Shown here piece after piece: positions 1 to 64,000 of a DNA stretch of 64,000 nucleotides. Origin of the DNA: Fistulifera solaris (Eukaryota; Bacillariophyta; Bacillariophyceae; Naviculales; Stauroneidaceae); contig AP026145.1 of the NCBI GenBank assembly GCA_030295235.1, forward strand, positions 64,501 through 128,500, read 5' to 3'. Position numbers and translations under genes: made by a program. Numbering within the stretch: the first letter of the stretch is position 1; each line of letters starts with the position of its first letter. The notes beneath the pieces are model-generated. The model had not been told where the DNA came from and searched no databases. It worked only from the letters and a program-made list of their open reading frames with translations.

Positions 1-2211
1 GCAGCAGACCAGTGCGGGATCAGCAATAGCGCAATGCCTGTTACAGCAACAACGCCGGTAATTGTTGTAAGAATGAGCTCATTCACAGAGACAGAATAAA
101 ACTCCCAAATGTCATACACGCCATCGTATGTGAAGAAAAACCAGTCGTCCCTTCCCTCATTGATGGGCTGTGAGCTGGTCACGTCGCGCTGATTCTCCAA
201 AGCATCAATCTGCTCCTTAACGTTTTCAATATCAACATTATCCATGTTAATCGAGCATCGAGATTCGCGAATATTTCCCGTCTCATCCAACACAATATGA
301 TCTGCATACAATTCCCGGTACACTGGATCTTGGAGAAACAATTCCATTTGCTGGGAAAACGTCAGCCCTGTGACATTATCTTCAGCCGCAAAAAGTTTGA
401 AATCGCGTAGCCAAAAGAAGTCGGGGCCCGTTTCGATAGCGTCGATCGATACAAGCTCTTCGATGTAACTCTCCATTTGGTCTTGAATCACAGGATCTGA
501 CTGATCAACACCGCGGAAGTACACGGCAGGACTCACAGACGATCGAACGGAGTGCTCATTATAAGCATTGAAGAAATCGGCGACGTATGAATCATTCGGA
601 ACAACTTCTGTGAACTTGAACTCCTGCTTCAGCTTAGAAGCACTGAATGCGCTGGCAACAGCCAATGCGGTAAAACCAGCTATCACGATGCCTTTCACCA
701 CTTTTTTCATGAGGAACTCAGCATAGCGGCCCATCAGCTCGGTCGCAAAATCCTCTAAATCGTTATGTTCGCCGTCCGACTCGCATTGATCGTCGCGGGC
801 TTTGAAACACACTAGGCAATCGCGACGCCGATCCGCAATCCTTTTCTCATCCACCACAATGCATCCAACAAAGAAGGTGAGCTGGAACATGAGAACGATG
901 AAGATGGTGAAACAAGCGTAGAGACAGAGCCAGAAAACGGCCGGCACGCTCGAAAGGCAACCCAAGCCAAAGGCCAGCGTGGAAGTGAGCGTTGTCAGGA
1001 CTATGCTCATACCAATGTCATCCATGGTGTCGAGAATACGATCAACGGGCGTCTTTGACTTGTCGGATCGACTGAAGGCACCACTAATAATAAACGCATC
1101 ATCAAGGCCAATGCCGAAAATGACAAAGGGCAATATCTGCGTCATCGATGTGAAAGGAACTCCGCACACAAACATAAATCCGAATCCACAAAGTAGACTG
1201 AGCATGACAGAGACGACGGCTCCGAATCCGACAAGACTCTGAGAGTAAACCCAGTTGCGCTGCGCGAAAGCTACGCAACAAAAGATCGACATGATAATGA
1301 AGATAGCAGGAACCAAAGGGATGTCTGAAACAATAGCTCGACCAAACTCGTCATCAAAAGAACGCTCCGCTTGAACTTCCAGACGTAGTGCAGTAGAAGA
1401 ATCCCCTTCCCACTCACCACTCAGTTCAAGGATAACGTCTAATGCAACTTCCTCAAAATCTTCAGCCTCGGTGGTATCTGGAAGGTCAATTTGAATTGTA
1501 AATGACTCTGCTGAGACTAGTTGCCCCGAAGCATCGCGAACTGGTTTCCCCATAATATCATTTTCCGAAACGGGGCGGCCATCCGAGTATACGGATGCTG
1601 ACAATGCCGCCACAGCGTCGGCATCCGAAGAAACTTGTTCTTGAAAGACAGTTGCCGACTCGTTAAAGAAGTCAACAATCCCATGCACTTCACACTTTTT
1701 CGAACCGATGGTGTCTGCGCAGACCTCATTGTATTTCGGAAGCGACCGAACCGCATCCAAGGCCTGAAAGACACGGTTGACTTGGTCTTGACCGAGGACA
1801 TTGCCTCCATTTTGGTGAAAGAACATGACAAAGGGACGAGGTTCTCGAGGAAATCCCGAAACATTGTCAATCCACTTTGAGTGTTGAATGGGCTTGGAGC
1901 TTTGGGGCGTCCAAAGCGCTTCACCGTCGACTTCTACTTCAAAGTTGGTGAAGAGACCCAACACGAAGACGCCCAACGAGAGAACAATTACTGCCACAAT
2001 GGTGCGAATAGGATTCCGTGCACTAGCCCCACTGACGACGCGAAGCGAGGTCATGATCGGCCGCCGTGCCGTCTTGACGACGTCTTCCCATTTCTGAGCC
2101 AGACTTTTGCCTGAAATTTACATTATTGATAGGTGAGGTGCATTTCATTTCGTTTGTCGGGGGAATTCTTGATCCGATGCACGATGGCTTACCTTCCTGA
2201 TTTTCCGACAT
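1..2211 (-). CDS. Patched/NPC1-type RND membrane protein (3' end outside window)
   Basis: Reading the minus strand gives a tiny first exon (2211-2193, starting MSENQE), an 82-nt GT-AG intron (2192-2111) and a second exon open from 2110 to the window edge, more than 700 residues without a stop. After a first membrane segment (about residues 35-55, IVAVIVLSLGVFVLG) comes a large luminal loop, then a block of membrane helices that includes GIGLDDAFIISGAF, the acidic motif typical of the sterol-sensing/Patched helix bundle. A second hydrophilic loop and the start of the second helix bundle follow. This is the layout of the RND superfamily members Patched, PTCHD, NPC1 and Dispatched, which move lipids or sterols using an ion gradient. 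The substrate cannot be told. The C-terminal half of the second bundle lies outside the window. Confidence is high for the family and low for the role. Confidence 0.85.
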
Positions 2212-2676
2212 TTGATTGCAAAAACTTGATGCGAACTACTTTTTAAAATGCCTTAAACAATAATCTTCAAAGCAATAGAACGAATTGTGAGATAAAGATC
2301 AATGATCCGCAAGTCCTTTATCATCGTAATGTGTCTTTCGTCGCAATTGGATCTCTGAATTCTCAGGAACGGCACGTTTGCGTTTCGAAGCTCCAGGAAC
2401 CTCTTGCTTCGATGTTTCTGATACCAATGTCTTTTACTACGTGGCTCCAGTACCGAATTTCTGATCCGACGTCAGCTGTGACATCACAAAAGGTATCATC
2501 TATCGTGGTGTGACACAACAATCATGGAGGACAATGCTTGTATCTTCCGTTCTATTTGCGTCGGTCTATTCCAATCAAACTCTGCAAAGTCTATCCGCGA
2601 GATGTTCCAGGAACACGCCGTCTTTATGAATTAAGTGACGGCTCACGTCGCTTACACCTTCCAACCCCTTGTCAAT
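2212..2676. other. intergenic, upstream of the Patched-like gene
   Basis: This 465-bp stretch holds the 5' flank of the minus-strand Patched-like gene and the 3' flank of the minus-strand methyltransferase gene. No convincing ORF or repeat is seen. Confidence 0.5.
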
Positions 2677-3777
2677 TCAGGGAACAGGGACAATAAAGAG
2701 CGACTTTCGTTGACTGTTCCAGTTCGTCAAACTATGCCCACGATTCTCGAGTCCCGTTTCAATCACTTTCATAGTTCGATTATGAAAAGCAGGTAGCAAT
2801 CGCTCGCAGTAGACGGAAAGAGGATGCGGCGAATCCACAACACCAGCGACAGATACTGTCTGCATCTCTAGAAACTTTACCGTCAACGGAGCATTCTTCT
2901 TTGGACAGTTTTCGCGGAAATGTCCAACCTCACCGCATTTCCAACAAGGTCCCCAAATCTCTACATCTCTTTGCCGCAGCATGGCTGACGAAAGGAGTGG
3001 ACATTTGGATACTTCGTGCCCGATTCCTTGACAATGATAACATCCCGTTTTGACCGGGTTTCGTCGTGACTTTCGCAGCAAATGAAGCTTGATTCTCTCT
3101 CTTCGGTCCTGATCGGATTCGTATCTCCCAACTTGTAGGATGCGTTCTTCGTCCGCAAGGTATTTGGAAGTCACAACGCGAGGCAAACAACATGGAGCAA
3201 CACTGACGTAAGGACAACGGTCTTCGCCAAGTCGATTCACTAGAGTAATCAAAGATGGAGTGAGCATCTTGCACAAGTGGATCCCAGACAAAGCCAAAGG
3301 CGAAGAAAACCGTGCGAACGTTTCTACCAGTTCATCAGTGTCATGTAAATTGCAATTTTCGAGTAGGGTGACAGGCGGATCCGAAAGAGCCTTCAAGTGA
3401 CTCCAGTCGATTTGCTGCGAGGTTGCCTTCTCTAACAAAACAATCCTGCGCAGTTGCTGAGCCGGCCAGTGCTGGCGAGCATAGTATTGAAGTAACAAGG
3501 AGAAAATCCCCTTACCCCCACAGACATCGATCACGACGAAATGCTCCGGATTTGCCGCTTCTCTCCAGCAATCAAGGTAGTATAAGGCAACCATGCTTTC
3601 TTCTATTTCGTGTCGTAGCGAACGTTTGTTGATAATAGAGGGAAGATCAAACCACGTACGTAAGATTTCTAAGACAGGCTGGAGAAGCGCTTGTTCATAA
3701 GGCCAAATGGGTTGTCGTTCTTCGAGGTATTGAATGGCTCGTCGCAGCGATAGCGCCTTTGGGGCCTCCAGACTCAT
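2677..3777 (-). CDS. SAM-dependent methyltransferase with two CCHC zinc knuckles
   Basis: A single-exon protein of 366 aa. A Rossmann methyltransferase fold is suggested by the SAM-binding loop VVIDVCGGKGIFSLLL (about residues 81-96), a later HLCKMLTP segment and SVAPCCLPR (about 190-200). This order resembles the Methyltransf_32 group, which contains TRM13/METTL25-like proteins, so an RNA substrate is plausible. Two perfect C-X2-C-X4-H-X4-C knuckles follow, CYHCQGIGHEVSKC and CWKCGEVGHFRENC (about residues 244-295), and such knuckles commonly bind single-stranded RNA. The N-terminus is helical without an obvious targeting peptide, suggesting a cytosolic or nuclear protein. The start is the first ATG of the frame. 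The fold is fairly secure; the substrate is inferred. Confidence 0.75.
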   Translation of the reverse strand: MSLEAPKALSLRRAIQYLEERQPIWPYEQALLQPVLEILRTWFDLPSIINKRSLRHEIEESMVALYYLDCWREAANPEHFVVIDVCGGKGIFSLLLQYYARQHWPAQQLRRIVLLEKATSQQIDWSHLKALSDPPVTLLENCNLHDTDELVETFARFSSPLALSGIHLCKMLTPSLITLVNRLGEDRCPYVSVAPCCLPRVVTSKYLADEERILQVGRYESDQDRRERIKLHLLRKSRRNPVKTGCYHCQGIGHEVSKCPLLSSAMLRQRDVEIWGPCWKCGEVGHFRENCPKKNAPLTVKFLEMQTVSVAGVVDSPHPLSVYCERLLPAFHNRTMKVIETGLENRGHSLTNWNSQRKSLFIVPVP

Positions 3778-4150
3778 TATTGAAGCACTGTGTTACTTTT
3801 GCTTTTTATTGTTGCAAGCATCAAATCTTGGGCATGAAAATAAAAAAAAATAATGAATGAAATGGGAAAATAAATGCGATGTATTTATGCTGTTTCATGA
3901 TTCATGACTAAAAATCCAGTCATGCTTCGAATAATAGTCTTGCAACGCAACTAAAATAAGAAGACTTTCAAAGACAAGAAACGCGCAAAGCAATACAATG
4001 ATAGAGCTAATGATGGATAGGAGAATCGAACGAACAGTGGAAGATCTGACAAACTCAAAGCGCGGAACAATACAGGGTGATTCGCCTACTCATTCGCCCA
4101 CAATTTTGTACAGGTAGTGGTGCGTTAAGCGTTACTTCATAGTTTCATTC
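3778..4150. other. intergenic, upstream of methyltransferase gene
   Basis: AT-rich 373-bp spacer between two minus-strand genes. It contains a poly-A tract at 3840-3850 and one copy of the dispersed palindrome (3901-3925, listed separately). No ORF is supported. Confidence 0.5.
3901..3925. repeat. dispersed intergenic palindrome, single copy
   Basis: TTCATGACTAAAAATCCAGT followed by CATGC; on the reverse strand it reads GCATGACTGGATTTTTAGTC. It matches the inverted-repeat consensus CAYGACTGSATTTCAGTCAY seen at several other intergenic positions in this window. It lies upstream of the minus-strand methyltransferase gene. Confidence 0.5.
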
Positions 4151-5635
4151 TTATGTTTGAAATAGCGCGCTGCACAGTACGTCAACGTGATGGGCGACCA
4201 GCAATGCAGTACGTTGCAAATCGTCGGCGGCATATTGAGACAAAGCCTCAATGACAAGAGGTAATCGAGTAGCCGGTAGTTCTTCCTGCAAGTATTCGGA
4301 GTCGAAGAAAAAGTCGTTGAAGGCATACAAAGCATCGACCTTGTCGCCATCCGTACAAGGCTTGTCGTGCATATCGATTACTTCGATGAATCTGTTTCGC
4401 TTAATCAAATTCTGTAGCCACGTGTAACCAGGGTCAGCATCAACAGGGTACTCACGAAAAAATAAAGTCTGAACAGATGGATGATCTTCCAGACACGCAA
4501 ATAATTCTCTTTGAATAGAGCTGTCCAGTTCCAAAAAGAGCCCACCCAAGTTCAAAACTGTCAGCTGCTCCGTGGTCCTTAACATTTTGATGAGTTCCGT
4601 TTGGATTACCATTGGAATCGGGTACAAGCCGTATATCAGCAGCGCAAGGCGCTCCAAGCAAAGTGAGTGAGCTGCTCGTCGGAAAAAAGATAGCAGAAAT
4701 CTTTCCGGAAATTCGTCTTGCGCTGTGTTCACGTAAACAACTGCTTCATGTAGACGAATATCAACGGTTGACAAATTAGCTTCTATGTTGTCGCTAAAAG
4801 AGGAATCATCCGGGACATGGAAATCTATCCTTTCCAACGGGGCAGCGAGCGCTTTCACAATGTGATCACTGGATATCCCGGGAACAGAAAGCCGCTTGAA
4901 GAGAGACAGATGGTTGGTAAATAGACGATCCTTATTGTAATCACTCAGAGCAGAATAGCAAACAGAGAGAGACCCAAAACAGCACTGTCGGTCACTTAAA
5001 CCATCCACAAATTTATTGCCTCCATCGTCGAATCGCGATAGGTGAAGATTCAGATCGACAACATAGGGCTGCGAAGCGATGATAGCGGCAGCTTCGCTTG
5101 TCAGACTGTTGGTGCAGATTTTTATACTCCGCGGGGGATTCGATGCGCAGGCAAAAACGTGCTGTAACAAATCGCTCAAGTCGCAGCTAAAATCGTCGTG
5201 ACAGTCAATGGAAACTGAAGCGGCTTTCATAGATCCGGGTATGAGTTTCGCAAAATAGACTGCACTTTCCAGGATGGACTCATCGGTCGGGCCGAAAATG
5301 GAGATCGACGGTGTATTCGACTTATCGTTGTCAAACGTCATTGACAGGTTCGTCCTATTCTTTCTTGCATAATAGAGCGGATGATTCGTCTTATCGCGAT
5401 ATTGTTGATAATGATAGTCCCCTTTGTACGTAACGTTAATAAAAGTTAAGCTTCCAGTGCTCATTAACACGGCAATATTCTTGAAACGATCCAGTTCATC
5501 AATATTGACTGGTTGTCGTTGCAACGTGTATACATGATCCACGGCCGCGTCTGTGAAATCAGACGCAGTCTGCGTGATGCTTTGATCGCTGGGGATCAAA
5601 CTGAAAAGAGGAAGAAGGTTGTTATCAGACGACAT
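4151..5635 (-). CDS. hypothetical protein, possibly leucine-rich-repeat-like
   Basis: The open frame reaches 5833, but its first 66 codons read through a short tandem repeat, so the ATG at 5635 (MSSDNNLLPLFSL) is preferred, giving 494 aa. No family was recognised with certainty. The protein is rich in leucine with loosely repeated helix/strand patterns (for example LERIDFHVPD, LCLERLALLIYGL, TEQLTVLNLGGLFLEL, HPSVQTLFFREY) spaced like irregular LRRs in many large diatom families of unknown role. There is no signal peptide and no clear membrane helix. It is divergently arranged with the D-2-hydroxyacid dehydrogenase gene, from which it is separated by about 320 bp. Confidence 0.6.
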   Translation of the reverse strand: MSSDNNLLPLFSLIPSDQSITQTASDFTDAAVDHVYTLQRQPVNIDELDRFKNIAVLMSTGSLTFINVTYKGDYHYQQYRDKTNHPLYYARKNRTNLSMTFDNDKSNTPSISIFGPTDESILESAVYFAKLIPGSMKAASVSIDCHDDFSCDLSDLLQHVFACASNPPRSIKICTNSLTSEAAAIIASQPYVVDLNLHLSRFDDGGNKFVDGLSDRQCCFGSLSVCYSALSDYNKDRLFTNHLSLFKRLSVPGISSDHIVKALAAPLERIDFHVPDDSSFSDNIEANLSTVDIRLHEAVVYVNTAQDEFPERFLLSFFRRAAHSLCLERLALLIYGLYPIPMVIQTELIKMLRTTEQLTVLNLGGLFLELDSSIQRELFACLEDHPSVQTLFFREYPVDADPGYTWLQNLIKRNRFIEVIDMHDKPCTDGDKVDALYAFNDFFFDSEYLQEELPATRLPLVIEALSQYAADDLQRTALLVAHHVDVLCSALFQT

Positions 5636-5715
5636 GGTCGTTGTGACTAATACAACAATGATATCAGTGAGGACGCGCGAGGAAAAACGCTTGGCACACG
5701 CCCCCGCCAATAAAA

Positions 5716-5850
5716 AATCCGATCCACAGATTTTCTGGAAATTTGAAAACAACACGCTCCCACATTTTCTGGACAAGTGAAAACAACACGCCCCCACAAT
5801 TTCTGGACATGTGAAAACATCACGCTCCCACATTTTCTGGAGAAGTAACT
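5716..5850. repeat. short tandem repeat, ~34-bp unit, about four copies
   Basis: Four copies of a unit containing TTTTCTGGA (starting near 5731, 5765, 5799 and 5833), each followed by a purine-rich stretch and ACACGCTCCC or similar. The period is about 34 bp with point differences. It lies in the divergent promoter region of the genes at 4151 and 5955. The TTCTGGA core recalls the large satellite at 15.6-17.6 kb and the array near 35.3 kb. Confidence 0.75.
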
Positions 5851-5954
5851 CTTTTCAGATGACGACGACGACGATGATCTCGCATTTTTCTCGTTGTCAC
5901 GCAAAGTCGATGCGTTGAATACATCGATGTTTTTAACTTAAAGCACTTTAACCG

Positions 5955-7816
5955 ATGAAACATGCAACTTTCGCTGTTGTGAGGGATCTGCGCTCGGTAG
6001 TAGGTCGACAAAGATTTGTTTCGTGTGCCACCGTCGGTGGTCGTCGTGTTGACGGTTTAAATTCTTCGAAGACCAGAATTTGCCCCCACTTGAAGCCTGT
6101 CTTTTCGACAGGCATTCGTCAAAGTTACCATGCATCCGCCTACTTAAGTAGCGAAATGAACTCATTAAAGCCATCGAGCAAGATGACTTCGGGGGCGCAA
6201 CATTTTGAGAAAGCAGTCGACCTTTTGAAGGAAGCATCGTATTTTGCCAACGCACCCGATGGACTAATTAGTGAACTGGCTGCCATTATGACTCCGATTC
6301 ACGTCGAAGATGGTCACATCTTCATTGAAGAAGGGGAGGAAATAAGAGGTATTCTGGTATTGGAGGACGGAACCGTAACTCGCACGAAATTGTCAGTGGA
6401 TGAATCTCCTGCGAATGAATCGCGCAATACGCTTCGCGAAGTACCTGCAAAAGAAAGAAACTCCACGATGCAGGATTCTTCAGTACTCATTGATACGATC
6501 AGCGGACGCGCGCAAGTCACGGGATTGCTGCACAATTTCAAAGCGGGGGCTGTCGCGTACGCAACAGTATCTGCAAAAGGATCTGTCAAAGCTTGGTTGA
6601 TTGAGGGCGAAAAGTTTCGTGAAGTTATTACGAAAGAACCCGCATATGCCTTGGAGATGATGTCGGCGTTATCAAGAGAACTTCGGGTCGGTACTAAGTC
6701 ACTGCAAGCGTTGGTGCGTCACAGCAAAGCAGGTCATCGCGAAGGAAACGCGACAACCGAACCGAAAGTGTGTAAAGTCTTGTGTTATGATGCAACCAGC
6801 TGGACGATTGAGGGCTTTCAACCTGCGATTAAAGAATTCAACAAACAGCACAAAGAAGAAGGCATCTCTATCGAGATGGAGTTTACGACAGAACGGTTGT
6901 CTGAGCACAGTGCTATATTCGCTGCCGGATACAATGCCGTCTGCTTGTTCGTGAACGATACGGCGAACAGCAATGTCATTCAGACGCTTAGCTTGTTGGG
7001 AGTTCGCATGATTGCCATGCGTTGTGCGGGATTCGATCGTGTCGATACAAAAGCAGCTCGTGCGTTTGGCTTGACTGTCGCTCGTGTTCCGGCGTATTCT
7101 CCGTATGCCGTCGCCGAGATGGGCATTGCCTTGTTGATGAGTGTAAATCGCAAGATTCATCGCGCCACCAGTCGAGTCAGGATGGCAAATTTCACGTTGG
7201 ACGCCGGCTTGATGGGCGTGGATATACACGGCAAGACAGTGGGTGTCATGGGAACGGGCAAGATTGGAGCTATTTTGTGCAGCATTCTACGAGGATTCGG
7301 TGCCAATGTAATCTGCTATGATGTGTCGGAAAACCCAGAAGTTCTTGAAAAGGTGCGATCTACGTCAGTAAAGAAGAGATTTTGAGCCAATCCGATATTC
7401 TCTTCTTGATGATGCCATTGTTGCCCCCAACGAAACACACAATCAACTTTGAAACGTTGAAACTACTCAAGAAAGGCCTTATTCTAATCAATACGAGTCG
7501 CGGTGGCCTGATTGATACCAAGGCTTTGCTTAAGGGATTGCAGGACGGTACTATTGCTGGTGTCGGACTGGATGTTTATGAAAACGAACAGGACTATTTC
7601 TTTCAGGACTGGTCCGCCAAGACAGTTACAGACGCCGACCTCGTTGCGTTACTCGGAAACAACAAGGTTGTCTTGACAGCGCACCAGGCATTCTTCACAC
7701 AAGAAGCCGTGGATAAGATAGTCGAGGAAACTGTACAAAATTTGACGGATTTTTATCATGCGAACAAGACCGGTCGGCATCACCCGAATAATTGTATTCC
7801 GGCATTAACGAACTAG
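5955..7816 (+). CDS. D-2-hydroxyacid (D-lactate) dehydrogenase with N-terminal cNMP-binding-like domain, one frame change
   Basis: Probable NAD-dependent D-lactate dehydrogenase, pyruvate/D-lactate. The N-terminus is Arg-rich without acids (MKHATFAVVRDLRSVVGRQR), fitting a mitochondrial presequence. Residues about 80-250 look like a Crp/cNMP-binding jelly roll (IHVEDGHIFIEEGEEIRGIL, then AWLIEGEKFREVITKEP and a long helix). The catalytic part follows: cofactor loop GTGKIG, NTSRGGLID with the active-site Arg, DVYENEQ with Glu and LTAHQAFFT with His, the complete D-2-hydroxyacid dehydrogenase triad. The frame closes at 7385 and reopens with no loss of similarity: one G is missing from a G run near 7351 (EK-G-AIYVSKEEILSQ). 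This looks like a sequencing error rather than a dead gene. Fusion to a nucleotide-sensor fold suggests allosteric control, which is inferred. Confidence 0.8.
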
Positions 7817-8056
7817 CCCCCTTTAATTATACTCCGTTATGATTACATGGCTAGTGGTAAGGAGGGAAATGAGTAGATACCAATTTCGCACGCTATAAGG
7901 ATGCCGGTGAGATCGACCTTAGCTAATAATCCGTTTGTCATTCTCCCGTGCACCGATCTTTACCATAGCAAGTTTTCCTCGTTTCTTTCGCATTCAACCC
8001 TTTTTCATTACTAATCGGCACCTTTGTTTTCTCTTTTTTTTCAAACATTCAATGAA

Positions 8057-9310
8057 ATGATACGCCGCACACCCGTTCGTCTTCGTAATAATGTAGTCGC
8101 GATCCATCGTCGTTACTACCTTATTAGCGGCATTCGATTGCCTTCGAACAGGGGCGTTCCTTCATTCTTCCGTATTTCATCAAAAACACCCTTTTCTTCT
8201 AGTGTCGACGACAACAAAACAAAGACAAACAACAATGATGAGACTGCGGATACGCCGGTTCTGACGTGGATTGATACTGCATTACCAGCAACCTGGATAC
8301 CGTACGCACGCTTGGCTCGCATCGACAAACCCATCGGAACCTTTTTATTGCTGTGGCCTTGTGCGTGGAGTACTGCCTTGGCCACCACGCCACCGGATAT
8401 GACACTTTTGAGTTTATTTGCAGCGGGAGCTTTCTTTATGCGGGGCGCTGGCTGCACGATCAATGATTTATGGGATCAAGACATTGATGCTCGCGTTCGT
8501 CGCACGGCGCATCGGCCCTTGGCGTCTGGAGCTGTCACACGAAAACAGGCGTATGCTTTTCTGGTAGCCCAATTGACGGGTGCGCTGGGAGTGTTAGTAT
8601 CTTTGCCGAATATGTGGTACTGTGTGCAGTGGTGTGTGGCGTCGTTGCCTTTGGTGGTAGGTTCAAAGTCCAGATTGAGTGCCTTTGATTGTCGCCCTTA
8701 GTGGCGTTAATTATTTCTGCTTGGCTGCGGTGTTTATCTACTCGCATCACCGCTCATATTATGAATCATTGAATATCATGTTCTTATCCTTTTCTTCGAC
8801 TCATTTAAACAGGCGGTATATCCCTCCATGAAACGATTCTTTCCGTATCCCCAATTGTTTCTGGGATTGACCTTTAACTGGGGTGCATGGGTTGGTTGGG
8901 CAGCCACACATGGAAGCATGGATTATAGTATCATTGCACCGCTATATACTTCGGGAGTGACATGGACCTTGGTGTATGATACGTTGTATGCGCATCAGGA
9001 CAAAGATGACGATCGGGCTCTGGGGTTGTATAGTACAGCTTTGACGTTTGGTGCAAATCCTCGACCTTTGTTGCATGCTTTGGCGGCAGCAACCGGCTTG
9101 CAATGGCTCTATGTTGGCCATGTGGCCGGACTCAATGAATGGATGTACGGTTTGGGTGCGACGGCGGCCTATACACATTTGGCGTGGCAAGTGCAAACAG
9201 CTGAATTTGACAATCCGCACAATTTAATGGAGCGTTTTCGCAGCAATCATACGACAGGAGCATTACTGTTTGGAGGAATTGTGGCAGGGAAGTATTTTAC
9301 GGGTGTTTGA
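8057..9310 (+). CDS. COQ2: 4-hydroxybenzoate polyprenyltransferase (ubiquinone biosynthesis)
   Basis: Two exons, 8057-8656 and 8813-9310, joined across a 156-nt GT-AG intron; the junction restores the family sequence LPLV|AVYPSMKRFF. The product is about 365 aa and belongs to the UbiA/COQ2 family, which attaches the polyprenyl tail to 4-hydroxybenzoate in the inner mitochondrial membrane. Both Asp-rich motifs are present: NDLWDQDID (with the following RTAHRPLASG) and DTLYAHQDKDDD, which bind Mg-diphosphate. Other family marks are RIDKPIGTFLLLWPCAW and LTFNWGAWVGW. Several hydrophobic helices are visible. The N-terminal 60 residues are basic and Ser-rich, consistent with a mitochondrial presequence. 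The ATG at 8057 was chosen because no in-frame ATG lies upstream. Confidence 0.92.
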
Positions 9311-9855
9311 ACAGAAACTGTTGGTGAAGCAACGTTGCATTTGGCGGCTCCGGAACGCTATCTGGAAGCAACCTTTAGACGACAAAAACTGACAATCATT
9401 GTAGCCCAACTAGTGATGTGCTGTTATCCCATGAGCGGGTTGATGCAGTTTATAGGCAGAAGCGCGTTGCATCCTTAAAGACTTAAAAGGGGCTGAACAT
9501 TTACCATTGAAGTCGACTTTCGCAAGCGAGTCCATTGTTTATTTTGTGAACTGGAAGGTCACTTTCGTAGACTGTTTTGGTCTCTATAAGCACGATAAAG
9601 CGAGGGATGGGATAATATATACTAGGCTTTCTTACCCTCCATGATTCGTTAAACGCACTAGCTCGAAGTTGTCGAAAAAGTGAGCGACGAGGTAGGCAGT
9701 AGCCGCTACACTTTACGCCATAGACGGTCGCAGTACGTACGGAACGATCTGCTGATGAAATAATCAGTTGCGTGACAATGGCGAGGGGAGGAGATCATCA
9801 TTTACATTTGCTCTTTCTCAAACATCCATTCGTCAGTTCGAGTCTTTTTCAAATT
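9311..9855. other. intergenic, COQ2 to duplicated gene
   Basis: A 545-bp spacer holding the COQ2 3' flank and the 5' flank of the next plus-strand gene. No supported ORF, RNA gene or repeat is visible. Confidence 0.5.
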
Positions 9856-10826
9856 ATGCATCGTACTTTCCTAGTTCTCTTGTCTTTTCTTTTCTGTTGC
9901 GCTTTTTCATGGTCGTTGGTGCCTTTTGTATATCAACAGCACCGGCGACAAGCGATTCAAAGCCTCATCACTCATACGGCTAAACAAACCGAACAAGACG
10001 AGGAAACCGCAGCAATTAACAATAACGACTTTAATAAAGGCCCACTGGCTTTCTTACTTAATCCTTACGAATCGAAAATACCCAAAGAAATTGAAAAAGA
10101 CATTTACGCCGCCGAAGCCAAGACACCGGCCGCACAAGATCGTCAAAAACGGATCGCCGGATACATTGTCATTTGCTTTCTCGGAGTCCTCGGCGCCTTT
10201 TTCAATGCATTCTTATCAGAATTGAGGATGGATGTTACTTTGGAAGAGGCGGGCTTTGGTTGGGTCGAGCAATCGAATGTACTGATTCGATTCTTTTCCT
10301 GAACAAGATTGGTGGGGGTCTTCTCTTGTTGGGCGGTGCCGGAGCGGGTTTGTTAGCTGAAGCCGAATATGATACACGACGACTGCAAGCGGAACGGATC
10401 TTCGAAGAACTGCAGCGACGAAGGGCACAAACGAACAAAAGTGGGCCTTCTTCGACGAAAAAGAAAAAACGTCGCGAGAATAAGCGATTGAATGCCCTGG
10501 CGGAAATTGTTGAGCCTGTGAGCACGAATATTGAGTTGTCACCGAGGGATTCTTTGCCTTCGCCTACAGCGACCGATTCTCAGCAACAGCTACAAGTGAA
10601 CGAGAATAGCGCATCGCAAGAGTCTAAAAAGAAAGATGGCTTGTTGGGGACGATTCAAAACTTTTATGAGCGAGCAGACAGTATGGCTGCTACACAAGCA
10701 CTGCTACTCAACAAGAAATTAGAAGACGAAGGATTGATTGAAAAGATCACTGATGAAAGCGGCTTAAAAGTAATTGGGAGAGATGCTGCCCAAAGACTAC
10801 AGAAAAAGGGAGACAAAGAGAATTAA
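9856..10826 (+). CDS. unknown membrane protein with signal peptide (copy 1 of tandem duplication), one frame change
   Basis: Not recognised. The ATG at 9856 gives MHRTFLVLLSFLFCCAFSWS, a good signal peptide with a diatom-like AF motif, so secretory or plastid delivery is likely. Next come a polar stretch, a membrane helix (RIAGYIVICFLGVLGAFFNAFL), a second hydrophobic Gly-rich segment (IGGGLLLLGGAGAGLL), a charged helix (AEYDTRRLQAERIFEELQRR), a Lys-rich stretch and a C-terminal helical tail ending QKKGDKEN. The frame closes at about 10300. One extra T in the T4 run there would give RFFFLNKIGGG and restore a continuous protein of about 323 aa. The same gap occurs in copy 2. Because the run is a homopolymer, an undercall in the data is the simplest reading. 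Confidence 0.6.
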
Positions 10827-13010
10827 GGAACAGTAATGAGGATAACGAGATAATGAAACAAAATATGGGACGGAACGCTTGATATCTTCAGCGCCTTCTT
10901 AATCGGCCAAAGCGTCATCTTGATTCTCTTCTTTTACTTCTTTAACAACTAAGGAAAGCCCAGTAACTGACCCACGACGAATTCTCTTCACGCACGCGAC
11001 CCGGAGCTATTTTGACAATATTTCTCCCTCTCCGCAATGTCGTTCGCATGTTCCCTTCATCTTCAAAACACGCCTCATACGGAGAAGGACAATAATCATT
11101 ACAATAACGACAAAGGGATGCGAAACTTGCAATAACAACGAGTACATGTACGACGACATCACAACGGAAACGCGAAAGAAAAGGCATACCTGGCGATTCC
11201 TGACGACTGCGACAAAACCATCGCTTTAGAATTCAGTGTACACTTAAAAACAACTGCAAGAAAAACGAAAGAGGCGACAATAATGATACATTCGGATCAC
11301 CTTTTGCGCTTTTCCTTTCAAACAAGAGGAAACGAAGTTGTAAAACAAAGAGGCCTGTATATTTTGGGCATATACATACAAGACTAAATTAACAGATTAT
11401 GCTATACTATCCTCGTCGCAAAATACATATAAAACCAAAATTATACCCGTACCTGGTTTTTCATGGTCGTTGGTGCCTTTTGTATATCAACAGCACCGGC
11501 GACAAGCGATTCAAAGCCTCATCACTCATACGGCTAAACAAACCGAACAAGACGAGGAAACCGCAGCAATTAACAATAACGACTTTAATAAAGGCCCACT
11601 GGCTTTCTTACTTAATCCTTACGAATCGAAAATACCCAAAGAAATTGAAAAGACATTTACGCCGCCGAAGCCAAGACACCGGCCGCACAAGATCGTCAAA
11701 AACGGATCGCCGGATACATTGTCATTTGCTTTCTCGGAGTCCTCGGCGCCTTTTTCAATGCATTCTTATCAGAATTGAGGATGGATGTTACTTTGGAAGA
11801 GGCGGGCTTTGGTTGGGTCGAGCAATCGAATGTACTGATTCGATTCTTTTCCTGAACAAGATTGGTGGGGGTCTTCTCTTGTTGGGCGGTGCCGGAGCGG
11901 GTTTGTTAGCTGAAGCCGAATATGATACACGACGACTGCAAGCGGAACGGATCTTCGAAGAACTGCAGCGACGAAGGGCACAAACGAACAAAAGTGGGCC
12001 TTCTTCGACGAAAAGAAAAAACGTCGCGAGAATAAGCGATTGAATGCCCTGGCGGAAATTGTTGAGCCTGTGAGCACGAATATTGAGTTGTCACCGAGGG
12101 ATTCTTTGCCTTCGCCTACAGCGACCGATTCTCAGCAACAGCTACAAGTGAACGAGAATAGCGCATCGCAAGAGTCTAAAAAGAAAGATGGCTTGTTGGG
12201 GACGATTCAAAACTTTTATGAGCGAGCAGACAGTATGGCTGCTACACAAGCACTGCTACTCAACAAGAAATTAGAAGACGAAGGATTGATTGAAAAGATC
12301 ACTGATGAAAGCGGCTTAAAAGTAATTGGGAGAGATGCTGCCCAAAGACTACAGAAAAAGGGAGACAAAGAGAATTAAGGAACAGTAATGAGGATAACGA
12401 GATAATGAAACAAAATATGGGACGGAACGCTTGATATCTTCAGCGCCTTCTTAATCGGCCAAAGCGTCATCTTGATTCTCTTCTTTTACTTCTTTAACAA
12501 CTAAGGAAAGCCCAGTAACTGACCCACGACGAATTCTCTTCACGCACGCGACCCGGAGCTATTTTGACAATATTTCTCCCTCTCCGCAATGTCGTTCGCA
12601 TGTTCCCTTCATCTTCAAAACACGCCTCATACGGAGAAGGACAATAATCATTACAATAACGACAAAGGGATGCGAAACTTGCAATAACAACGAGTACATG
12701 TACGACGACATCACAACGGAAACGCGAAAGAAAAGGCATACCTGGCGATTCCTGACGACTGCGACAAAACCATCGCTTTAGAATTCAGTGTACACTTAAA
12801 AACAACTGCAAGAAAAAACGAAAGAGGCGACAATAATGATACATTCGGATCACCTTTTGCGCTTTTCCTTTCAAACAAGAGGAAACGAAGTTGTAAAACA
12901 AAGAGGCCTGTATATTTTGGGCATATACATACAAGACTAAATTAACAGATTATGCTATACTATCCTCGTCGCAAAATACATATAAAACCAAAATTATACC
13001 CGTACCTGGT
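9903..13010. repeat. tandem direct duplication, 1,554-bp unit, two copies
   Basis: Copy 1 runs from 9903 to about 11457 and copy 2 from 11457 to about 13010. Copy 2 begins inside the coding region (TTTTTCATGGTCGTTGG) directly after the copy-1 3' flank (CCGTACCTGG), and the same 3' flank ends copy 2. By eye the only differences are three A-run lengths (near 10096/11650, 10457/12011 and 11261/12815); no substitution was found. The event is therefore either very recent or an assembly artefact. Confidence 0.9.
11457..12378 (+). pseudogene. 5'-truncated second copy of the gene at 9856
   Basis: This copy starts at codon 16-17 of the signal peptide and so lacks its own start, signal-peptide N-terminus and promoter; it sits behind the copy-1 3' flank. 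It also has A runs one base shorter at two places (IEK-TF..., STK-RKN...), which split the frame further, in addition to the change shared with copy 1. If the duplication is real, this is a non-functional fragment unless transcribed from copy 1. If it is an assembly artefact, it does not exist. Confidence 0.65.
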
Positions 13011-13592
13011 ATCGTATTCTCCTGCAGCAGCCCGTCGCCGCGCTTCGCTTCCGCGGTGCAGCGCGCGGTACAGTAGATTTGCCGCACTTTTTTCTCTTGA
13101 AACAAGGTCTTGCAACACAATGATAAAATCTATCAAAACAAACAAAACTTTCGCGAGCTTCGTGCTCTTTACTTGCATCCTTACGTCTCCTGTCGGCCGG
13201 ATTGGCTGTTTCTTCGCTCCGGCGGAGATTCAGTTTGCTCTGGAGATTGTAAGTTTGCTGCGCAACAGCGCAAGTGTTCAGTCGCTTTCGGAGTCGGTGT
13301 GTGTTTTCTCCTGCGTCTGTTTGCTTGTTCTGTCGCTCTTGTCGGTTCTTCGCATCATTCTTGTGCCTGCTTGCGTTGCAGGGCTTGTGTTGATGCGTTT
13401 CTGCGCTCGGACCGTCGCAGAAATTGCTCTTCTGGCGCTGAAGAGTTTGTGCTCGACCATGTGGGCGTTGTTTGGTCGTCGTGCGGCTGTTTGCTTCGTT
13501 CTTTTCACGCAAGCGCTTGTACGTATCGTGAAGATGTTCTCTTGGCGAAGAACACGGAGTTTCCAGTTCGTTTGGAGGCTCCAAGTCTCACG

Positions 13593-14861
13593 ATGTTTCG
13601 TCCTGTAGCTCCGGTACTTGGGGCTACTGGGAAACAATTTGTTTTGAAGCGAAACCACCGTGTCTTTTTTCAGGTGTCTTTCGTCTTGGTCCTCTTTCTT
13701 ATGTTGATTGGAGTTGTTGCGGCTTGTGGAGCTGCCCAATGGATCGGTGCTTCCGCAGTTGGCTTGTATTTGTTGTTGGCTGAGCTTCGTCGGTCCTCCG
13801 CAGCGACAAAGTTGACGCATCATTCCGTGCGATTGCGGAATCTCGAGGCATTTAGCTCTATTGATCTCGACCGCATTCGTCTTTTGCGTAAGTTTCGCTG
13901 TCGCTCCACGCCAAGCACACAACAATCTGCTTCAAAGCAAGAAGTCCATTCATTCGAAAATCGGGTCCGTGGTCGCCGTCGTCGAGTTCGTTTTGCACCT
14001 GGAGACCAGTTGTGTTCGTTCGTCCTTATCAAGCCGTATTACGAGATGAGCGCGGAAGAGCTGGCGAGTTGCTACGATGGCCGCTTCATGTCGAAGGAGT
14101 TCACCGACATGAAAAGCCAGGAAGTTAAGTGGGAGCGCCAGTTTGAAGTGTTTCCAAGTGACGACGAATCCGCGTTTTGCAAACACACGTACTGGAAGTT
14201 TGAAAAGCACATTCCGGCCTTTTCAGAGGAGTTGTTTTTCGTGGATGAAAAGGGAGAGAAATGCCATCCAGCTCATTGGACGGCATTTTCGATAGGTCTT
14301 CTTCCATACTTGCGAAAAAGTGCACACGTTCCTCCCGGATTTTCCTCGTGGGCTTCATACGAGCGTCATTTGTTATGGTACAATGAGTTTTACCATACAT
14401 GTATTATGTGGTATGATTATCACTTTTGTGGTGTTCCGGTCGAGCCACTGCCACAGGATGTGGAGGATACGGAAGGTGGTGCTGGCGATGCAGAGGTTGA
14501 TGATCACGCCAATGCTGAAGACAATTTTAATGCTGATGACGATGGAAGTGTTGGCTATCACGCTGACAGCTTCCCCGGTATAGAAGCGGCAGTCGAAGAT
14601 CGTGGTTGTGTTGGTAGTCGCGCTAGTGCACCGACAGCAGCAACTTTGGTGTTTGTGGACGAGGTGAAAGAGGAAGACCATGTCATTGATACCGATACAG
14701 GGGTGGAGGACACTGGAGATGAGGTTGTTGGCTTGGGTGAAGAAGTAGATGCGGTGACTGTTGTTCCGCCAACGAGAAAAGTGAAAGCATTCGGTCCTTG
14801 CAATCGCACCCGTCCGTACTTGGGGCGGCGTTGCAAGGAGAATATTCAATACACAAAGTAG
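13593..14861 (+). CDS. hypothetical membrane protein of a diatom-type family
   Basis: The first in-frame ATG (MFRPVAPVLG) gives 422 aa; the frame is open further upstream to about 13110 without an ATG. A double membrane segment is seen early (VSFVLVLFLMLIGVVAACGA, then IGASAVGLYLLLAEL). An Arg-rich stretch precedes VRFAPGDQLCSFVLI and YYEMSAEELASCYDGRFM, a pattern (V-x-F, hydrophobic core, 'MSAEEL..' and a downstream acidic/aromatic block) that I associate with large uncharacterised diatom families. The C-terminal 150 residues are acidic and disordered (DVEDTEGGAGDAEVDD), ending in a basic patch. A hydrophobic ORF from an ATG at 13120 overlaps in another frame, so a longer N-terminus joined by a homopolymer slip is possible. 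Function is unknown. Confidence 0.55.
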   Translation: MFRPVAPVLGATGKQFVLKRNHRVFFQVSFVLVLFLMLIGVVAACGAAQWIGASAVGLYLLLAELRRSSAATKLTHHSVRLRNLEAFSSIDLDRIRLLRKFRCRSTPSTQQSASKQEVHSFENRVRGRRRRVRFAPGDQLCSFVLIKPYYEMSAEELASCYDGRFMSKEFTDMKSQEVKWERQFEVFPSDDESAFCKHTYWKFEKHIPAFSEELFFVDEKGEKCHPAHWTAFSIGLLPYLRKSAHVPPGFSSWASYERHLLWYNEFYHTCIMWYDYHFCGVPVEPLPQDVEDTEGGAGDAEVDDHANAEDNFNADDDGSVGYHADSFPGIEAAVEDRGCVGSRASAPTAATLVFVDEVKEEDHVIDTDTGVEDTGDEVVGLGEEVDAVTVVPPTRKVKAFGPCNRTRPYLGRRCKENIQYTK

Positions 14862-15054
14862 TTTAATCAATTTACCCTATTATTACGAAGGGCCGAAAGG
14901 TGAGAAGTGAGGACGAGAGAGCTGTCACGAGGGTGCTCGCTGAAATCCCATCTGTCTGGATCCCGACGACAGAGAATCAGACAGGGCTGTGACTAGGTAC
15001 GTCTTGTCTCGAATCCACACTTCTTCGGCCATTTTTTTTGTTTTTCTTTACATC
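14862..15054. other. 3' flank of the hypothetical gene
   Basis: Short spacer before the 253-bp duplication; nothing supported in it. Confidence 0.4.
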
Positions 15055-15560
15055 ATATCAAACAATTCAATGTTCAATGTCGTTGGATTGAATTGGCCAG
15101 GTGTGGCGAGCCAACTCTCGCACGGCGATGAAGTTAGGGGCTTTTGTCTCTCGGTAAGTTTCGTCAGATGTACCGTCTGCTAGTGCGTTTTATGTGTTGA
15201 AACACTCGCAGCTCGGTGACTTGGCGCTGTGAGACCCCTTTCTTTTAGCTCCTTGTGTCAGAGCACGGCTGCGTCGAACTCTGGGATCTGCGTGACATTC
15301 TTTTATTATATCAAACAATTCAATGTTCAATGTCATTGAATTGAATTGGCCAGGTGTGGCGAGCCAACTCTCGCACGGCGATGAAGTTAGGGGCTTTTGT
15401 CTCTCGGTAAGTTTCGTCAGATGTACCGTCTGCGAGTGCGTTTTATGTGTTGAAACACTCGCAGCTCGGTGGCTTGGCGCTGTGAGACCCCTTTCTTTTA
15501 GCTCCTCGTGTCAGAGCACGGCTGCGTCGAACTCTGGGATCTGCGCGGTATCTTTTTTAA
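15055..15560. repeat. 253-bp tandem direct duplication, two copies
   Basis: Copy 1 (15055-15307) and copy 2 (15308-15560) begin ATATCAAACAATTCAATG and end shortly after GGGATCTGCG. They differ at only a few positions (for example GTCGTTGG versus GTCATTGA, CTAGTG versus GAGTG, GGTGACTTGG versus GGTGGCTTGG). Small ORFs inside (about 60-97 codons) differ between copies in length and look fortuitous. The duplication directly precedes the 52-bp satellite. Confidence 0.85.
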
Positions 15561-15616
15561 AAAGTATTAGACGGGATGCTGTTAATCCAATTTGTCTTTC
15601 TACAGTAGTAATATAG

Positions 15617-17640
15617 ATTCCAGAATTTCTGGAACGACCACAGACTTTCGTTGACCCAAATTACCGATATCATAATTTCTGGAACGACTACCATATCTAT
15701 CTATGTTTGCGCCAAAATATAGATTTTAGAATTTCTGGAACGACCACCGAATCAGTGTATCACCCAACATAACCAGTCCAGAATTTTTGGAAGGACCACT
15801 GAATCCATGTTTGATCCAAATTACCGATTCCAGAAATTCTGGGACGACCACAGAATCTTTGTTTGAGCCAAATTACCGATTCAAAAATTCTGGAACGACG
15901 AAAGACAGACTTTCGTATGACCCAAATTACCAGGTACCGATTCCAGAACTTCTGGATCGACCACAGAATCTCTGTATGACCCAAAGCAACCAGTCCTGAA
16001 TTTCTGGAACGACCACAAAATCTATGTTTGATCCAAATTACCGATTCCAGAATTTCTGGAAACGACCTCAGACTTTCGTATGACCCAAAACAACCAGTCC
16101 TGAATTTCTGGAACGACCACAGAATCTATGTTTGATCCAAATTACTGATTCCAGAATTTCTGGAACGACCTCAGACTTTCGTATGACCCAAAACAACCAG
16201 TCCTGAATTTCTGGAACGACCACAGAATCTATGTTTGATCCAAATTACTGATTCCAGAATTTCTGGAACGACCACAGACTTTCGTATGGCCCAAATTACC
16301 GATTCCAGAATTTCTGGAACGAGCACCAAATCTATCTATGTTTGTGCCAAAATATAGATTTTAGAGTTTCTGGAACGACCACCGAATCTCTGTACTCCGT
16401 ATCACCCAAAATAACCTAGTCCAGAATTTCTGGAACGACCTCAGACTTTCGTATGACCCAAAACAACCAGTCCTGAATTTCTGGAACGACCACAGAATCT
16501 ATGTTTGATCCAAATTACTGATTCCAGAATTTCTGGAACGACCACAGACTTTCGTATGGCCCAAATTACCGATTCCAGAATTTCTGGAACGAGCACCAAA
16601 TCTATCTATGTTTGTGCCAAAATATAGATTTTAGAGTTTCTGGAACGACCACCGAATCTCTGTACTCCGTATCACCCAAAATAACCTAGTCCAGAATTTC
16701 TGGAACGACCTCAGACTTTCGTATGACCCAAAACAACCAGTCCTGAATTTCTGGAACGACCACAGAATCTATGTTTGATCCAAATTACTGATTCCAGAAT
16801 TTCTGGAACGACCTCAGACTTTCGTATGACCCAAAACAACCAGTCCTGAATTTCTGGAACGACCACAGAATCTATGTTTGATCCAAATTACTGATTCCAG
16901 AATTTCTGGAACGACCACAGACTTTCGTATGGCCCAAATTACCGATTCCAGAATTTCTGGAACGAGCACCAAATCTATCTATGTTTGTGCCAAAATATAG
17001 ATTTTAGAGTTTCTGGAACGACCACCGAATCTCTGTACTCCGTATCACCCAAAATAACCTAGTCCAGAATTTCTGGAACGACCTCAGACTTTCGTATGAC
17101 CCAAAACAACCAGTCCTGAATTTCTGGAACGACCACAGAATCTATGTTTGATCCAAATTACTGATTCCAGAATTTCTGGAACGACCACAGACTTTCGTAT
17201 GGCCCAAATTACCGATTCCAGAATTTCTGGAACGAGCACCAAATCTATCTATGTTTGTGCCAAAATATAGATTTTAGAGTTTCTGGAACGACCACCGAAT
17301 CTCTGTACTCCGTATCACCCAAAATAACCTAGTCCAGAATTTCTGGAACGACCTCAGACTTTCGTATGACCCAAAACAACCAGTCCTGAATTTCTGGAAC
17401 GACCACAGATCTATGTTTGATCCAAATTACCTATTCCAGAATTTCTGGAACGACCACAGACTTTCGTATGACCCAAAACAACTAGTCCAGAATTTCTGGA
17501 ACGACCACAGAATCGCTGTTTGACCCAAACTACCGATTCCAGATTATATGGAACTGGAACGACCACAGAATCTTTGTTTGACCGCAAACAATTTCTAATA
17601 TGCATACAGAATCTCTGTTTACCTTATGTTGCTAGACACT
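15617..17640. repeat. satellite array, ~52-bp monomer with 270-bp higher-order repeat
   Basis: About 2 kb of head-to-tail monomers of 50-55 bp. Each contains the palindrome CCAGAATTTCTGG (or a close variant such as CCTGAATTTCTGG) followed by AACGACCAC and a variable tail such as AGAATCTATGTTTGATCC or AGACTTTCGTATGACCC. Variant monomers recur in order: the marker TGTACTCCGTATCACCC starts at 16391, 16661, 17034 and 17304, giving intervals of 270, 373 and 270 bp, that is five monomers, seven, then five. Edge monomers (15617-15990 and 17500-17640) are more diverged, as expected for a satellite maintained by unequal exchange. ORFs across it are by-products of the repeat. Confidence 0.95.
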
Positions 17641-17833
17641 GATGACTTCCATTCCAGAATTCTTTCTCATGTCCTTAACCTTAACTTTTCCGCCTCTCAC
17701 GGGCGCCTGCCACAATCATTTTTTACGTTTTGTTGCTGTTATTATTGTGCCCCACAAAAGGTCGGTTTGTTTCTATAGCTAGTTTATCACATCTTTCTTC
17801 ATTTCATAATCTGTCGTCATCAATTTATATGTA
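17641..17833. other. spacer between satellite and iminopeptidase gene
   Basis: T-rich 193-bp stretch, the probable 5' flank of the next gene. Nothing else recognised. Confidence 0.4.
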
Positions 17834-19806
17834 ATGAAGATCCCTTTTCTTTGTTTTTGACTCCTTCTTTGCCGTTCTCTTCAACAACTAGTCCTTCGAG
17901 TACGAGCGGCTTCGCAACAATTACATCCTCTTCTTCGCCTCCTCTGGACAAACGCTGTTTCCGATTATCCGAACGAATTAACGGAGAACCGCGTGAAATA
18001 CGAAAAGAAGGACAAACGGGCTGGAATCACAATTTACCGAAAGAAGATTCGCCATTCTGGGGAAATTCCGAAAGTCAGAACGACAACAACGACGAGTCTT
18101 CTTCTTCCGAACCGTTGCGAACGGGTTGGTTGCACAATACCGAATCCCCTTCTGAAAAGAAGCACAACAACAAAAGCAACAATCATCAACACCGACAAAT
18201 AAAGCACGACAAACACTCGAATTGGCCATGAAGCAACAACGACGACAGCATCAAATTGTGCAACCTCCAACGTTTCATGCGACGAATGATGCGAAACTCG
18301 TCATGGTGACGGAACATGTCTTGCGTGTGCCACTGGACTATGATAATAACATTCAGAAAGATTTGATACAGGTTGCCTTTACTATTGTTGAGACGATTGC
18401 GGATGCACAGGACTATCAAATTTTACTCGAGGAATCGAATCCTGGCAAACGAGCGGACTGGTATGTACAAAATGCGGCCATGAAAGATGCCGATCAAATG
18501 CTCTTGTATTTGCAAGGAGGACCGGGCTTTGGAGCACCGATACCCGCGGTGAGTCTATCATTGAGCAGCACCGGTTCGTGGATGGGAGCGGCTTTGTCGA
18601 AATACAATCGGATTGTCTTGATGGATCAACGTGGAACGGGCAAATCATCACCCGTCACGAAACAATCCTTGGAACTTTTGTTTTCGGAGTACTTTGATGA
18701 GAAAGACAGCGCTACACAAGACAGTGCTCTTGCTCAAGTAGCCGGATACTTGACGCAATTCCGGGCAGATCAAATTGTCAAAGACGCGGAAGAAATCCGG
18801 GATGCACTGTTGTTGCCCACGGCTGATGAATCCGCACCACGGCCTTGGGGAGCTAGTTTGGGACAATCGTACGGTGGATTCTGTACCCTAACGTACTTGT
18901 CGCAAGTCACTCATCCGCCTCGAGTGTGTCTTTTGACAGGAGGTATACCGCCTGCGTTGACGGCGACCGACGAAGTTTACGCGAGTTTGTGGCAGCGTGT
19001 CCGACAGCGCAGTCTATTGTATTATGGCATGTTTCCAGGCGATGTGAAATTAGTGAAACGATTGGTGCGAGCTTTGTTAAACAAGCCGGTGCCTTTGCCC
19101 TCGGGCGGTGTATTGACGGCACGTCGATTGTTGCAGCTGGGGTTGAGTTTGGGCGGTTCACCAAATGCCTTTGCATCCATGCATGCGTTGTTGCAATCGG
19201 CTGTGTTATCGATGCCTAGCAACGAAGACGACTCGATAATTTGGAATCGGACCTTTTTGGAAACAAATGGAGGTGGAACAGAGCTTTGACGATCATCCGA
19301 TTTACTATTGGTTGCACGAATCGATTTATGCTGATGGACAGGGAGGTACGCGATGGTCCGCACATCGGCAATACGAAAAGTTGAAAGCAGAGGAACCGGA
19401 TGTTTGGGACTTTCAACAAACGTGTCGAGAGAACTCCGTCAACCCTGTCTTGTTCTTTGGCGAAATGGTTTTTCCGTGGATGTCGGAAGACTATGGCGAG
19501 CTACAAGGGGTGGGTTCTGTTGCAGAAGCATTGGCACAGAAAGAAGATTGGAAGCCGCTTTACAACATGGAACGCGTGAAGCAAGTTCTTTCGTTGACAC
19601 AGCAAACTCGTTTGGCAGCGTCTGTTTATTACGATGATATGTACGTTGATTTCAAGGCTTGTGAGGCCATGTTGCAAGGGCCGCTTTCTCGAGGAAAGGC
19701 CTGGATCACTAACGATTATCAGCATTCCGGTTTGCGTGACGATGGTGCTGCCATGTTCAACAAATTATACGGCATGGCGAAGGGGACGATTCGGACACCG
19801 AGCTAA
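17834..19806 (+). CDS. prolyl iminopeptidase (alpha/beta hydrolase, S33), frame changes in homopolymers
   Basis: Releases N-terminal proline from peptides. The catalytic core is complete. The oxyanion segment is LYLQGGPGFGAP, MDQRGTGKSSP follows, the nucleophile elbow is GQSYGGFC (Ser), the acid lies in YYDDMYVDF, and the base His is in YQHSGLRDDG near the C-terminus. Three frame changes sit in homopolymers. One extra A in the AAAA run near 18153 joins the upstream part (TGWLHNTESPSEK) to EAQQQKQQSSTPTNK. One A too many near 19273 separates FLET from MEVEQSFDDHPIYYWLHES. A T-run slip near 17855 would connect the ATG at 17834 (MKIPFLCF) to the following frame and supply a signal peptide. The N-terminal 130 residues are low-complexity. 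The family is secure; the N-terminus and location are uncertain. Confidence 0.82.
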
Positions 19807-20008
19807 AAAAACAGCAAAATATTTTAGTTTAGTCAATGCTTTCATGTCGTGAATATGTGTCGGCGCGAGAGATGTCTGTGGTGCCGCTCAGCTGTTTGAG
19901 AAATTGAGCTTTAATGACGATCTTTCGTTCTCTCTTTATCCCCAACCAGTATTCTTGATCTAATGCCTCATATTCGTTCGGTTGTGTGCGCTGTGCCTTT
20001 CGATTTTT

Positions 20009-21429
20009 TCACTTGATGGTGTACCCTGTGAAGAGGACATACAGCAAAAGATTGACTTCATCGTCCGGAATACCTGGCATGCAGGGATGCCCATCCGGTG
20101 GCTTGGTAATCCAAGGATTATCTGCTCCGAAATAGATACCCAAATCTCGACGTTGCATTACTTTTAATGTCGGAAGCCAGTGAGCGACACTAAACTCGTA
20201 TCTTGCCGTTACTCCCTTGGGGAACGTGTTTTTCGGTTTCTTCGCGCTTACATTCCAAACGAGAGCGTCGAATTTCGACGATACGGGAACCGATGCATCA
20301 GTGCTATTACTGAGAGGGATTTGAAAGTAATCGGAATAGACTCGATTCAAAGCATTTTCGCTCAGCATTTGCGAACGAAAAACATAGTAAACTTCGGTCA
20401 CATTCTGAAAGCGAACCATAGCAATGCCATCGTCACAACCACTCATCGTCTTATCAGGAATTTGAGTCGCCGATGGATGATAAAACGAGGCAAGATCTTT
20501 TGTTGCGCACCATGGCATCCTTTCTGTTGAATAACGGAAGCGCCTCGAATCGGCTTGCCGATTTCGGAGAATTCAATAGGCTTATTGCCGCGTTTCTTCA
20601 ATGCGCTGAGCGAAATAGAGGGACCTGGGTTTTTCACCTGTAACGCCGTAATATCCTCCCGGAATCCACATACCATGGCTTCCCACATTTGTCGAACATA
20701 CGATGATCCGTGTATTGCAATACGTGTTGGCGGGTTGTCAACGGTGTCACCTTTTAGGGTGGGCCGTCGCGATAGACCTGCAGGACCGCCCAGAGCATCG
20801 ACGAGACTCCTTAACCGACACGGTTTCGTATTGTTATCATGTCCTAGATTAAAGACAAGTTCGTAATCCGAAGCCTCTGGTTTGTCGTAATCAGGTGGAT
20901 GAGCACAATTGTAACGAGCTTTCATGACAAAACAAGAGTAATGATTGTATCGCGGTTGAACGCCGGGTAAAACAGGTAGGTACGAGCCCATGTTCTTTAG
21001 ATCAATGATTCCTGTTTTCGAAAGGCACTCGGGAAAATTCGCTCGAATAAAGTCAATCGAAGATTGAGGTGTTGTGCTGCCAGTGTCGTGCGCTGCGTCT
21101 TCGTTGAATGCCCCAATGGTAAATTCCTCGTCATCCTTTACTACTTTCTTGTTCACAGCAAGGTTTTCTTTGTCTTTCACTTCTTTCCTTATTTCTCCGG
21201 TCACAATCGACACAATATTTCCGTCGGTGTACTCCTCGTCCGCTTTCAAAGATGACGTCTTTTTGAGGCCACCGTTGCTATTACTTTCGTCTTTTTGATC
21301 GACTGATTCAGCGGGCGTAAGCTGACGCCATTGCTCGATAGAGATCCGCGTCAAGCCGAGTAGAAGAAACGCAGAGAAAGCCACAATTTTCCATCGTTGC
21401 ACGTCGCAGGGGAGCGTCATTTGTACCAT
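20009..21429 (-). CDS. TBL/PC-esterase-like type II membrane protein, copy A, one frame change
   Basis: Starts at the ATG at 21429, followed by a single membrane anchor (IVAFSAFLLLGLT), a polar stem and a conserved luminal domain, so Golgi-type II topology is likely. The domain shows HGSSYVRQMWEAMVC, equivalent to the GDS-x-x-R-x-x-W-E-S-L-x-C block of the trichome-birefringence-like/PC-esterase family. Near the C-terminus is PDGHPCMPGIPDDEVNLLLY, equivalent to the D-x-x-H-W-C-L-P-G-x-P-D-x-W-N block. Plant members O-acetylate wall polysaccharides. Here the GDS Asp is Ser (GSS) and D and H are one residue closer. The frame shifts near 20495; one more A in the AAAA run restores GAQQKDLASFYHP. 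Paralogue of the gene at 24239. Confidence 0.7.
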
Positions 21430-22277
21430 GTTTTTGTTTGCTCTTTCAAAATAAACGTTCAATGCGCGCGAAATCGAAGAAAAGCACGCTTTATTATCAC
21501 CGAGAAGTACTAAATGCGCTCAATGTTACCATGAAAGAAGACATAACTGTGCAAAGAAGTGAAGATTGATTGAAAGGCAATTATGGGAAGCGCGTTGACG
21601 ATGTCGCGATAATACCAGGTATATACAGCAGGGCATGATCGCATTATTTTTCAAGCGATGAAAGCGCGAGCCTTACGGCTACAGATTACCCTACAGTACC
21701 TTTTCCACCTCGTGATTAAATCCAGTCTTGGATTTGGGCTACATTGCCACTATTAGCCGACCTTCGAATCAACGTGTTCGACGTTAAACAACCTGGGAGT
21801 TTTCTCGAAAGTCACTTTCTAAGAAATGGTATTACAAAAGGACCCTGTTGAGTTGTAAAGGTAGAGCGGTCGCTTTTGTGCTGTAGTTATAACAACGTTT
21901 GCGGCGGGAACCTCCGTTTACCAATTTAATGTTTTGTGTTTGCGCCGTGTCGAACGACGCGAGTATCAGCCTCTTCAGTCTACATGTGCACAAGATTGTA
22001 TGTTGAGTTCTTCGGCTTGTTCCATTTTTGTTGCACGGTAAACAAGCATAAAAGAGGTTTGCTTTTCTTTTTCGTCTCCGCATTGCGGTACTCTTTCTCG
22101 TGATACTCTTTGGGTCCTATCGAAACGCATTCTCTGTAAGCATAATGAATAACCACACTCGACTGCTAACTCTTCAAAGCGCATTCCTGAGATTAACTGC
22201 CCTGCTGAACTTGACTAAAACGCGACTTCTGAACCATCCGTTGCTGATATATATAGCAGATCCTTTAGCTAGCCAGT
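21430..22277. other. intergenic, upstream of TBL-like copy A
   Basis: An 848-bp region between the start of the minus-strand TBL-like gene and the stop of the minus-strand PrmA gene. Contains a TACCAGGTA motif near 21612. No convincing ORF on either strand. Confidence 0.5.
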
Positions 22278-23570
22278 CTATGGTTTCTCCGCTTGCAAAA
22301 GGATCCAACCGGCTTGTACGGGCTGCGGTCTGTGTACATTTACAAAGCCTGCTTCCTCAAACGCCCGAATGACATTCTCTTCCTGAGATGCCAATATTCC
22401 GCTCATTCCCAATTTCGCCCCCGGTCGCAACAGTTTTAATAATAAAGGTGCCAGTTGCATCAATGGCGCCGCCAATATATTGGCGACGCACACATCGCAT
22501 AACGGAAATGGCGACACCTGCTCGTCTCCTTCGTCCGAAGACCACACGACTTCGCTGTGATCTCCCACTCGAGCATACGCCTTGTAGACCAGACTCATGG
22601 ACTCGTTGTCTCCGTTGCCTTCTTTGTTGTCGACAAACCACTCGAGCAGTGGAAGATAATTGCGCATTTCGATTTGATTGATACGAGCGTTTTCATTGGC
22701 AATCAAACACGCATCAACATCCAAATCAATTCCGATAATGGTCGATAATTGAGGGTGCACTTTGGCCGCCGCCATACCCAAAATACCAGACCCACTTCCA
22801 TAATCCAAAAACACGAGAGGATCATCCGATGAAGGGATATTTTCTGGCATGGACAGCCACTCCATACACAACTGCGTTGTCGGATGTTCGCCGGTCCCAA
22901 AAGCAACGCCTCCCTGGAGTGTAAGAGGAATCAAACGATCCATGTTGTAATCATTCTGTATTTGCGTTTGATTGTGCCAGGGAAACGTCAAAAGAAATCG
23001 ATTCGCTACCACAATCGGCTTCCAGCTTTGTTGCACATGCACAATCCAGTCGCGATTGGGTACAACTTCCAACTGATACGACAAGGATGGATGATCACTG
23101 CCCAAAAACTCCTGGACCGTCTCGACAAGCGTTTCCAGTTGCGTACTCGCCGAGAAATGTGCCGTAACGTGACAATGATTCCACACCGGCGGTAACCACA
23201 GTAGTCTTTCATCTTGATTGAACGTCGGTTCCCCAAACATGGGTTCTTCCACGTCCGTGTCGCGATCGGCATCTGTCATGGAAACGGAACAGGCTCCCAA
23301 TTCGAGTAGAAAATCACACAAGACATCGGGTTCGTTTTGTTTATCGATATTACGGAATGTGACGGATCGCAATTGCGCGGCCGATTCGTTTTCCGATACC
23401 GTCGGAAGATCGAATGTGTTATTGGCCGATTGATGATGCGTTCGACGCGCCGAAAAAGTAGCGTCTCGAATTTGAAAGGCCTCCGTCGGAATGAGCCAAC
23501 AGGCAAGGACGAGTAGAGCTAACAACATGCTTGGCAACGAATTATGATTCGTTTGATGCATTATAGACAT
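22278..23570 (-). CDS. prmA: plastid ribosomal protein L11 methyltransferase
   Basis: A single-exon 430-aa protein that trimethylates ribosomal protein L11 in bacteria and, here, probably the plastid L11. The N-terminus MSIMHQTNHNSLPSMLLALL...WLIPTEAF|QIRDATFSARR is a signal peptide followed by the Phe-containing cleavage motif and Arg/Ser-rich transit region used for import into diatom plastids. Catalytic features are GVAFGTGEHPTT before the SAM loop LDYGSGSGILGMAA (about residues 255-270), IGIDLDVDA, and NILAAPLMQLAPLL, the NPPF-like motif 4 replaced by the N-I-L-A of PrmA. The C-terminal GMSGILASQEENV is typical of PrmA. It lies between the two TBL-like paralogues on the same strand without functional connection. 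Assignment is strong. Confidence 0.9.
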   Translation of the reverse strand: MSIMHQTNHNSLPSMLLALLVLACWLIPTEAFQIRDATFSARRTHHQSANNTFDLPTVSENESAAQLRSVTFRNIDKQNEPDVLCDFLLELGACSVSMTDADRDTDVEEPMFGEPTFNQDERLLWLPPVWNHCHVTAHFSASTQLETLVETVQEFLGSDHPSLSYQLEVVPNRDWIVHVQQSWKPIVVANRFLLTFPWHNQTQIQNDYNMDRLIPLTLQGGVAFGTGEHPTTQLCMEWLSMPENIPSSDDPLVFLDYGSGSGILGMAAAKVHPQLSTIIGIDLDVDACLIANENARINQIEMRNYLPLLEWFVDNKEGNGDNESMSLVYKAYARVGDHSEVVWSSDEGDEQVSPFPLCDVCVANILAAPLMQLAPLLLKLLRPGAKLGMSGILASQEENVIRAFEEAGFVNVHRPQPVQAGWILLQAEKP

Positions 23571-24238
23571 CAGACAGAGAAAAAGTAATAGCGCTCATTT
23601 TTTTTATCCGAAAGAATTTTTTTGTGTGGCTCTTCGATCGTATGTGCGTCGCGCGGAAAGTGGTAAATAGTACACATTTGTTACATTCACTATAGAATGA
23701 AGTGTTGAGTAATCCACGATTGCATTTCAGTCACGCGTCATCATTTTTTCGATACGGATTGCTACTTAGCATTCGTTCCTTTTCAAAGTAAAATAAGCTA
23801 CAGTTGTCATTTTTGCGGCAAAAAATATCCTCAGATGCTTTTACCTTGCACGCCGTCTTGCTTTATGTCGAAACAGTTTGCAAATTGTTGTCTCTACGCC
23901 CGAAGTGTTTTTCGTTATTCGTCACGACTCCATTTCAGTCACGAACCCCTGTTTTCGCGCTATTCACTGTTTCCAATCCTTGTATAGTCTAGGCACATTC
24001 TTTCATTACACCACGTAAAATCTATGAATAGCTTGCTTACTTTAACTTTATATGGAGTAATGTTTTATGTTCGCGTTAGCCTGCAAAACGGTGTCCGACT
24101 TTATACGGACACCTAAGAATTGGGAAATATGATAGTGCGGCATGGACCGACTAAAGAACATGTCATGGCAATGAATAACAAAGGCGGCGTCGACATCTTT
24201 CTTCTCTTTCGTCTCAAGCGACAAATTTTTTAACGACT
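23571..24238. other. intergenic, upstream of prmA
   Basis: A 668-bp region carrying the prmA 5' flank and the 3' flank of TBL-like copy B. Its main content is the paired palindromes listed separately (23713-23945). An ORF of 62 codons inside has no support. Confidence 0.5.
23713..23945. repeat. paired dispersed palindromes, 208 bp apart
   Basis: Two inverted-repeat cores, CCACGATTGCATTTCAGTCA (23713) and CACGACTCCATTTCAGTCAC (23923), with the motif AAGTGTT 10-20 bp upstream of each. The same arrangement occurs at 43421-43677 and 57060-57312. Confidence 0.6.
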
Positions 24239-25415
24239 TCAGATGATGGTGTAACCGGTAAACAGGCTGTACAAAACCAGATTTACTTCATCATCCGGAA
24301 TTCCTGGCATGCAGGGATGACCGTCCGGTGGTTTGGTGATCCAAGGGTTGTCTGCTCCAAAATATACGCCGATGTCTCGACGCTGCAGCGCTATTAATAT
24401 TTGAAGCCACGATTCCACCCCTATTTCTTGTTTCGCCTGCACTCCATCGGGAAGTATATTTTCAGGTTTCTCCAAACCTATATTCCAGACGAGTGCGTTG
24501 AAAATTACCTTTTTCGACGTCGATGATGCGTGGTTATTCCTGGTGAGTTGAAAATAGTCCGAATAGATTCGATTTAAGGCATCGGCACTAAAATCATTAG
24601 GACGAAACACATAGTAGACTTCCACCAACTCCCGAAAGCGAACCATGGCAACGCTGTCGTTGCAGCCATCAATGGTTTCGTCCGGTACTTGGGATACACC
24701 GGCGTGATAATAGTCGGCCAAATTGTTTTTGGAGACACCGTGACATCTTCTTTTTGTATCCAATCCTTGCTTCGAATCGGTTTGCCGAGTTCTGAAAACT
24801 CAACGAGAGTATAATTGCGTCGTGCCATTGCTGACAAGGAGACATCGGGACCGGGTTGCTTCACCAGTAGTTGAGTGATGTCTTTCCGGAAACCACATGC
24901 CATCGCTTCCCACATTTGTCGAACATAGGATGATCCGTGTAACGCAATGCGTGTTGGCGAGTTGTCGACGGTGTCAGTCGTTGGAGTGGGGCGTGTTGAT
25001 AGACCTGCAGGACCGCCCAAAGCATCGACGAGACTCCTTAACCGACACGGTTTCGTATTGTTATCATGCCCCAAGTTCAAGACAAGTTCGTAATCCGAAG
25101 CCTCTGGTTTGTCGTAATCAAGTGGATGAGCACAATTGTAACGAGCTTTCATGACGAAACAAGAATAATGATCGTAACGCGGTTGTGTGCCGGGTAGAAC
25201 AGGGAGATACGAACCCATGTTCTTCAGATCAATGATTCCTGTTTTCGAAAGGCACTCGGGAAAATTCGCTCGAATAAAGTCAATCGAAGATTGAGGTGTT
25301 GTGTCGTCATCTTCCTTCTCAATGTCATCAATGGAAATTGCTGCCTTTATTTTTGTAGGAAACCGCTTTTTCGTCGTCTTGGTAGGCACAGAATAAACTA
25401 CTGTCGTTGGCGACG

Positions 25416-25455
<40 letters not shown>

Positions 25456-25656
25456 GAAATCGTCATCCCATATTTTAAGCTTCGTATCACTGTGTCTATC
25501 CTGTTTTTGTTGAATGTTTGTTTGAACCGGCATGAGATGTTGCCATTGCTGTACAGAGATTTGCGATAAACCGAGACACAGGCACGAAAACAACATCGCC
25601 CATTTCCATTTGCTCTGCGAAAAAGAATTCCGTATCGACGATAATGATGCATGCAT
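24239..25656 (-). CDS. TBL/PC-esterase-like type II membrane protein, copy B, one frame change
   Basis: Paralogue of the gene at 20009. ATG at 25656, N-terminal membrane anchor (WAMLFSCLCLGLSQISV), then a stem that contains a run of more than a dozen Asp encoded by a GAT repeat. The luminal domain begins TTPQSSIDFIRANFPECLS and is nearly identical to copy A for about 110 residues, then less similar. It has HGSSYVRQMWEAMAC and the C-terminal PDGHPCMPGIPDDEVNLVLY, so it shares the GSS substitution and DGH spacing. The frame shifts near 24748; one extra A in the AAAAA run restores WIQKRRCHGVSKNNLADYYH. A role in modifying secreted polysaccharide is inferred from the family. Confidence 0.7.
25417..25455. 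repeat. ATC/GAT trinucleotide microsatellite
   Basis: About 13 uninterrupted TCA/ATC units coding poly-Asp in the stem of TBL-like copy B on the minus strand. Copy A lacks it. Likely length-variable. Confidence 0.9.
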
Positions 25657-26193
25657 TGTCGATTGTCAGCATTATTAGCGAAGAATAACAACTCTATTGG
25701 CTTTTTTAATTACGACAAGTGAAAGGGGAATAGAGTCGACAATACTGGTACTGTACTGGTACCTGCAACGATAGCAATAAACATGAAGAGAAGTGTGAGA
25801 GGATAAACGGAGTATGATTTATGATTTTTCCTCCACATTTGTTTTGCGAAAGAACCACTCGTGACTGTAATGCTACTTTGTTCAGTCACAGTCAAGCCCA
25901 ACGGACATTTCAACGGAAAGTCGCAAGATGTAGTGTCACTCGAGCAGAGAGAAGAGTGTTGTCGCACAATAACCCGTGACCCAAGTGGGCGGGAACAATT
26001 GCCGATGTCTCAGCATGACGTGGCAATTCGTTACGTCATTCATGTCGGCGTTTGTCCTATCACAAAACACGAAACAGAATGAATGCTGGGAGCACCATAA
26101 ATCCTTTTACCAGGTAAATAATTATTATTCATAGTCCTATAAACGACAATTCCTGTTGCAATTCACAAACTCCATAGAGGCCCTCAAGCGAAT
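25657..26193. other. divergent promoter region between TBL-like copy B and Mpv17-like gene
   Basis: A 537-bp spacer between divergently transcribed genes. Contains a GTAC-rich near-palindromic stretch (TACTGGTACTGTACTGGTAC, 25745-25764). An 85-codon minus ORF crosses it with no family support. Confidence 0.5.
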
Positions 26194-27009
26194 ATGCGAC
26201 AACAATATCAATTCCTCGCGCTGCTAGTTACGCTCATGCTCTGCACCCTGACGAGAGCGTTTTTACCTTTCCCATGGACGCGTCATCGGCGAAATAGCAT
26301 TCAACGATTCGCCGACTCGAAAACGACGTTTCTGGAGCGCTTATCTCATAATTTAAAAACCACTTCGACAACCAAAGACGATACTTTTGTCAGTACAAAT
26401 CAAATACAATCAACAACCAAAGCATCGTCGTCTTACGTTCAATTCGCTCAAACCTATCCCTTTGCCAACAATATACTCATTGCCACCACCAAGACAGCGG
26501 CCGCCGATTTCTTAGCGCAAGTAGTCATTGCGCAAACACCCATTGCCGAGCTGGATCTGCAACGATCGTTCTTGTTTTGTTTGTTCGGAGCGCTCTATTT
26601 GGGAGGATTTCAGTATTTGTATCAGGTACAAATATTCAAGAAACTCTTTGATGTAGATCGGTTTACTCAACAAACGTGGCAAGAGAAGTTACAGGATAGG
26701 GAAGGTTTGCAAGCGTTGGCGGCACAAACTGCTTTGGATTTGACTGTCTTGACTTTGATTTATCTTCCGGCTTTTTACATATTCAAGGCATCCGTTTTCA
26801 GTGGATCCAGCGTTCCTGCGGAATGGTTTGCCAGCGGCATCGACACTTACCAGACAAACTTTGTGAAAGATGAAACGGATTTGATTCGAGTGTGGTTACC
26901 GGCAGATCTCGTATGTTTTTCGGTTCCTCTGTATTTACGGCTTCCCGTTCGACACATTGTAAGCTTTGTTTGGACCGCTTACTTGTCATTTGCTCGAGGT
27001 GGACACTGA
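26194..27009 (+). CDS. Mpv17/PMP22-family membrane protein, probably plastid
   Basis: A single-exon 271-aa protein. N-terminal signal peptide ending LTRAF|LPFPWTRHRR, with the Phe motif and basic/Ser-rich stretch of diatom plastid proteins. The body has the four-helix layout of the Mpv17/PMP22 family, whose members form channels or affect small-solute permeability in mitochondrial, peroxisomal and plastid membranes. It begins YPFANNILIATTKTAAADFLAQ, and the C-terminal signature is VWLPADLVCFSVPLYLRLPVRHIVSFVWTAYLSFARG, matching the family's W-x-P and V-S-F-x-W-x-x-Y-L-S pattern. The exact membrane and substrate are unknown. Confidence 0.85.
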   Translation: MRQQYQFLALLVTLMLCTLTRAFLPFPWTRHRRNSIQRFADSKTTFLERLSHNLKTTSTTKDDTFVSTNQIQSTTKASSSYVQFAQTYPFANNILIATTKTAAADFLAQVVIAQTPIAELDLQRSFLFCLFGALYLGGFQYLYQVQIFKKLFDVDRFTQQTWQEKLQDREGLQALAAQTALDLTVLTLIYLPAFYIFKASVFSGSSVPAEWFASGIDTYQTNFVKDETDLIRVWLPADLVCFSVPLYLRLPVRHIVSFVWTAYLSFARGGH

Positions 27010-27673
27010 AAAGAGGCTGGCTTGTGTTATACGAGCTGCGATAAGTCGAATGAAGCCGCGATCATTGAAATGAAACGTCTTGGCATCGAGTCGAGGAGAG
27101 TGGCGTTCACCTTAGCTCTCTTTCCGTCTTACCGTTACTGCTCTGCCTACATGTTTATGTGGAACACCTAAATAATGACCAACGCACACTTTTGTCTGTA
27201 CATATAGTTGTGCACTAATTTACCTGATTTTCAAGAAAGCATTACTACAAAACAACTTTTAATTTTTGTTTAGCGCAGACTTTCCGCGAGCGGTATTTTA
27301 ACGATATGTATAGACCATCTTATCTCATCATCATTGTCCGTTGAGATGAAACAGGCTCTTTTGGCGGACCTCAAGAACTCGAACGTGTAAGCGCAACCAT
27401 GCACCCTGCCATCCAAATAACAATTATCACACGTCGAGAAAGCTCTGTTTATTCAAAACGTTGAACGTGTTTACAATCACTGCACCTCTTGAACTCGTTA
27501 TCTCGACTTGCAAGCTCGTCAAAGGTTACATTGGACGTTGAAAAGCCTAGAAAATAAAGCAAGACGCGAGCACTTTCGGCAACTGAAGTGAAAGTAAAAC
27601 ACGTTCTTGAATTTTGAATTATTTTCCTTCTGCATTCGTTCCTCAACGAATCGACTCAACACTCAACAAAAGA
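27010..27673. other. intergenic, upstream of CYFT-family gene 1
   Basis: A 664-bp region between two plus-strand genes. No supported ORF, RNA gene or repeat seen. Confidence 0.5.
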
Positions 27674-30198
27674 ATGGGAAACTCTCCAAGTAGTAGTGGA
27701 AAACGCGGAAAGAAGGGTAGCAGGTCTTCTGCAGGTACTTCTGTGGAGGAGGTTGCCGCTCGAGCGCAACAAGTTGCCGCCGATTTGCATGCGGGCATTC
27801 GCAATGGGCTGAAAAATCTGGAGGAGAATGATCATCCGGCCGCTCAAATGATTGATCAAATGTGCGGGCCGTATTTAGATCCTCATTCGTCCAATTCACG
27901 TCGTCGACGACCAGTTTACGAATCGTCATCGGAAGAGGAATCGGAGTTAGATTCACGTGCCGTTTCGGAAGATGAAACAACTTTGACCAATGATTATAAA
28001 CAGCGAAAAAATCGACGACCGCGAGGAAGGCACGAAACAGAAACGTTAGAGTCAGCATCGTATATATCACAGTCCGAATATGATGAAAGTACTTATGCTG
28101 ACAGGACGAAAGATTCAAGGCAGACAAAGTCCGAAATCGACGATCAACCCCGCCGTGGAAATCCCTCCAGTGCAATGCAGCAACCACTTGCCAGCTCGTT
28201 TGCCAAGAGATGTTATTTTACGAAATCTGGTATTGGGTCTTCAACGCAGCACTACGAAGGATTAACACTCACCGGCAATGTTGTCTTGATGTTAGCTGGC
28301 GCGATGAAACTGAAAGGTTGCCCGACCATTTGTGATGAAGATTTGAGACGAGTCGAACAAACATACCCAAATCAATTTTCAAGGTTACCTGATGAGTTGC
28401 TTCTCAGTAGCGGGTGGAGGAGAATTAGCAAGTATTGTCATTTTTCGGGTAAACCTATTCCGGACGGTGTTCCCTTTTTCGTGAGTTATATCTGCGCAGA
28501 GTTTGCTCTGCTTTGTTGCCATCTCCTTACTTACACTTTTCGTGTCCGGGTGCTGGATAGATTCGACAAAAGGCTACACCCCTCTGGAGGATATTATTTT
28601 CTCTTGGCTTCTGCTGTAGGTATGATCCGGCCGGACGACGTCGAACCTTTGAATCGGGATACTCTTGTGTTGCTCGAAACCGACTACCCTGCTGCTTGCG
28701 ATGCTGCACCAGCTGCTTTGATTCAAGATCCCTCAGAATGGACGTTGGTCGATAGGTTTTGTTTCTTCTCGGGCGGGCCGATCAATGCCGATGAAGATGT
28801 GTATTATCAAGCCGACTTTGATGGAAGTCTCATCTTTATGCTTGCTTTTCTATCGCCTTCATTGACTGCTGAAGAGCTCTACAAGTTAGACGCTCCCATT
28901 GATGAAAGCCTTCAGACAGTTGAAATGGTAGAGCATGTTGAGTCGATTTACGACCTCACCGAAAGAGATTTTGAAGATCTTAAGTTATATCACCTTGGAC
29001 CGTGTCGAGCATTGTGAGTTCATCTGTCTATTAGCTACATCGTCTCTGCTTTTTTTGCTCACGGTCTCTCGATGTTGTTTTTTACAGGCCGCCATTCCTG
29101 CTACAGCCTCATGCATGGAGCAAGGTTTTACCCCCACACTTTTTAAAAGCAAAGCAAATTGCATTACAACGTGCTGCTGATTTTGAGTCGTATATGCGCC
29201 AGACATCAGGTCGACCTGCCTCTCCGTATGATGAGTTTGCCAGTGACTCTCGAGAACAACCCTTTTCAACTATTGCGGAATCTTCGCCCCTTGCACAAAT
29301 AGAGTTCAACGATGAGAAACTTTACAATTCGGAGACTAAAAACGTACATCACGGACATGATGCAGTAAGATACGATGTACCACCGCCTCCCCCATTGCCG
29401 AGCAAACATGCCGCGGGAGCGTATTTACCACACGGTCCTCCAAGTCCGCCCGAATCTACAGACATAGCGGATCATTATCACAATTCACAGACGATGGATG
29501 ATCGACGGGTTGAAATGCATGAATATGACAACTCAGCAGTTCCAATGGATGAAGCCCTTGACGGCCTCGGTGCTCGTGTCCGTGGATTTGATCCTCCTGA
29601 AGACGAGCCCCCAAGTCTGAAAAAGAATGATGTAACTGGACTGGGCCACATTGACACTCAATATTATGTAACTCCAATGGACGAGGAACCGAGATCTCCT
29701 GTCACTGACGATTTTGCGAGCCCGGTTTCGATGGAAACGTATGACGAACACATCCCCAGTCCTGATATAGGTCGTCCTCCCAAGAAGTCAGAAATCGACA
29801 GGTCCAAATCGACATCTCCTGCAATGCGAGGCGCCCAAGAAATGCTAAAAAGAAATCGACAACGAAGGTCTTTGGAAACAGCGAAGAGGCAAGAAAGAGA
29901 AAGTAGGAAAGAAACTATTATACCTGAAAAGCCGAATGACGCGTTTGGAACTAATGCACGTTTTGAAACGCCGAAAAGTCCCGAGTCGGGAACAACATGG
30001 GAAACGGGGTCGGATGGGACTTCTATGGATGGTTCGACTTGGACGGATGACAACAATCCAGACCGCAGTTCGCGAAGGGCCCTCATTCTACAAATGGCGA
30101 AAGCTCGCATGAGAAACAACCAACAGCTCCAATATTCGCCCGAAGATGGGTCGCCGACAGCAGAGTCGCGAGAGATGGAAGAAGAGAAGAAAAAATGA
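27674..30198 (+). CDS. CYFT/CFFSG-family protein 1, N-myristoylation signal (unrecognised family)
   Basis: Exons 27674-29013 and 29088-30198, with a 74-nt intron (GTGAGT...TTACAG) whose removal gives CRAL|PPFLLQPHAWSKV; about 816 aa. The ATG at 27674 gives MGNSPSSSGKRGKK, which fits an N-myristoylation site with a basic patch, so membrane attachment is likely. After a Ser/Glu-rich region there are three similar modules: RCYFTKSG with a hydrophobic helix VVLMLAGAMKL, YCHFSGKPIPDGVPFF, and RFCFFSGGPINADEDVYY. The C-terminal half is disordered, with PPPPPLPS and Arg/Lys-rich helices. An 80-nt candidate intron (GTGAGT at 28481 to GATAG at 28560) lies in module two; removing it breaks the frame unless a T-run length is wrong. 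No known domain was recognised. Paralogue at 32094. Confidence 0.65.
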
Positions 30199-31172
30199 TA
30201 TTGGTCAACCGGATGACATTGATCTTACTGGAGACTTGGATTGATCTAATGATTGGACTATAATCTATGATGACACCATGCTGGTTGCCGGATCCCAGAC
30301 ACAAGCAGCGTGGGCCGATGTTCTGTGTTGCACGGGGTGAACTTTACAACGCATTTATGTGACGAAGCAACTCTGCCGGTCGACGAAAATGAACTGAACG
30401 TGTTTCAGATGCTTATGTAACAAAAATTTAATAATAAAGAGCGTCTTATTGAGTCTTATTGAACGTATCATCGTCATGAGACAATCCTTAATTGTCCTTT
30501 ACGTAGCCATTGCTGGCGACCTATCGGCACGAAAGAACCGACGTTGGAGAATCATCCACCAGCCGCCCTTTATTCTATGTGTATTTACCTCCCTTTATTC
30601 TTTTATGGCCGGTTCAGGTGACATAGATGGTCAAGATAACAGTGCCGGTTATTAATCTGCTTCATTCGAATTGAGAGCAACCTGGACTAACTGGCTTCGA
30701 TTCCAACTATTGTTTTACAAAGAGACTTGACGGACCACAGAGGAGACCTGTTCACCTTGAAGCATCACAGGTGTAAAACAGACGCATTAACATCAAAATC
30801 CCCTTAGTCATTTATGTAGAGACAGCGAGAAAACCAGGGAAAATCTATCTGATTTATACTTGTACATATTCATCCATAGCGCATGATTTTTTTGTGAGTT
30901 GATCAGTACCGGACGACCCTTCTTCTCTTTCTCGCGTTCCGTTTCATGACCACCATCAACCATCACCATCACTTTCTCACTTTTTGCTCTCTCTGCATTC
31001 TCTCCCGAAAACGTACCAGTACGGAGAAATGCGCCATCAACTTCTAAGAAAAGAGAATTGCTTGCGCCAAATCAAACCATACCTCAGAAATCATATGTTC
31101 ATATCATGGTTGCTGAACAAAAGGACAAACCATGAAGCTTGTCAGAAAAACTTCTTTTCTGTGGGCGCTTTT
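30199..31172. other. intergenic, ~1 kb
   Basis: A 974-bp spacer between two plus-strand genes. Has an imperfect CACCATCA run near 30950-30975. Short ORFs here lack support; one open frame runs into the next gene's first exon, so the true start of that gene may lie upstream. Confidence 0.5.
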
Positions 31173-31865
31173 ATGTTTACGTCGCGGAATAGCACCTCCC
31201 CGCCATCATTGAAAGTAAGTGTGTTGTGGTCGCTCATGGTCCATCCATTCTTTTTTCTCTGCTCTTTCTTACATGGAAACGCATTGCTTCCTAATTTTCT
31301 CTAGATAGGAAGTATCGATGACGACCTTACTGAATTCAACGTAGGCGAAGGTAACACGGATGAGACCGACAGCTTGAATGTAATTCACATTAGGGACACC
31401 TCGGGCACCTTGGATGGTGTATCGAATAATCCTACAAATACAGCGGGGTCTAAATTTTACATGTTTTCGATTCTAGCACCGGGATGCGCATCACAGGGCG
31501 ATCCGGTAGTTCAATTGGATACGTCTTACGATCAAGACGGTCATTGGACACGAAGCGACAGTGTGGAGTTGCACCTCGCAGTACAAGCGTGGGAGCGCAC
31601 CGTCTACGACCTTCATCAAAATCAATCGCAATTCGCCCTGTGTCTTCAAGCTGATATTGTCATTCTCAACAGTAAACTCGAGACGGTGCTACTTGAGCAG
31701 AAAAAGTTTGAGTTTGTTGTCACCATTCTTCTTCCTACTTTTGATTTCGACGAACCTGATTTAGCCGATAACGGACAGTTTGTACTTCAGCTTCCTTGTG
31801 TCGGAAATAGAAGAAGAAAACCACGAGGTTTTAAAGTACATTCATCAGTTGTTGTTGCTCTCTAA
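31173..31865 (+). CDS. small hypothetical protein, two exons
   Basis: Exon 1 31173-31214 (MFTSRNSTSPPSLK), a 90-nt GTAAGT...CTCTAG intron, exon 2 31305-31865; about 200 aa. The frame of exon 1 is open further upstream with in-frame ATGs, so the start is uncertain. The sequence is beta-strand-rich (SKFYMFSILAPGC, ELHLAVQAWERTVYD, FEFVVTILLPTFDF), compatible with a C2-like or other beta-sandwich fold, but no family was recognised. It lies between the two CYFT-family paralogues. Confidence 0.5.
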
Positions 31866-32093
31866 CGAATAGTGGGGGTCATTCGATCAATCGCTCTTCG
31901 CCACTGTCGAATGGAGCAAATCCTCAATCAAGCGCTTGCTGGTCAAACGTGTAAAACGGTTTATCATTCTATTCATTACAGCTAATTCTTGTTACAATCA
32001 TTCATGTTTTGAACCTTCGGGTAATTACTCTCTATCTCTCAAAAAGGTGCGTCTTTTTTCTTAAAAGTGAAACATCAAATATTTCTAGCCAGT

Positions 32094-33554
32094 CTAGACT
32101 TCGGGTGCCACGCGCTCCCAGTTTTCTCTTTGGAATACTCGATCATCGAGTTTACTGCATTGTTGAGTATAGTTTTGTCGCAAATACTGTAAAACTGTTC
32201 GATTTGGAAGGGAGAGTATTTCCGCCGATGTTGTTGATGCTTCCATGACTTCATGTGATAGCGCAATCTCTTCTCCGTACACGGCTTCTGCCACGGAGTC
32301 TCGTACTTTGTAATGCAGCTCGCCTTCTTCGATTGGCAAACCAGAAAAGAAACAGAACTTGACGTATAGCTTCCACACACTTGCATCTCGTACTTGTACC
32401 GGTAACGTTTCAAACTGATCACCATACATGTCCGCCATTTGTTGCAACAGTCGTTTATTGGCAGGAGGCAGTATCTGTAAGAGCATACTACGATCCAAGT
32501 TCCAGTTGGGATCTAAATCACCGTCAATACTCATGGACAAATCATCTAGACTACTCATTCGGCTGGCTCGACTTCCTCCATAACTTTTGCTCGTCACACT
32601 CCTGCTCGTTACACTCTCCGGGCCTTTGCGTGACCCGTTACTGCCGCCCAATAGCCATGACCGACGACTAGTGCTCGATGGTTTCGCGCACTGGCGTGCC
32701 TTCTCAGGATCCGGCAAGTTCAGTGCCGAAGGCAAACAAAATACCACTAATGTCCGTAGACCTTGTTCTACCGACCCAGCGTAAAATGGAGTGCCGTCCA
32801 TGATGAGTTTACCCGTAAAGTAGCAGCGACGATTGCCGCCTCGACCCGTCTGTTGATGATGTTTCCCCACCGCGTAGTACGCCATGCGGCGCTGTGGCTT
32901 GGAGTGCGGTTCGTTCTTTTGTGTCGGCAGAGTCGCCGTATAACAAGAACGCATCGTGAGTTCACTAATGTTCCGCTCCATCGTGAGTGTCTGATCTTGA
33001 CGGACGTGCAGAGTTTCAAGTGGAACCCGCTGTCGCTTTGATTCGGCCTTGTGGTCCTCTTGGGGAGTGCCTTCCATCGCGGCATGTGTCGGACGAACCG
33101 AGTCGCAGTTGGATACTTTCGCATTCATCGACAAGCTGTTCAAGGAAGCTTCGGCGGTCGGTTGTTTCGATAACGCACCGTCGTTTGGCTTGAGATCGGT
33201 GGGAGGATGAATTTCGTCGGTTGAACTGACGGCGACGACAGGAGGCTCGTTCGGAACTTCCCACAAATGGCAAGGCGAAATTGTACACGCATTATTCACC
33301 ATATCATTCCATCGTTGCTGAAAGTGTTCAGTCGACCAAAGAGATTGTTTCCAAAATGAGGAAGATGGAGAAGATTTTTCCGAACCGGCCTGATTGGGGT
33401 TAGTGTCACCAGATCCTTGCGATAACTCGTTTTGCGCTTGCCGTAGCTCGTCTTCTGGATACATTTCAGAGCTACTGTGTATTTTGCTAGTACTAGGTAC
33501 GGCGGAATCTGAGACATCCTGCGGATTCACAATAGGATTGGCTACCGTTTGCAT
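32094..33554 (-). CDS. CYFT/CFFSG-family protein 2 (unrecognised family)
   Basis: A single-exon 486-aa protein, ATG at 33554. The first 240 residues are polar and low in structure. Two modules match those of the protein at 27674: RRCYFTGKLIMDGTPFYAG followed by a hydrophobic helix (LVVFCLPSALNL), and KFCFFSGLPIEEGELHYKV. The linker between them is Ser-rich. It lacks the Gly2 signal and the long C-terminal tail of paralogue 1. The Cys-aromatic-Phe-Ser/Thr-Gly repeats, each preceding a Gly/Asp turn, look like a small repeated fold; there are too few cysteines for a classic zinc finger. Function unknown. The two paralogues converge on a small gene about 2 kb apart, suggesting an inverted local duplication. 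Confidence 0.65.
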   Translation of the reverse strand: MQTVANPIVNPQDVSDSAVPSTSKIHSSSEMYPEDELRQAQNELSQGSGDTNPNQAGSEKSSPSSSFWKQSLWSTEHFQQRWNDMVNNACTISPCHLWEVPNEPPVVAVSSTDEIHPPTDLKPNDGALSKQPTAEASLNSLSMNAKVSNCDSVRPTHAAMEGTPQEDHKAESKRQRVPLETLHVRQDQTLTMERNISELTMRSCYTATLPTQKNEPHSKPQRRMAYYAVGKHHQQTGRGGNRRCYFTGKLIMDGTPFYAGSVEQGLRTLVVFCLPSALNLPDPEKARQCAKPSSTSRRSWLLGGSNGSRKGPESVTSRSVTSKSYGGSRASRMSSLDDLSMSIDGDLDPNWNLDRSMLLQILPPANKRLLQQMADMYGDQFETLPVQVRDASVWKLYVKFCFFSGLPIEEGELHYKVRDSVAEAVYGEEIALSHEVMEASTTSAEILSLPNRTVLQYLRQNYTQQCSKLDDRVFQRENWERVAPEV

Positions 33555-34196
33555 GGTGAAAGTGGTTGCCTTGCAAAAAAAGACGTTTGCTGGTATTCGT
33601 TAGATGCTTTCTTTACGCGCTCGTCTTTCTATGTTGACGGGGATTGAGTAAGTTCTTAATAGAGAAAAGAGTCTGAGAATTATCGATCAAAGATTGCCAC
33701 AACTAGGATCTCGTTTCAACTAAGTGGATACGATGAGGAACTAATATGCAACAAAAACTTGCGTGTGTGTTTGTGCGTGCGATGATATTCTATGGAAGAG
33801 AAGTTGCTGGGGCGGAGAAATGAGGGAGGATGCGCGCTGTGTGCAAGTACAATTATGTTCCAGTACCGCCAGCAAAGTCTTTTTCTGTAATTAAGCTTCC
33901 GTTGTCATTAGTATATAAGTAAAAGCTTTTGATCAACGGAAAAAGGAGATCACAGCTCCGATAATGTAGATCATCCGGACGAGGTCCGTGCCGTACTTAC
34001 TTGTATTTATTGGGTCTTGGAGCTTGGAGGCCATAAAAGACTCGGGAAACCGTGGTAGACGTTATTGCTAGATCTAAGGTAACAATAGGTGCAGATTAAC
34101 AGCAAACAATAGTTACGTATCATTTCAGATCAAATGAATCATGAAAAATAATATACATAGTTCAAATTACATCGCTCGACATTCATTTTATGTCAG
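33555..34196. other. intergenic, upstream of CYFT-family gene 2
   Basis: A 642-bp region holding the 5' flank of the minus gene at 32094 and the 3' flank of the minus gene at 34197. No supported ORF or repeat. Confidence 0.5.
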
Positions 34197-34988
34197 TTAC
34201 GAAGGTGACAGAAATGCCGCGAGTTCTTCATCACTTAGATAACGCCATTTCCCCAAAGGCAATCCTCCCAATAAACATGTTCCAATCCGCACTCGCTTCA
34301 GTGCTTCGACGTGCCATCCCACGGCGGCACACATGCGTCGAAGATGGTGGTGTTTACCGGCGTGCAAAACAAATTGGATTTGGTGTTCATTCAAGACCTC
34401 TACACTCACAGCTTCCAGAAAGTCTCCACGATCCTTTATTCCTTGTCGCAATGAATGAATGCGCTCTTGTATTTGATCAAAATGCAGCATCTCAGAGGAA
34501 GGATCTCGTACGCGGACTAGATATTCCTTTTCGACTTGACTGTTGGGGCCAATCACAGCTTTCGCCAGCGCACCTTGCTGTGTAAATAGTAACAAACCAC
34601 TCGAATTCAAATCGAGTCGACCAGCTACCGCTAAATTGGTTAAATTCCTTGGAGCTTTCCTTTGCTGTGGCTGTTGTGGTTTTGATTTCATCGACTTCCA
34701 TTCATTTTCATTCGTCAGCAGCTGGATACTCGGCTTGGCTGAAGGATTCGGTTGTGACGACACGTATCCGACTGGTTTGTGCAAAATAAGAGAGACTTTC
34801 TGCTGAATATCACGCCATGCGGCCGGTAAGAATTCCCATTTCGTGTCGGAAGGAACTTGGAGACCGGGATGCAGAGCTTGTGTGGGAGCGTCGATCAAGC
34901 GGATCCATCCATTTTGTATATATTGATCCGCTTGTCGACGTGAACAAAGGCCGCTTGCAGCAATCAATTTGTTGACGCGAATTGACAT
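34197..34988 (-). CDS. RsuA/RluF-type rRNA pseudouridine synthase
   Basis: About 263 aa from the ATG at 34988. An N-terminal S4 RNA-binding domain (MSIRVNKLIAASGLCSRRQA) is followed by the synthase core: LILHKPVGYVSS, the catalytic-Asp motif AGRLDLNSSGLLLFT, VEKEYLVRV, and HHHLRRMCAAVGWHVEALKRVRIG. The ending LPLGKWRYLSDEELAAFL closely matches bacterial RluF/RluB enzymes, which isomerise a uridine in large-subunit rRNA. In a eukaryote this is expected in plastid or mitochondrion. The frame continues upstream as an amphipathic Arg-rich stretch (SRLRASVFRDTSFRIVLNHL) that would suit a targeting peptide, but no in-frame ATG precedes it before a stop, so an upstream exon or non-ATG start is possible. 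Confidence 0.85.
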   Translation of the reverse strand: MSIRVNKLIAASGLCSRRQADQYIQNGWIRLIDAPTQALHPGLQVPSDTKWEFLPAAWRDIQQKVSLILHKPVGYVSSQPNPSAKPSIQLLTNENEWKSMKSKPQQPQQRKAPRNLTNLAVAGRLDLNSSGLLLFTQQGALAKAVIGPNSQVEKEYLVRVRDPSSEMLHFDQIQERIHSLRQGIKDRGDFLEAVSVEVLNEHQIQFVLHAGKHHHLRRMCAAVGWHVEALKRVRIGTCLLGGLPLGKWRYLSDEELAAFLSPS

Positions 34989-35295
34989 GATTTCTTTTAA
35001 ATGGTTCAGCACAATTCGAAAACTTGTATCACGAAACACAGAAGCTCGCAATCGAGACACGTCGCCGCGGTTGGTGCAAACAAGCCCGGTTTCCCTTTCC
35101 AGTACGACTTACAGAGCCACTTTAGAAACTAGATAGCAATGAGCAAGCAGGAGAACGTCACAAAAAGGGATGGGCGACGGATATCTCTGATTTACACTTC
35201 ACTTTGACGGTGTCGATCATCTTCTGGGTGTGTTTTTCTTTTGGTTCTGAAATCCGGACGGAAACTCGGTACTGATTGACGTGACTTTGCTTGTC

Positions 35296-35440
35296 CAGAA
35301 AATCTGGACCAACTTTTTGCGTCTCCAGAAAATCTGGACCAACTTTTTCGAGGTCCAGAATGTCTGGACATGTACCAGGTGTGTTGGCCCTTCCGACGGA
35401 AATTCTGTATGTCGTGTCTTTCAATTGTCCAGAAAATGTG
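35296..35440. repeat. CCAGA-N3-TCTGG palindrome array
   Basis: Two copies of TCCAGAAAATCTGGACCAAC about 32 bp apart (35296 and 35328), then GTCCAGAATGTCTGGACATG (35353) and a degenerate GTCCAGAAAATGTGGAAACG (35427). Each core is a 13-bp near-perfect palindrome of the same form as the satellite's CCAGAATTTCTGG. Diverged TTCTG repeats continue to about 35500. Confidence 0.7.
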
Positions 35441-35622
35441 GAAACGCATTATAAATATTCTGACGGAATTTCTGTATGTCTTTTACTTGTTCTGGACACG
35501 CATTTGGGTCATCAGACGGAAGCTCTGTAATCCAAACACTTCGAACTAACCCGTGGCTTGCAAAATGCGAAGGTAAGCTGTACTTGGGCTCAAATTATGG
35601 CTTGAACTGATTTATAATTTTT

Positions 35623-35648
35623 CTTCATGACTGAAATGCAGTCGTGGA
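35623..35648. repeat. dispersed intergenic palindrome, single copy
   Basis: CATGACTGAAATGCAGTCGT, whose reverse strand reads ACGACTGCATTTCAGTCATG, one of the best matches to the window-wide consensus CAYGACTGSATTTCAGTCAY. Confidence 0.6.
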
Positions 35649-36615
35649 AAAACGTTGTCTACAATGTTGTACTATCGTTGAAATTAAGGCCCATGACATG
35701 CCACGTCCTTTCGACCAAGTTTCGACAAAATGAATTATTTTTTGTCTAAGAAATGACATGTGCCTGTTGGTAGTATCGTTGCAGGATCGAATGATTCATT
35801 ACATTATTATTAAGAATTAGATGTTGATGTTGCCCTGACTAATTCCAATTTTTCTATTCCTTACCATTTTCCATTCTTTTCCATTCAAGTAATTTCATTT
35901 GTAGCTCGTACATGGGACAGGGCTTTCTGCTCTAGTTGATTGAAAGTCACCTATTTTCGCTACATTCGAAAAAGGAGGAGGAGGAGTCGTCCAACGAGCC
36001 CTTTGACCCAAGAACGTGCTTTCGTCTTACCTCTAGAGTACTGGTACTGTACCGGTCCGGTAGCTAGAGAGTAAACTTGGAATAAAGACAAGCTTCGCAC
36101 CGGTACGGTACTTTGTCTCCTCTAGTCTAGCTAGGAATTTTCCTGTCGAAAAGACTCGCCGAAAACAAGACCGGAAGACGCCGAGACGCGGAGAGGATTT
36201 TTGCGAAATTTTTCGAAACTTTCGTGGATGGCCGGAGTGACTGGTACTCCAAAGTACTTATTGGTGGAGTGTCGTTGGGGAGGTGTCAACGGGAAAGTGG
36301 TGGCCCCGCGCCGCGAAAAAATGCGAACAAACGGATCGAAATGAAACAGGACACGACCCGTACATATTATGCGATAGCCAATGAATTCGGTACTGCTTGT
36401 TTCGATAAAGATACACACACAAAAAGCAGTCTTGCGTTTTTTGCATGCAAGTCCGAAATTTCTCCCCCCAAACGTTTGCTAACGCGCAGCTCCAGAAAGA
36501 AAAACACATCATTGTTATTATTTGTAATTCTTATAGTCGAGAAGCGACGAGCGGAAAGGGAACTATCAAAAGAACGTTATTATTTGTTTTGATTTGACTG
36601 CCGTTTGACTGAATA

Positions 36616-39600
36616 ATGCATACAACACGTCAAGCCGTCGTTTCCTTGTGGTTGTCGTTCTTGACTTTGTGTTGCGTTCCTTCGCACGCGGAATTACGAT
36701 GGTTGTCGTATGACGAATCCTCTTCTTTTTTAAATGCCATGCAACGATATCTCGAAATCGGAGATTTTCAAAGCATCAATGACGGACTTTCGGGCGTACA
36801 ATTGGTTGTTCCGGATCCCGAACCCATCACAACGACCCTTTTGTTTACTTTGACGGTCGAAGTCACCAACCTCGTTTGCGAACAAATCAATATTGGTGAC
36901 TTGCAATCCAATTATAATGCTACAAACACCGAAATGAACTTTGCCATTGAATTATATCCCTTCGCAATGACTTGTACGGGCAATTATGCTTACAATTACG
37001 GCGCATTCATCGCCAATTCGGGAACGCTCACGGCCACCATTTCCGAGAGTCGCATTCAGTTGGGTTTGGGCTTTACGTCGCCCGATTTTGCGACGACGCC
37101 GCCGAATGCGACGCAAGTGGCGCAATGTGCGGCGAGTTTGCAAATTGAGCAAATGTCCTTTTCGGGGGATTTGGAAAATACGATTGCGAATTTGTTTCGT
37201 GAGGGTGTCGAAGATTTAGTGAGCAATGGGGCACAGACGGGTAAGCAACAGTACAAAAGAACAGTGCATCGATTTGTAACAGATACTCACGCTTTCTTCT
37301 TCTTTCACTTCCTCCTATTATCAGCATTATGCGAAGACGCGTCGACGGCTTTTTCGTTCCTCGATGACATGATTGTGAAACTCAACGATGTGATTGGGAA
37401 TTTGACGGAACCGATTACCGAAGAGCAATTGGATCCGTTGCGCAACGAACGAAATTTGGATGTTCCAATTGATCGTCGCACGACGCTCATTCAGTTGATG
37501 GAGGGAGGAGGAACCATTAGCAAAACGGTGCAGTCCTTGTTGGATGAAGCCGATCAAATGTTGGGAGAAATGGTGACAGACCCCAACAACCTCGGCACTC
37601 AAGATCTCGCTGTCAATGTTTGGTTGCGAGATTATTTACTTGATGCGAACGGAATGTTCGCTTTGAACCTGGCCGAGTTGGGAATTTCGAGTTCCGTGTT
37701 CAAAACGCACAACAAGATCTTTGCTGTCGATATCGATCTTAATTCCTTCAAGATCAAAGGTCTGGATACTTTGAAAGTGTTCAATCCCCTTGATCGAATT
37801 GGAAATTATACCATTCAAAATGAAATGGCGTGGGAGAAGCTTTCACTGGAAATTGAGCTGGTGGCCGACTTTCAGACATCGACTCTTCCGGATACTCTGT
37901 TACTGTCCACCATACCGGTGAAAGGACGAGAGACTGTGACCCTCTCGATGGATATGCAGGATGTGCAGGTGAGCCTGGCGGCCTTACTAGCGTTGTTGGA
38001 AGAAGAAGTCGGTAATACGGAAATCGGATCCTTGTTGCGACTCAACTATATCTTGCCATGCATGGCGAACAGTGTGGCGGAACTCGCTATTTCTGGTCTC
38101 GGTGTATCCTTGGGTAGTCTAAGTGATCCGGTCTTTTCAGGTATCGGTTCTCCGGGTGTCTCCCGCCTCTTATCTTCTGTCATTCAGGCGACTTTCGCCA
38201 TGTATAAGCCATTGATGCTCAAATCGATCCCTGGAGCGTTCCAAGGACCCATCCGACGCATGATCAATAAAAATTACATTGAAAAGAACCTTGCGGATCC
38301 TACCTGCTCTAGCATTGTCCAAGGCAATGAAGCTTCGCCATATTTGGACTTTCGTGACCTCCTCCGCACTCGCTCGGAAGCGATCGAACTGGGAACCAGT
38401 GGGGACACTCCTTACGGCAGCACCGTTGCATTGGCTTGGAAGTTTATTCAAGACTGGCTATTGACTCCCGCTGAAGGATCATCCGATATTCCCTTGAATA
38501 CTCGTTTCATCGCTCCTTTTACAGAAAAGCAGTCGGGTATTCCTGGAAGTATTGCTTACAAAGATGCTTTGATTGATCAAAAATTCGCGCTCCTGGATGC
38601 CGATGTGCACTTCCGTGTATTCGATATATACGCCGAAAACTTGGACACGATGGGAGAGCCTCTTTCGTTGCTAGACACCGTACAAGGAGAAGCTCACCTG
38701 ATCAATAACGTCGCAACAGTTGGTGTGAACAAACCGCTCCGGGCTGGCGCCAAAATCAACTTGCAAATGGATGGAAGCGGTACGTGCTTTTAAAAAGGAT
38801 GGTGTATGACGGGTTGAAGGAATGTCTGATTTGGGCTTACAATTGTATCACGTTTCTTTGCAACAGGTGTGTCGATCGATGATCAAATGAGCGTCGAGAT
38901 TGAAGCTGAAAGTCTAAGCTTAGTTCTGGATCTCATTTTGAATGTAATGACGGACGCTTTTGTCCAGTTTCCTCTGAAGGGTACGTACCATGCTTTCCTT
39001 CGCATGCTAATCATTCATCAATGTATACGAGTCTAATGTTTGTGCCGCTTAAACCTGCAGATATTTCCAACGTAAACTGCTTAATGGCGCTTCTGCAGCC
39101 TCCAAGTCTCGACAGCCGGGGCGCACGGCTTGAGGATGGACCGATGCCTTATGTACTTCGCAATCTCACGACGAGTTTTGCTCAACTAAACTTAAATGTG
39201 ACTTGTACGGACTGTAAAAGCGAAGCGATGCTCAAAGTTGCCGAACATTTTTCTTCTGCCGAGGGAACTCAAAGCGGAACTGAGTTGGCGGAAGGTATAT
39301 TGGATCTGTTGACAGAGACGGTTGGTGCTGACTTTTGGCTTTGCAATTAGACCGCCAGATTGCTAATGCTCGATTCAAGTGTCCCCATCACCCGGATTAC
39401 AATCCTGCTAGTGCCGAACGTGACTTCGATGACTTTGATGCCGTCAAAGAGAAGAATCGTTGGAATTTATCATCTCACTTGCCATTGCTGCCTTGGCTCT
39501 CATGATCGGCTTGGCAGTCTTCATGATTATCATTCGCGTCTTTGCCCGCCGCCAGCACAAAAAATGGCTTGAAACAATCAGCGACTCGCAAGCTCTCTCT

Positions 39601-41389
39601 GTGTGGAAGCATCAACAAAAGGAGAAAGAAGATAAAACGAAAATGAATGCGACTTCATCCGCTCTCTACAACTCGCAAGCGATTCCCCTCATTGCGAGAA
39701 TACTCATCCCGCTTGTCATTGTTGGCTGCGTTGGTCTCTTTTGGCTGGTCATTTAAGCATAGCAGCTTCCGTCAGTCTGATTATATCGCTCGCAGAACAA
39801 GAATACCGCAATGACAGTTTCTTCGAGTTTAGCATTGCTACTGGAACTATCAATCTATGGAAGGCTGGTGGATACGAGCTAGCAATCCTGATCATTTTAT
39901 TCTCCGGAGTGTGGCCGTATTTGAAACAAACGATGAGTCTCATTTTATGGTTTGTTCCACCATCGATTGTGTCTGTTGAAAAGCGCGGGAGAACGTTTCT
40001 GTGGCTTGACTTTTTGGCCAAGTGGAGTATGGTCGACATTTTCACGTTGATGATCTCTTTGGTAGCCTTTCGTACAACGGTTCAAAGGTACGTGATGATA
40101 TTGATTCCTGCGACAAATTCCACACCTTTCAACTAATCACTTTTCTTTCTTTCAGCCCCAATGGTGGAATCCTTCCAGACGACTTGTACAACATTGAAAT
40201 TATGGTCATTCCGAAGCTAGGATTGTATGCGAACTTTATTGCTCAAATCGTTTCACAAGTCAGCTCTCACTACATCATTCACTATCATGTAAAGGCAGTC
40301 GACGAGTCGAGGAAACGTCTGAGACAACCGACCGCTCGTATGGACGGAGAAGAAACTGGAAATGAGTCTTTGAGCTCGACATCGTCGGAAGCGGAACTTC
40401 AGGAACCTGTTTCGCTGGCAACAACAGCTTATCGTCGTCCTCATAGAGGTGACAACAAGGCTCTTGTAGCTAGATCCTTTGTAGCCCCACTTTTGTTGCT
40501 TTCGGGAGCTGTCGTTGTTGCTTTTGTTGTGGCTGGATGTGTACTACCCTCTTTTTCGGCGGAAGTGATGGGCTTCTTTGGTATAGCCGTTGAGTTGGGA
40601 AAAGGTCCTGATACCGAAGCGGTGACCCACTACTCGCTATTCAAGATGATTGAAATTCTGTTCAAGCAGGCTACTTACAGTGGCGATGTGGGTGATTACA
40701 TCGGTTTGGGCGCGCTTAGTGCCCTTTTAATTGCAACTGTCTGTATCATTCCGGTATTGCAGACCGCCCTTCTCCCTTCCAGCTGGTTTGTATCAATGAA
40801 TCAAGCAAGAAGAAAACGCCTGGTATTTTTCAACGACATTTTGCAAGCGTGGCAGTACACTGAAGTTTATGCGTTGTCTGTCGTTGTTGGAAGCTGGTAA
40901 GTGCAGTAAATCGAGTTCTACCCGTGGATTAGACGTTGGGCTGTGTGACTAAATTTTCTCTGCAGGCAATTAGGAAACATCAGTTACTACATGGTTAATA
41001 TTTACTGCGATCAACTCAATGCGTTAAAAAGCCTCTTTTCGCAGCTCGTTTACTTCGGTGTTATCGAACCGGACGATGCACAATGCTTCCTTGTCGAAGC
41101 ACAGGCCAGAACTGGATTCTTTTTCATTGCCGCAGGTTCTATTCTTCTCGCGCTCATGAACACGTTCATTAGCAAGGCGGCCAATCACTACATTCGCGAC
41201 AATGTTGAAAAGCCTTCTCTGTCAGGTATTGAACCAAAGACGCAGGTCGATTCAGATGAGTTAAAAGAAGAGATCGACCCAATCCCCATCCTCTTTACAG
41301 ATGAGTTCCGTTTTTGCCTGAGGCGTACGTTAGGGGAGCTACAAAGCGCCGAGACTGGTCAGTCAGAAATGAGCTATCTTGACGAATAA
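36616..41389 (+). CDS. secretory protein with large luminal domain and PqiA-like membrane domain, six exons
   Basis: Exons 36616-37240, 37325-38779, 38867-38980, 39061-40087, 40156-40896 and 40966-41389; all five introns are GT-AG, and each junction gives smooth protein. A cleaved signal peptide (SLWLSFLTLCCVPSHA) is followed by about 870 residues of luminal or extracellular sequence with regular amphipathic strands, suggestive of lipid-binding TULIP/BPI-like folds (inferred). The last third has eight or so membrane helices with two PqiA-like halves: GGYELAILIILFSGVWPYLK with LAKWSMVDIF, and GALSALLIATVCIIPVLQ with LQAWQYTEVYALS. Bacterial PqiA/LetA proteins work with MCE proteins in lipid transport. 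Exon four has three homopolymer slips (T run near 39333, A run near 39447, T run near 39740), each restored by one base (ADFLALQLDRQ, VKREESLEFI, GLFLAGHLSIA). Confidence 0.72.
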
Positions 41390-41682
41390 AGATTTTTAAT
41401 TTATTAGTCTATTGTTCAGCAATAATGTTCGATGATTCATTCTTTCCCTCCAGACCTAGCGTGTCTGTCCATAGACAGATTTTCGTCCTCGCCTTTCCCA
41501 CTCTTAAAAATCGCGGGACTCGAAAGACTCTCGGGATAATTATCGACGGTGAAGACGGTGAAAATCTGAGGAGGATAAGTCGTCGACAAAAGACAAAAAT
41601 ATAGAGAAGAGGACGACGATGGATGCGCCTTGCAATCTTTTGGCGAAGAAACTCAATTGAATCTCCCAAAAAGCCACAGCGC

Positions 41683-42018
41683 ATGCTGGTTGTCCCATTC
41701 ATGTCAAGGGCTATCATCACGACCTCGATTTCACTTTGCATAGCGGCGGTAGGAGCTGCAGCATACGCTTGGTCCAAGAAGAAACAAATGCCTCCAAAGG
41801 CGCCGCATTCTACCATTACTCCTCCAAAATATGCATGGGACACCTTAGAAATAAACGACGACAAAGCTACGCCCACCAAGATTAAACTTCCGCCGAGAAA
41901 ACGTCTAATACCAGTAACGAAGAATGGCAACGATGTCAATTTGGAATTTTTAGCTTCGATGACATTCGCGAACAGCGGCGGAATGCTCCGACCGCCATCA
42001 TGTTTTTGCTGTCGGTAA
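41683..42018 (+). CDS. small hypothetical single-pass membrane protein
   Basis: A 111-aa reading from the ATG at 41683: a membrane segment (ITTSISLCIAAVGAAAYAWS) followed by KKK, a Pro/Lys-rich tail (KIKLPPRKRLIPVTKNG) and a Cys-rich end. This N-in anchor with a stop-transfer basic cluster looks natural. A 176-codon ORF on the opposite strand overlaps (41409-41939), so the strand is not certain. No family recognised. Confidence 0.45.
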   Translation: MLVVPFMSRAIITTSISLCIAAVGAAAYAWSKKKQMPPKAPHSTITPPKYAWDTLEINDDKATPTKIKLPPRKRLIPVTKNGNDVNLEFLASMTFANSGGMLRPPSCFCCR

Positions 42019-42300
42019 TGTCTAATAGCGAGCCACTATACTACTATGCAACCTACATCGGGATATAGATCGAATTGACAGAATGCTTGTTATGAAAAAG
42101 TTTAATACGTACATGAGCAACTTAACCAAGGACGGATGTCAAGTATGATTCAGTTGTTGACTGCTACTACATCGCCAGCAGAAACATGTGAGACGTTTGA
42201 ACAAACATCGTTGTTTGAAACTTCTCTTCCGTCATATATTCTTCTATTCAATCGGAAAAGAGAGATGAAATAAGCGCTTGACACGTACCTAGTTGGCGCT

Positions 42301-43045
42301 CTAGGCTGCTTCGGCAACCGTTTGCGAGCAGGGTAGTTCCCGGAAGAGCTCGTTTCCCCACAAAGCGGCACTTTCCGCCACGTAAGAGCTGAAAAGATCG
42401 TCTTCTTCTTCTAAATTTAAGACAGTTGACGTGTCTTGCAAACATCGATACAACAATAGGAGAAGACAACGACCGAATGTAATCCAGTCCACAGAGGCAT
42501 CCATGTTCTCGTAAATAAGCCTTTCGCAAAGAAACGCTGAATATTCCCACAAATAGTGAGCAGCCAACACAGTATTTACCTTTTTCTTCCTTCGCGCTAC
42601 TAGCAGCAAAATGCGCGATTCCGAGATTGTAGAAAATGATGGCAACAACAGCTTCCCAAGCCCCAGGTTCGCTGAAGTCAATGGTTTCAGTGAAATATAT
42701 CAAGTGCATTGCGTGAGATGTTTTCAGCTCCACGCGCGTGACATCAAAGTCGTCGCGGAACTGACTCCGGATGTGCCGGATGAGCTTGTCAGCACAGACA
42801 ACGATGATAGTATTTGAAGGAGAAATGGAGCTGATCGGTACGATTGGTAAAAGCTGCCGAGATTCGTGGGATTGCTCTACCTTATTCAGCAGTGCGCTTG
42901 TATGCACAGGAGTCGTATCTTCGCAGAACATATTCACAGTCTTGATAAATATTTGAATAGCATGGTCTAGCCAATTTCTTCTTGCCAGAGAGACCCCGAG
43001 ATTATTGAGAGTAAGAACAGATTGAAGGCAATGAACGGAGTTCAT
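42301..43045 (-). CDS. TPR-like family protein, paralogue A, one frame change
   Basis: ATG at 43045 (MNSVHCLQS). TPR-like helix pairs are seen in TLNNLGVSLARRNWLDHAIQ and IFYNLGIAHFAASSA, and the C-terminus is acidic (NLEEEDDLFSS). The frame changes near 42588 in an A5 run; one more A restores AKEEKKVNTVLAAHYLWEYS. The total is about 248 aa. It shares plan and motif order with the protein at 47941 (NNIGLSLVRHDCHELAIAAF). The two paralogues bracket the chitin synthase gene on the opposite strand. Diatoms have many such small TPR-like proteins of unknown role. No targeting signal seen. Confidence 0.6.
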
Positions 43046-44089
43046 TCGCTGTAAGCTTTGTTTAACTTTTGTTTGCTTTCCTTTTGATTTTATGACGGAA
43101 AGAAAAGCAAGGAAAATGATGAGCTCATTGACAAGTGACAAGAGAAAGCCTTGGTCCTGCTTATTGGTTGTTGGTTGTTTGTTTGTTGCGGAGTAATGTT
43201 GCCTCCTGCAGAAAGCAGATAAGCTTCTGACTTCTGATAGCACGGATTGTCTACATTTTGAGTCAGTATTCTTGGTCGCGTGTTCAAAACGACGATGACG
43301 TATTTCAGAAACAATGTAATTACTACTAGAAAAGGTTTCTGCTTTGATAAGACAAAAATCCGTCCTCTTGTTCGTCGAACATTCTCTATCTGACTATACT
43401 GATAAGTGTAAGTAAACTTTACCACGATTGGATTTCAGTCACGTTTTTGTGTAAATATAATAACGACGATCAAGGCAAACGAATTAGCCAACAAACGAAA
43501 ATCGCATTTTTGTTGCATTAACTTTTGAAAACTAACTATACGTAGCAATTTCGTTTGGAACGCGACAATCCGACCTTTCGCGTCGAAATGCTGCTGGATA
43601 GCCATGTGTCTCGATCACTATAGCCTCAAAGTGTTGGTTTACGGCCCGAGACCCATGACTGGATTTCATTCATGATCCCGCACTATTAGCAACGACGAGC
43701 ACAATAAAAGCGCGACGATGAGAGCTTTTTTTTTTTTTTAAACACAAAACTCAAACGCTTATCGTTGCTTGTTTATGTTATTTATTGTGTTCTTCATTAT
43801 GCAATCCGTTACCTGTTGATCTTGTGGAAATCAGACGCCCGACTTTTGGGGCATAAGTTTGGCCGAATAGACGGAATGCAACATATCATAATATCAAGTG
43901 TTTCGAATTTCCGACAACGTCGTCAACGAAGGTCATGTTTCGCGGTTTGCAGTTCAAAATCTTATCACATTATCCTTTCAAACTTTTCATGATGTTTCAT
44001 GTTTTTGTTCTGTCTTGTGTGTCGTCCAGGATTTTCAAGATTGTTCTCATTTCTTGGGCGATGCGAAGGAATTATTCTATTTTGCAACC
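43046..44089. other. divergent promoter region, TPR-like gene and chitin synthase
   Basis: A 1,044-bp spacer between divergent genes. Carries the paired palindromes at 43421-43677 and a T13 run near 43727-43739. No supported gene. Confidence 0.5.
43421..43677. repeat. paired dispersed palindromes, 232 bp apart
   Basis: Cores CCACGATTGGATTTCAGTCA (43422) and CCATGACTGGATTTCATTCA (43653), each preceded at 15-25 bp by AAGTGTA or AAGTGTT. Same layout as at 23713-23945 and 57060-57312. Confidence 0.6.
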
Positions 44090-47000
44090 ATGACTCGCGA
44101 CAATGACAACACCGCGAGCGACAAAGAAAGCTTTTTTGATTCTTCTTCTGCAGCGGAAATGAACCGTCGAGAAATGTCAGAGCTTTCCATGACTTCCTCT
44201 CTGGATAATGATGCCGCTATGGAAGTTTTGAAGCAGATGATGCATGATCAGGCAACCATGGCACAAGCCATGGCTGCGAACCAGCAGCGTCAAACGGACC
44301 AAGACGTGGCTCGTTTGAGTTGCGAAAAAGAACAGCTTGCTGCCCGAGTAATTGCGCTACAGGAGCAGCTTTCGATGTCACACGCTAATTATTTACCGTC
44401 TAGAATGATGCATTCTTCTCCCCGTGGAATGGAGATGTTGTATCCTCATTCCCCTCCGCCGAGGCACTTTTCGTCAAGTGCGAGCGTCGGCAGTCATCGC
44501 AGCCAACGCGGCAACCGTGGCTTTGATCTACATTTTCCCATGGTGCCAATGTCGCCGCCTGCGCCTTTCATGCCCCCGCAGCCATACCCCGGTTTCATAT
44601 CGGCGCCTCGTTTTCCGATGGATGACATTGACGGTCGCAGTATCAGCAGCGTTCATTCTAGCTTCTCGAGTCGATCGAGGTCGTCTCATCGCTCCAGCTT
44701 GTCACGCTCTTCGTATCGCTCGGCCTCTTCGAAATCTTCTAAGAAAAAGAAGAAAAAAGAAATCGAAAAAAGAGAGACAGAGAGAACGAAACGGGGGATT
44801 CGACCCACCATTGGATGAATATATTCGTCCCGAACATCCTCCTGGTTCCAAATTCTGGAAACGATTCAGCTGGTGGATGACGTGTCTTGTGCCGGATTCG
44901 TGTATTCCTCGCGAAGGTGCCACCGTCAAACAGGCATGGCGCGAAAAGGTTACAATCTGTATCATGGCCCTCGCCCTCAGCGCTTTTGTGGTAGGAGGAA
45001 TCGGATTTTTGCCCATTTACTTCTGCCGATCGAGTACGAGATATACAGCGGAGGAATTGCAGCACAGAGACGAGGCGTGGACGTCACTCTACGGACGGAT
45101 CTACATATTCGACAGCACCTTTCGTCACCCAGGGGGCAATGACGGCACCATGAAACAACTCATCCAAAAGGACGCTTCGAAATTGTTTCCTCGTGCACCT
45201 TTGACGGCTTTGCCTAACTACTGTCTTGACGCGGAGAAATCGAAATATATTGCGCGGTTCCAGCAACCAAAGTGCGACTTGACGGAGGAAGATGTTTCGG
45301 AAGGTGCCTATTGCCACGATTCGATTGTCGGGTTACAAACATCGTACGCTATTTTTGACCCTTGGTTGGATGGGCAAGTTGTCATACCGCGTTGGGAACT
45401 TGAGGAGGAAATGGATATGCAGTACTTGCTTATTAAAAACAAGATCTACAACGTCACGCAGTACATCAACGGGCTTCGCGATCCACATACCTATCGAATT
45501 GATAAGAGCCCCGATCATCCCAATGCTTATTTGGCCAAGAGCTTGCATTTGGCCATTGTGAACAAGGTGAATCAAGATGCTACACAGGTGTTTTACGACG
45601 TCTTCGAGAACGATGACTTTTTGTTTTGCTTGGATGAATTGTTTTTCGAGGCATACTTGGACGACCGATACGATCCCGTTTGCCAGTCGATTGGCATCTT
45701 CATGTATATGTTCTTGTTCTTCGTCGTAGGGATGTTGACAATACAAGTTCTATGTTCTCTTTTGTATCTGGCTCAAAAGTCTCGTACGTTCCTCGAAGAG
45801 CATCTTCAGGCTGCTGTCATGATTATGGTTCCTTGTTACAACGAAGGAGAGACCGAACTGCGGAAAACCATTCGCTCCTGCCTCGACACTACTTATCCGT
45901 ATGAGAACAAAATTATGGTCATCGTTTGCGACGGATTCGTTACCGGTAGCGGCGAGAAGAAAAGCACGCCCGAGATTTGCGCCGACCTCCTTGGCTTCAC
46001 CATTGATTTCGATAAGGACGAGCAGCATCATTTTGTCAGTCTAGGAAAGGACCGAGACAATTTTGCCAGTGTATATGCGGGAACATACAGCGAGACGATC
46101 GATGCAAAAAATGGCAGCGAAACCAAGCAGCTTAAGTATATTGTCGTTGTGAAGCTTGGTAGCCCTGCAGAACGTGGCAGCCCTCGCGCCGGTAACCGAG
46201 GAAAGCGCGATTCACAACTAGTCCTGACGGGGATGTTCAACCGTATTCACCACAATCGCCAGCCATGCGAGCTGGATATGGCCATGGTGAAAGAACTCTT
46301 CAGCTTGGGTCTTCCAGCAAAGGACATTGAATATTTGATGACTATTGATGCGGATACTCGAGTGGAGGAAGAGTCGATTAATCACATGGTGTATGCGATG
46401 GAGCACGATAAATTGATCCTTGCCTGTTGCGGGGAAACACAAGTGGATAACAAAAGCCAGTCGTTGGTCACTGCGATGCAAGTCTTTGAGTACTATTCTT
46501 CGCATCACTTGAAAAAGGCATTCGAATCTGTTTTCGGTTGCGTGACTTGCTTGCCCGGATGCTTTACCATGTACGTTCTGGTCTACGTGCTCTCGTTTGC
46601 TGCTTGCATGAAAGCTACGAGTCTTACTTTGATTTCAAATCAATCTCCAGGTATCGCGTTTTCACGGACGACATGAAGTGCTTGATCGCCAGCGATGGTG
46701 TCTATCAAGATTACAGTCGAAACGATGTACCCTCCTTGCATGAGAAGAATTTATTCGAGCTGGGCGAAGATCGAATGCTCACCACCCTCTTGCTGCAGCA
46801 TTTTCCCGGAATGCGTCTCTCTTTTGTTCCCGAAGCCATTTGCTGGACCATCGTCCCGCATACATTTGCGATTTTACTTTCTCAACGACGACGCTGGATC
46901 AATAGCACTTTTCACAACATGTACGAGCTATTGAAAGTCGAAAACATGTGCGGAATTTGCTTTCTCAGCATGAAAACAGTGGTTATCATGGACATGATTG

Positions 47001-47758
47001 TAACGATGATTCTTCCCGCTTCTTTGGTTTACATCGGCTATCTGGCATATCTATTCATTTCGGAACCCGAGACTTTGGATACCTTTGTCCTTATGTTTTA
47101 CGGCGCCACTTTTGTTATGCAAATGCTCTCCTTTCTGGTACGCAGTCGTTGGGATTACATTTGGTGGTTTGCAATCTTCACTGTTGTGGGCATTCCTGTT
47201 TTCTATTTCATTTTGCCAATCTACGCCTTCACCCATATGGACGATTTTTCATGGGGAAAAACACGCCAGATCGGCACGAGCCCACAGGTGAAGCTTGAAG
47301 CTGCTAACCATGATTCTGAAGACGATAACACAAAGTCTGACGACTTTGACCACACATCAACAAACAAGAGCGTCAAATCGTCTGTCAGATCCAATGAATC
47401 GGGATGGCTGCAGCTGGATGAAAAAATTGAGATCGGACTTGTGGGAATGAATGAAGAAATTGAGATCCGACTTGAAGGGATGGATGATGTCCGGCGTCAA
47501 TCAAATGTAGAAGAAAGTCGAGTTCCACTTACGAATAAAAGTTTCTTGACGCCGAATGAGGAGTTGGAAGAGAAACACACTCCGCTAGTGAAAAGCTCTG
47601 AAAGTGGGAAGTTCGTCCAAAATCAAGAGGACAGCAGCGTTGGCTCTCACCGTTCGTGTCGATCCACGCAAAGCCAAAGAAGTCATCAGTCATCCAAAAG
47701 CAACCAAACAAGCAAGCGGGAAGCGTCGACATTTGTGAAGTACCAGGCATTACCGTAG
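44090..47758 (+). CDS. chitin synthase with cytochrome-b5-like luminal domain, two exons
   Basis: Exons 44090-46570 and 46651-47758 with an 80-nt intron; the junction gives LPGCFTM|YRVFTDDMK. About 1,195 aa. It polymerises GlcNAc from UDP-GlcNAc at the plasma membrane. The N-terminal 240 residues are cytosolic: a coiled coil (DQDVARLSCEKEQLAARVIA), then Pro- and Ser/Arg-rich. Next are a membrane helix (~285), a cytochrome-b5-like segment (IYIFDSTFRHPGGNDG, ~335-370), a second helix (~533), the GT2 core with VPCYNEGE, DADTRVEE, the acceptor motif LGEDR and product motif QRRRW, then about five helices and a charged tail with EIGLVGMNEEIEIRLEGM, a near-repeat. One base too many in the A runs near 44750-44780 shifts the frame. 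Diatom chitin is spun into fibres or found in girdle bands. Confidence 0.9.
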
Positions 47759-47940
47759 CAGTTGATCATGTATCATAGTTCGAACGTCAAGTTTCTTCAA
47801 CAGGTGCATCGTAGTAGACTTTTGCAAACGAGACATGAATCAAAATGACTTTTTCTTTTTAGTTTCATTATCATTTACATTAGCCTACTGTGCAAAATAT
47901 ACCAAAAATAGTGTTTAGGAACCGATCGACCATACATGCT

Positions 47941-48774
47941 TCAAGCGGCCGACGCGGCTGCGATATCCTTGGGAATCTCGTAGGCTCCCTCCTCTTCATC
48001 GATCTCGCAAAAGTAAGAGTACTCAGTCATGATCTGGTTGGAGAGCTCGACAGCGACAGCTTGTAATCCGAGAACTGTTGCGGTTCTCTCGATGCAGCAC
48101 AATACAAAAACGTGCAACGACGAGACCTGCGACCTCAAAGAATCATCGTAGATGCCGTTGAATAGCATTCTCTCCAGTAAAATCGCATTCTGTCCCCATA
48201 TTTCTAGTGCTTTGTCAGCAAGTTGTAATTCGTTTGGCTGCTGTTCCCAGGCGCATATGAAGGCGCTTGCTAGATTGTTGAGTATAATTGACTCAAAAAC
48301 TGCGCAATGGGTTGGCGATCTTTCGGCACGTGAAATGGGCGATTCGGCAAATCTGAGAAAAATGAGGTTGAAAGAAGTAGAATTCAACAATATGATTTGA
48401 TCGACTTCATTGCGCAAAGCAGTTGTGAGCGACTCGTGGGGCATATCTCGTCGAGAAATGCGCAGGCATGTATGGCAATCGTCTCTTCTTTGTTCCTGAA
48501 GGCTAACAAAGTCTTTCCAACAGGCAAGAAACTGATTCGCCCTATCCATCATCAGATGGACACTCTCTGGTGAATGAAGGCACTGAAGAAGGCTCAGCGA
48601 GTCACAGAAAGCCGCAATGGCAAGCTCATGACAATCATGACGGACGAGAGAAAGTCCGATGTTATTCAAGGCAAGAGCCGCGGCAACATTCGACTCGGCT
48701 GTCATCTTTTGTAATCCGCTCAAATGAGTGAATGCAGGAAGGAACAAACGGCTCGAGAATTGTGAGTGCTTCAT
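47941..48774 (-). CDS. TPR-like family protein, paralogue B
   Basis: A single-exon 277-aa protein, ATG at 48774; an internal start at MTAESNVAAALALNNIG is possible. TPR-like pairs include ALNNIGLSLVRHDCHELAIA and IILNNLASAFICAWEQQP. The acidic C-terminus is CEIDEEEGAYEI. Paralogue of the gene at 42301; both are minus-strand and flank the plus-strand chitin synthase. The 3' ends of this gene and chitin synthase are only about 180 bp apart, facing each other. Role unknown. Confidence 0.65.
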   Translation of the reverse strand: MKHSQFSSRLFLPAFTHLSGLQKMTAESNVAAALALNNIGLSLVRHDCHELAIAAFCDSLSLLQCLHSPESVHLMMDRANQFLACWKDFVSLQEQRRDDCHTCLRISRRDMPHESLTTALRNEVDQIILLNSTSFNLIFLRFAESPISRAERSPTHCAVFESIILNNLASAFICAWEQQPNELQLADKALEIWGQNAILLERMLFNGIYDDSLRSQVSSLHVFVLCCIERTATVLGLQAVAVELSNQIMTEYSYFCEIDEEEGAYEIPKDIAAASAA

Positions 48775-49639
48775 GTCTGCCGTTGATATTATTAGTAGGC
48801 TAACAATTTGCTGCTTTTAAACCATGATGTCGAAAATGCGAACAGTGCTTCATCGATTTCATCAATAAAGTTGCCAATGCGAACAGTTCGGTCGGCGGCT
48901 CAGCCGGCGGCCAAGTCATTCCACGACAGCTCTCCATAGTAAATGCGAACACTGCCGTTTAGCATTCCGAAAGGAGACATTTACTATTTACTAGAGAGGA
49001 CACATTCTTCATCATGTATAATGTATAGTCCATAAAGTATGGGGCACGATGCGGTTTCTGTCTACGTGTTTCCTTGCGCCAATAATCGTACAGTATTCGG
49101 AGTTTGGATACCGCTGACCCGCTGACCGCTGAGTGCAAGTACGAACGTGAAGCACGCTACGTAAAGAAAACGTCTTCGAAAACTCCCGAAAGAAGAAAAT
49201 GACGTCATGACTCATGACCAAAACTTTCATGACGATGATGATTATTCTAAGGACACATTTTTATACGTTCTAAATAATGAGGCGTGATTCTTTGGGAGTC
49301 AATCGCGCTGACTGTAGAACGAGCTGTAAGAAACTCACCTGTTCTGTATTGCAATCCAACAAGACTTTGAACACCTTGATGCAATACGACGGGGATAAAT
49401 AGATTACTCACAATTTTCCGTCTTCATATACCTTCGACAAGTTTTTCGATGAGATAGTGACTTTTAGTATCTCTATGCGACAAAACATAACTCTGATTTG
49501 ATCGTCTTGGTGCAAGCATGTGCTTTATCAATAGCTGAGTCGTCCAAGACATCGGTCTTCTTCTAACACTCGGTAGCTATTTCGCAAACTGACAATGTTA
49601 CGGTCAATCTATCTTTAGTTTTATTCTATTATGCTCACA
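48775..49639. other. intergenic, 865 bp
   Basis: A spacer between two minus-strand genes, including a weak relative of the dispersed palindrome (CTCATGACCAAAACTTTCAT, 49211-49230). No supported ORF or RNA gene. Confidence 0.45.
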
Positions 49640-50893
49640 CTAACAAGCCAAAACAACTATCAGCCACGAAACCAAAGTACAACTTAGCACATAGTTCCAG
49701 ATCGTGGCATCGGAAGATAGAAAGACCGGCGACAAGGCAATCGGTCCTTCCACAAAGAAAGAATTCTCTGCCGTTGGTGCTTGACTCTCTACAATAACAG
49801 GCGCCTCTGTGCGCTTAACAGGCGGGGCGACGGGTCGTGTTGGCTCTTCTTTCAGCGGGGTCGGTGAGGATGTCGGTGACCGTGATGGCTTCGGCGATTG
49901 CAGTTGACTCTGTTCCTGCGAAGGACTATCCGTCTCTGCTGCCGTTTGAGCCAGAGTGGGTTCCCCAGTGGGTGGCGGCGTTTCCGATGGCGTCGTAGGA
50001 GGAGAGGTCTGGGGGGCTGCAGTTGGAGTGCGAGTGGGAGAAAGTGTGGGAGCAGGCACCGGGGCATCTGTTGGAGGAGGTGTGGGTTCAAAAGTCGGTA
50101 CAATAGCTGGGACGGGTGCCGCTGTCGGCATAAAAGTAGCATCTCCCTGATTGAAAAAGGCCAAGGCTTCCGATTGAAAATTATTTAGTTCCGTATCAAA
50201 GCAATTGTAGCCAAAGTAGGGGTAGAAATTGGGACAGGAGAATGATTGGCGTGCACCGCCATCACAGTCGAGACAAGCCACTTGACAGCTTTCTCCATCC
50301 ACAAACAACTCTTGAGGACATTGCACGTAGCAATACGGTTGACTTCCGAATGTCGTCCAGTCCGCATTGCTATCACACGGCTGTACCGACTGCACCGAGA
50401 GCAATGTCTTTTGACTGTATTTTTCGGGCGCCGTAAACACTTCGCTCGATTCTACCGACGTCAAAATACTGCCACTTACAAAATTGAACGAAAGAGTAGT
50501 TGTGGAGCAATATGCGCCGTCTTGCAGTATAGTAGAAGAATCCGGGAAGAAGTAATTGACCCGATCGTTGGGATTGTTGTAACATCGCGGTCGTGTTTCT
50601 TCCAAACGAATAACCCATCGGTTTGTCAAATCACCGCCGCATTGAATCAAAGTACTTGGAGAAGTCGTTTTGCAGTACATAGAAAGTGAGCATGTACTAC
50701 TGAGGCTCACTAACTCTTCAAAAGAACATCCTCCGATTGCTTCCAAGTGCCGTCGATGATGATGAGCGTATTGTAGCGACGATTCCACGAAATCGTCTTC
50801 AGCATAACTGTAACTGCTACTATAACTTATAGAAGTAGGATCGATAGCATTCGCCCATGACAGTAACAGGGAAAAGGAAAGAAAGGATCTCAT
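49640..50893 (-). CDS. secreted Cys-rich protein with Pro/Thr stalk and probable GPI anchor
   Basis: The ATG at 50893 gives a signal peptide (MRSFLSFSLLLSWANA) and 417 aa. The N-terminal ~240 residues have at least 16 cysteines in several pairs (CSFEELVSLSSTCSLSMYC, CYVQCPQELFVDGESCQVAC), so a disulphide-bonded ectodomain is expected. A ~110-residue stalk of PT/PTP repeats follows (for example PTPPPTDAPVPAPTLSPTR), typical of diatom surface glycoproteins and probably O-glycosylated. The C-terminus is a hydrophobic tail (WNYVLSCTLVSWLIVVLAC) without a following charge, fitting a GPI-attachment signal. No enzyme domain was recognised. A wall or cell-surface structural role is inferred. Confidence 0.75.
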   Translation of the reverse strand: MRSFLSFSLLLSWANAIDPTSISYSSSYSYAEDDFVESSLQYAHHHRRHLEAIGGCSFEELVSLSSTCSLSMYCKTTSPSTLIQCGGDLTNRWVIRLEETRPRCYNNPNDRVNYFFPDSSTILQDGAYCSTTTLSFNFVSGSILTSVESSEVFTAPEKYSQKTLLSVQSVQPCDSNADWTTFGSQPYCYVQCPQELFVDGESCQVACLDCDGGARQSFSCPNFYPYFGYNCFDTELNNFQSEALAFFNQGDATFMPTAAPVPAIVPTFEPTPPPTDAPVPAPTLSPTRTPTAAPQTSPPTTPSETPPPTGEPTLAQTAAETDSPSQEQSQLQSPKPSRSPTSSPTPLKEEPTRPVAPPVKRTEAPVIVESQAPTAENSFFVEGPIALSPVFLSSDATIWNYVLSCTLVSWLIVVLAC

Positions 50894-51322
50894 GATTGTA
50901 TTCAAGACAGTTAGAAGCCTTTTGTGTGATTGCCACGACAAGCGAAAACAAATGCGACGCAAAAACAAAACGAGCGGAAAAAACGAGGCGTTGCTCGGAA
51001 GCGCACAGCCACGAAACTACACTTTCTCCTCCACTTCACTCTCACAGTCGTACGAAATGAGAAACAAGAATCAAATGTTGTTTTGTATTACTATACAACA
51101 GCCGTATCAGATTCTCTACTTAGGCTACAGATTCCATTAATCGGACATGGAATTTGGAATCCAGGATCCAAAATCCACCAAAATAATGGCTCAACTCAAG
51201 TAAGTCGTGTGACTTTAGTCCCTAATTATTTCCTCACACTTGGTCACTTTTTGGAAGGGAAAAGATTCTGAAACACCAATTGCCAACGAAGCATCACGGA
51301 TCGAGCATAAGATACCCTGAAA
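50894..51322. other. divergent promoter region
   Basis: A 429-bp spacer between the minus GPI-type gene and the plus rhodanese-like gene. Overlapping short ORFs have no support. Confidence 0.5.
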
Positions 51323-52052
51323 ATGAATCTCTCAAGTCACTCGAATAATAGCCAAAAGCATAGATGGCGCAAATATTCATTAGTTCTATTCATCTATCAT
51401 CACCATGTTCTCTTCAATCCACAAATCACGTTCAAAGGGCTGTTCCTCATCATCGTCGCGCACTTGCTGTGTGTTCCTTTCAAGGCAGAAATAACGATTC
51501 TTTCGTCAGTAGCTTTTCGACAGGGCATTGAATCGTTTGATCTCATTATTGATGCGCGATCGACACGAGAATATGCCAACGGGCACATTGAAAACGCCAT
51601 ATTGGTACCGGAACTCGGTTTGCGCGAAAATCAAGTGAATGCCGAACAACTGGCGACAGCCATGGAACGTCTCGCGGGTTGCCGCTCGTGTCGTGTGGCT
51701 ATATACAGTTCGACCGGACGCAAAGCTATGATTGCGGCAGCAATTAGAATCAATTGGACAGTTTGAGCAGGTGTTCAATGGGTTAGGTATCGACGATTGG
51801 ATGAAAGCCGGCTATCCGCTGGTAACGACGAGACCGATTGCTGCGGCGGCGCGGTGTCTGGGCACTTCCGAGGAATTTTGTTCCGCCAACTCGGACATTC
51901 GCCCCACCGAAAATGATACCGACAACATCGAAATCGCGGAGATTCCTGGAAAGAAGATTGTTCCTCCTTCAGCGGACAAAGATGCTTTGAAATTGTACCC
52001 AGAAGTCAACACGCAAGGCAACGTGCGCCGTCAGAAGCGCGTCCGTGGTTGA
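51323..52052 (+). CDS. secreted rhodanese-like protein A lacking catalytic Cys, one frame change
   Basis: A hydrophobic leader (GLFLIIVAHLLCVPFKA) precedes a rhodanese domain: FDLIIDARSTREYANGHIEN, then the active-site loop VAIYSSTGRKA and LGIDDWMKAGYPLV. In active rhodaneses the loop reads C-R-x-G-x-R; here the Cys position is Ser, so sulphur transfer is not expected. The C-terminus is basic (RRQKRVRG). The frame changes near 51738; removing one G of a GG pair joins KAMIA to QQLESIGQFEQVFNGLG and gives the same length as the neighbour. ATG at 51323; about 55 residues precede the rhodanese core. It is a tandem paralogue of the gene at 52653. Confidence 0.7.
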
Positions 52053-52652
52053 ACGCATCGGGCGCGTTGCGTCGTCGATAGTGCTTAGTGATTCATTGTG
52101 AACGATTAGTAAAAATGAAAAAGTGAGATGATTCTTGAGTAGCAGCTTCTAAAGACAGTTGGCATCTTTCTTTTACACGGAGTAGAATGCTTTCGTTGAC
52201 ACGGTCTATCTCCGAAGAAGAGTCTTCTCCGAAAGATATCACGAAAGATACCTCGCACCTCGCGTGCCGCGAAAATTTCAAAAAGCGTGTTCAATAAGTC
52301 TTAACCTTGCTTGCGACTCCGTTGAGTTTTCGCGCCACTCGAATTCATCGTCAACGGAAATGCGAATGTCACGTAAGTCAACAGCTATTTTGATACTAAT
52401 ATGGATACATAGACAACGGGAACGTGTGTCGCGTACACTGTACTATCAAATGATTGGCATCTACGAACAAAAGAACATTTCTCGAAAGCCAGCCGTTGTT
52501 GCCACAAATGATGGCATTGCTCGACATGTCATGCCCAAAAATAGCTTTGATCCTTTCGAAAACAAAAGATTGGCGCATAATAACGAATCAACTGGCAAAG
52601 AAACACTGCAGGCAGCATTGCCATTGTTTCAAACGCAGCAAATCACAGTAGA
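52053..52652. other. intergenic between the two rhodanese-like genes
   Basis: A 600-bp spacer. A 130-codon plus ORF (52264-52656) overlaps the start of the next gene in another frame and shows no family features. Nothing else seen. Confidence 0.45.
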
Positions 52653-53336
52653 ATGAACTCTTTTGCGCTCGTTTTCTTTTTGAGTCAATACGTCCTTTCG
52701 ACGCAAGCTGTTATACGCGTCTTGACATCCCAAACGTTCTTTCGCGGCATTGAAGACGGTCGTTTCGATGTCATTGGAGATGTTCGATCGGCGGAAGACT
52801 ATAATCGAGAACACATTGCCAATGTGACGCATTTAGAACTCTTGCACTTGGCGGGGAGACCCAATCAGAAAGCGACTCCACAAGATTTGGAGGGATGCGA
52901 GTTTTGTCACATTGTTCTTTATTCTACGGACGGCAACCGAGCACAAGAGGCATTGCAGATATTAGAAGACGCTGGCTTTAAGAATCTATACAATGGCTTG
53001 GGTGCAGTGCAATGGGCTGCTGCGGGTTTTCCGTTGGTGACAAGGTCCGACAATGTCGTGCCACCGTGCACCACTAGTCGTAGAGTTAGTGCCCAATGTG
53101 AAGAGAGACATCAGGCCAACAATCCTACGGCTCCAGCTCCTGTCAGAGCACCTACTCCTACCGTACGGCCGCCCGCACCGGCAACGGCTCCGGTGCGGCC
53201 ACCATCGCCTCCAGTTGTACCCGTCAAGAAAGTGGTGCCAAAAGATCCGCTCAAAGATGCTCTCAAGATCGCTAGCGCAACGGATATTAGCCGAGGAAGT
53301 TTAAATCGTCGACGAGTACGTGGTGATCAGGACTAA
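52653..53336 (+). CDS. secreted rhodanese-like protein B lacking catalytic Cys
   Basis: An intact 227-aa protein from the ATG at 52653. Signal peptide MNSFALVFFLSQYVLSTQA, then a single rhodanese domain (FDVIGDVRSAEDYNREHIAN, loop VLYSTDGNRAQEA, LGAVQWAAAGFPLV). The loop has Ser where catalytic rhodaneses have Cys. A Pro/Ala-rich hinge (PAPVRAPTPTVRPPAPATAP) leads to a basic C-terminus (SLNRRRVRG) shared with paralogue A, where the same DALK...RR-x-RVRG pattern ends the protein. Such inactive domains usually bind anions or proteins. Secretion, Ser substitution and the shared tail in both copies argue that the altered form is selected, not decayed. Confidence 0.75.
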   Translation: MNSFALVFFLSQYVLSTQAVIRVLTSQTFFRGIEDGRFDVIGDVRSAEDYNREHIANVTHLELLHLAGRPNQKATPQDLEGCEFCHIVLYSTDGNRAQEALQILEDAGFKNLYNGLGAVQWAAAGFPLVTRSDNVVPPCTTSRRVSAQCEERHQANNPTAPAPVRAPTPTVRPPAPATAPVRPPSPPVVPVKKVVPKDPLKDALKIASATDISRGSLNRRRVRGDQD

Positions 53337-53631
53337 ATAATGAGACCACTGGAGTCGCACGAGTGCTCTGTGCTTATTGGACAAGCATCGAGTTAAACAA
53401 TTGTTCTTGTTAAATTACATAATGCACTTTTATAGCGTTGCATAAGCCTGCTCTAGCGCTATATAGGCCTGCGCATGTGCTCTGTTGTACTAATGCGCTC
53501 GTGCATCGTTTCGTGTGGTTGCTGCGTACTACACTTTAATTACCGAATCAGCACGTCTCGTATAGTTTCTCTAGTTTCAGCAGTCGGAAAGAACGCACAA
53601 AATTGTTGTTATATTACTTTAGCTTTCTTGT

Positions 53632-54115
53632 CTACAAAAAGTGGAGTCCACTGACAATGGTTTGATTTACACGCGGTGCATACAAAGTGCGAGGTCGAGG
53701 TGAAACGACCTTCTCGGATGACCCTGCCGACGAGGAATGCGTCGATGCGCAGCTTTTCCGAGGCGGCGGTGGCAACTTGTGTAGTTGCTGCTGTACTTGT
53801 GGTTGTTGCAATTGTTGCTGTTGTTTGTGTCTTGCTTGTAGCATGCGCTGCAAAGGCTCTTGGGCAATCTTTAGCTGTTTCTGAAATGAAAGAGGGCCCT
53901 TTTGTCGGTCGAACGGTGACAAGATCGATGCAGAAGAAGAGAACGAGGCTTCCGACAACACGGAAGATGATGAGTCATCTCCCACTAACATCAATTTTGG
54001 TAACGCTTGACGCAATTCACTGGTAAGTCGGCGTTTTTGTGGCGATGTGTAGCAGGGGGGAAACGATTGGAGAGTTTGTCGCGTCCAGCCAATGTTGATT
54101 GGATGTAGGAGTCAT
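53632..54115 (-). CDS. small low-complexity hypothetical protein, possible frame change
   Basis: The open frame from about 54105 reads INIGWTRQTLQSFPPCYTSP, then TSELRQALPKLMLVGDDSSS, a Ser-rich part, a Gln-rich helix (HKQQQQLQQPQVQQQLHKLP) and a basic end (SPRPRTLYAPRVNQ). No in-frame ATG exists, but one C fewer in the C6 run near 54060 would link it to an ATG at 54115 (MTPTSNQHW). The mixture of a short structured part and low-complexity tail is plausible but unrecognised. A plus-strand ORF covers the same bases, so the call is tentative. Confidence 0.4.
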
Positions 54116-55117
54116 CGTATGTTTGCTATTGAACACCTCTGGTTTTTGTTTGTATGTTACGCTTGCTGCTGCTTGTTCAAGAACTGAGTTGCATTTAATT
54201 AATGAACTCAGGGAGGGCTGCATTTATCCTCGTGTGAGAGGGAAGTGTGAATTGTGAAGTGTGAAATGATGGGGCTGAAATGAACGGCATGGTTTGTCGT
54301 TTGAACTTTGGGAGTAACGAGCCTACACAAATTCGTAGTGTACATTCTTGTGGAACCGATTTAATTGTACGAAGAACTTGAAGTCGAATCGTCAATGTGA
54401 AATGTTCTGTGCTAGATCTTGAGATTCGGAAACTACTCAAAAGTGTATACTCGAAATAGTTTGCGAAATTTCCCCCACCCCCACCCCCACCCCCCCCCCC
54501 CCACCTTACCTTTTTTTTTCGAAATTCGAACTCCTTCACCTTTTGACAAACATTAACAGGACTACTCTTTACCACAGAGAAAACACAAGACACGGTTCTT
54601 GGAATTCTACTCCGCTCCGTGCCCTTTAATCAAACAAGATAAGCCCGGTGTCCAGCGGTAACCGGTCAAGGTACAGGTAGAAGCAGAGTGGTCTTGGTTA
54701 TATACGGAGAAAAAGTGTCAGATACGTTGTTTGGGTCGTGATTTCTAATTTAGTTCTTTTTATTGGCTCATGAGAATGTCAGTAGTTACCCAGCGGGATT
54801 CGCTACTGCACGGTCATTTTTCTTATTTCAGACACTCCCGACTGAAAAAGGGGGAGATTTTCGCGCCAGCCGTCCTCCAACGTCAGAGTCGTGTCTGAGT
54901 CACACGTGCCCTTTTTCATGCGGTTCCTTTCTCTCTGCAAACATTCCCGCGTGTTTGTATCCCGTGTTTGAATGAATCGTGCCGTTTGAGAGCCGTTTGA
55001 CCTCATCCTTTTTCGCTTTTGCTATTATCAGCGCAACACGAACGACAGTGCGGCAGTTCATTTCATTTCGCTCTCTTATCATTGTTTTATTATTTTCTTT
55101 TGTATCTGTAAGCGAAG
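54116..55117. other. intergenic, 1 kb, with C-rich tract
   Basis: Upstream flank of the GH72 gene. Contains the homopurine/homopyrimidine tract listed separately. ORFs through the poly-Gly/C tract are not supported. Confidence 0.5.
54471..54503. repeat. C-rich tract, G-quadruplex-capable on the minus strand
   Basis: Runs of five C separated by single A, then a run of fourteen C, followed within 10 bp by a T9 run. The complementary strand has four or more G5 runs, the classic requirement for a G-quadruplex. The exact length in the data is unreliable, given the other homopolymer problems. Confidence 0.85.
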
Positions 55118-56768
55118 ATGACACGTCTAAAGCTAGCTTGTTGGTGGCTTTGTGCACTTTCATCATTCTCTTATTCACTCGGCAACCGCTTGCCTCCTTT
55201 GGAGTTTCTCGGCAATCAATTTTTCAGCTCGGAAACGGGAGAATCCGTGCGATTGAAAGGCGTCGCTTATTATCCGCGACCGAACGCGGGTGAGCTCAAT
55301 GTGAACGGTGTTGATTTCTTTCATGAAGACTATCGTGAGCTGTGGGAAAGAGATATTGCATGGATGAAGAAATTAGGAATCAATGCTGTACGGATATATG
55401 CCGTCGACACTAGCAAAGATCACGATGGTTTTATGTGTGCGATGCAAGAAGCGGGGATTTACGTGCTAGTCGGTCTCTCAGCGACGTGCGACGGCTGCTC
55501 GATTACAATGGACCCCGCACCGGCGTGCTATTCGCCCTCACTGAAAGTGCGCGGTATGCAAGTCATCAATCATTTTTCGAAATACGAAAACGTTCTCGGC
55601 TTCGATGCGACCAACGAAGTGCATTTGAACAGTAACGTCTCTGACACGGGGCCTTGCCAGCGTAAATTTCTCTCCGATATGAAGACTTTTATTGCGGACT
55701 GCGATGCTATGCCTCGTAAAGTCCCCGTGGGCCTGTCCTTTGCGGATCGAGATCGCACTTTGCTAATTGACTATTACAACTGTGAAGAACAGCGCGGTGA
55801 CACTGCCGTTCCAGACTGGTTTGGTCTAAATATCTACTTGGATTGCAATCCTGATCATTTATATGTAAACGAGTCGAAGGCATTTCCTGTTTTGCTTTCT
55901 GATTTCGAGAACTATTCACTTCCCGTTTTGGTAAGTTCCAGAGAGTCCCTTGCTCTTTGCGGGTGCGCAGAATTTACTAATGCTTTCGCGGTTTTCACTT
56001 TTAATTTCTAAAGTTGACGGAATTTGGATGTAATGGACCTCAGTTTCCCACCATTGATGGCTTCGAGGGACAGCGAAACTGGAGAGCCGCAAAATGGTTG
56101 CACGAGGGAGAGTATCAAGAAGCTTTTGTAGGGACGTTTGCGTTTGAATTTTCCACGGAAGCGATATGGGCAAATAGAACTGGCGGTTATTATCCATTTC
56201 AAGTGTATTCGGATGGTGATCATGGTATTGGATATTATCAGCCAGAATTATGCGATCATATAGATGTTCCGTGCGAGTACGTGATGAAGCCTCAGTTTGA
56301 TTTATTAAAGGAACAGTATGCAGCAACGCCGAATTCTGGGGCATTTCAGCGAGCTACCTTTATCCCGAAATCCACGGCCCGAACCGTCTGTCCTCCGGGG
56401 ATCGCGCCCGTCAGTAGTTTTGTTTGGCCGTCGGATGATGAAGCTGGGCCGTATTGTTGGGACCAGTCCGTGGATCCGTGCGGTACAAAGCCTGGAGGTG
56501 ACAACGGTGTTGGAGCGCCAACAGGTACTCCGACTTCGGGAAGGCCGCCTGCTGAAACACCCCAACAGGTCCATCACCGACAGGGAGACCCCCAGCAGGT
56601 TCTCCAACATCAGGGACTTCACCATCAGGTACGCCATCATTAGGAACCACTCCAACATCCACGTTGCCTTCCGATGGTGGTTCTGTGGTCAGTTCTTATG
56701 GGTCTCGTATCATGCTTGCCTACCATTCATTAGCCATAACTATGGGCTTGCTCCAATGTTTGGTGTAA
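55118..56768 (+). CDS. GH72 beta-1,3-glucanosyltransferase (Gas1-like), probable GPI anchor
   Basis: Exons 55118-55930 and 56014-56768 with an 83-nt GTAAGT...CTAAAG intron; about 522 aa. GH72 enzymes cut beta-1,3-glucan and rejoin it to another chain, remodelling walls. A signal peptide (LACWWLCALSSFSYSLG) is followed by GVAYYPRP, GINAVRIYAVD, the acid/base Glu in DATNEVHLN and the nucleophile Glu in LTEFGCN, placed directly after the intron. Trp/Tyr-rich FEFSTEAIWANRTGGYYP follows, then a Cys-containing segment. The frame slips near 56563 in a C4 run; one more C reads PTGPSPTGRPPAGSPTSG, a Pro/Thr stalk, and ends SRIMLAYHSLAITMGLLQCL, a GPI signal. Substrate in a diatom would be callose-like or mixed-linked glucan (inferred). 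Confidence 0.88.
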
Positions 56769-57059
56769 CTATTTTAGGCCTATATCAGCTCTTGCTTTAT
56801 TTCTTTTTATACAACTCCACGCGACGATAGTAAATATGGAAGTCAACGAGTTACAGATCTTTTTGATATCAAGCATCGTGGCGTGCTCTGAACCGCAAAG
56901 GTATTCGTAACCCTCTCGGAAATTATTCAATGTACCCAGGACACAAAACAAGCTTCCCGTAGGAGCCCTAGATGCCGAAGGCGGCTAGTTTATAAATTTC
57001 CGTCTGACTCTGAATGAAAACAACCTTCATACTTCATCCAAAGTGTATCCTCAAATTAT

Positions 57060-57312
57060 CCACGACTGAAAATCGGTCACGAATGCATTTTACTTTGAAC
57101 GACAATGCTACCTACAATTCGTTCATTAGCCCATTTTCATGAGATCCACTTGTCGTTGTTGCAATGAAATAGTCTCTCGCAAGGTTTGAGTTACACCTCT
57201 TGATATTTGTACGAAGAAAATCCTGCGAAACGTTGGCTGTGGTATTTTACTGTCGACCAAAGTGTTGTCAGTATTTCGCCAATTTCGCCAAGACTGCAGT
57301 TCAGTCATGAAT
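57060..57312. repeat. paired dispersed palindromes, 231 bp apart
   Basis: Cores CCACGACTGAAAATCGGTCA (57060) and AGACTGCAGTTCAGTCATGA (57291), each preceded by AAGTGTA or AAGTGTT. It abuts the MITE-like element, which begins 30 bp further on. Confidence 0.6.
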
Positions 57313-57341
57313 CCGTTCGCTTACAATTTTTTTTTTATAAA

Positions 57342-57880
57342 AAGACCCAGGTCCGCGAATCAGGGTAGGATTGTGTACACTATCGTTGCCGGAAACGTGT
57401 TCGCAAAAATCGGAATTTCGCAAAACACGAAATATTAACACAATTTTAATCCTGTGATATAGCTTTTATTATAAGGAACTCAACGATATATTTACTTTCG
57501 CCAACAAATGAAAATTGATTGAATAATCACCTAAAAAGTGAAGCATTAGCGATGAACGACGATCGCCGATGATGTCGTCCGGTACTGAATCCTACTGTCC
57601 GCTATCGGCTAACTAAGTGGACCGGTACTGAGATTTTGAGAAACCGGTACTGGGTCTGTCCATCACCCGGTTTTAGATCATTATGAAAACAAAAATAACT
57701 TTTCTTATAAACAACTTCTGGTAATTCTAATTTTACAGGTGAAATTCATTTTTTAAGCGCTTTTTAGTGATATAATTTTTATTTTCATGCGACAGCGAGC
57801 GGAAAATTAGATTTTCTGGATTTTGGGGTATCCGGCAAGTGCGACATACCCTGATTATTCCCTTCGCGGACCTGGGTCTT
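57342..57880. mobile_element. MITE-like element, 539 bp, inverted termini
   Basis: The left end reads AAGACCCAGGTCCGCGAA then TCAGGGTA; the right end reads TACCCTGATT, an 8-bp insertion, then CGCGGACCTGGGTCTT. The ends are thus inverted repeats of about 26 bp, perfect apart from that insertion. The inside is non-coding and AT-rich, with three GGTACTG motifs. No transposase ORF, so a non-autonomous DNA element is likely. Flanks are AT-rich and no certain target-site duplication could be read. Confidence 0.7.
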
Positions 57881-58350
57881 AATAAAATAAATAATGCTCC
57901 TTTTGTAACAAGTCACCTCATAAGCTCAGCTCATCAGTGCGTAAAATAGACATGAATATCATCGCAAAACGTACAACTACACAGGAGGAATGATGCGAAG
58001 TTCGGGTTTCTTCGTTAAGGACGTTTACGCCAGGTGTAAGTATGTACCGTAATGATCGCCATTCTACTCGGTCGTTTGTTTCTCCCTTGTTTCGCTTGTT
58101 CGCCTGCCTGCATGTTTCGCTTGATCCTGGCGCCTCCAACTGTTTTTTTCGAGTATAATGATTGGCAATGTACAAACTATCACAAAGGCAGTTTTCTTTC
58201 GCTTCCGCTGCGTCAGGATTCGAGCTACGGACACGATCTCGAAAATGAATTTTAACCGTTTTTTTAAATGTTAATTACTGCAATGTTGATCGTTTTTGTT
58301 GGAATCATCGATCACGCAAAAATGCGTCCAAAATACAGAGAAAAATGCAA

Positions 58351-59657
58351 TTAAATAATATGTCCTTCACTGTTCAGTAACCGCTCATCAAAAGGTCGGT
58401 GACGGCCCGAAAGAATTTGCGGAGTTAGTTCAAGACGAGACTCGACAGCAGAAAGCATTTTGGTATATTCATTTGCTTCCTTTGTGGGACGTTCTTTCTT
58501 CTCTTTCTTCAAAGCAGACGGCTTCAGTTGCTGCTCGATCATCCATGCGCGTGCGGGGTCGTTTGTCGCAGTAGTATGATTGTGAAACTCTTCGAGAGAT
58601 ACAGAAGAAAGACAAACTGGATCCATTTTGAACGCTTTGTCGCGTGGCTTTCTAGTGGAAGACAATCCTGAGTTATGCTTCGTTGGGTCTGAGCGGTGGC
58701 TCGACTCAGAAGAACTGTCGGATGTTTTCGCTGTGTAGCCGGAAGGAGTGGTGCCTTCCAAGGTGCGATCGCCCTCGGGAGCAAGACCATTCTTGGCGCT
58801 GCGTAAAGAAACTGCTTTCATCTTTTGAGACACAGTCAAGGCGGTGTTTTTCGATTTTGCCGCCTTCTTGGAAGATAGGTTCGTGTGCGCTTTAAGAGCC
58901 TCAAACTCTGCCACCTTGGATTCGTCTAGACTACTTTTGTGCTTGCGCCGTCCTGCAAGCAGGGTGCTGTACTCGGAGGAATCCAGCTTCTCACTTCCTT
59001 GACGGACCATCGGACCATGTTGGCTTTGTCTCTGATGAGGTGCCCCCTTTGGCCTGCCGTTCGTATCAACTTGACGTTGTGATGCCTTACTCATGTTATT
59101 GTATCCATGCTTGGCCTTGCTTGCATGCGAAGAAGTAGTCGATTTCGCATCCGCGTAGCTGCGTTCACTACAATCGAGGCTGGATATTACTGTTCCGTTG
59201 TCTCGGGGCATTCCTCGAAAGGATCGATTGAGGTGAGGCGCGCCACAGTTGAGAGGGTCTCCGATACTATGCACCGGTTCGTTGTACGGCAATCTGGAGG
59301 ATGCCATGAACCGATTATCAGTGATTGGTGCATTGGGCCAAGCGTAATGCGGAGGATACTGGTTGTATTCCATGGTTGGAGGGGGCATTGAATCCATCCC
59401 CGAAATGGGTGCCCATTGGTGTATAGCACGAGGATCGTTTGGCAAATGCCTGCCATTTGTAAGCGGTATTGTTAGCGGTATTGTAAGCGGTGCATTCTTA
59501 GATGGTGCGCCGTTTCCTGAAGTAAATCCGCCACCTTACTGAGGTTATCTCGTTGTTGTTTCAGTACTTCAATCATATATGTGTCATCACTTTGTTTCGA
59601 CTTGGTAGGAGCCATGCTCGCGTTAGGAGCTGCTGATGAGGCGCTCATAGGGGCCAT
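58351..59657 (-). CDS. disordered basic hypothetical protein, one frame change
   Basis: ATG at 59657 (MAPMSASSAAPNASMAP), then a short predicted helix (DTYMIEVLKQQRDNLSKVAD). The frame slips near 59524; one more T in a T3 run reads VADFTSGNGAPSKNAPL and continues into TIPLTIPLT and the long frame below, for about 435 aa. The rest is Ser/Lys/Gln-rich and largely disordered, with a basic patch (LAGRRKHKSSLDESKVAEFE) and a more ordered end (EANEYTKMLSAVESRLELTP). No targeting signal or known domain. Composition suggests a scaffold or nucleic-acid-associated protein, but that is a guess. Confidence 0.55.
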
Positions 59658-61240
59658 AGGACTCGTCACTTATCAACTTGCTTGAGGAGAATTCAACCTA
59701 CGAAAGAATTGAATGCTTGATAAATTTTAACGATGAGGACGGTGCTGGCGAATAATAAGCTCTGTGCATGTGATGATGATACCGTACCAGGTACGGAGTA
59801 CATGTAAACGGTGATGAGACTGTTCGGAGAAAACTAAAATAAACAGAAGAAAATCAAACGCGCCAAGCGCCAAGCGCCTTGCCAAGCGCCAGAGGGTGAA
59901 GACACAGAGCTAAAGAGAACACTAAATAAAACGGAGGGCCATTCGATTCCTCGCCACACTATGTAAGTTCGACAACTTTTAATTTAGAACACATAACACC
60001 ATGCTAAATATTTAATTCCTAATTTTCCTAAAATGCGGATGCATAATTCCTGAAAGTCATGACATCGTACATTTCAAGGCAGTGTACTTGTACTGTTTTT
60101 CTAGATTATAGTTAGAAGCTTATTGTTTCAAAACCGCGAAATGGTTCTACGCAAGCAACGATACAGAACAGTAGTGGTTCTTGTTCTAAAAAAGGTATAC
60201 CCGTCTAAGTATCATTAATTATTGAATAGCAGTATGCATTGACTAGCAAGTAACAAGTAGCCTTAAGCCTTAGGCTTGACAGGCACAGAGAGATGCAGGA
60301 TGCAGAATACAAATACCTGTACAACTAAAAATTAAAAGCAAGTAGGGCTTAAACCAAATTAAAGATTCTCCGCCTAATAAGTCGTTTTTATTATGAATTT
60401 ACTACGTACGTTGTGCTGAAATCTGAAATCAAACATTTTTTAAAAAATAAAACATCGAACCCTCTAGAGAACAGAGAACAGCCACACTTCGTGCACGCCG
60501 CACTCCGCACAGTGCACAGTGCGCCGCACAGTCCTCCTTTTATTATTGCGCATTCTTTTCATAAAAAAAAAACGTAAGGTTTTTCTTGTACAGTAACCTT
60601 ACTGTATTGGCTAAGGCGATTGGCTATTGGCTATTGGCTGTTTAGATCTTTGATCTCTGGTTTTTGTCCTTTGTCTCCCCGTTCGTTCGTTCCCTGTTCT
60701 CGGAGATCACACTGATCTCTCTAGCTAGAGAGAGATCAGAGTGAGTTCCCATATTTTATTTTTTATTTAAAAAAAATAGAACCGCATGAGTCTTTAGCAA
60801 TGAGCATATATAATCACAAATCACGAGGAGGAGTCTTGTGTATTGTAAGAAGTGAAGCTAATAGTTTTATGTTCTATGCTCTTATACTCCGTAGCTATCA
60901 TCTAATAGCATAATACACGATACACGGTACCTAAGACCTATAGTTAGCTAGAGTGAGATAGGTACCTGAACATCTAAGGTTACTCTCTCCATCTCTCTAG
61001 CTAGAGAAAAGAGAATACCTTCGGTAAGATACGAAAATTCTTGACAGACAAAAGAGGAACCAAGGCTAATCCCAGGTCATTTTAGTAAGGAAGAAAGCTG
61101 CACCCGAAATGCAAGCAGTAACACATAATTATAATAAAGAAAAACAATTTTTCTTCCAGGCGGTTTGTTGATTCCTTCAAAAACGATAGCGACTAGTGTT
61201 CTATTAATAATGCATCAACAAGCTTTTCTATCTGAGAGGT
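59658..61240. other. intergenic, 1.6 kb, AT-rich with palindromes
   Basis: No supported gene. Contains a GCCAAGCGCC short tandem (59865-59892), GTGCAC/GCCGCAC-like repeats near 60490-60530, a near-perfect palindrome CTGATCTCTCTAGCTAGAGA...GATCAG near 60710-60738 and a related CTCTCTAGCTAGAGA at 60994-61008, plus GGTACC motifs near 60929 and 60962. Confidence 0.55.
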
Positions 61241-64000
61241 CTAATCGACTCCTGATCTTGTCCCAATTGGTCGTAGCGCTGCTGAAAGCGATAAACACTT
61301 GCATCCGCATCCGGCTGGGCACTCCTCCATTTTCAAAAACCAGCTTTGTAAATGATTCATGTGTCCGCCATGGCCGCAGCTATCGGAGATTGAAATAAGT
61401 TTGTTTCATTGCCGCTAGCATTGTTCAACCGAGCATTGACGTACCTTTTGCACACAGTAAACAGCCCTCGAACAGCGTTGTCGCAGATACTACATCGGAA
61501 GGCATAATCGCGACAAGTATGGCAGTAGTTTGTTCCCAAATTTGTTTCCCCTCCACATCGGGCACACAAGAAAACGAGTCCAATCGTCGGCTCGGACGTC
61601 ACATCCTCATCAAGAGCTTGCGATACACGCCGGGTGCGATGAAATTCGGGGAGAGGCGACAAATGCTTCAATACTTCGGCGCGGACTGTTAGCAAGCCCC
61701 ATCCGTACAGCAGATCCGCATAACGTCGGATGTAGATATCATACTTTCCCTCTCTATTATCGGAAATAAGTTTACCCGCGTCAAGGCCGGAATCGTTCTT
61801 GCTTCGCAGAACACAAACAATAGACGCCAGCATTTGGACGTCTCCGAGCGACTCGTAATACTTCAAAAGATTATCGATCAGCGAGACACGAAAAGACATT
61901 CCTCCAAACTCACCCCAGCCATCGAATCTAGTGCGGCTGGTTTCGTTCAGGCGCATATCCACCAACTGAGCAATCAAACACCAAACTTCGTGCTTCTCGA
62001 TTTCATCGAAGGACTTGCATATTTGTGCGTTATGGAGACAGACTTCTTTAATGTGCTGCAACTCAAGGCTGACAACATTTGCGGTAGGTACCCTTCGTAG
62101 CGTGAATACTCCCAACGCCTTTCGACCTTCTTTGTCCGCTTTGCTGTGGCTATCTTGCAGTGTATTGAACGAGGGGGCGGATTGAATATCATGAGGCCAA
62201 AATCCTCTTCGCGATAGCCCTTTTGTAACTGCTCGTAACGATTAGAGCACACCTTGTAAGGCATTAATGATGTAAACAAGACGAGGGACACTTACGGAGA
62301 CGTCCATCCGGCGGTGATAGCAGTTTATTCACGGCATCACCACCTTCCCGTTGGTGAGTAAATAGTTTTCTTAGAAAAACCATCGAGTCCTGGACATTGG
62401 GACGAACACTAAATTCTCCATTATGCACTCCTCTTTCAATTCCTGGAAATGTCGATCGATTGATAGATGGTTCGTTTGCTGTATCGATGTAACTTCTGCG
62501 AAGAAGCAACTCATCGTAGTTTGGCCGGCCTGCTTTTTGAGAGGAAGCGTGAGCAAAACAGTAACACGACATGGAGAACAACCTGTCGGGTTTTACCATG
62601 GTGTGAGTGATGCCTCAATGGCCACCCTGGAGAATTGCTTTGTGACTCTCCGCTCTTTTTCTTAGCACTTATATCCCCAAGTTTCCAATCCTTTGCAAAG
62701 ACTACGCTTTGCCGGTTCAATACCAGAGGGTCATACTCGAAGGTGATCTTCACAAAAGGTGCAAGTACGTCAGAGGGGGTTCCGTCTTGAAGCGCTCCTT
62801 CTACAACTTCATTTTCTTCTTCCAGTCTTGTGCGCTCTTCAAATAATGAGAAAGCTGGCTGTTGATATTCGCCAAAGTATTGAGTGTACAAGTCCTTGGA
62901 ATCTTTTGCATCGCTGTTCATGAAATCATCGTTGTGTTCGTCACCGGAATCCGACGAGGAGGCACTGTCATGTTCAAAGAAACTGTCTCCTTCTAGATGA
63001 GCTATTGCAGACGACGCACCGTCTTCGGTCCCACCCCATTGTGCGTCTCTGGCGGCCGCCGTCATTTCGTGTAAATCCTTTAAGGACCGTGGAAAAGCAG
63101 GACCCATTCTTACAGTCGTGGGCGGGTTCTCTTGATCCCTGTCGTTGATGCTATTACTGTTCACAGTCGCGTGCCCCACCGTGCCAGAAAAGGCCGAGCG
63201 CTTAGCACTATTTTTGTTTTCCCACCATGACCACACCTTCCGAATGTCCCCATTGTGAAACACTGACAAGCCTCCGACACCTGGACCAAATGTTACTCCA
63301 CACAAGCGCGGGCAAGGGATTCGATCCGTGTCTATGTTCTTCATTAGCTCAACCGTTTCAAATCTGATAGCTTCTGCTTTCTCCTCCTCTTCTGCGGCAG
63401 AAGCCGTACTATCATTGACGGCTCCTACTGTGATAGCCGATGCAGGCAATAAACTGGAAGCTTCAACGTCAAAGACGTTATAATCGATGGCGGGATTAGC
63501 GGCAAGGTCCTTTTCGCTAGCTTCCGCACGGAAATCTCGGTCCGAACTGCCTTCGAATAATGATCTTTGCCAAAGGCGAGCAGCATCGCCAGGGATACCT
63601 TCCCCCCTCGGGCGGAAACACTCGAGAAGAATCCGAAAAATGTCTCCTATTAGGTGAGACCGGCAATGCGACTGATGTATTTGACTCTGCCCTGAGCAAC
63701 GGCATGGCTTCAGGTATACTCTAAATTGAAAAGGAATGTCAGACGGTGATACTAAGTCCGGTGACTTATCATGCTGCTCACTTACATAACTCGCCAGGAA
63801 GCCGTTGTTAGTCAATGTGCACAAAAGGAGGGTAAAATCTTCTTTATTTCTATGTACAACCAGCTCTGCAGCACACAACGCGCCTTTTGTTGTTTCAAAT
63901 TGCTTTTGCTCCAGTCCGGCTCCACCGAGAAAAGACAGCGAAGGTTGTAGTCCACGCGAGGTGGCCTTCCACATAGTAGCATTCCATTGGGCTAGCTGTG
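61241..64000 (-). CDS. WDR59: WDR59 homologue, GATOR2 component (N-terminus outside window)
   Basis: Four exons in the window: 62597 to the right edge, 62296-62529, 61445-62231 and 61241-61379, with introns of 67, 64 and 65 nt. Every junction restores sense: HHG|RPNYDELLL, DGRL|PVTKGLSRRGFW, LFTVCK|SCGHGGHMNHL. WDR59 with WDR24, MIOS, SEC13 and SEH1L forms GATOR2, which relays amino-acid status to TORC1 at the lysosome or vacuole. A probable RWD domain (about 63970-63700) is followed by RLCGVTFGPGVGGLSVFHNG and WSWWE, then a helical region (VCLHNAQICKSFDEIEKHEV) and a C-terminal zinc RING-like end: CARCGGETNLGTNYCHTC, FRCSICDNAVRGLF, CGHGGHMNHLQSWF and CPAGCGCKC. The WD40 propeller must lie beyond 64000. 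The frame is open to the edge. Confidence 0.87.

Follow-up and report, generated by a model that had tools for sequence, protein, structure and literature searches.

Paired palindromic modules between genes of the diatom Fistulifera solaris: candidate relics of a non-autonomous mobile element

Introduction

When a short palindrome recurs between the genes of a diatom, often in pairs, does it mark a family of elements, and if so, of what kind? We addressed this question in a 64,000-nucleotide stretch of Fistulifera solaris DNA (hereafter the window), for which the original prediction proposed a palindromic core and read the paired sites as one degenerate family. Our analysis indicates that the window holds about four worn, non-coding copies of an element between genes, with palindromes ~220 bp apart.

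Results

Seven core palindromes exceed chance

Scanning the whole window with a 24-column matrix gave seven strong matches to the core CCACGAYTGSATTTCAGTCAYGAA, with 24-mers starting at 23714, 23922, 43422, 43653, 57060 and 57288 on the plus strand and at 35624 on the minus strand, the last being the top-scoring core in the window (core b of its locus). The IUPAC pattern given earlier, allowing up to three mismatches, found six matches in the window against 0.02 expected. The matrix built from the seven sites scored them at 29.2-36.2 bits, and the highest scores of the same 24-column matrix in simulated windows were 21.0 (60 windows) and 22.7 (100 further windows). Because such a matrix favours its own members, we performed a held-out test in which the matrix used for a locus was built without that locus. 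The seven cores then scored 21.9-34.2, whereas the maxima from 25 simulated windows per matrix were 17.6-20.2, so that every held-out score beats its null maximum. None of the seven cores falls within any of the 32 stop-to-stop ORFs of 200 codons or more, in line with the original prediction, which placed its sites outside the genes that it called.

The remaining two sites of the earlier list are not established. The palindrome placed at 3901 (3902..3925, minus strand) scores 20.4 with one gap, which 3 of 100 simulated windows also attained. The weak ninth site at 49206 is absent from the 30 best gapped matches in the window. A further borderline core-like site, absent from the earlier list, lies at 21708..21731 on the minus strand with a gapped score of 21.8 (attained by 1 simulated window in 100). 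Neither 3902 nor 21708 showed homology to the element interiors, and neither is established as a family member.

Six of the cores are paired within composite end modules

Six of the cores form three same-strand pairs, with spacings of 208, 231 and 228 bp at 23.7, 43 and 57 kb; the 208 bp agrees with what had been reported, and the accompanying values of 232 and 231 bp are corrected to 231 and 228 bp. When seven sites were placed at random on two strands, three pairs at 195-245 bp arose in 0 of 200,000 trials, which upholds the pairing. The AAGTGTT or AAGTGTA previously noted upstream of the core also recurs: AAGTGTW stands 8-22 nt before the CACG, CATG or CAAG of the core at six of seven sites, comprising all six paired cores, and is absent before core 35624. 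Its background rate at arbitrary positions is ~0.3%, and the window as a whole contains 24 occurrences versus 18 expected. By eye, ACT (TCT in 23b) precedes AAGTGT by 7-9 nt in six modules, giving the end-module formula ACT-N7..9-AAGTGTW-N8..22-CACGAYTGSATTTCAGTCAYG. Each such module is ~50-63 bp long, with two per element in direct orientation, and the clear copies (n=3) measure 257-284 bp with an interior of ~165-183 bp. The DNA ahead of AAGTGTW is similar among several modules, the best match being TCACTATAG...AAGTGTTG of 23a and 43b (0 of 300 shuffles). Eight of 21 upstream comparisons reached p<0.05, in several cases owing to AAGTGTT itself, and two of the eight were out of register; one of 21 downstream comparisons reached this level. 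Since the AAGTGTW box of the first unit sits outside the left palindrome, the palindromes do not delimit the element. The description "palindrome-bounded" therefore has to be corrected: both end units contain a palindrome, but the ACT-N7..9-AAGTGTW box lies beyond it on the left and the units are direct rather than inverted. The four loci are as follows.

23689-23945, plus strand: element p23, with both modules and an interior homologous to that of p57 (ACTATAG at 23689; AAGTGTT at 23700-23706; core a at 23714-23737; AAGTGTT at 23903-23909; core b at 23922-23945)
35624-35854, minus strand: probable element s35, collinear with p23 (core b intact at 35624-35647 and, 207 bp from it, a decayed core a around 35831-35854)
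43393-43676, plus strand: element p43, with both modules and an interior without clear homology to the other copies (left, ACTATA at 43393, AAGTGTA at 43404-43410, core a at 43422-43445; right, ACTATAG at 43617, AAGTGTT at 43629-43635, core b at 43653-43676)
57031-57311, plus strand: element p57, with both modules and an interior homologous to that of p23 (AAGTGTA at 57041-57047; core a at 57060-57083; AAGTGTT at 57260-57266; core b at 57288-57311)

We attach next to no credence to the idea that the cores are short palindromes alike by chance. Perfect stems of at least 7 bp are indeed common here (37 outside the tandem array versus 28 in whole simulated windows), and chance may account for 3901 and 49206, but it is countered by the held-out scores, the spacing, the AAGTGTW box and the interior homology described below. 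For the seven strong sites it is refuted by the pattern count, the matrix scores, the pair placement and the held-out test.

Two interiors are homologous, and probably a third

Comparison of the p23 and p57 interiors gave a local score of 63 versus 21.9 +/- 3.7 in shuffles (0 of 300), and BLAST aligned the two from core to core at 62% across 266 columns, with E 2e-7. The match does not extend into the outer flanks (p 0.66 on the left and 0.28 on the right), and the alignment does not look coding-like, as its gap lengths do not come in threes. A self-BLAST at E 1e-3, with hits in 15.0-17.7 kb left out, returned this pair as the only dispersed repeat outside genes; besides it there were only a tandem duplication of 1.55 kb and a pair of paralogous genes. 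The duplication, at 9903-13010 (9903-11457 and 11457-13010), is 99.8% identical and thus either recent or an assembly matter. Paralogous gene segments at 20008-21076 and 24238-25303 are 76% identical, with a PrmA-like gene and p23 between them.

Some similarity was also seen in inverted orientation. Both p23 and p57 contain a near-palindromic stretch (ACGGATTGCTACTTAGCATTCGT in p23) at 23753-23778 and 57098-57125, where they match in reverse too, and the p23 comparison with the reverse of p57 scores 35 in this stretch, above 300 of 300 shuffles. Matches of p43 to the reverse of p23 (p 0.023) and of p57 (p 0.04) are weak among several comparisons. A partial inverted match near 56887-56811 gave E 0.0042 with a profile of the p23 and p57 interiors and 0.0033 with a three-copy full profile, dropping to E 0.3 with a profile of three interiors.

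The single core at 35624 probably belongs to a fourth pair that has decayed, judging from its alignment with p23. The DNA upstream of this core matches the p23 interior (18 versus 10.6 +/- 1.6, 0 of 300 shuffles), and alignment over the full length puts the decayed first core 207 bp off (z 3.8); with both modules kept, the match gives z 2.6 and p 0.0075. Taken by itself, decayed core a is not significant (p 0.15), nor is the upstream DNA against p57 (p 0.55), for which the full-length alignment gives p 0.050 and the comparison with modules kept p 0.08.

The 43-kb pair behaves differently. Before the modules were held fixed, p43 appeared related to p23 (p 0.003) and p57 (p 0.013), and a three-copy profile matched it at E 0.0015. 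With both modules fixed, its interior gave p 0.35 against p23, 0.38 against p57 and 0.13 against s35, and interior-only comparison gave p 0.45 against p23 and 0.053 against p57. We therefore see no clear interior homology of p43 to the other copies, the early signal having vanished once both modules were kept. The notion of one degenerate ~260-bp family thus holds for p23, p57 and probably s35, whose interiors align, but p43 shares end modules only; likewise, the shared interior words proposed earlier are real for the 23.7- and 57-kb pairs, homologous over their full length, but were not demonstrated for the 43-kb pair. The main difficulty for a mobile-element reading is p43, which may represent either related elements with different interiors on the same end sites or modules under selection.

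Conserved sites, tandem relics and structural RNA as alternatives

The retention of both modules and their spacing in p43, around an interior that matches no other copy, speaks for a paired binding-site module. Such a conserved chromosomal module would consist of two composite sites (ACT...AAGTGTW...palindrome) ~220 bp apart with a changeable, loosely constrained spacer, bound by a not yet described dimeric DNA-binding protein or recombinase on half-sites like CAGTC[AG][CT]G, with a conceivable regulatory, insulating or origin-like role. Core b of s35 fits the consensus despite its worn surroundings, and the seven cores align without gaps with 12 of 24 columns invariant, although likeness among the cores is how they were found. 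This explanation is further weakened by the p23 and p57 copies being alike across the interior, a likeness that spaced sites alone do not need, and by inconsistent orientation to neighbouring ORFs, as two of the four loci face the next ORF's start and two an end. Conservation of core versus interior did not differ clearly (Fisher p 0.10-0.52, six comparisons), and gapped alignment of unrelated interiors also reaches 74%, no lower than for related ones. On balance we regard a binding-site module as a real but rather improbable alternative.

The direct repetition of end modules at near-constant distance could instead reflect relics of tandem repeats or local segmental duplications, each place retaining one period of a ~210-230-bp unit together with the next module, and other tandem families with palindromes do occur in the window. 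If so, the DNA after core b should resemble the interior after core a; 0 of 9 such comparisons fell below p 0.05 (the lowest, 0.05, being p23 with itself). A tandem satellite is thus not supported, as the DNA after core b does not repeat that interior, and we consider this origin unlikely.

A third possibility, that the loci are small structural-RNA genes with a hairpin GACTG-NATTT-CAGTC on the element strand, seems to us very unlikely. On that strand 33 of 35 stem cells pair compared with 30 of 35 on the other, via three G-U pairs, and RNAalifold on p23 and p57 gives 27 pairs, five of them changed on both sides, a figure that comes without a control. Within the core stem, however, no pair is changed on both sides, and full-length folding did not clearly outdo that of shuffles (z 0.57, -1.67 and -1.30; equalled by 139, 14 and 18 of 200). 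Rfam returned no match in the window at gathering score. When the 23.7- and 57-kb loci were searched by E-value, the former had three weak snoRNA matches (E 0.38-1.8, far below gathering) and the latter none. The structural-RNA module entertained in the original prediction accordingly finds no clear support in folding energy, pair counts or Rfam.

Several other repeats and genes lie in the surroundings. A MITE-like unit of ~540 bp occupies 57342-57880, 30 bp right of core 57b, with AAGACCCAGGTCCGCGAA...TCAGGGTA on the left and the inverted form on the right. A satellite-like array at 15616-17554 has nested periods of 103, 270 and 373 bp, its units bearing the palindrome TTCCAGAATTTCTGGAA, and short arrays with similar CCAGA/TCTGG palindromes occur at 35286-35369 and 5730-5841. 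At 60712-60739 there is a perfect hairpin with an 11-bp stem, CTGATCTCTCTAGCTAGAGAGAGATCAG, the longest stem among the matches listed outside the array. The window's ORFs include a chitin synthase, a family-72 glucanosyltransferase and a PrmA-type methyltransferase whose leader ends in TEAFQ, a set that points to a diatom in view of the features of diatom plastid leaders.

Discussion

The window contains paired modules in excess over chance, on both strands, with two and probably three homologous interiors. Together they make up a dispersed non-coding family, degenerate and low in copy number, whose members, on our reading of the sequence, are most likely what is left of a non-autonomous mobile element, a view that we hold with about even confidence. 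It draws on homologous copies with unrelated flanks, their presence on both strands, the decay of one half of a pair, their non-coding character and the lack of a fixed orientation to ORFs. Of the natures proposed originally, an old non-autonomous element fits best. Their mobility, the enzyme behind it and the part played by the palindromes are our inference: the palindromic modules would be end sites once bound by a transposase or recombinase, which may have been supplied by another element. Several observations count against mobile-element relics. The p43 locus keeps its modules without interior homology, a pattern not expected from the decay of a single element. Candidate target duplications, sought as words shared between the two flanks, are inconsistent between loci (7 nt at p23, 8 nt of A/T only at p57, none at p43 and 9 nt at s35), and random flanks share an average of 1.4 six-mers. 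No shared inverted termini were found, the inverted arms differing between loci (among the matches listed, the five longest at three of the four loci), and a Pfam scan of 20 ORFs in the window found no transposase that could mark an autonomous partner.

In the way they work, MITEs and miniature direct-terminal-repeat elements come closest, and we claim membership of neither. Like MITEs, p23, p57 and probably s35 (p43 in its end modules alone) are short, non-coding, dispersed, degenerate and located between genes; unlike them, their end modules are direct repeats each with a palindrome, and inverted termini are not shared. TRIMs and retrozymes resemble them in having two direct repeats that flank a short non-coding interior, but the repeat unit here, at ~50-63 bp, is shorter than the usual TRIM repeat. 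With respect to the retrozyme hammerhead, Rfam gave no ribozyme match in the window, and CTGANGA is present in only one of eight element strands (interior of p23, minus). SINEs are of the same length class and likewise dispersed but differ in carrying an A/B-box pair, which the elements here lack: RNA polymerase III A and B boxes 20-70 nt apart with at most two mismatches each to the general consensus were found in none of the eight strands of the four elements. SINEs are reported in few diatoms (PMC8147415).

A literature search at the level of titles found no description of such an element. Among viral contigs, two (L001 and L002) were hit once each by pattern scans, which we judged to be chance after reading 1001 and 400 bases, and a scan of genome contigs gave no match; as these collections are viral and prokaryotic, they say little on the spread of the family.

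If this is a true family, palindromic end modules in direct orientation would imply an unusual transposition or recombination enzyme or a two-site DNA-binding module, and either outcome would concern a little-studied algal group.
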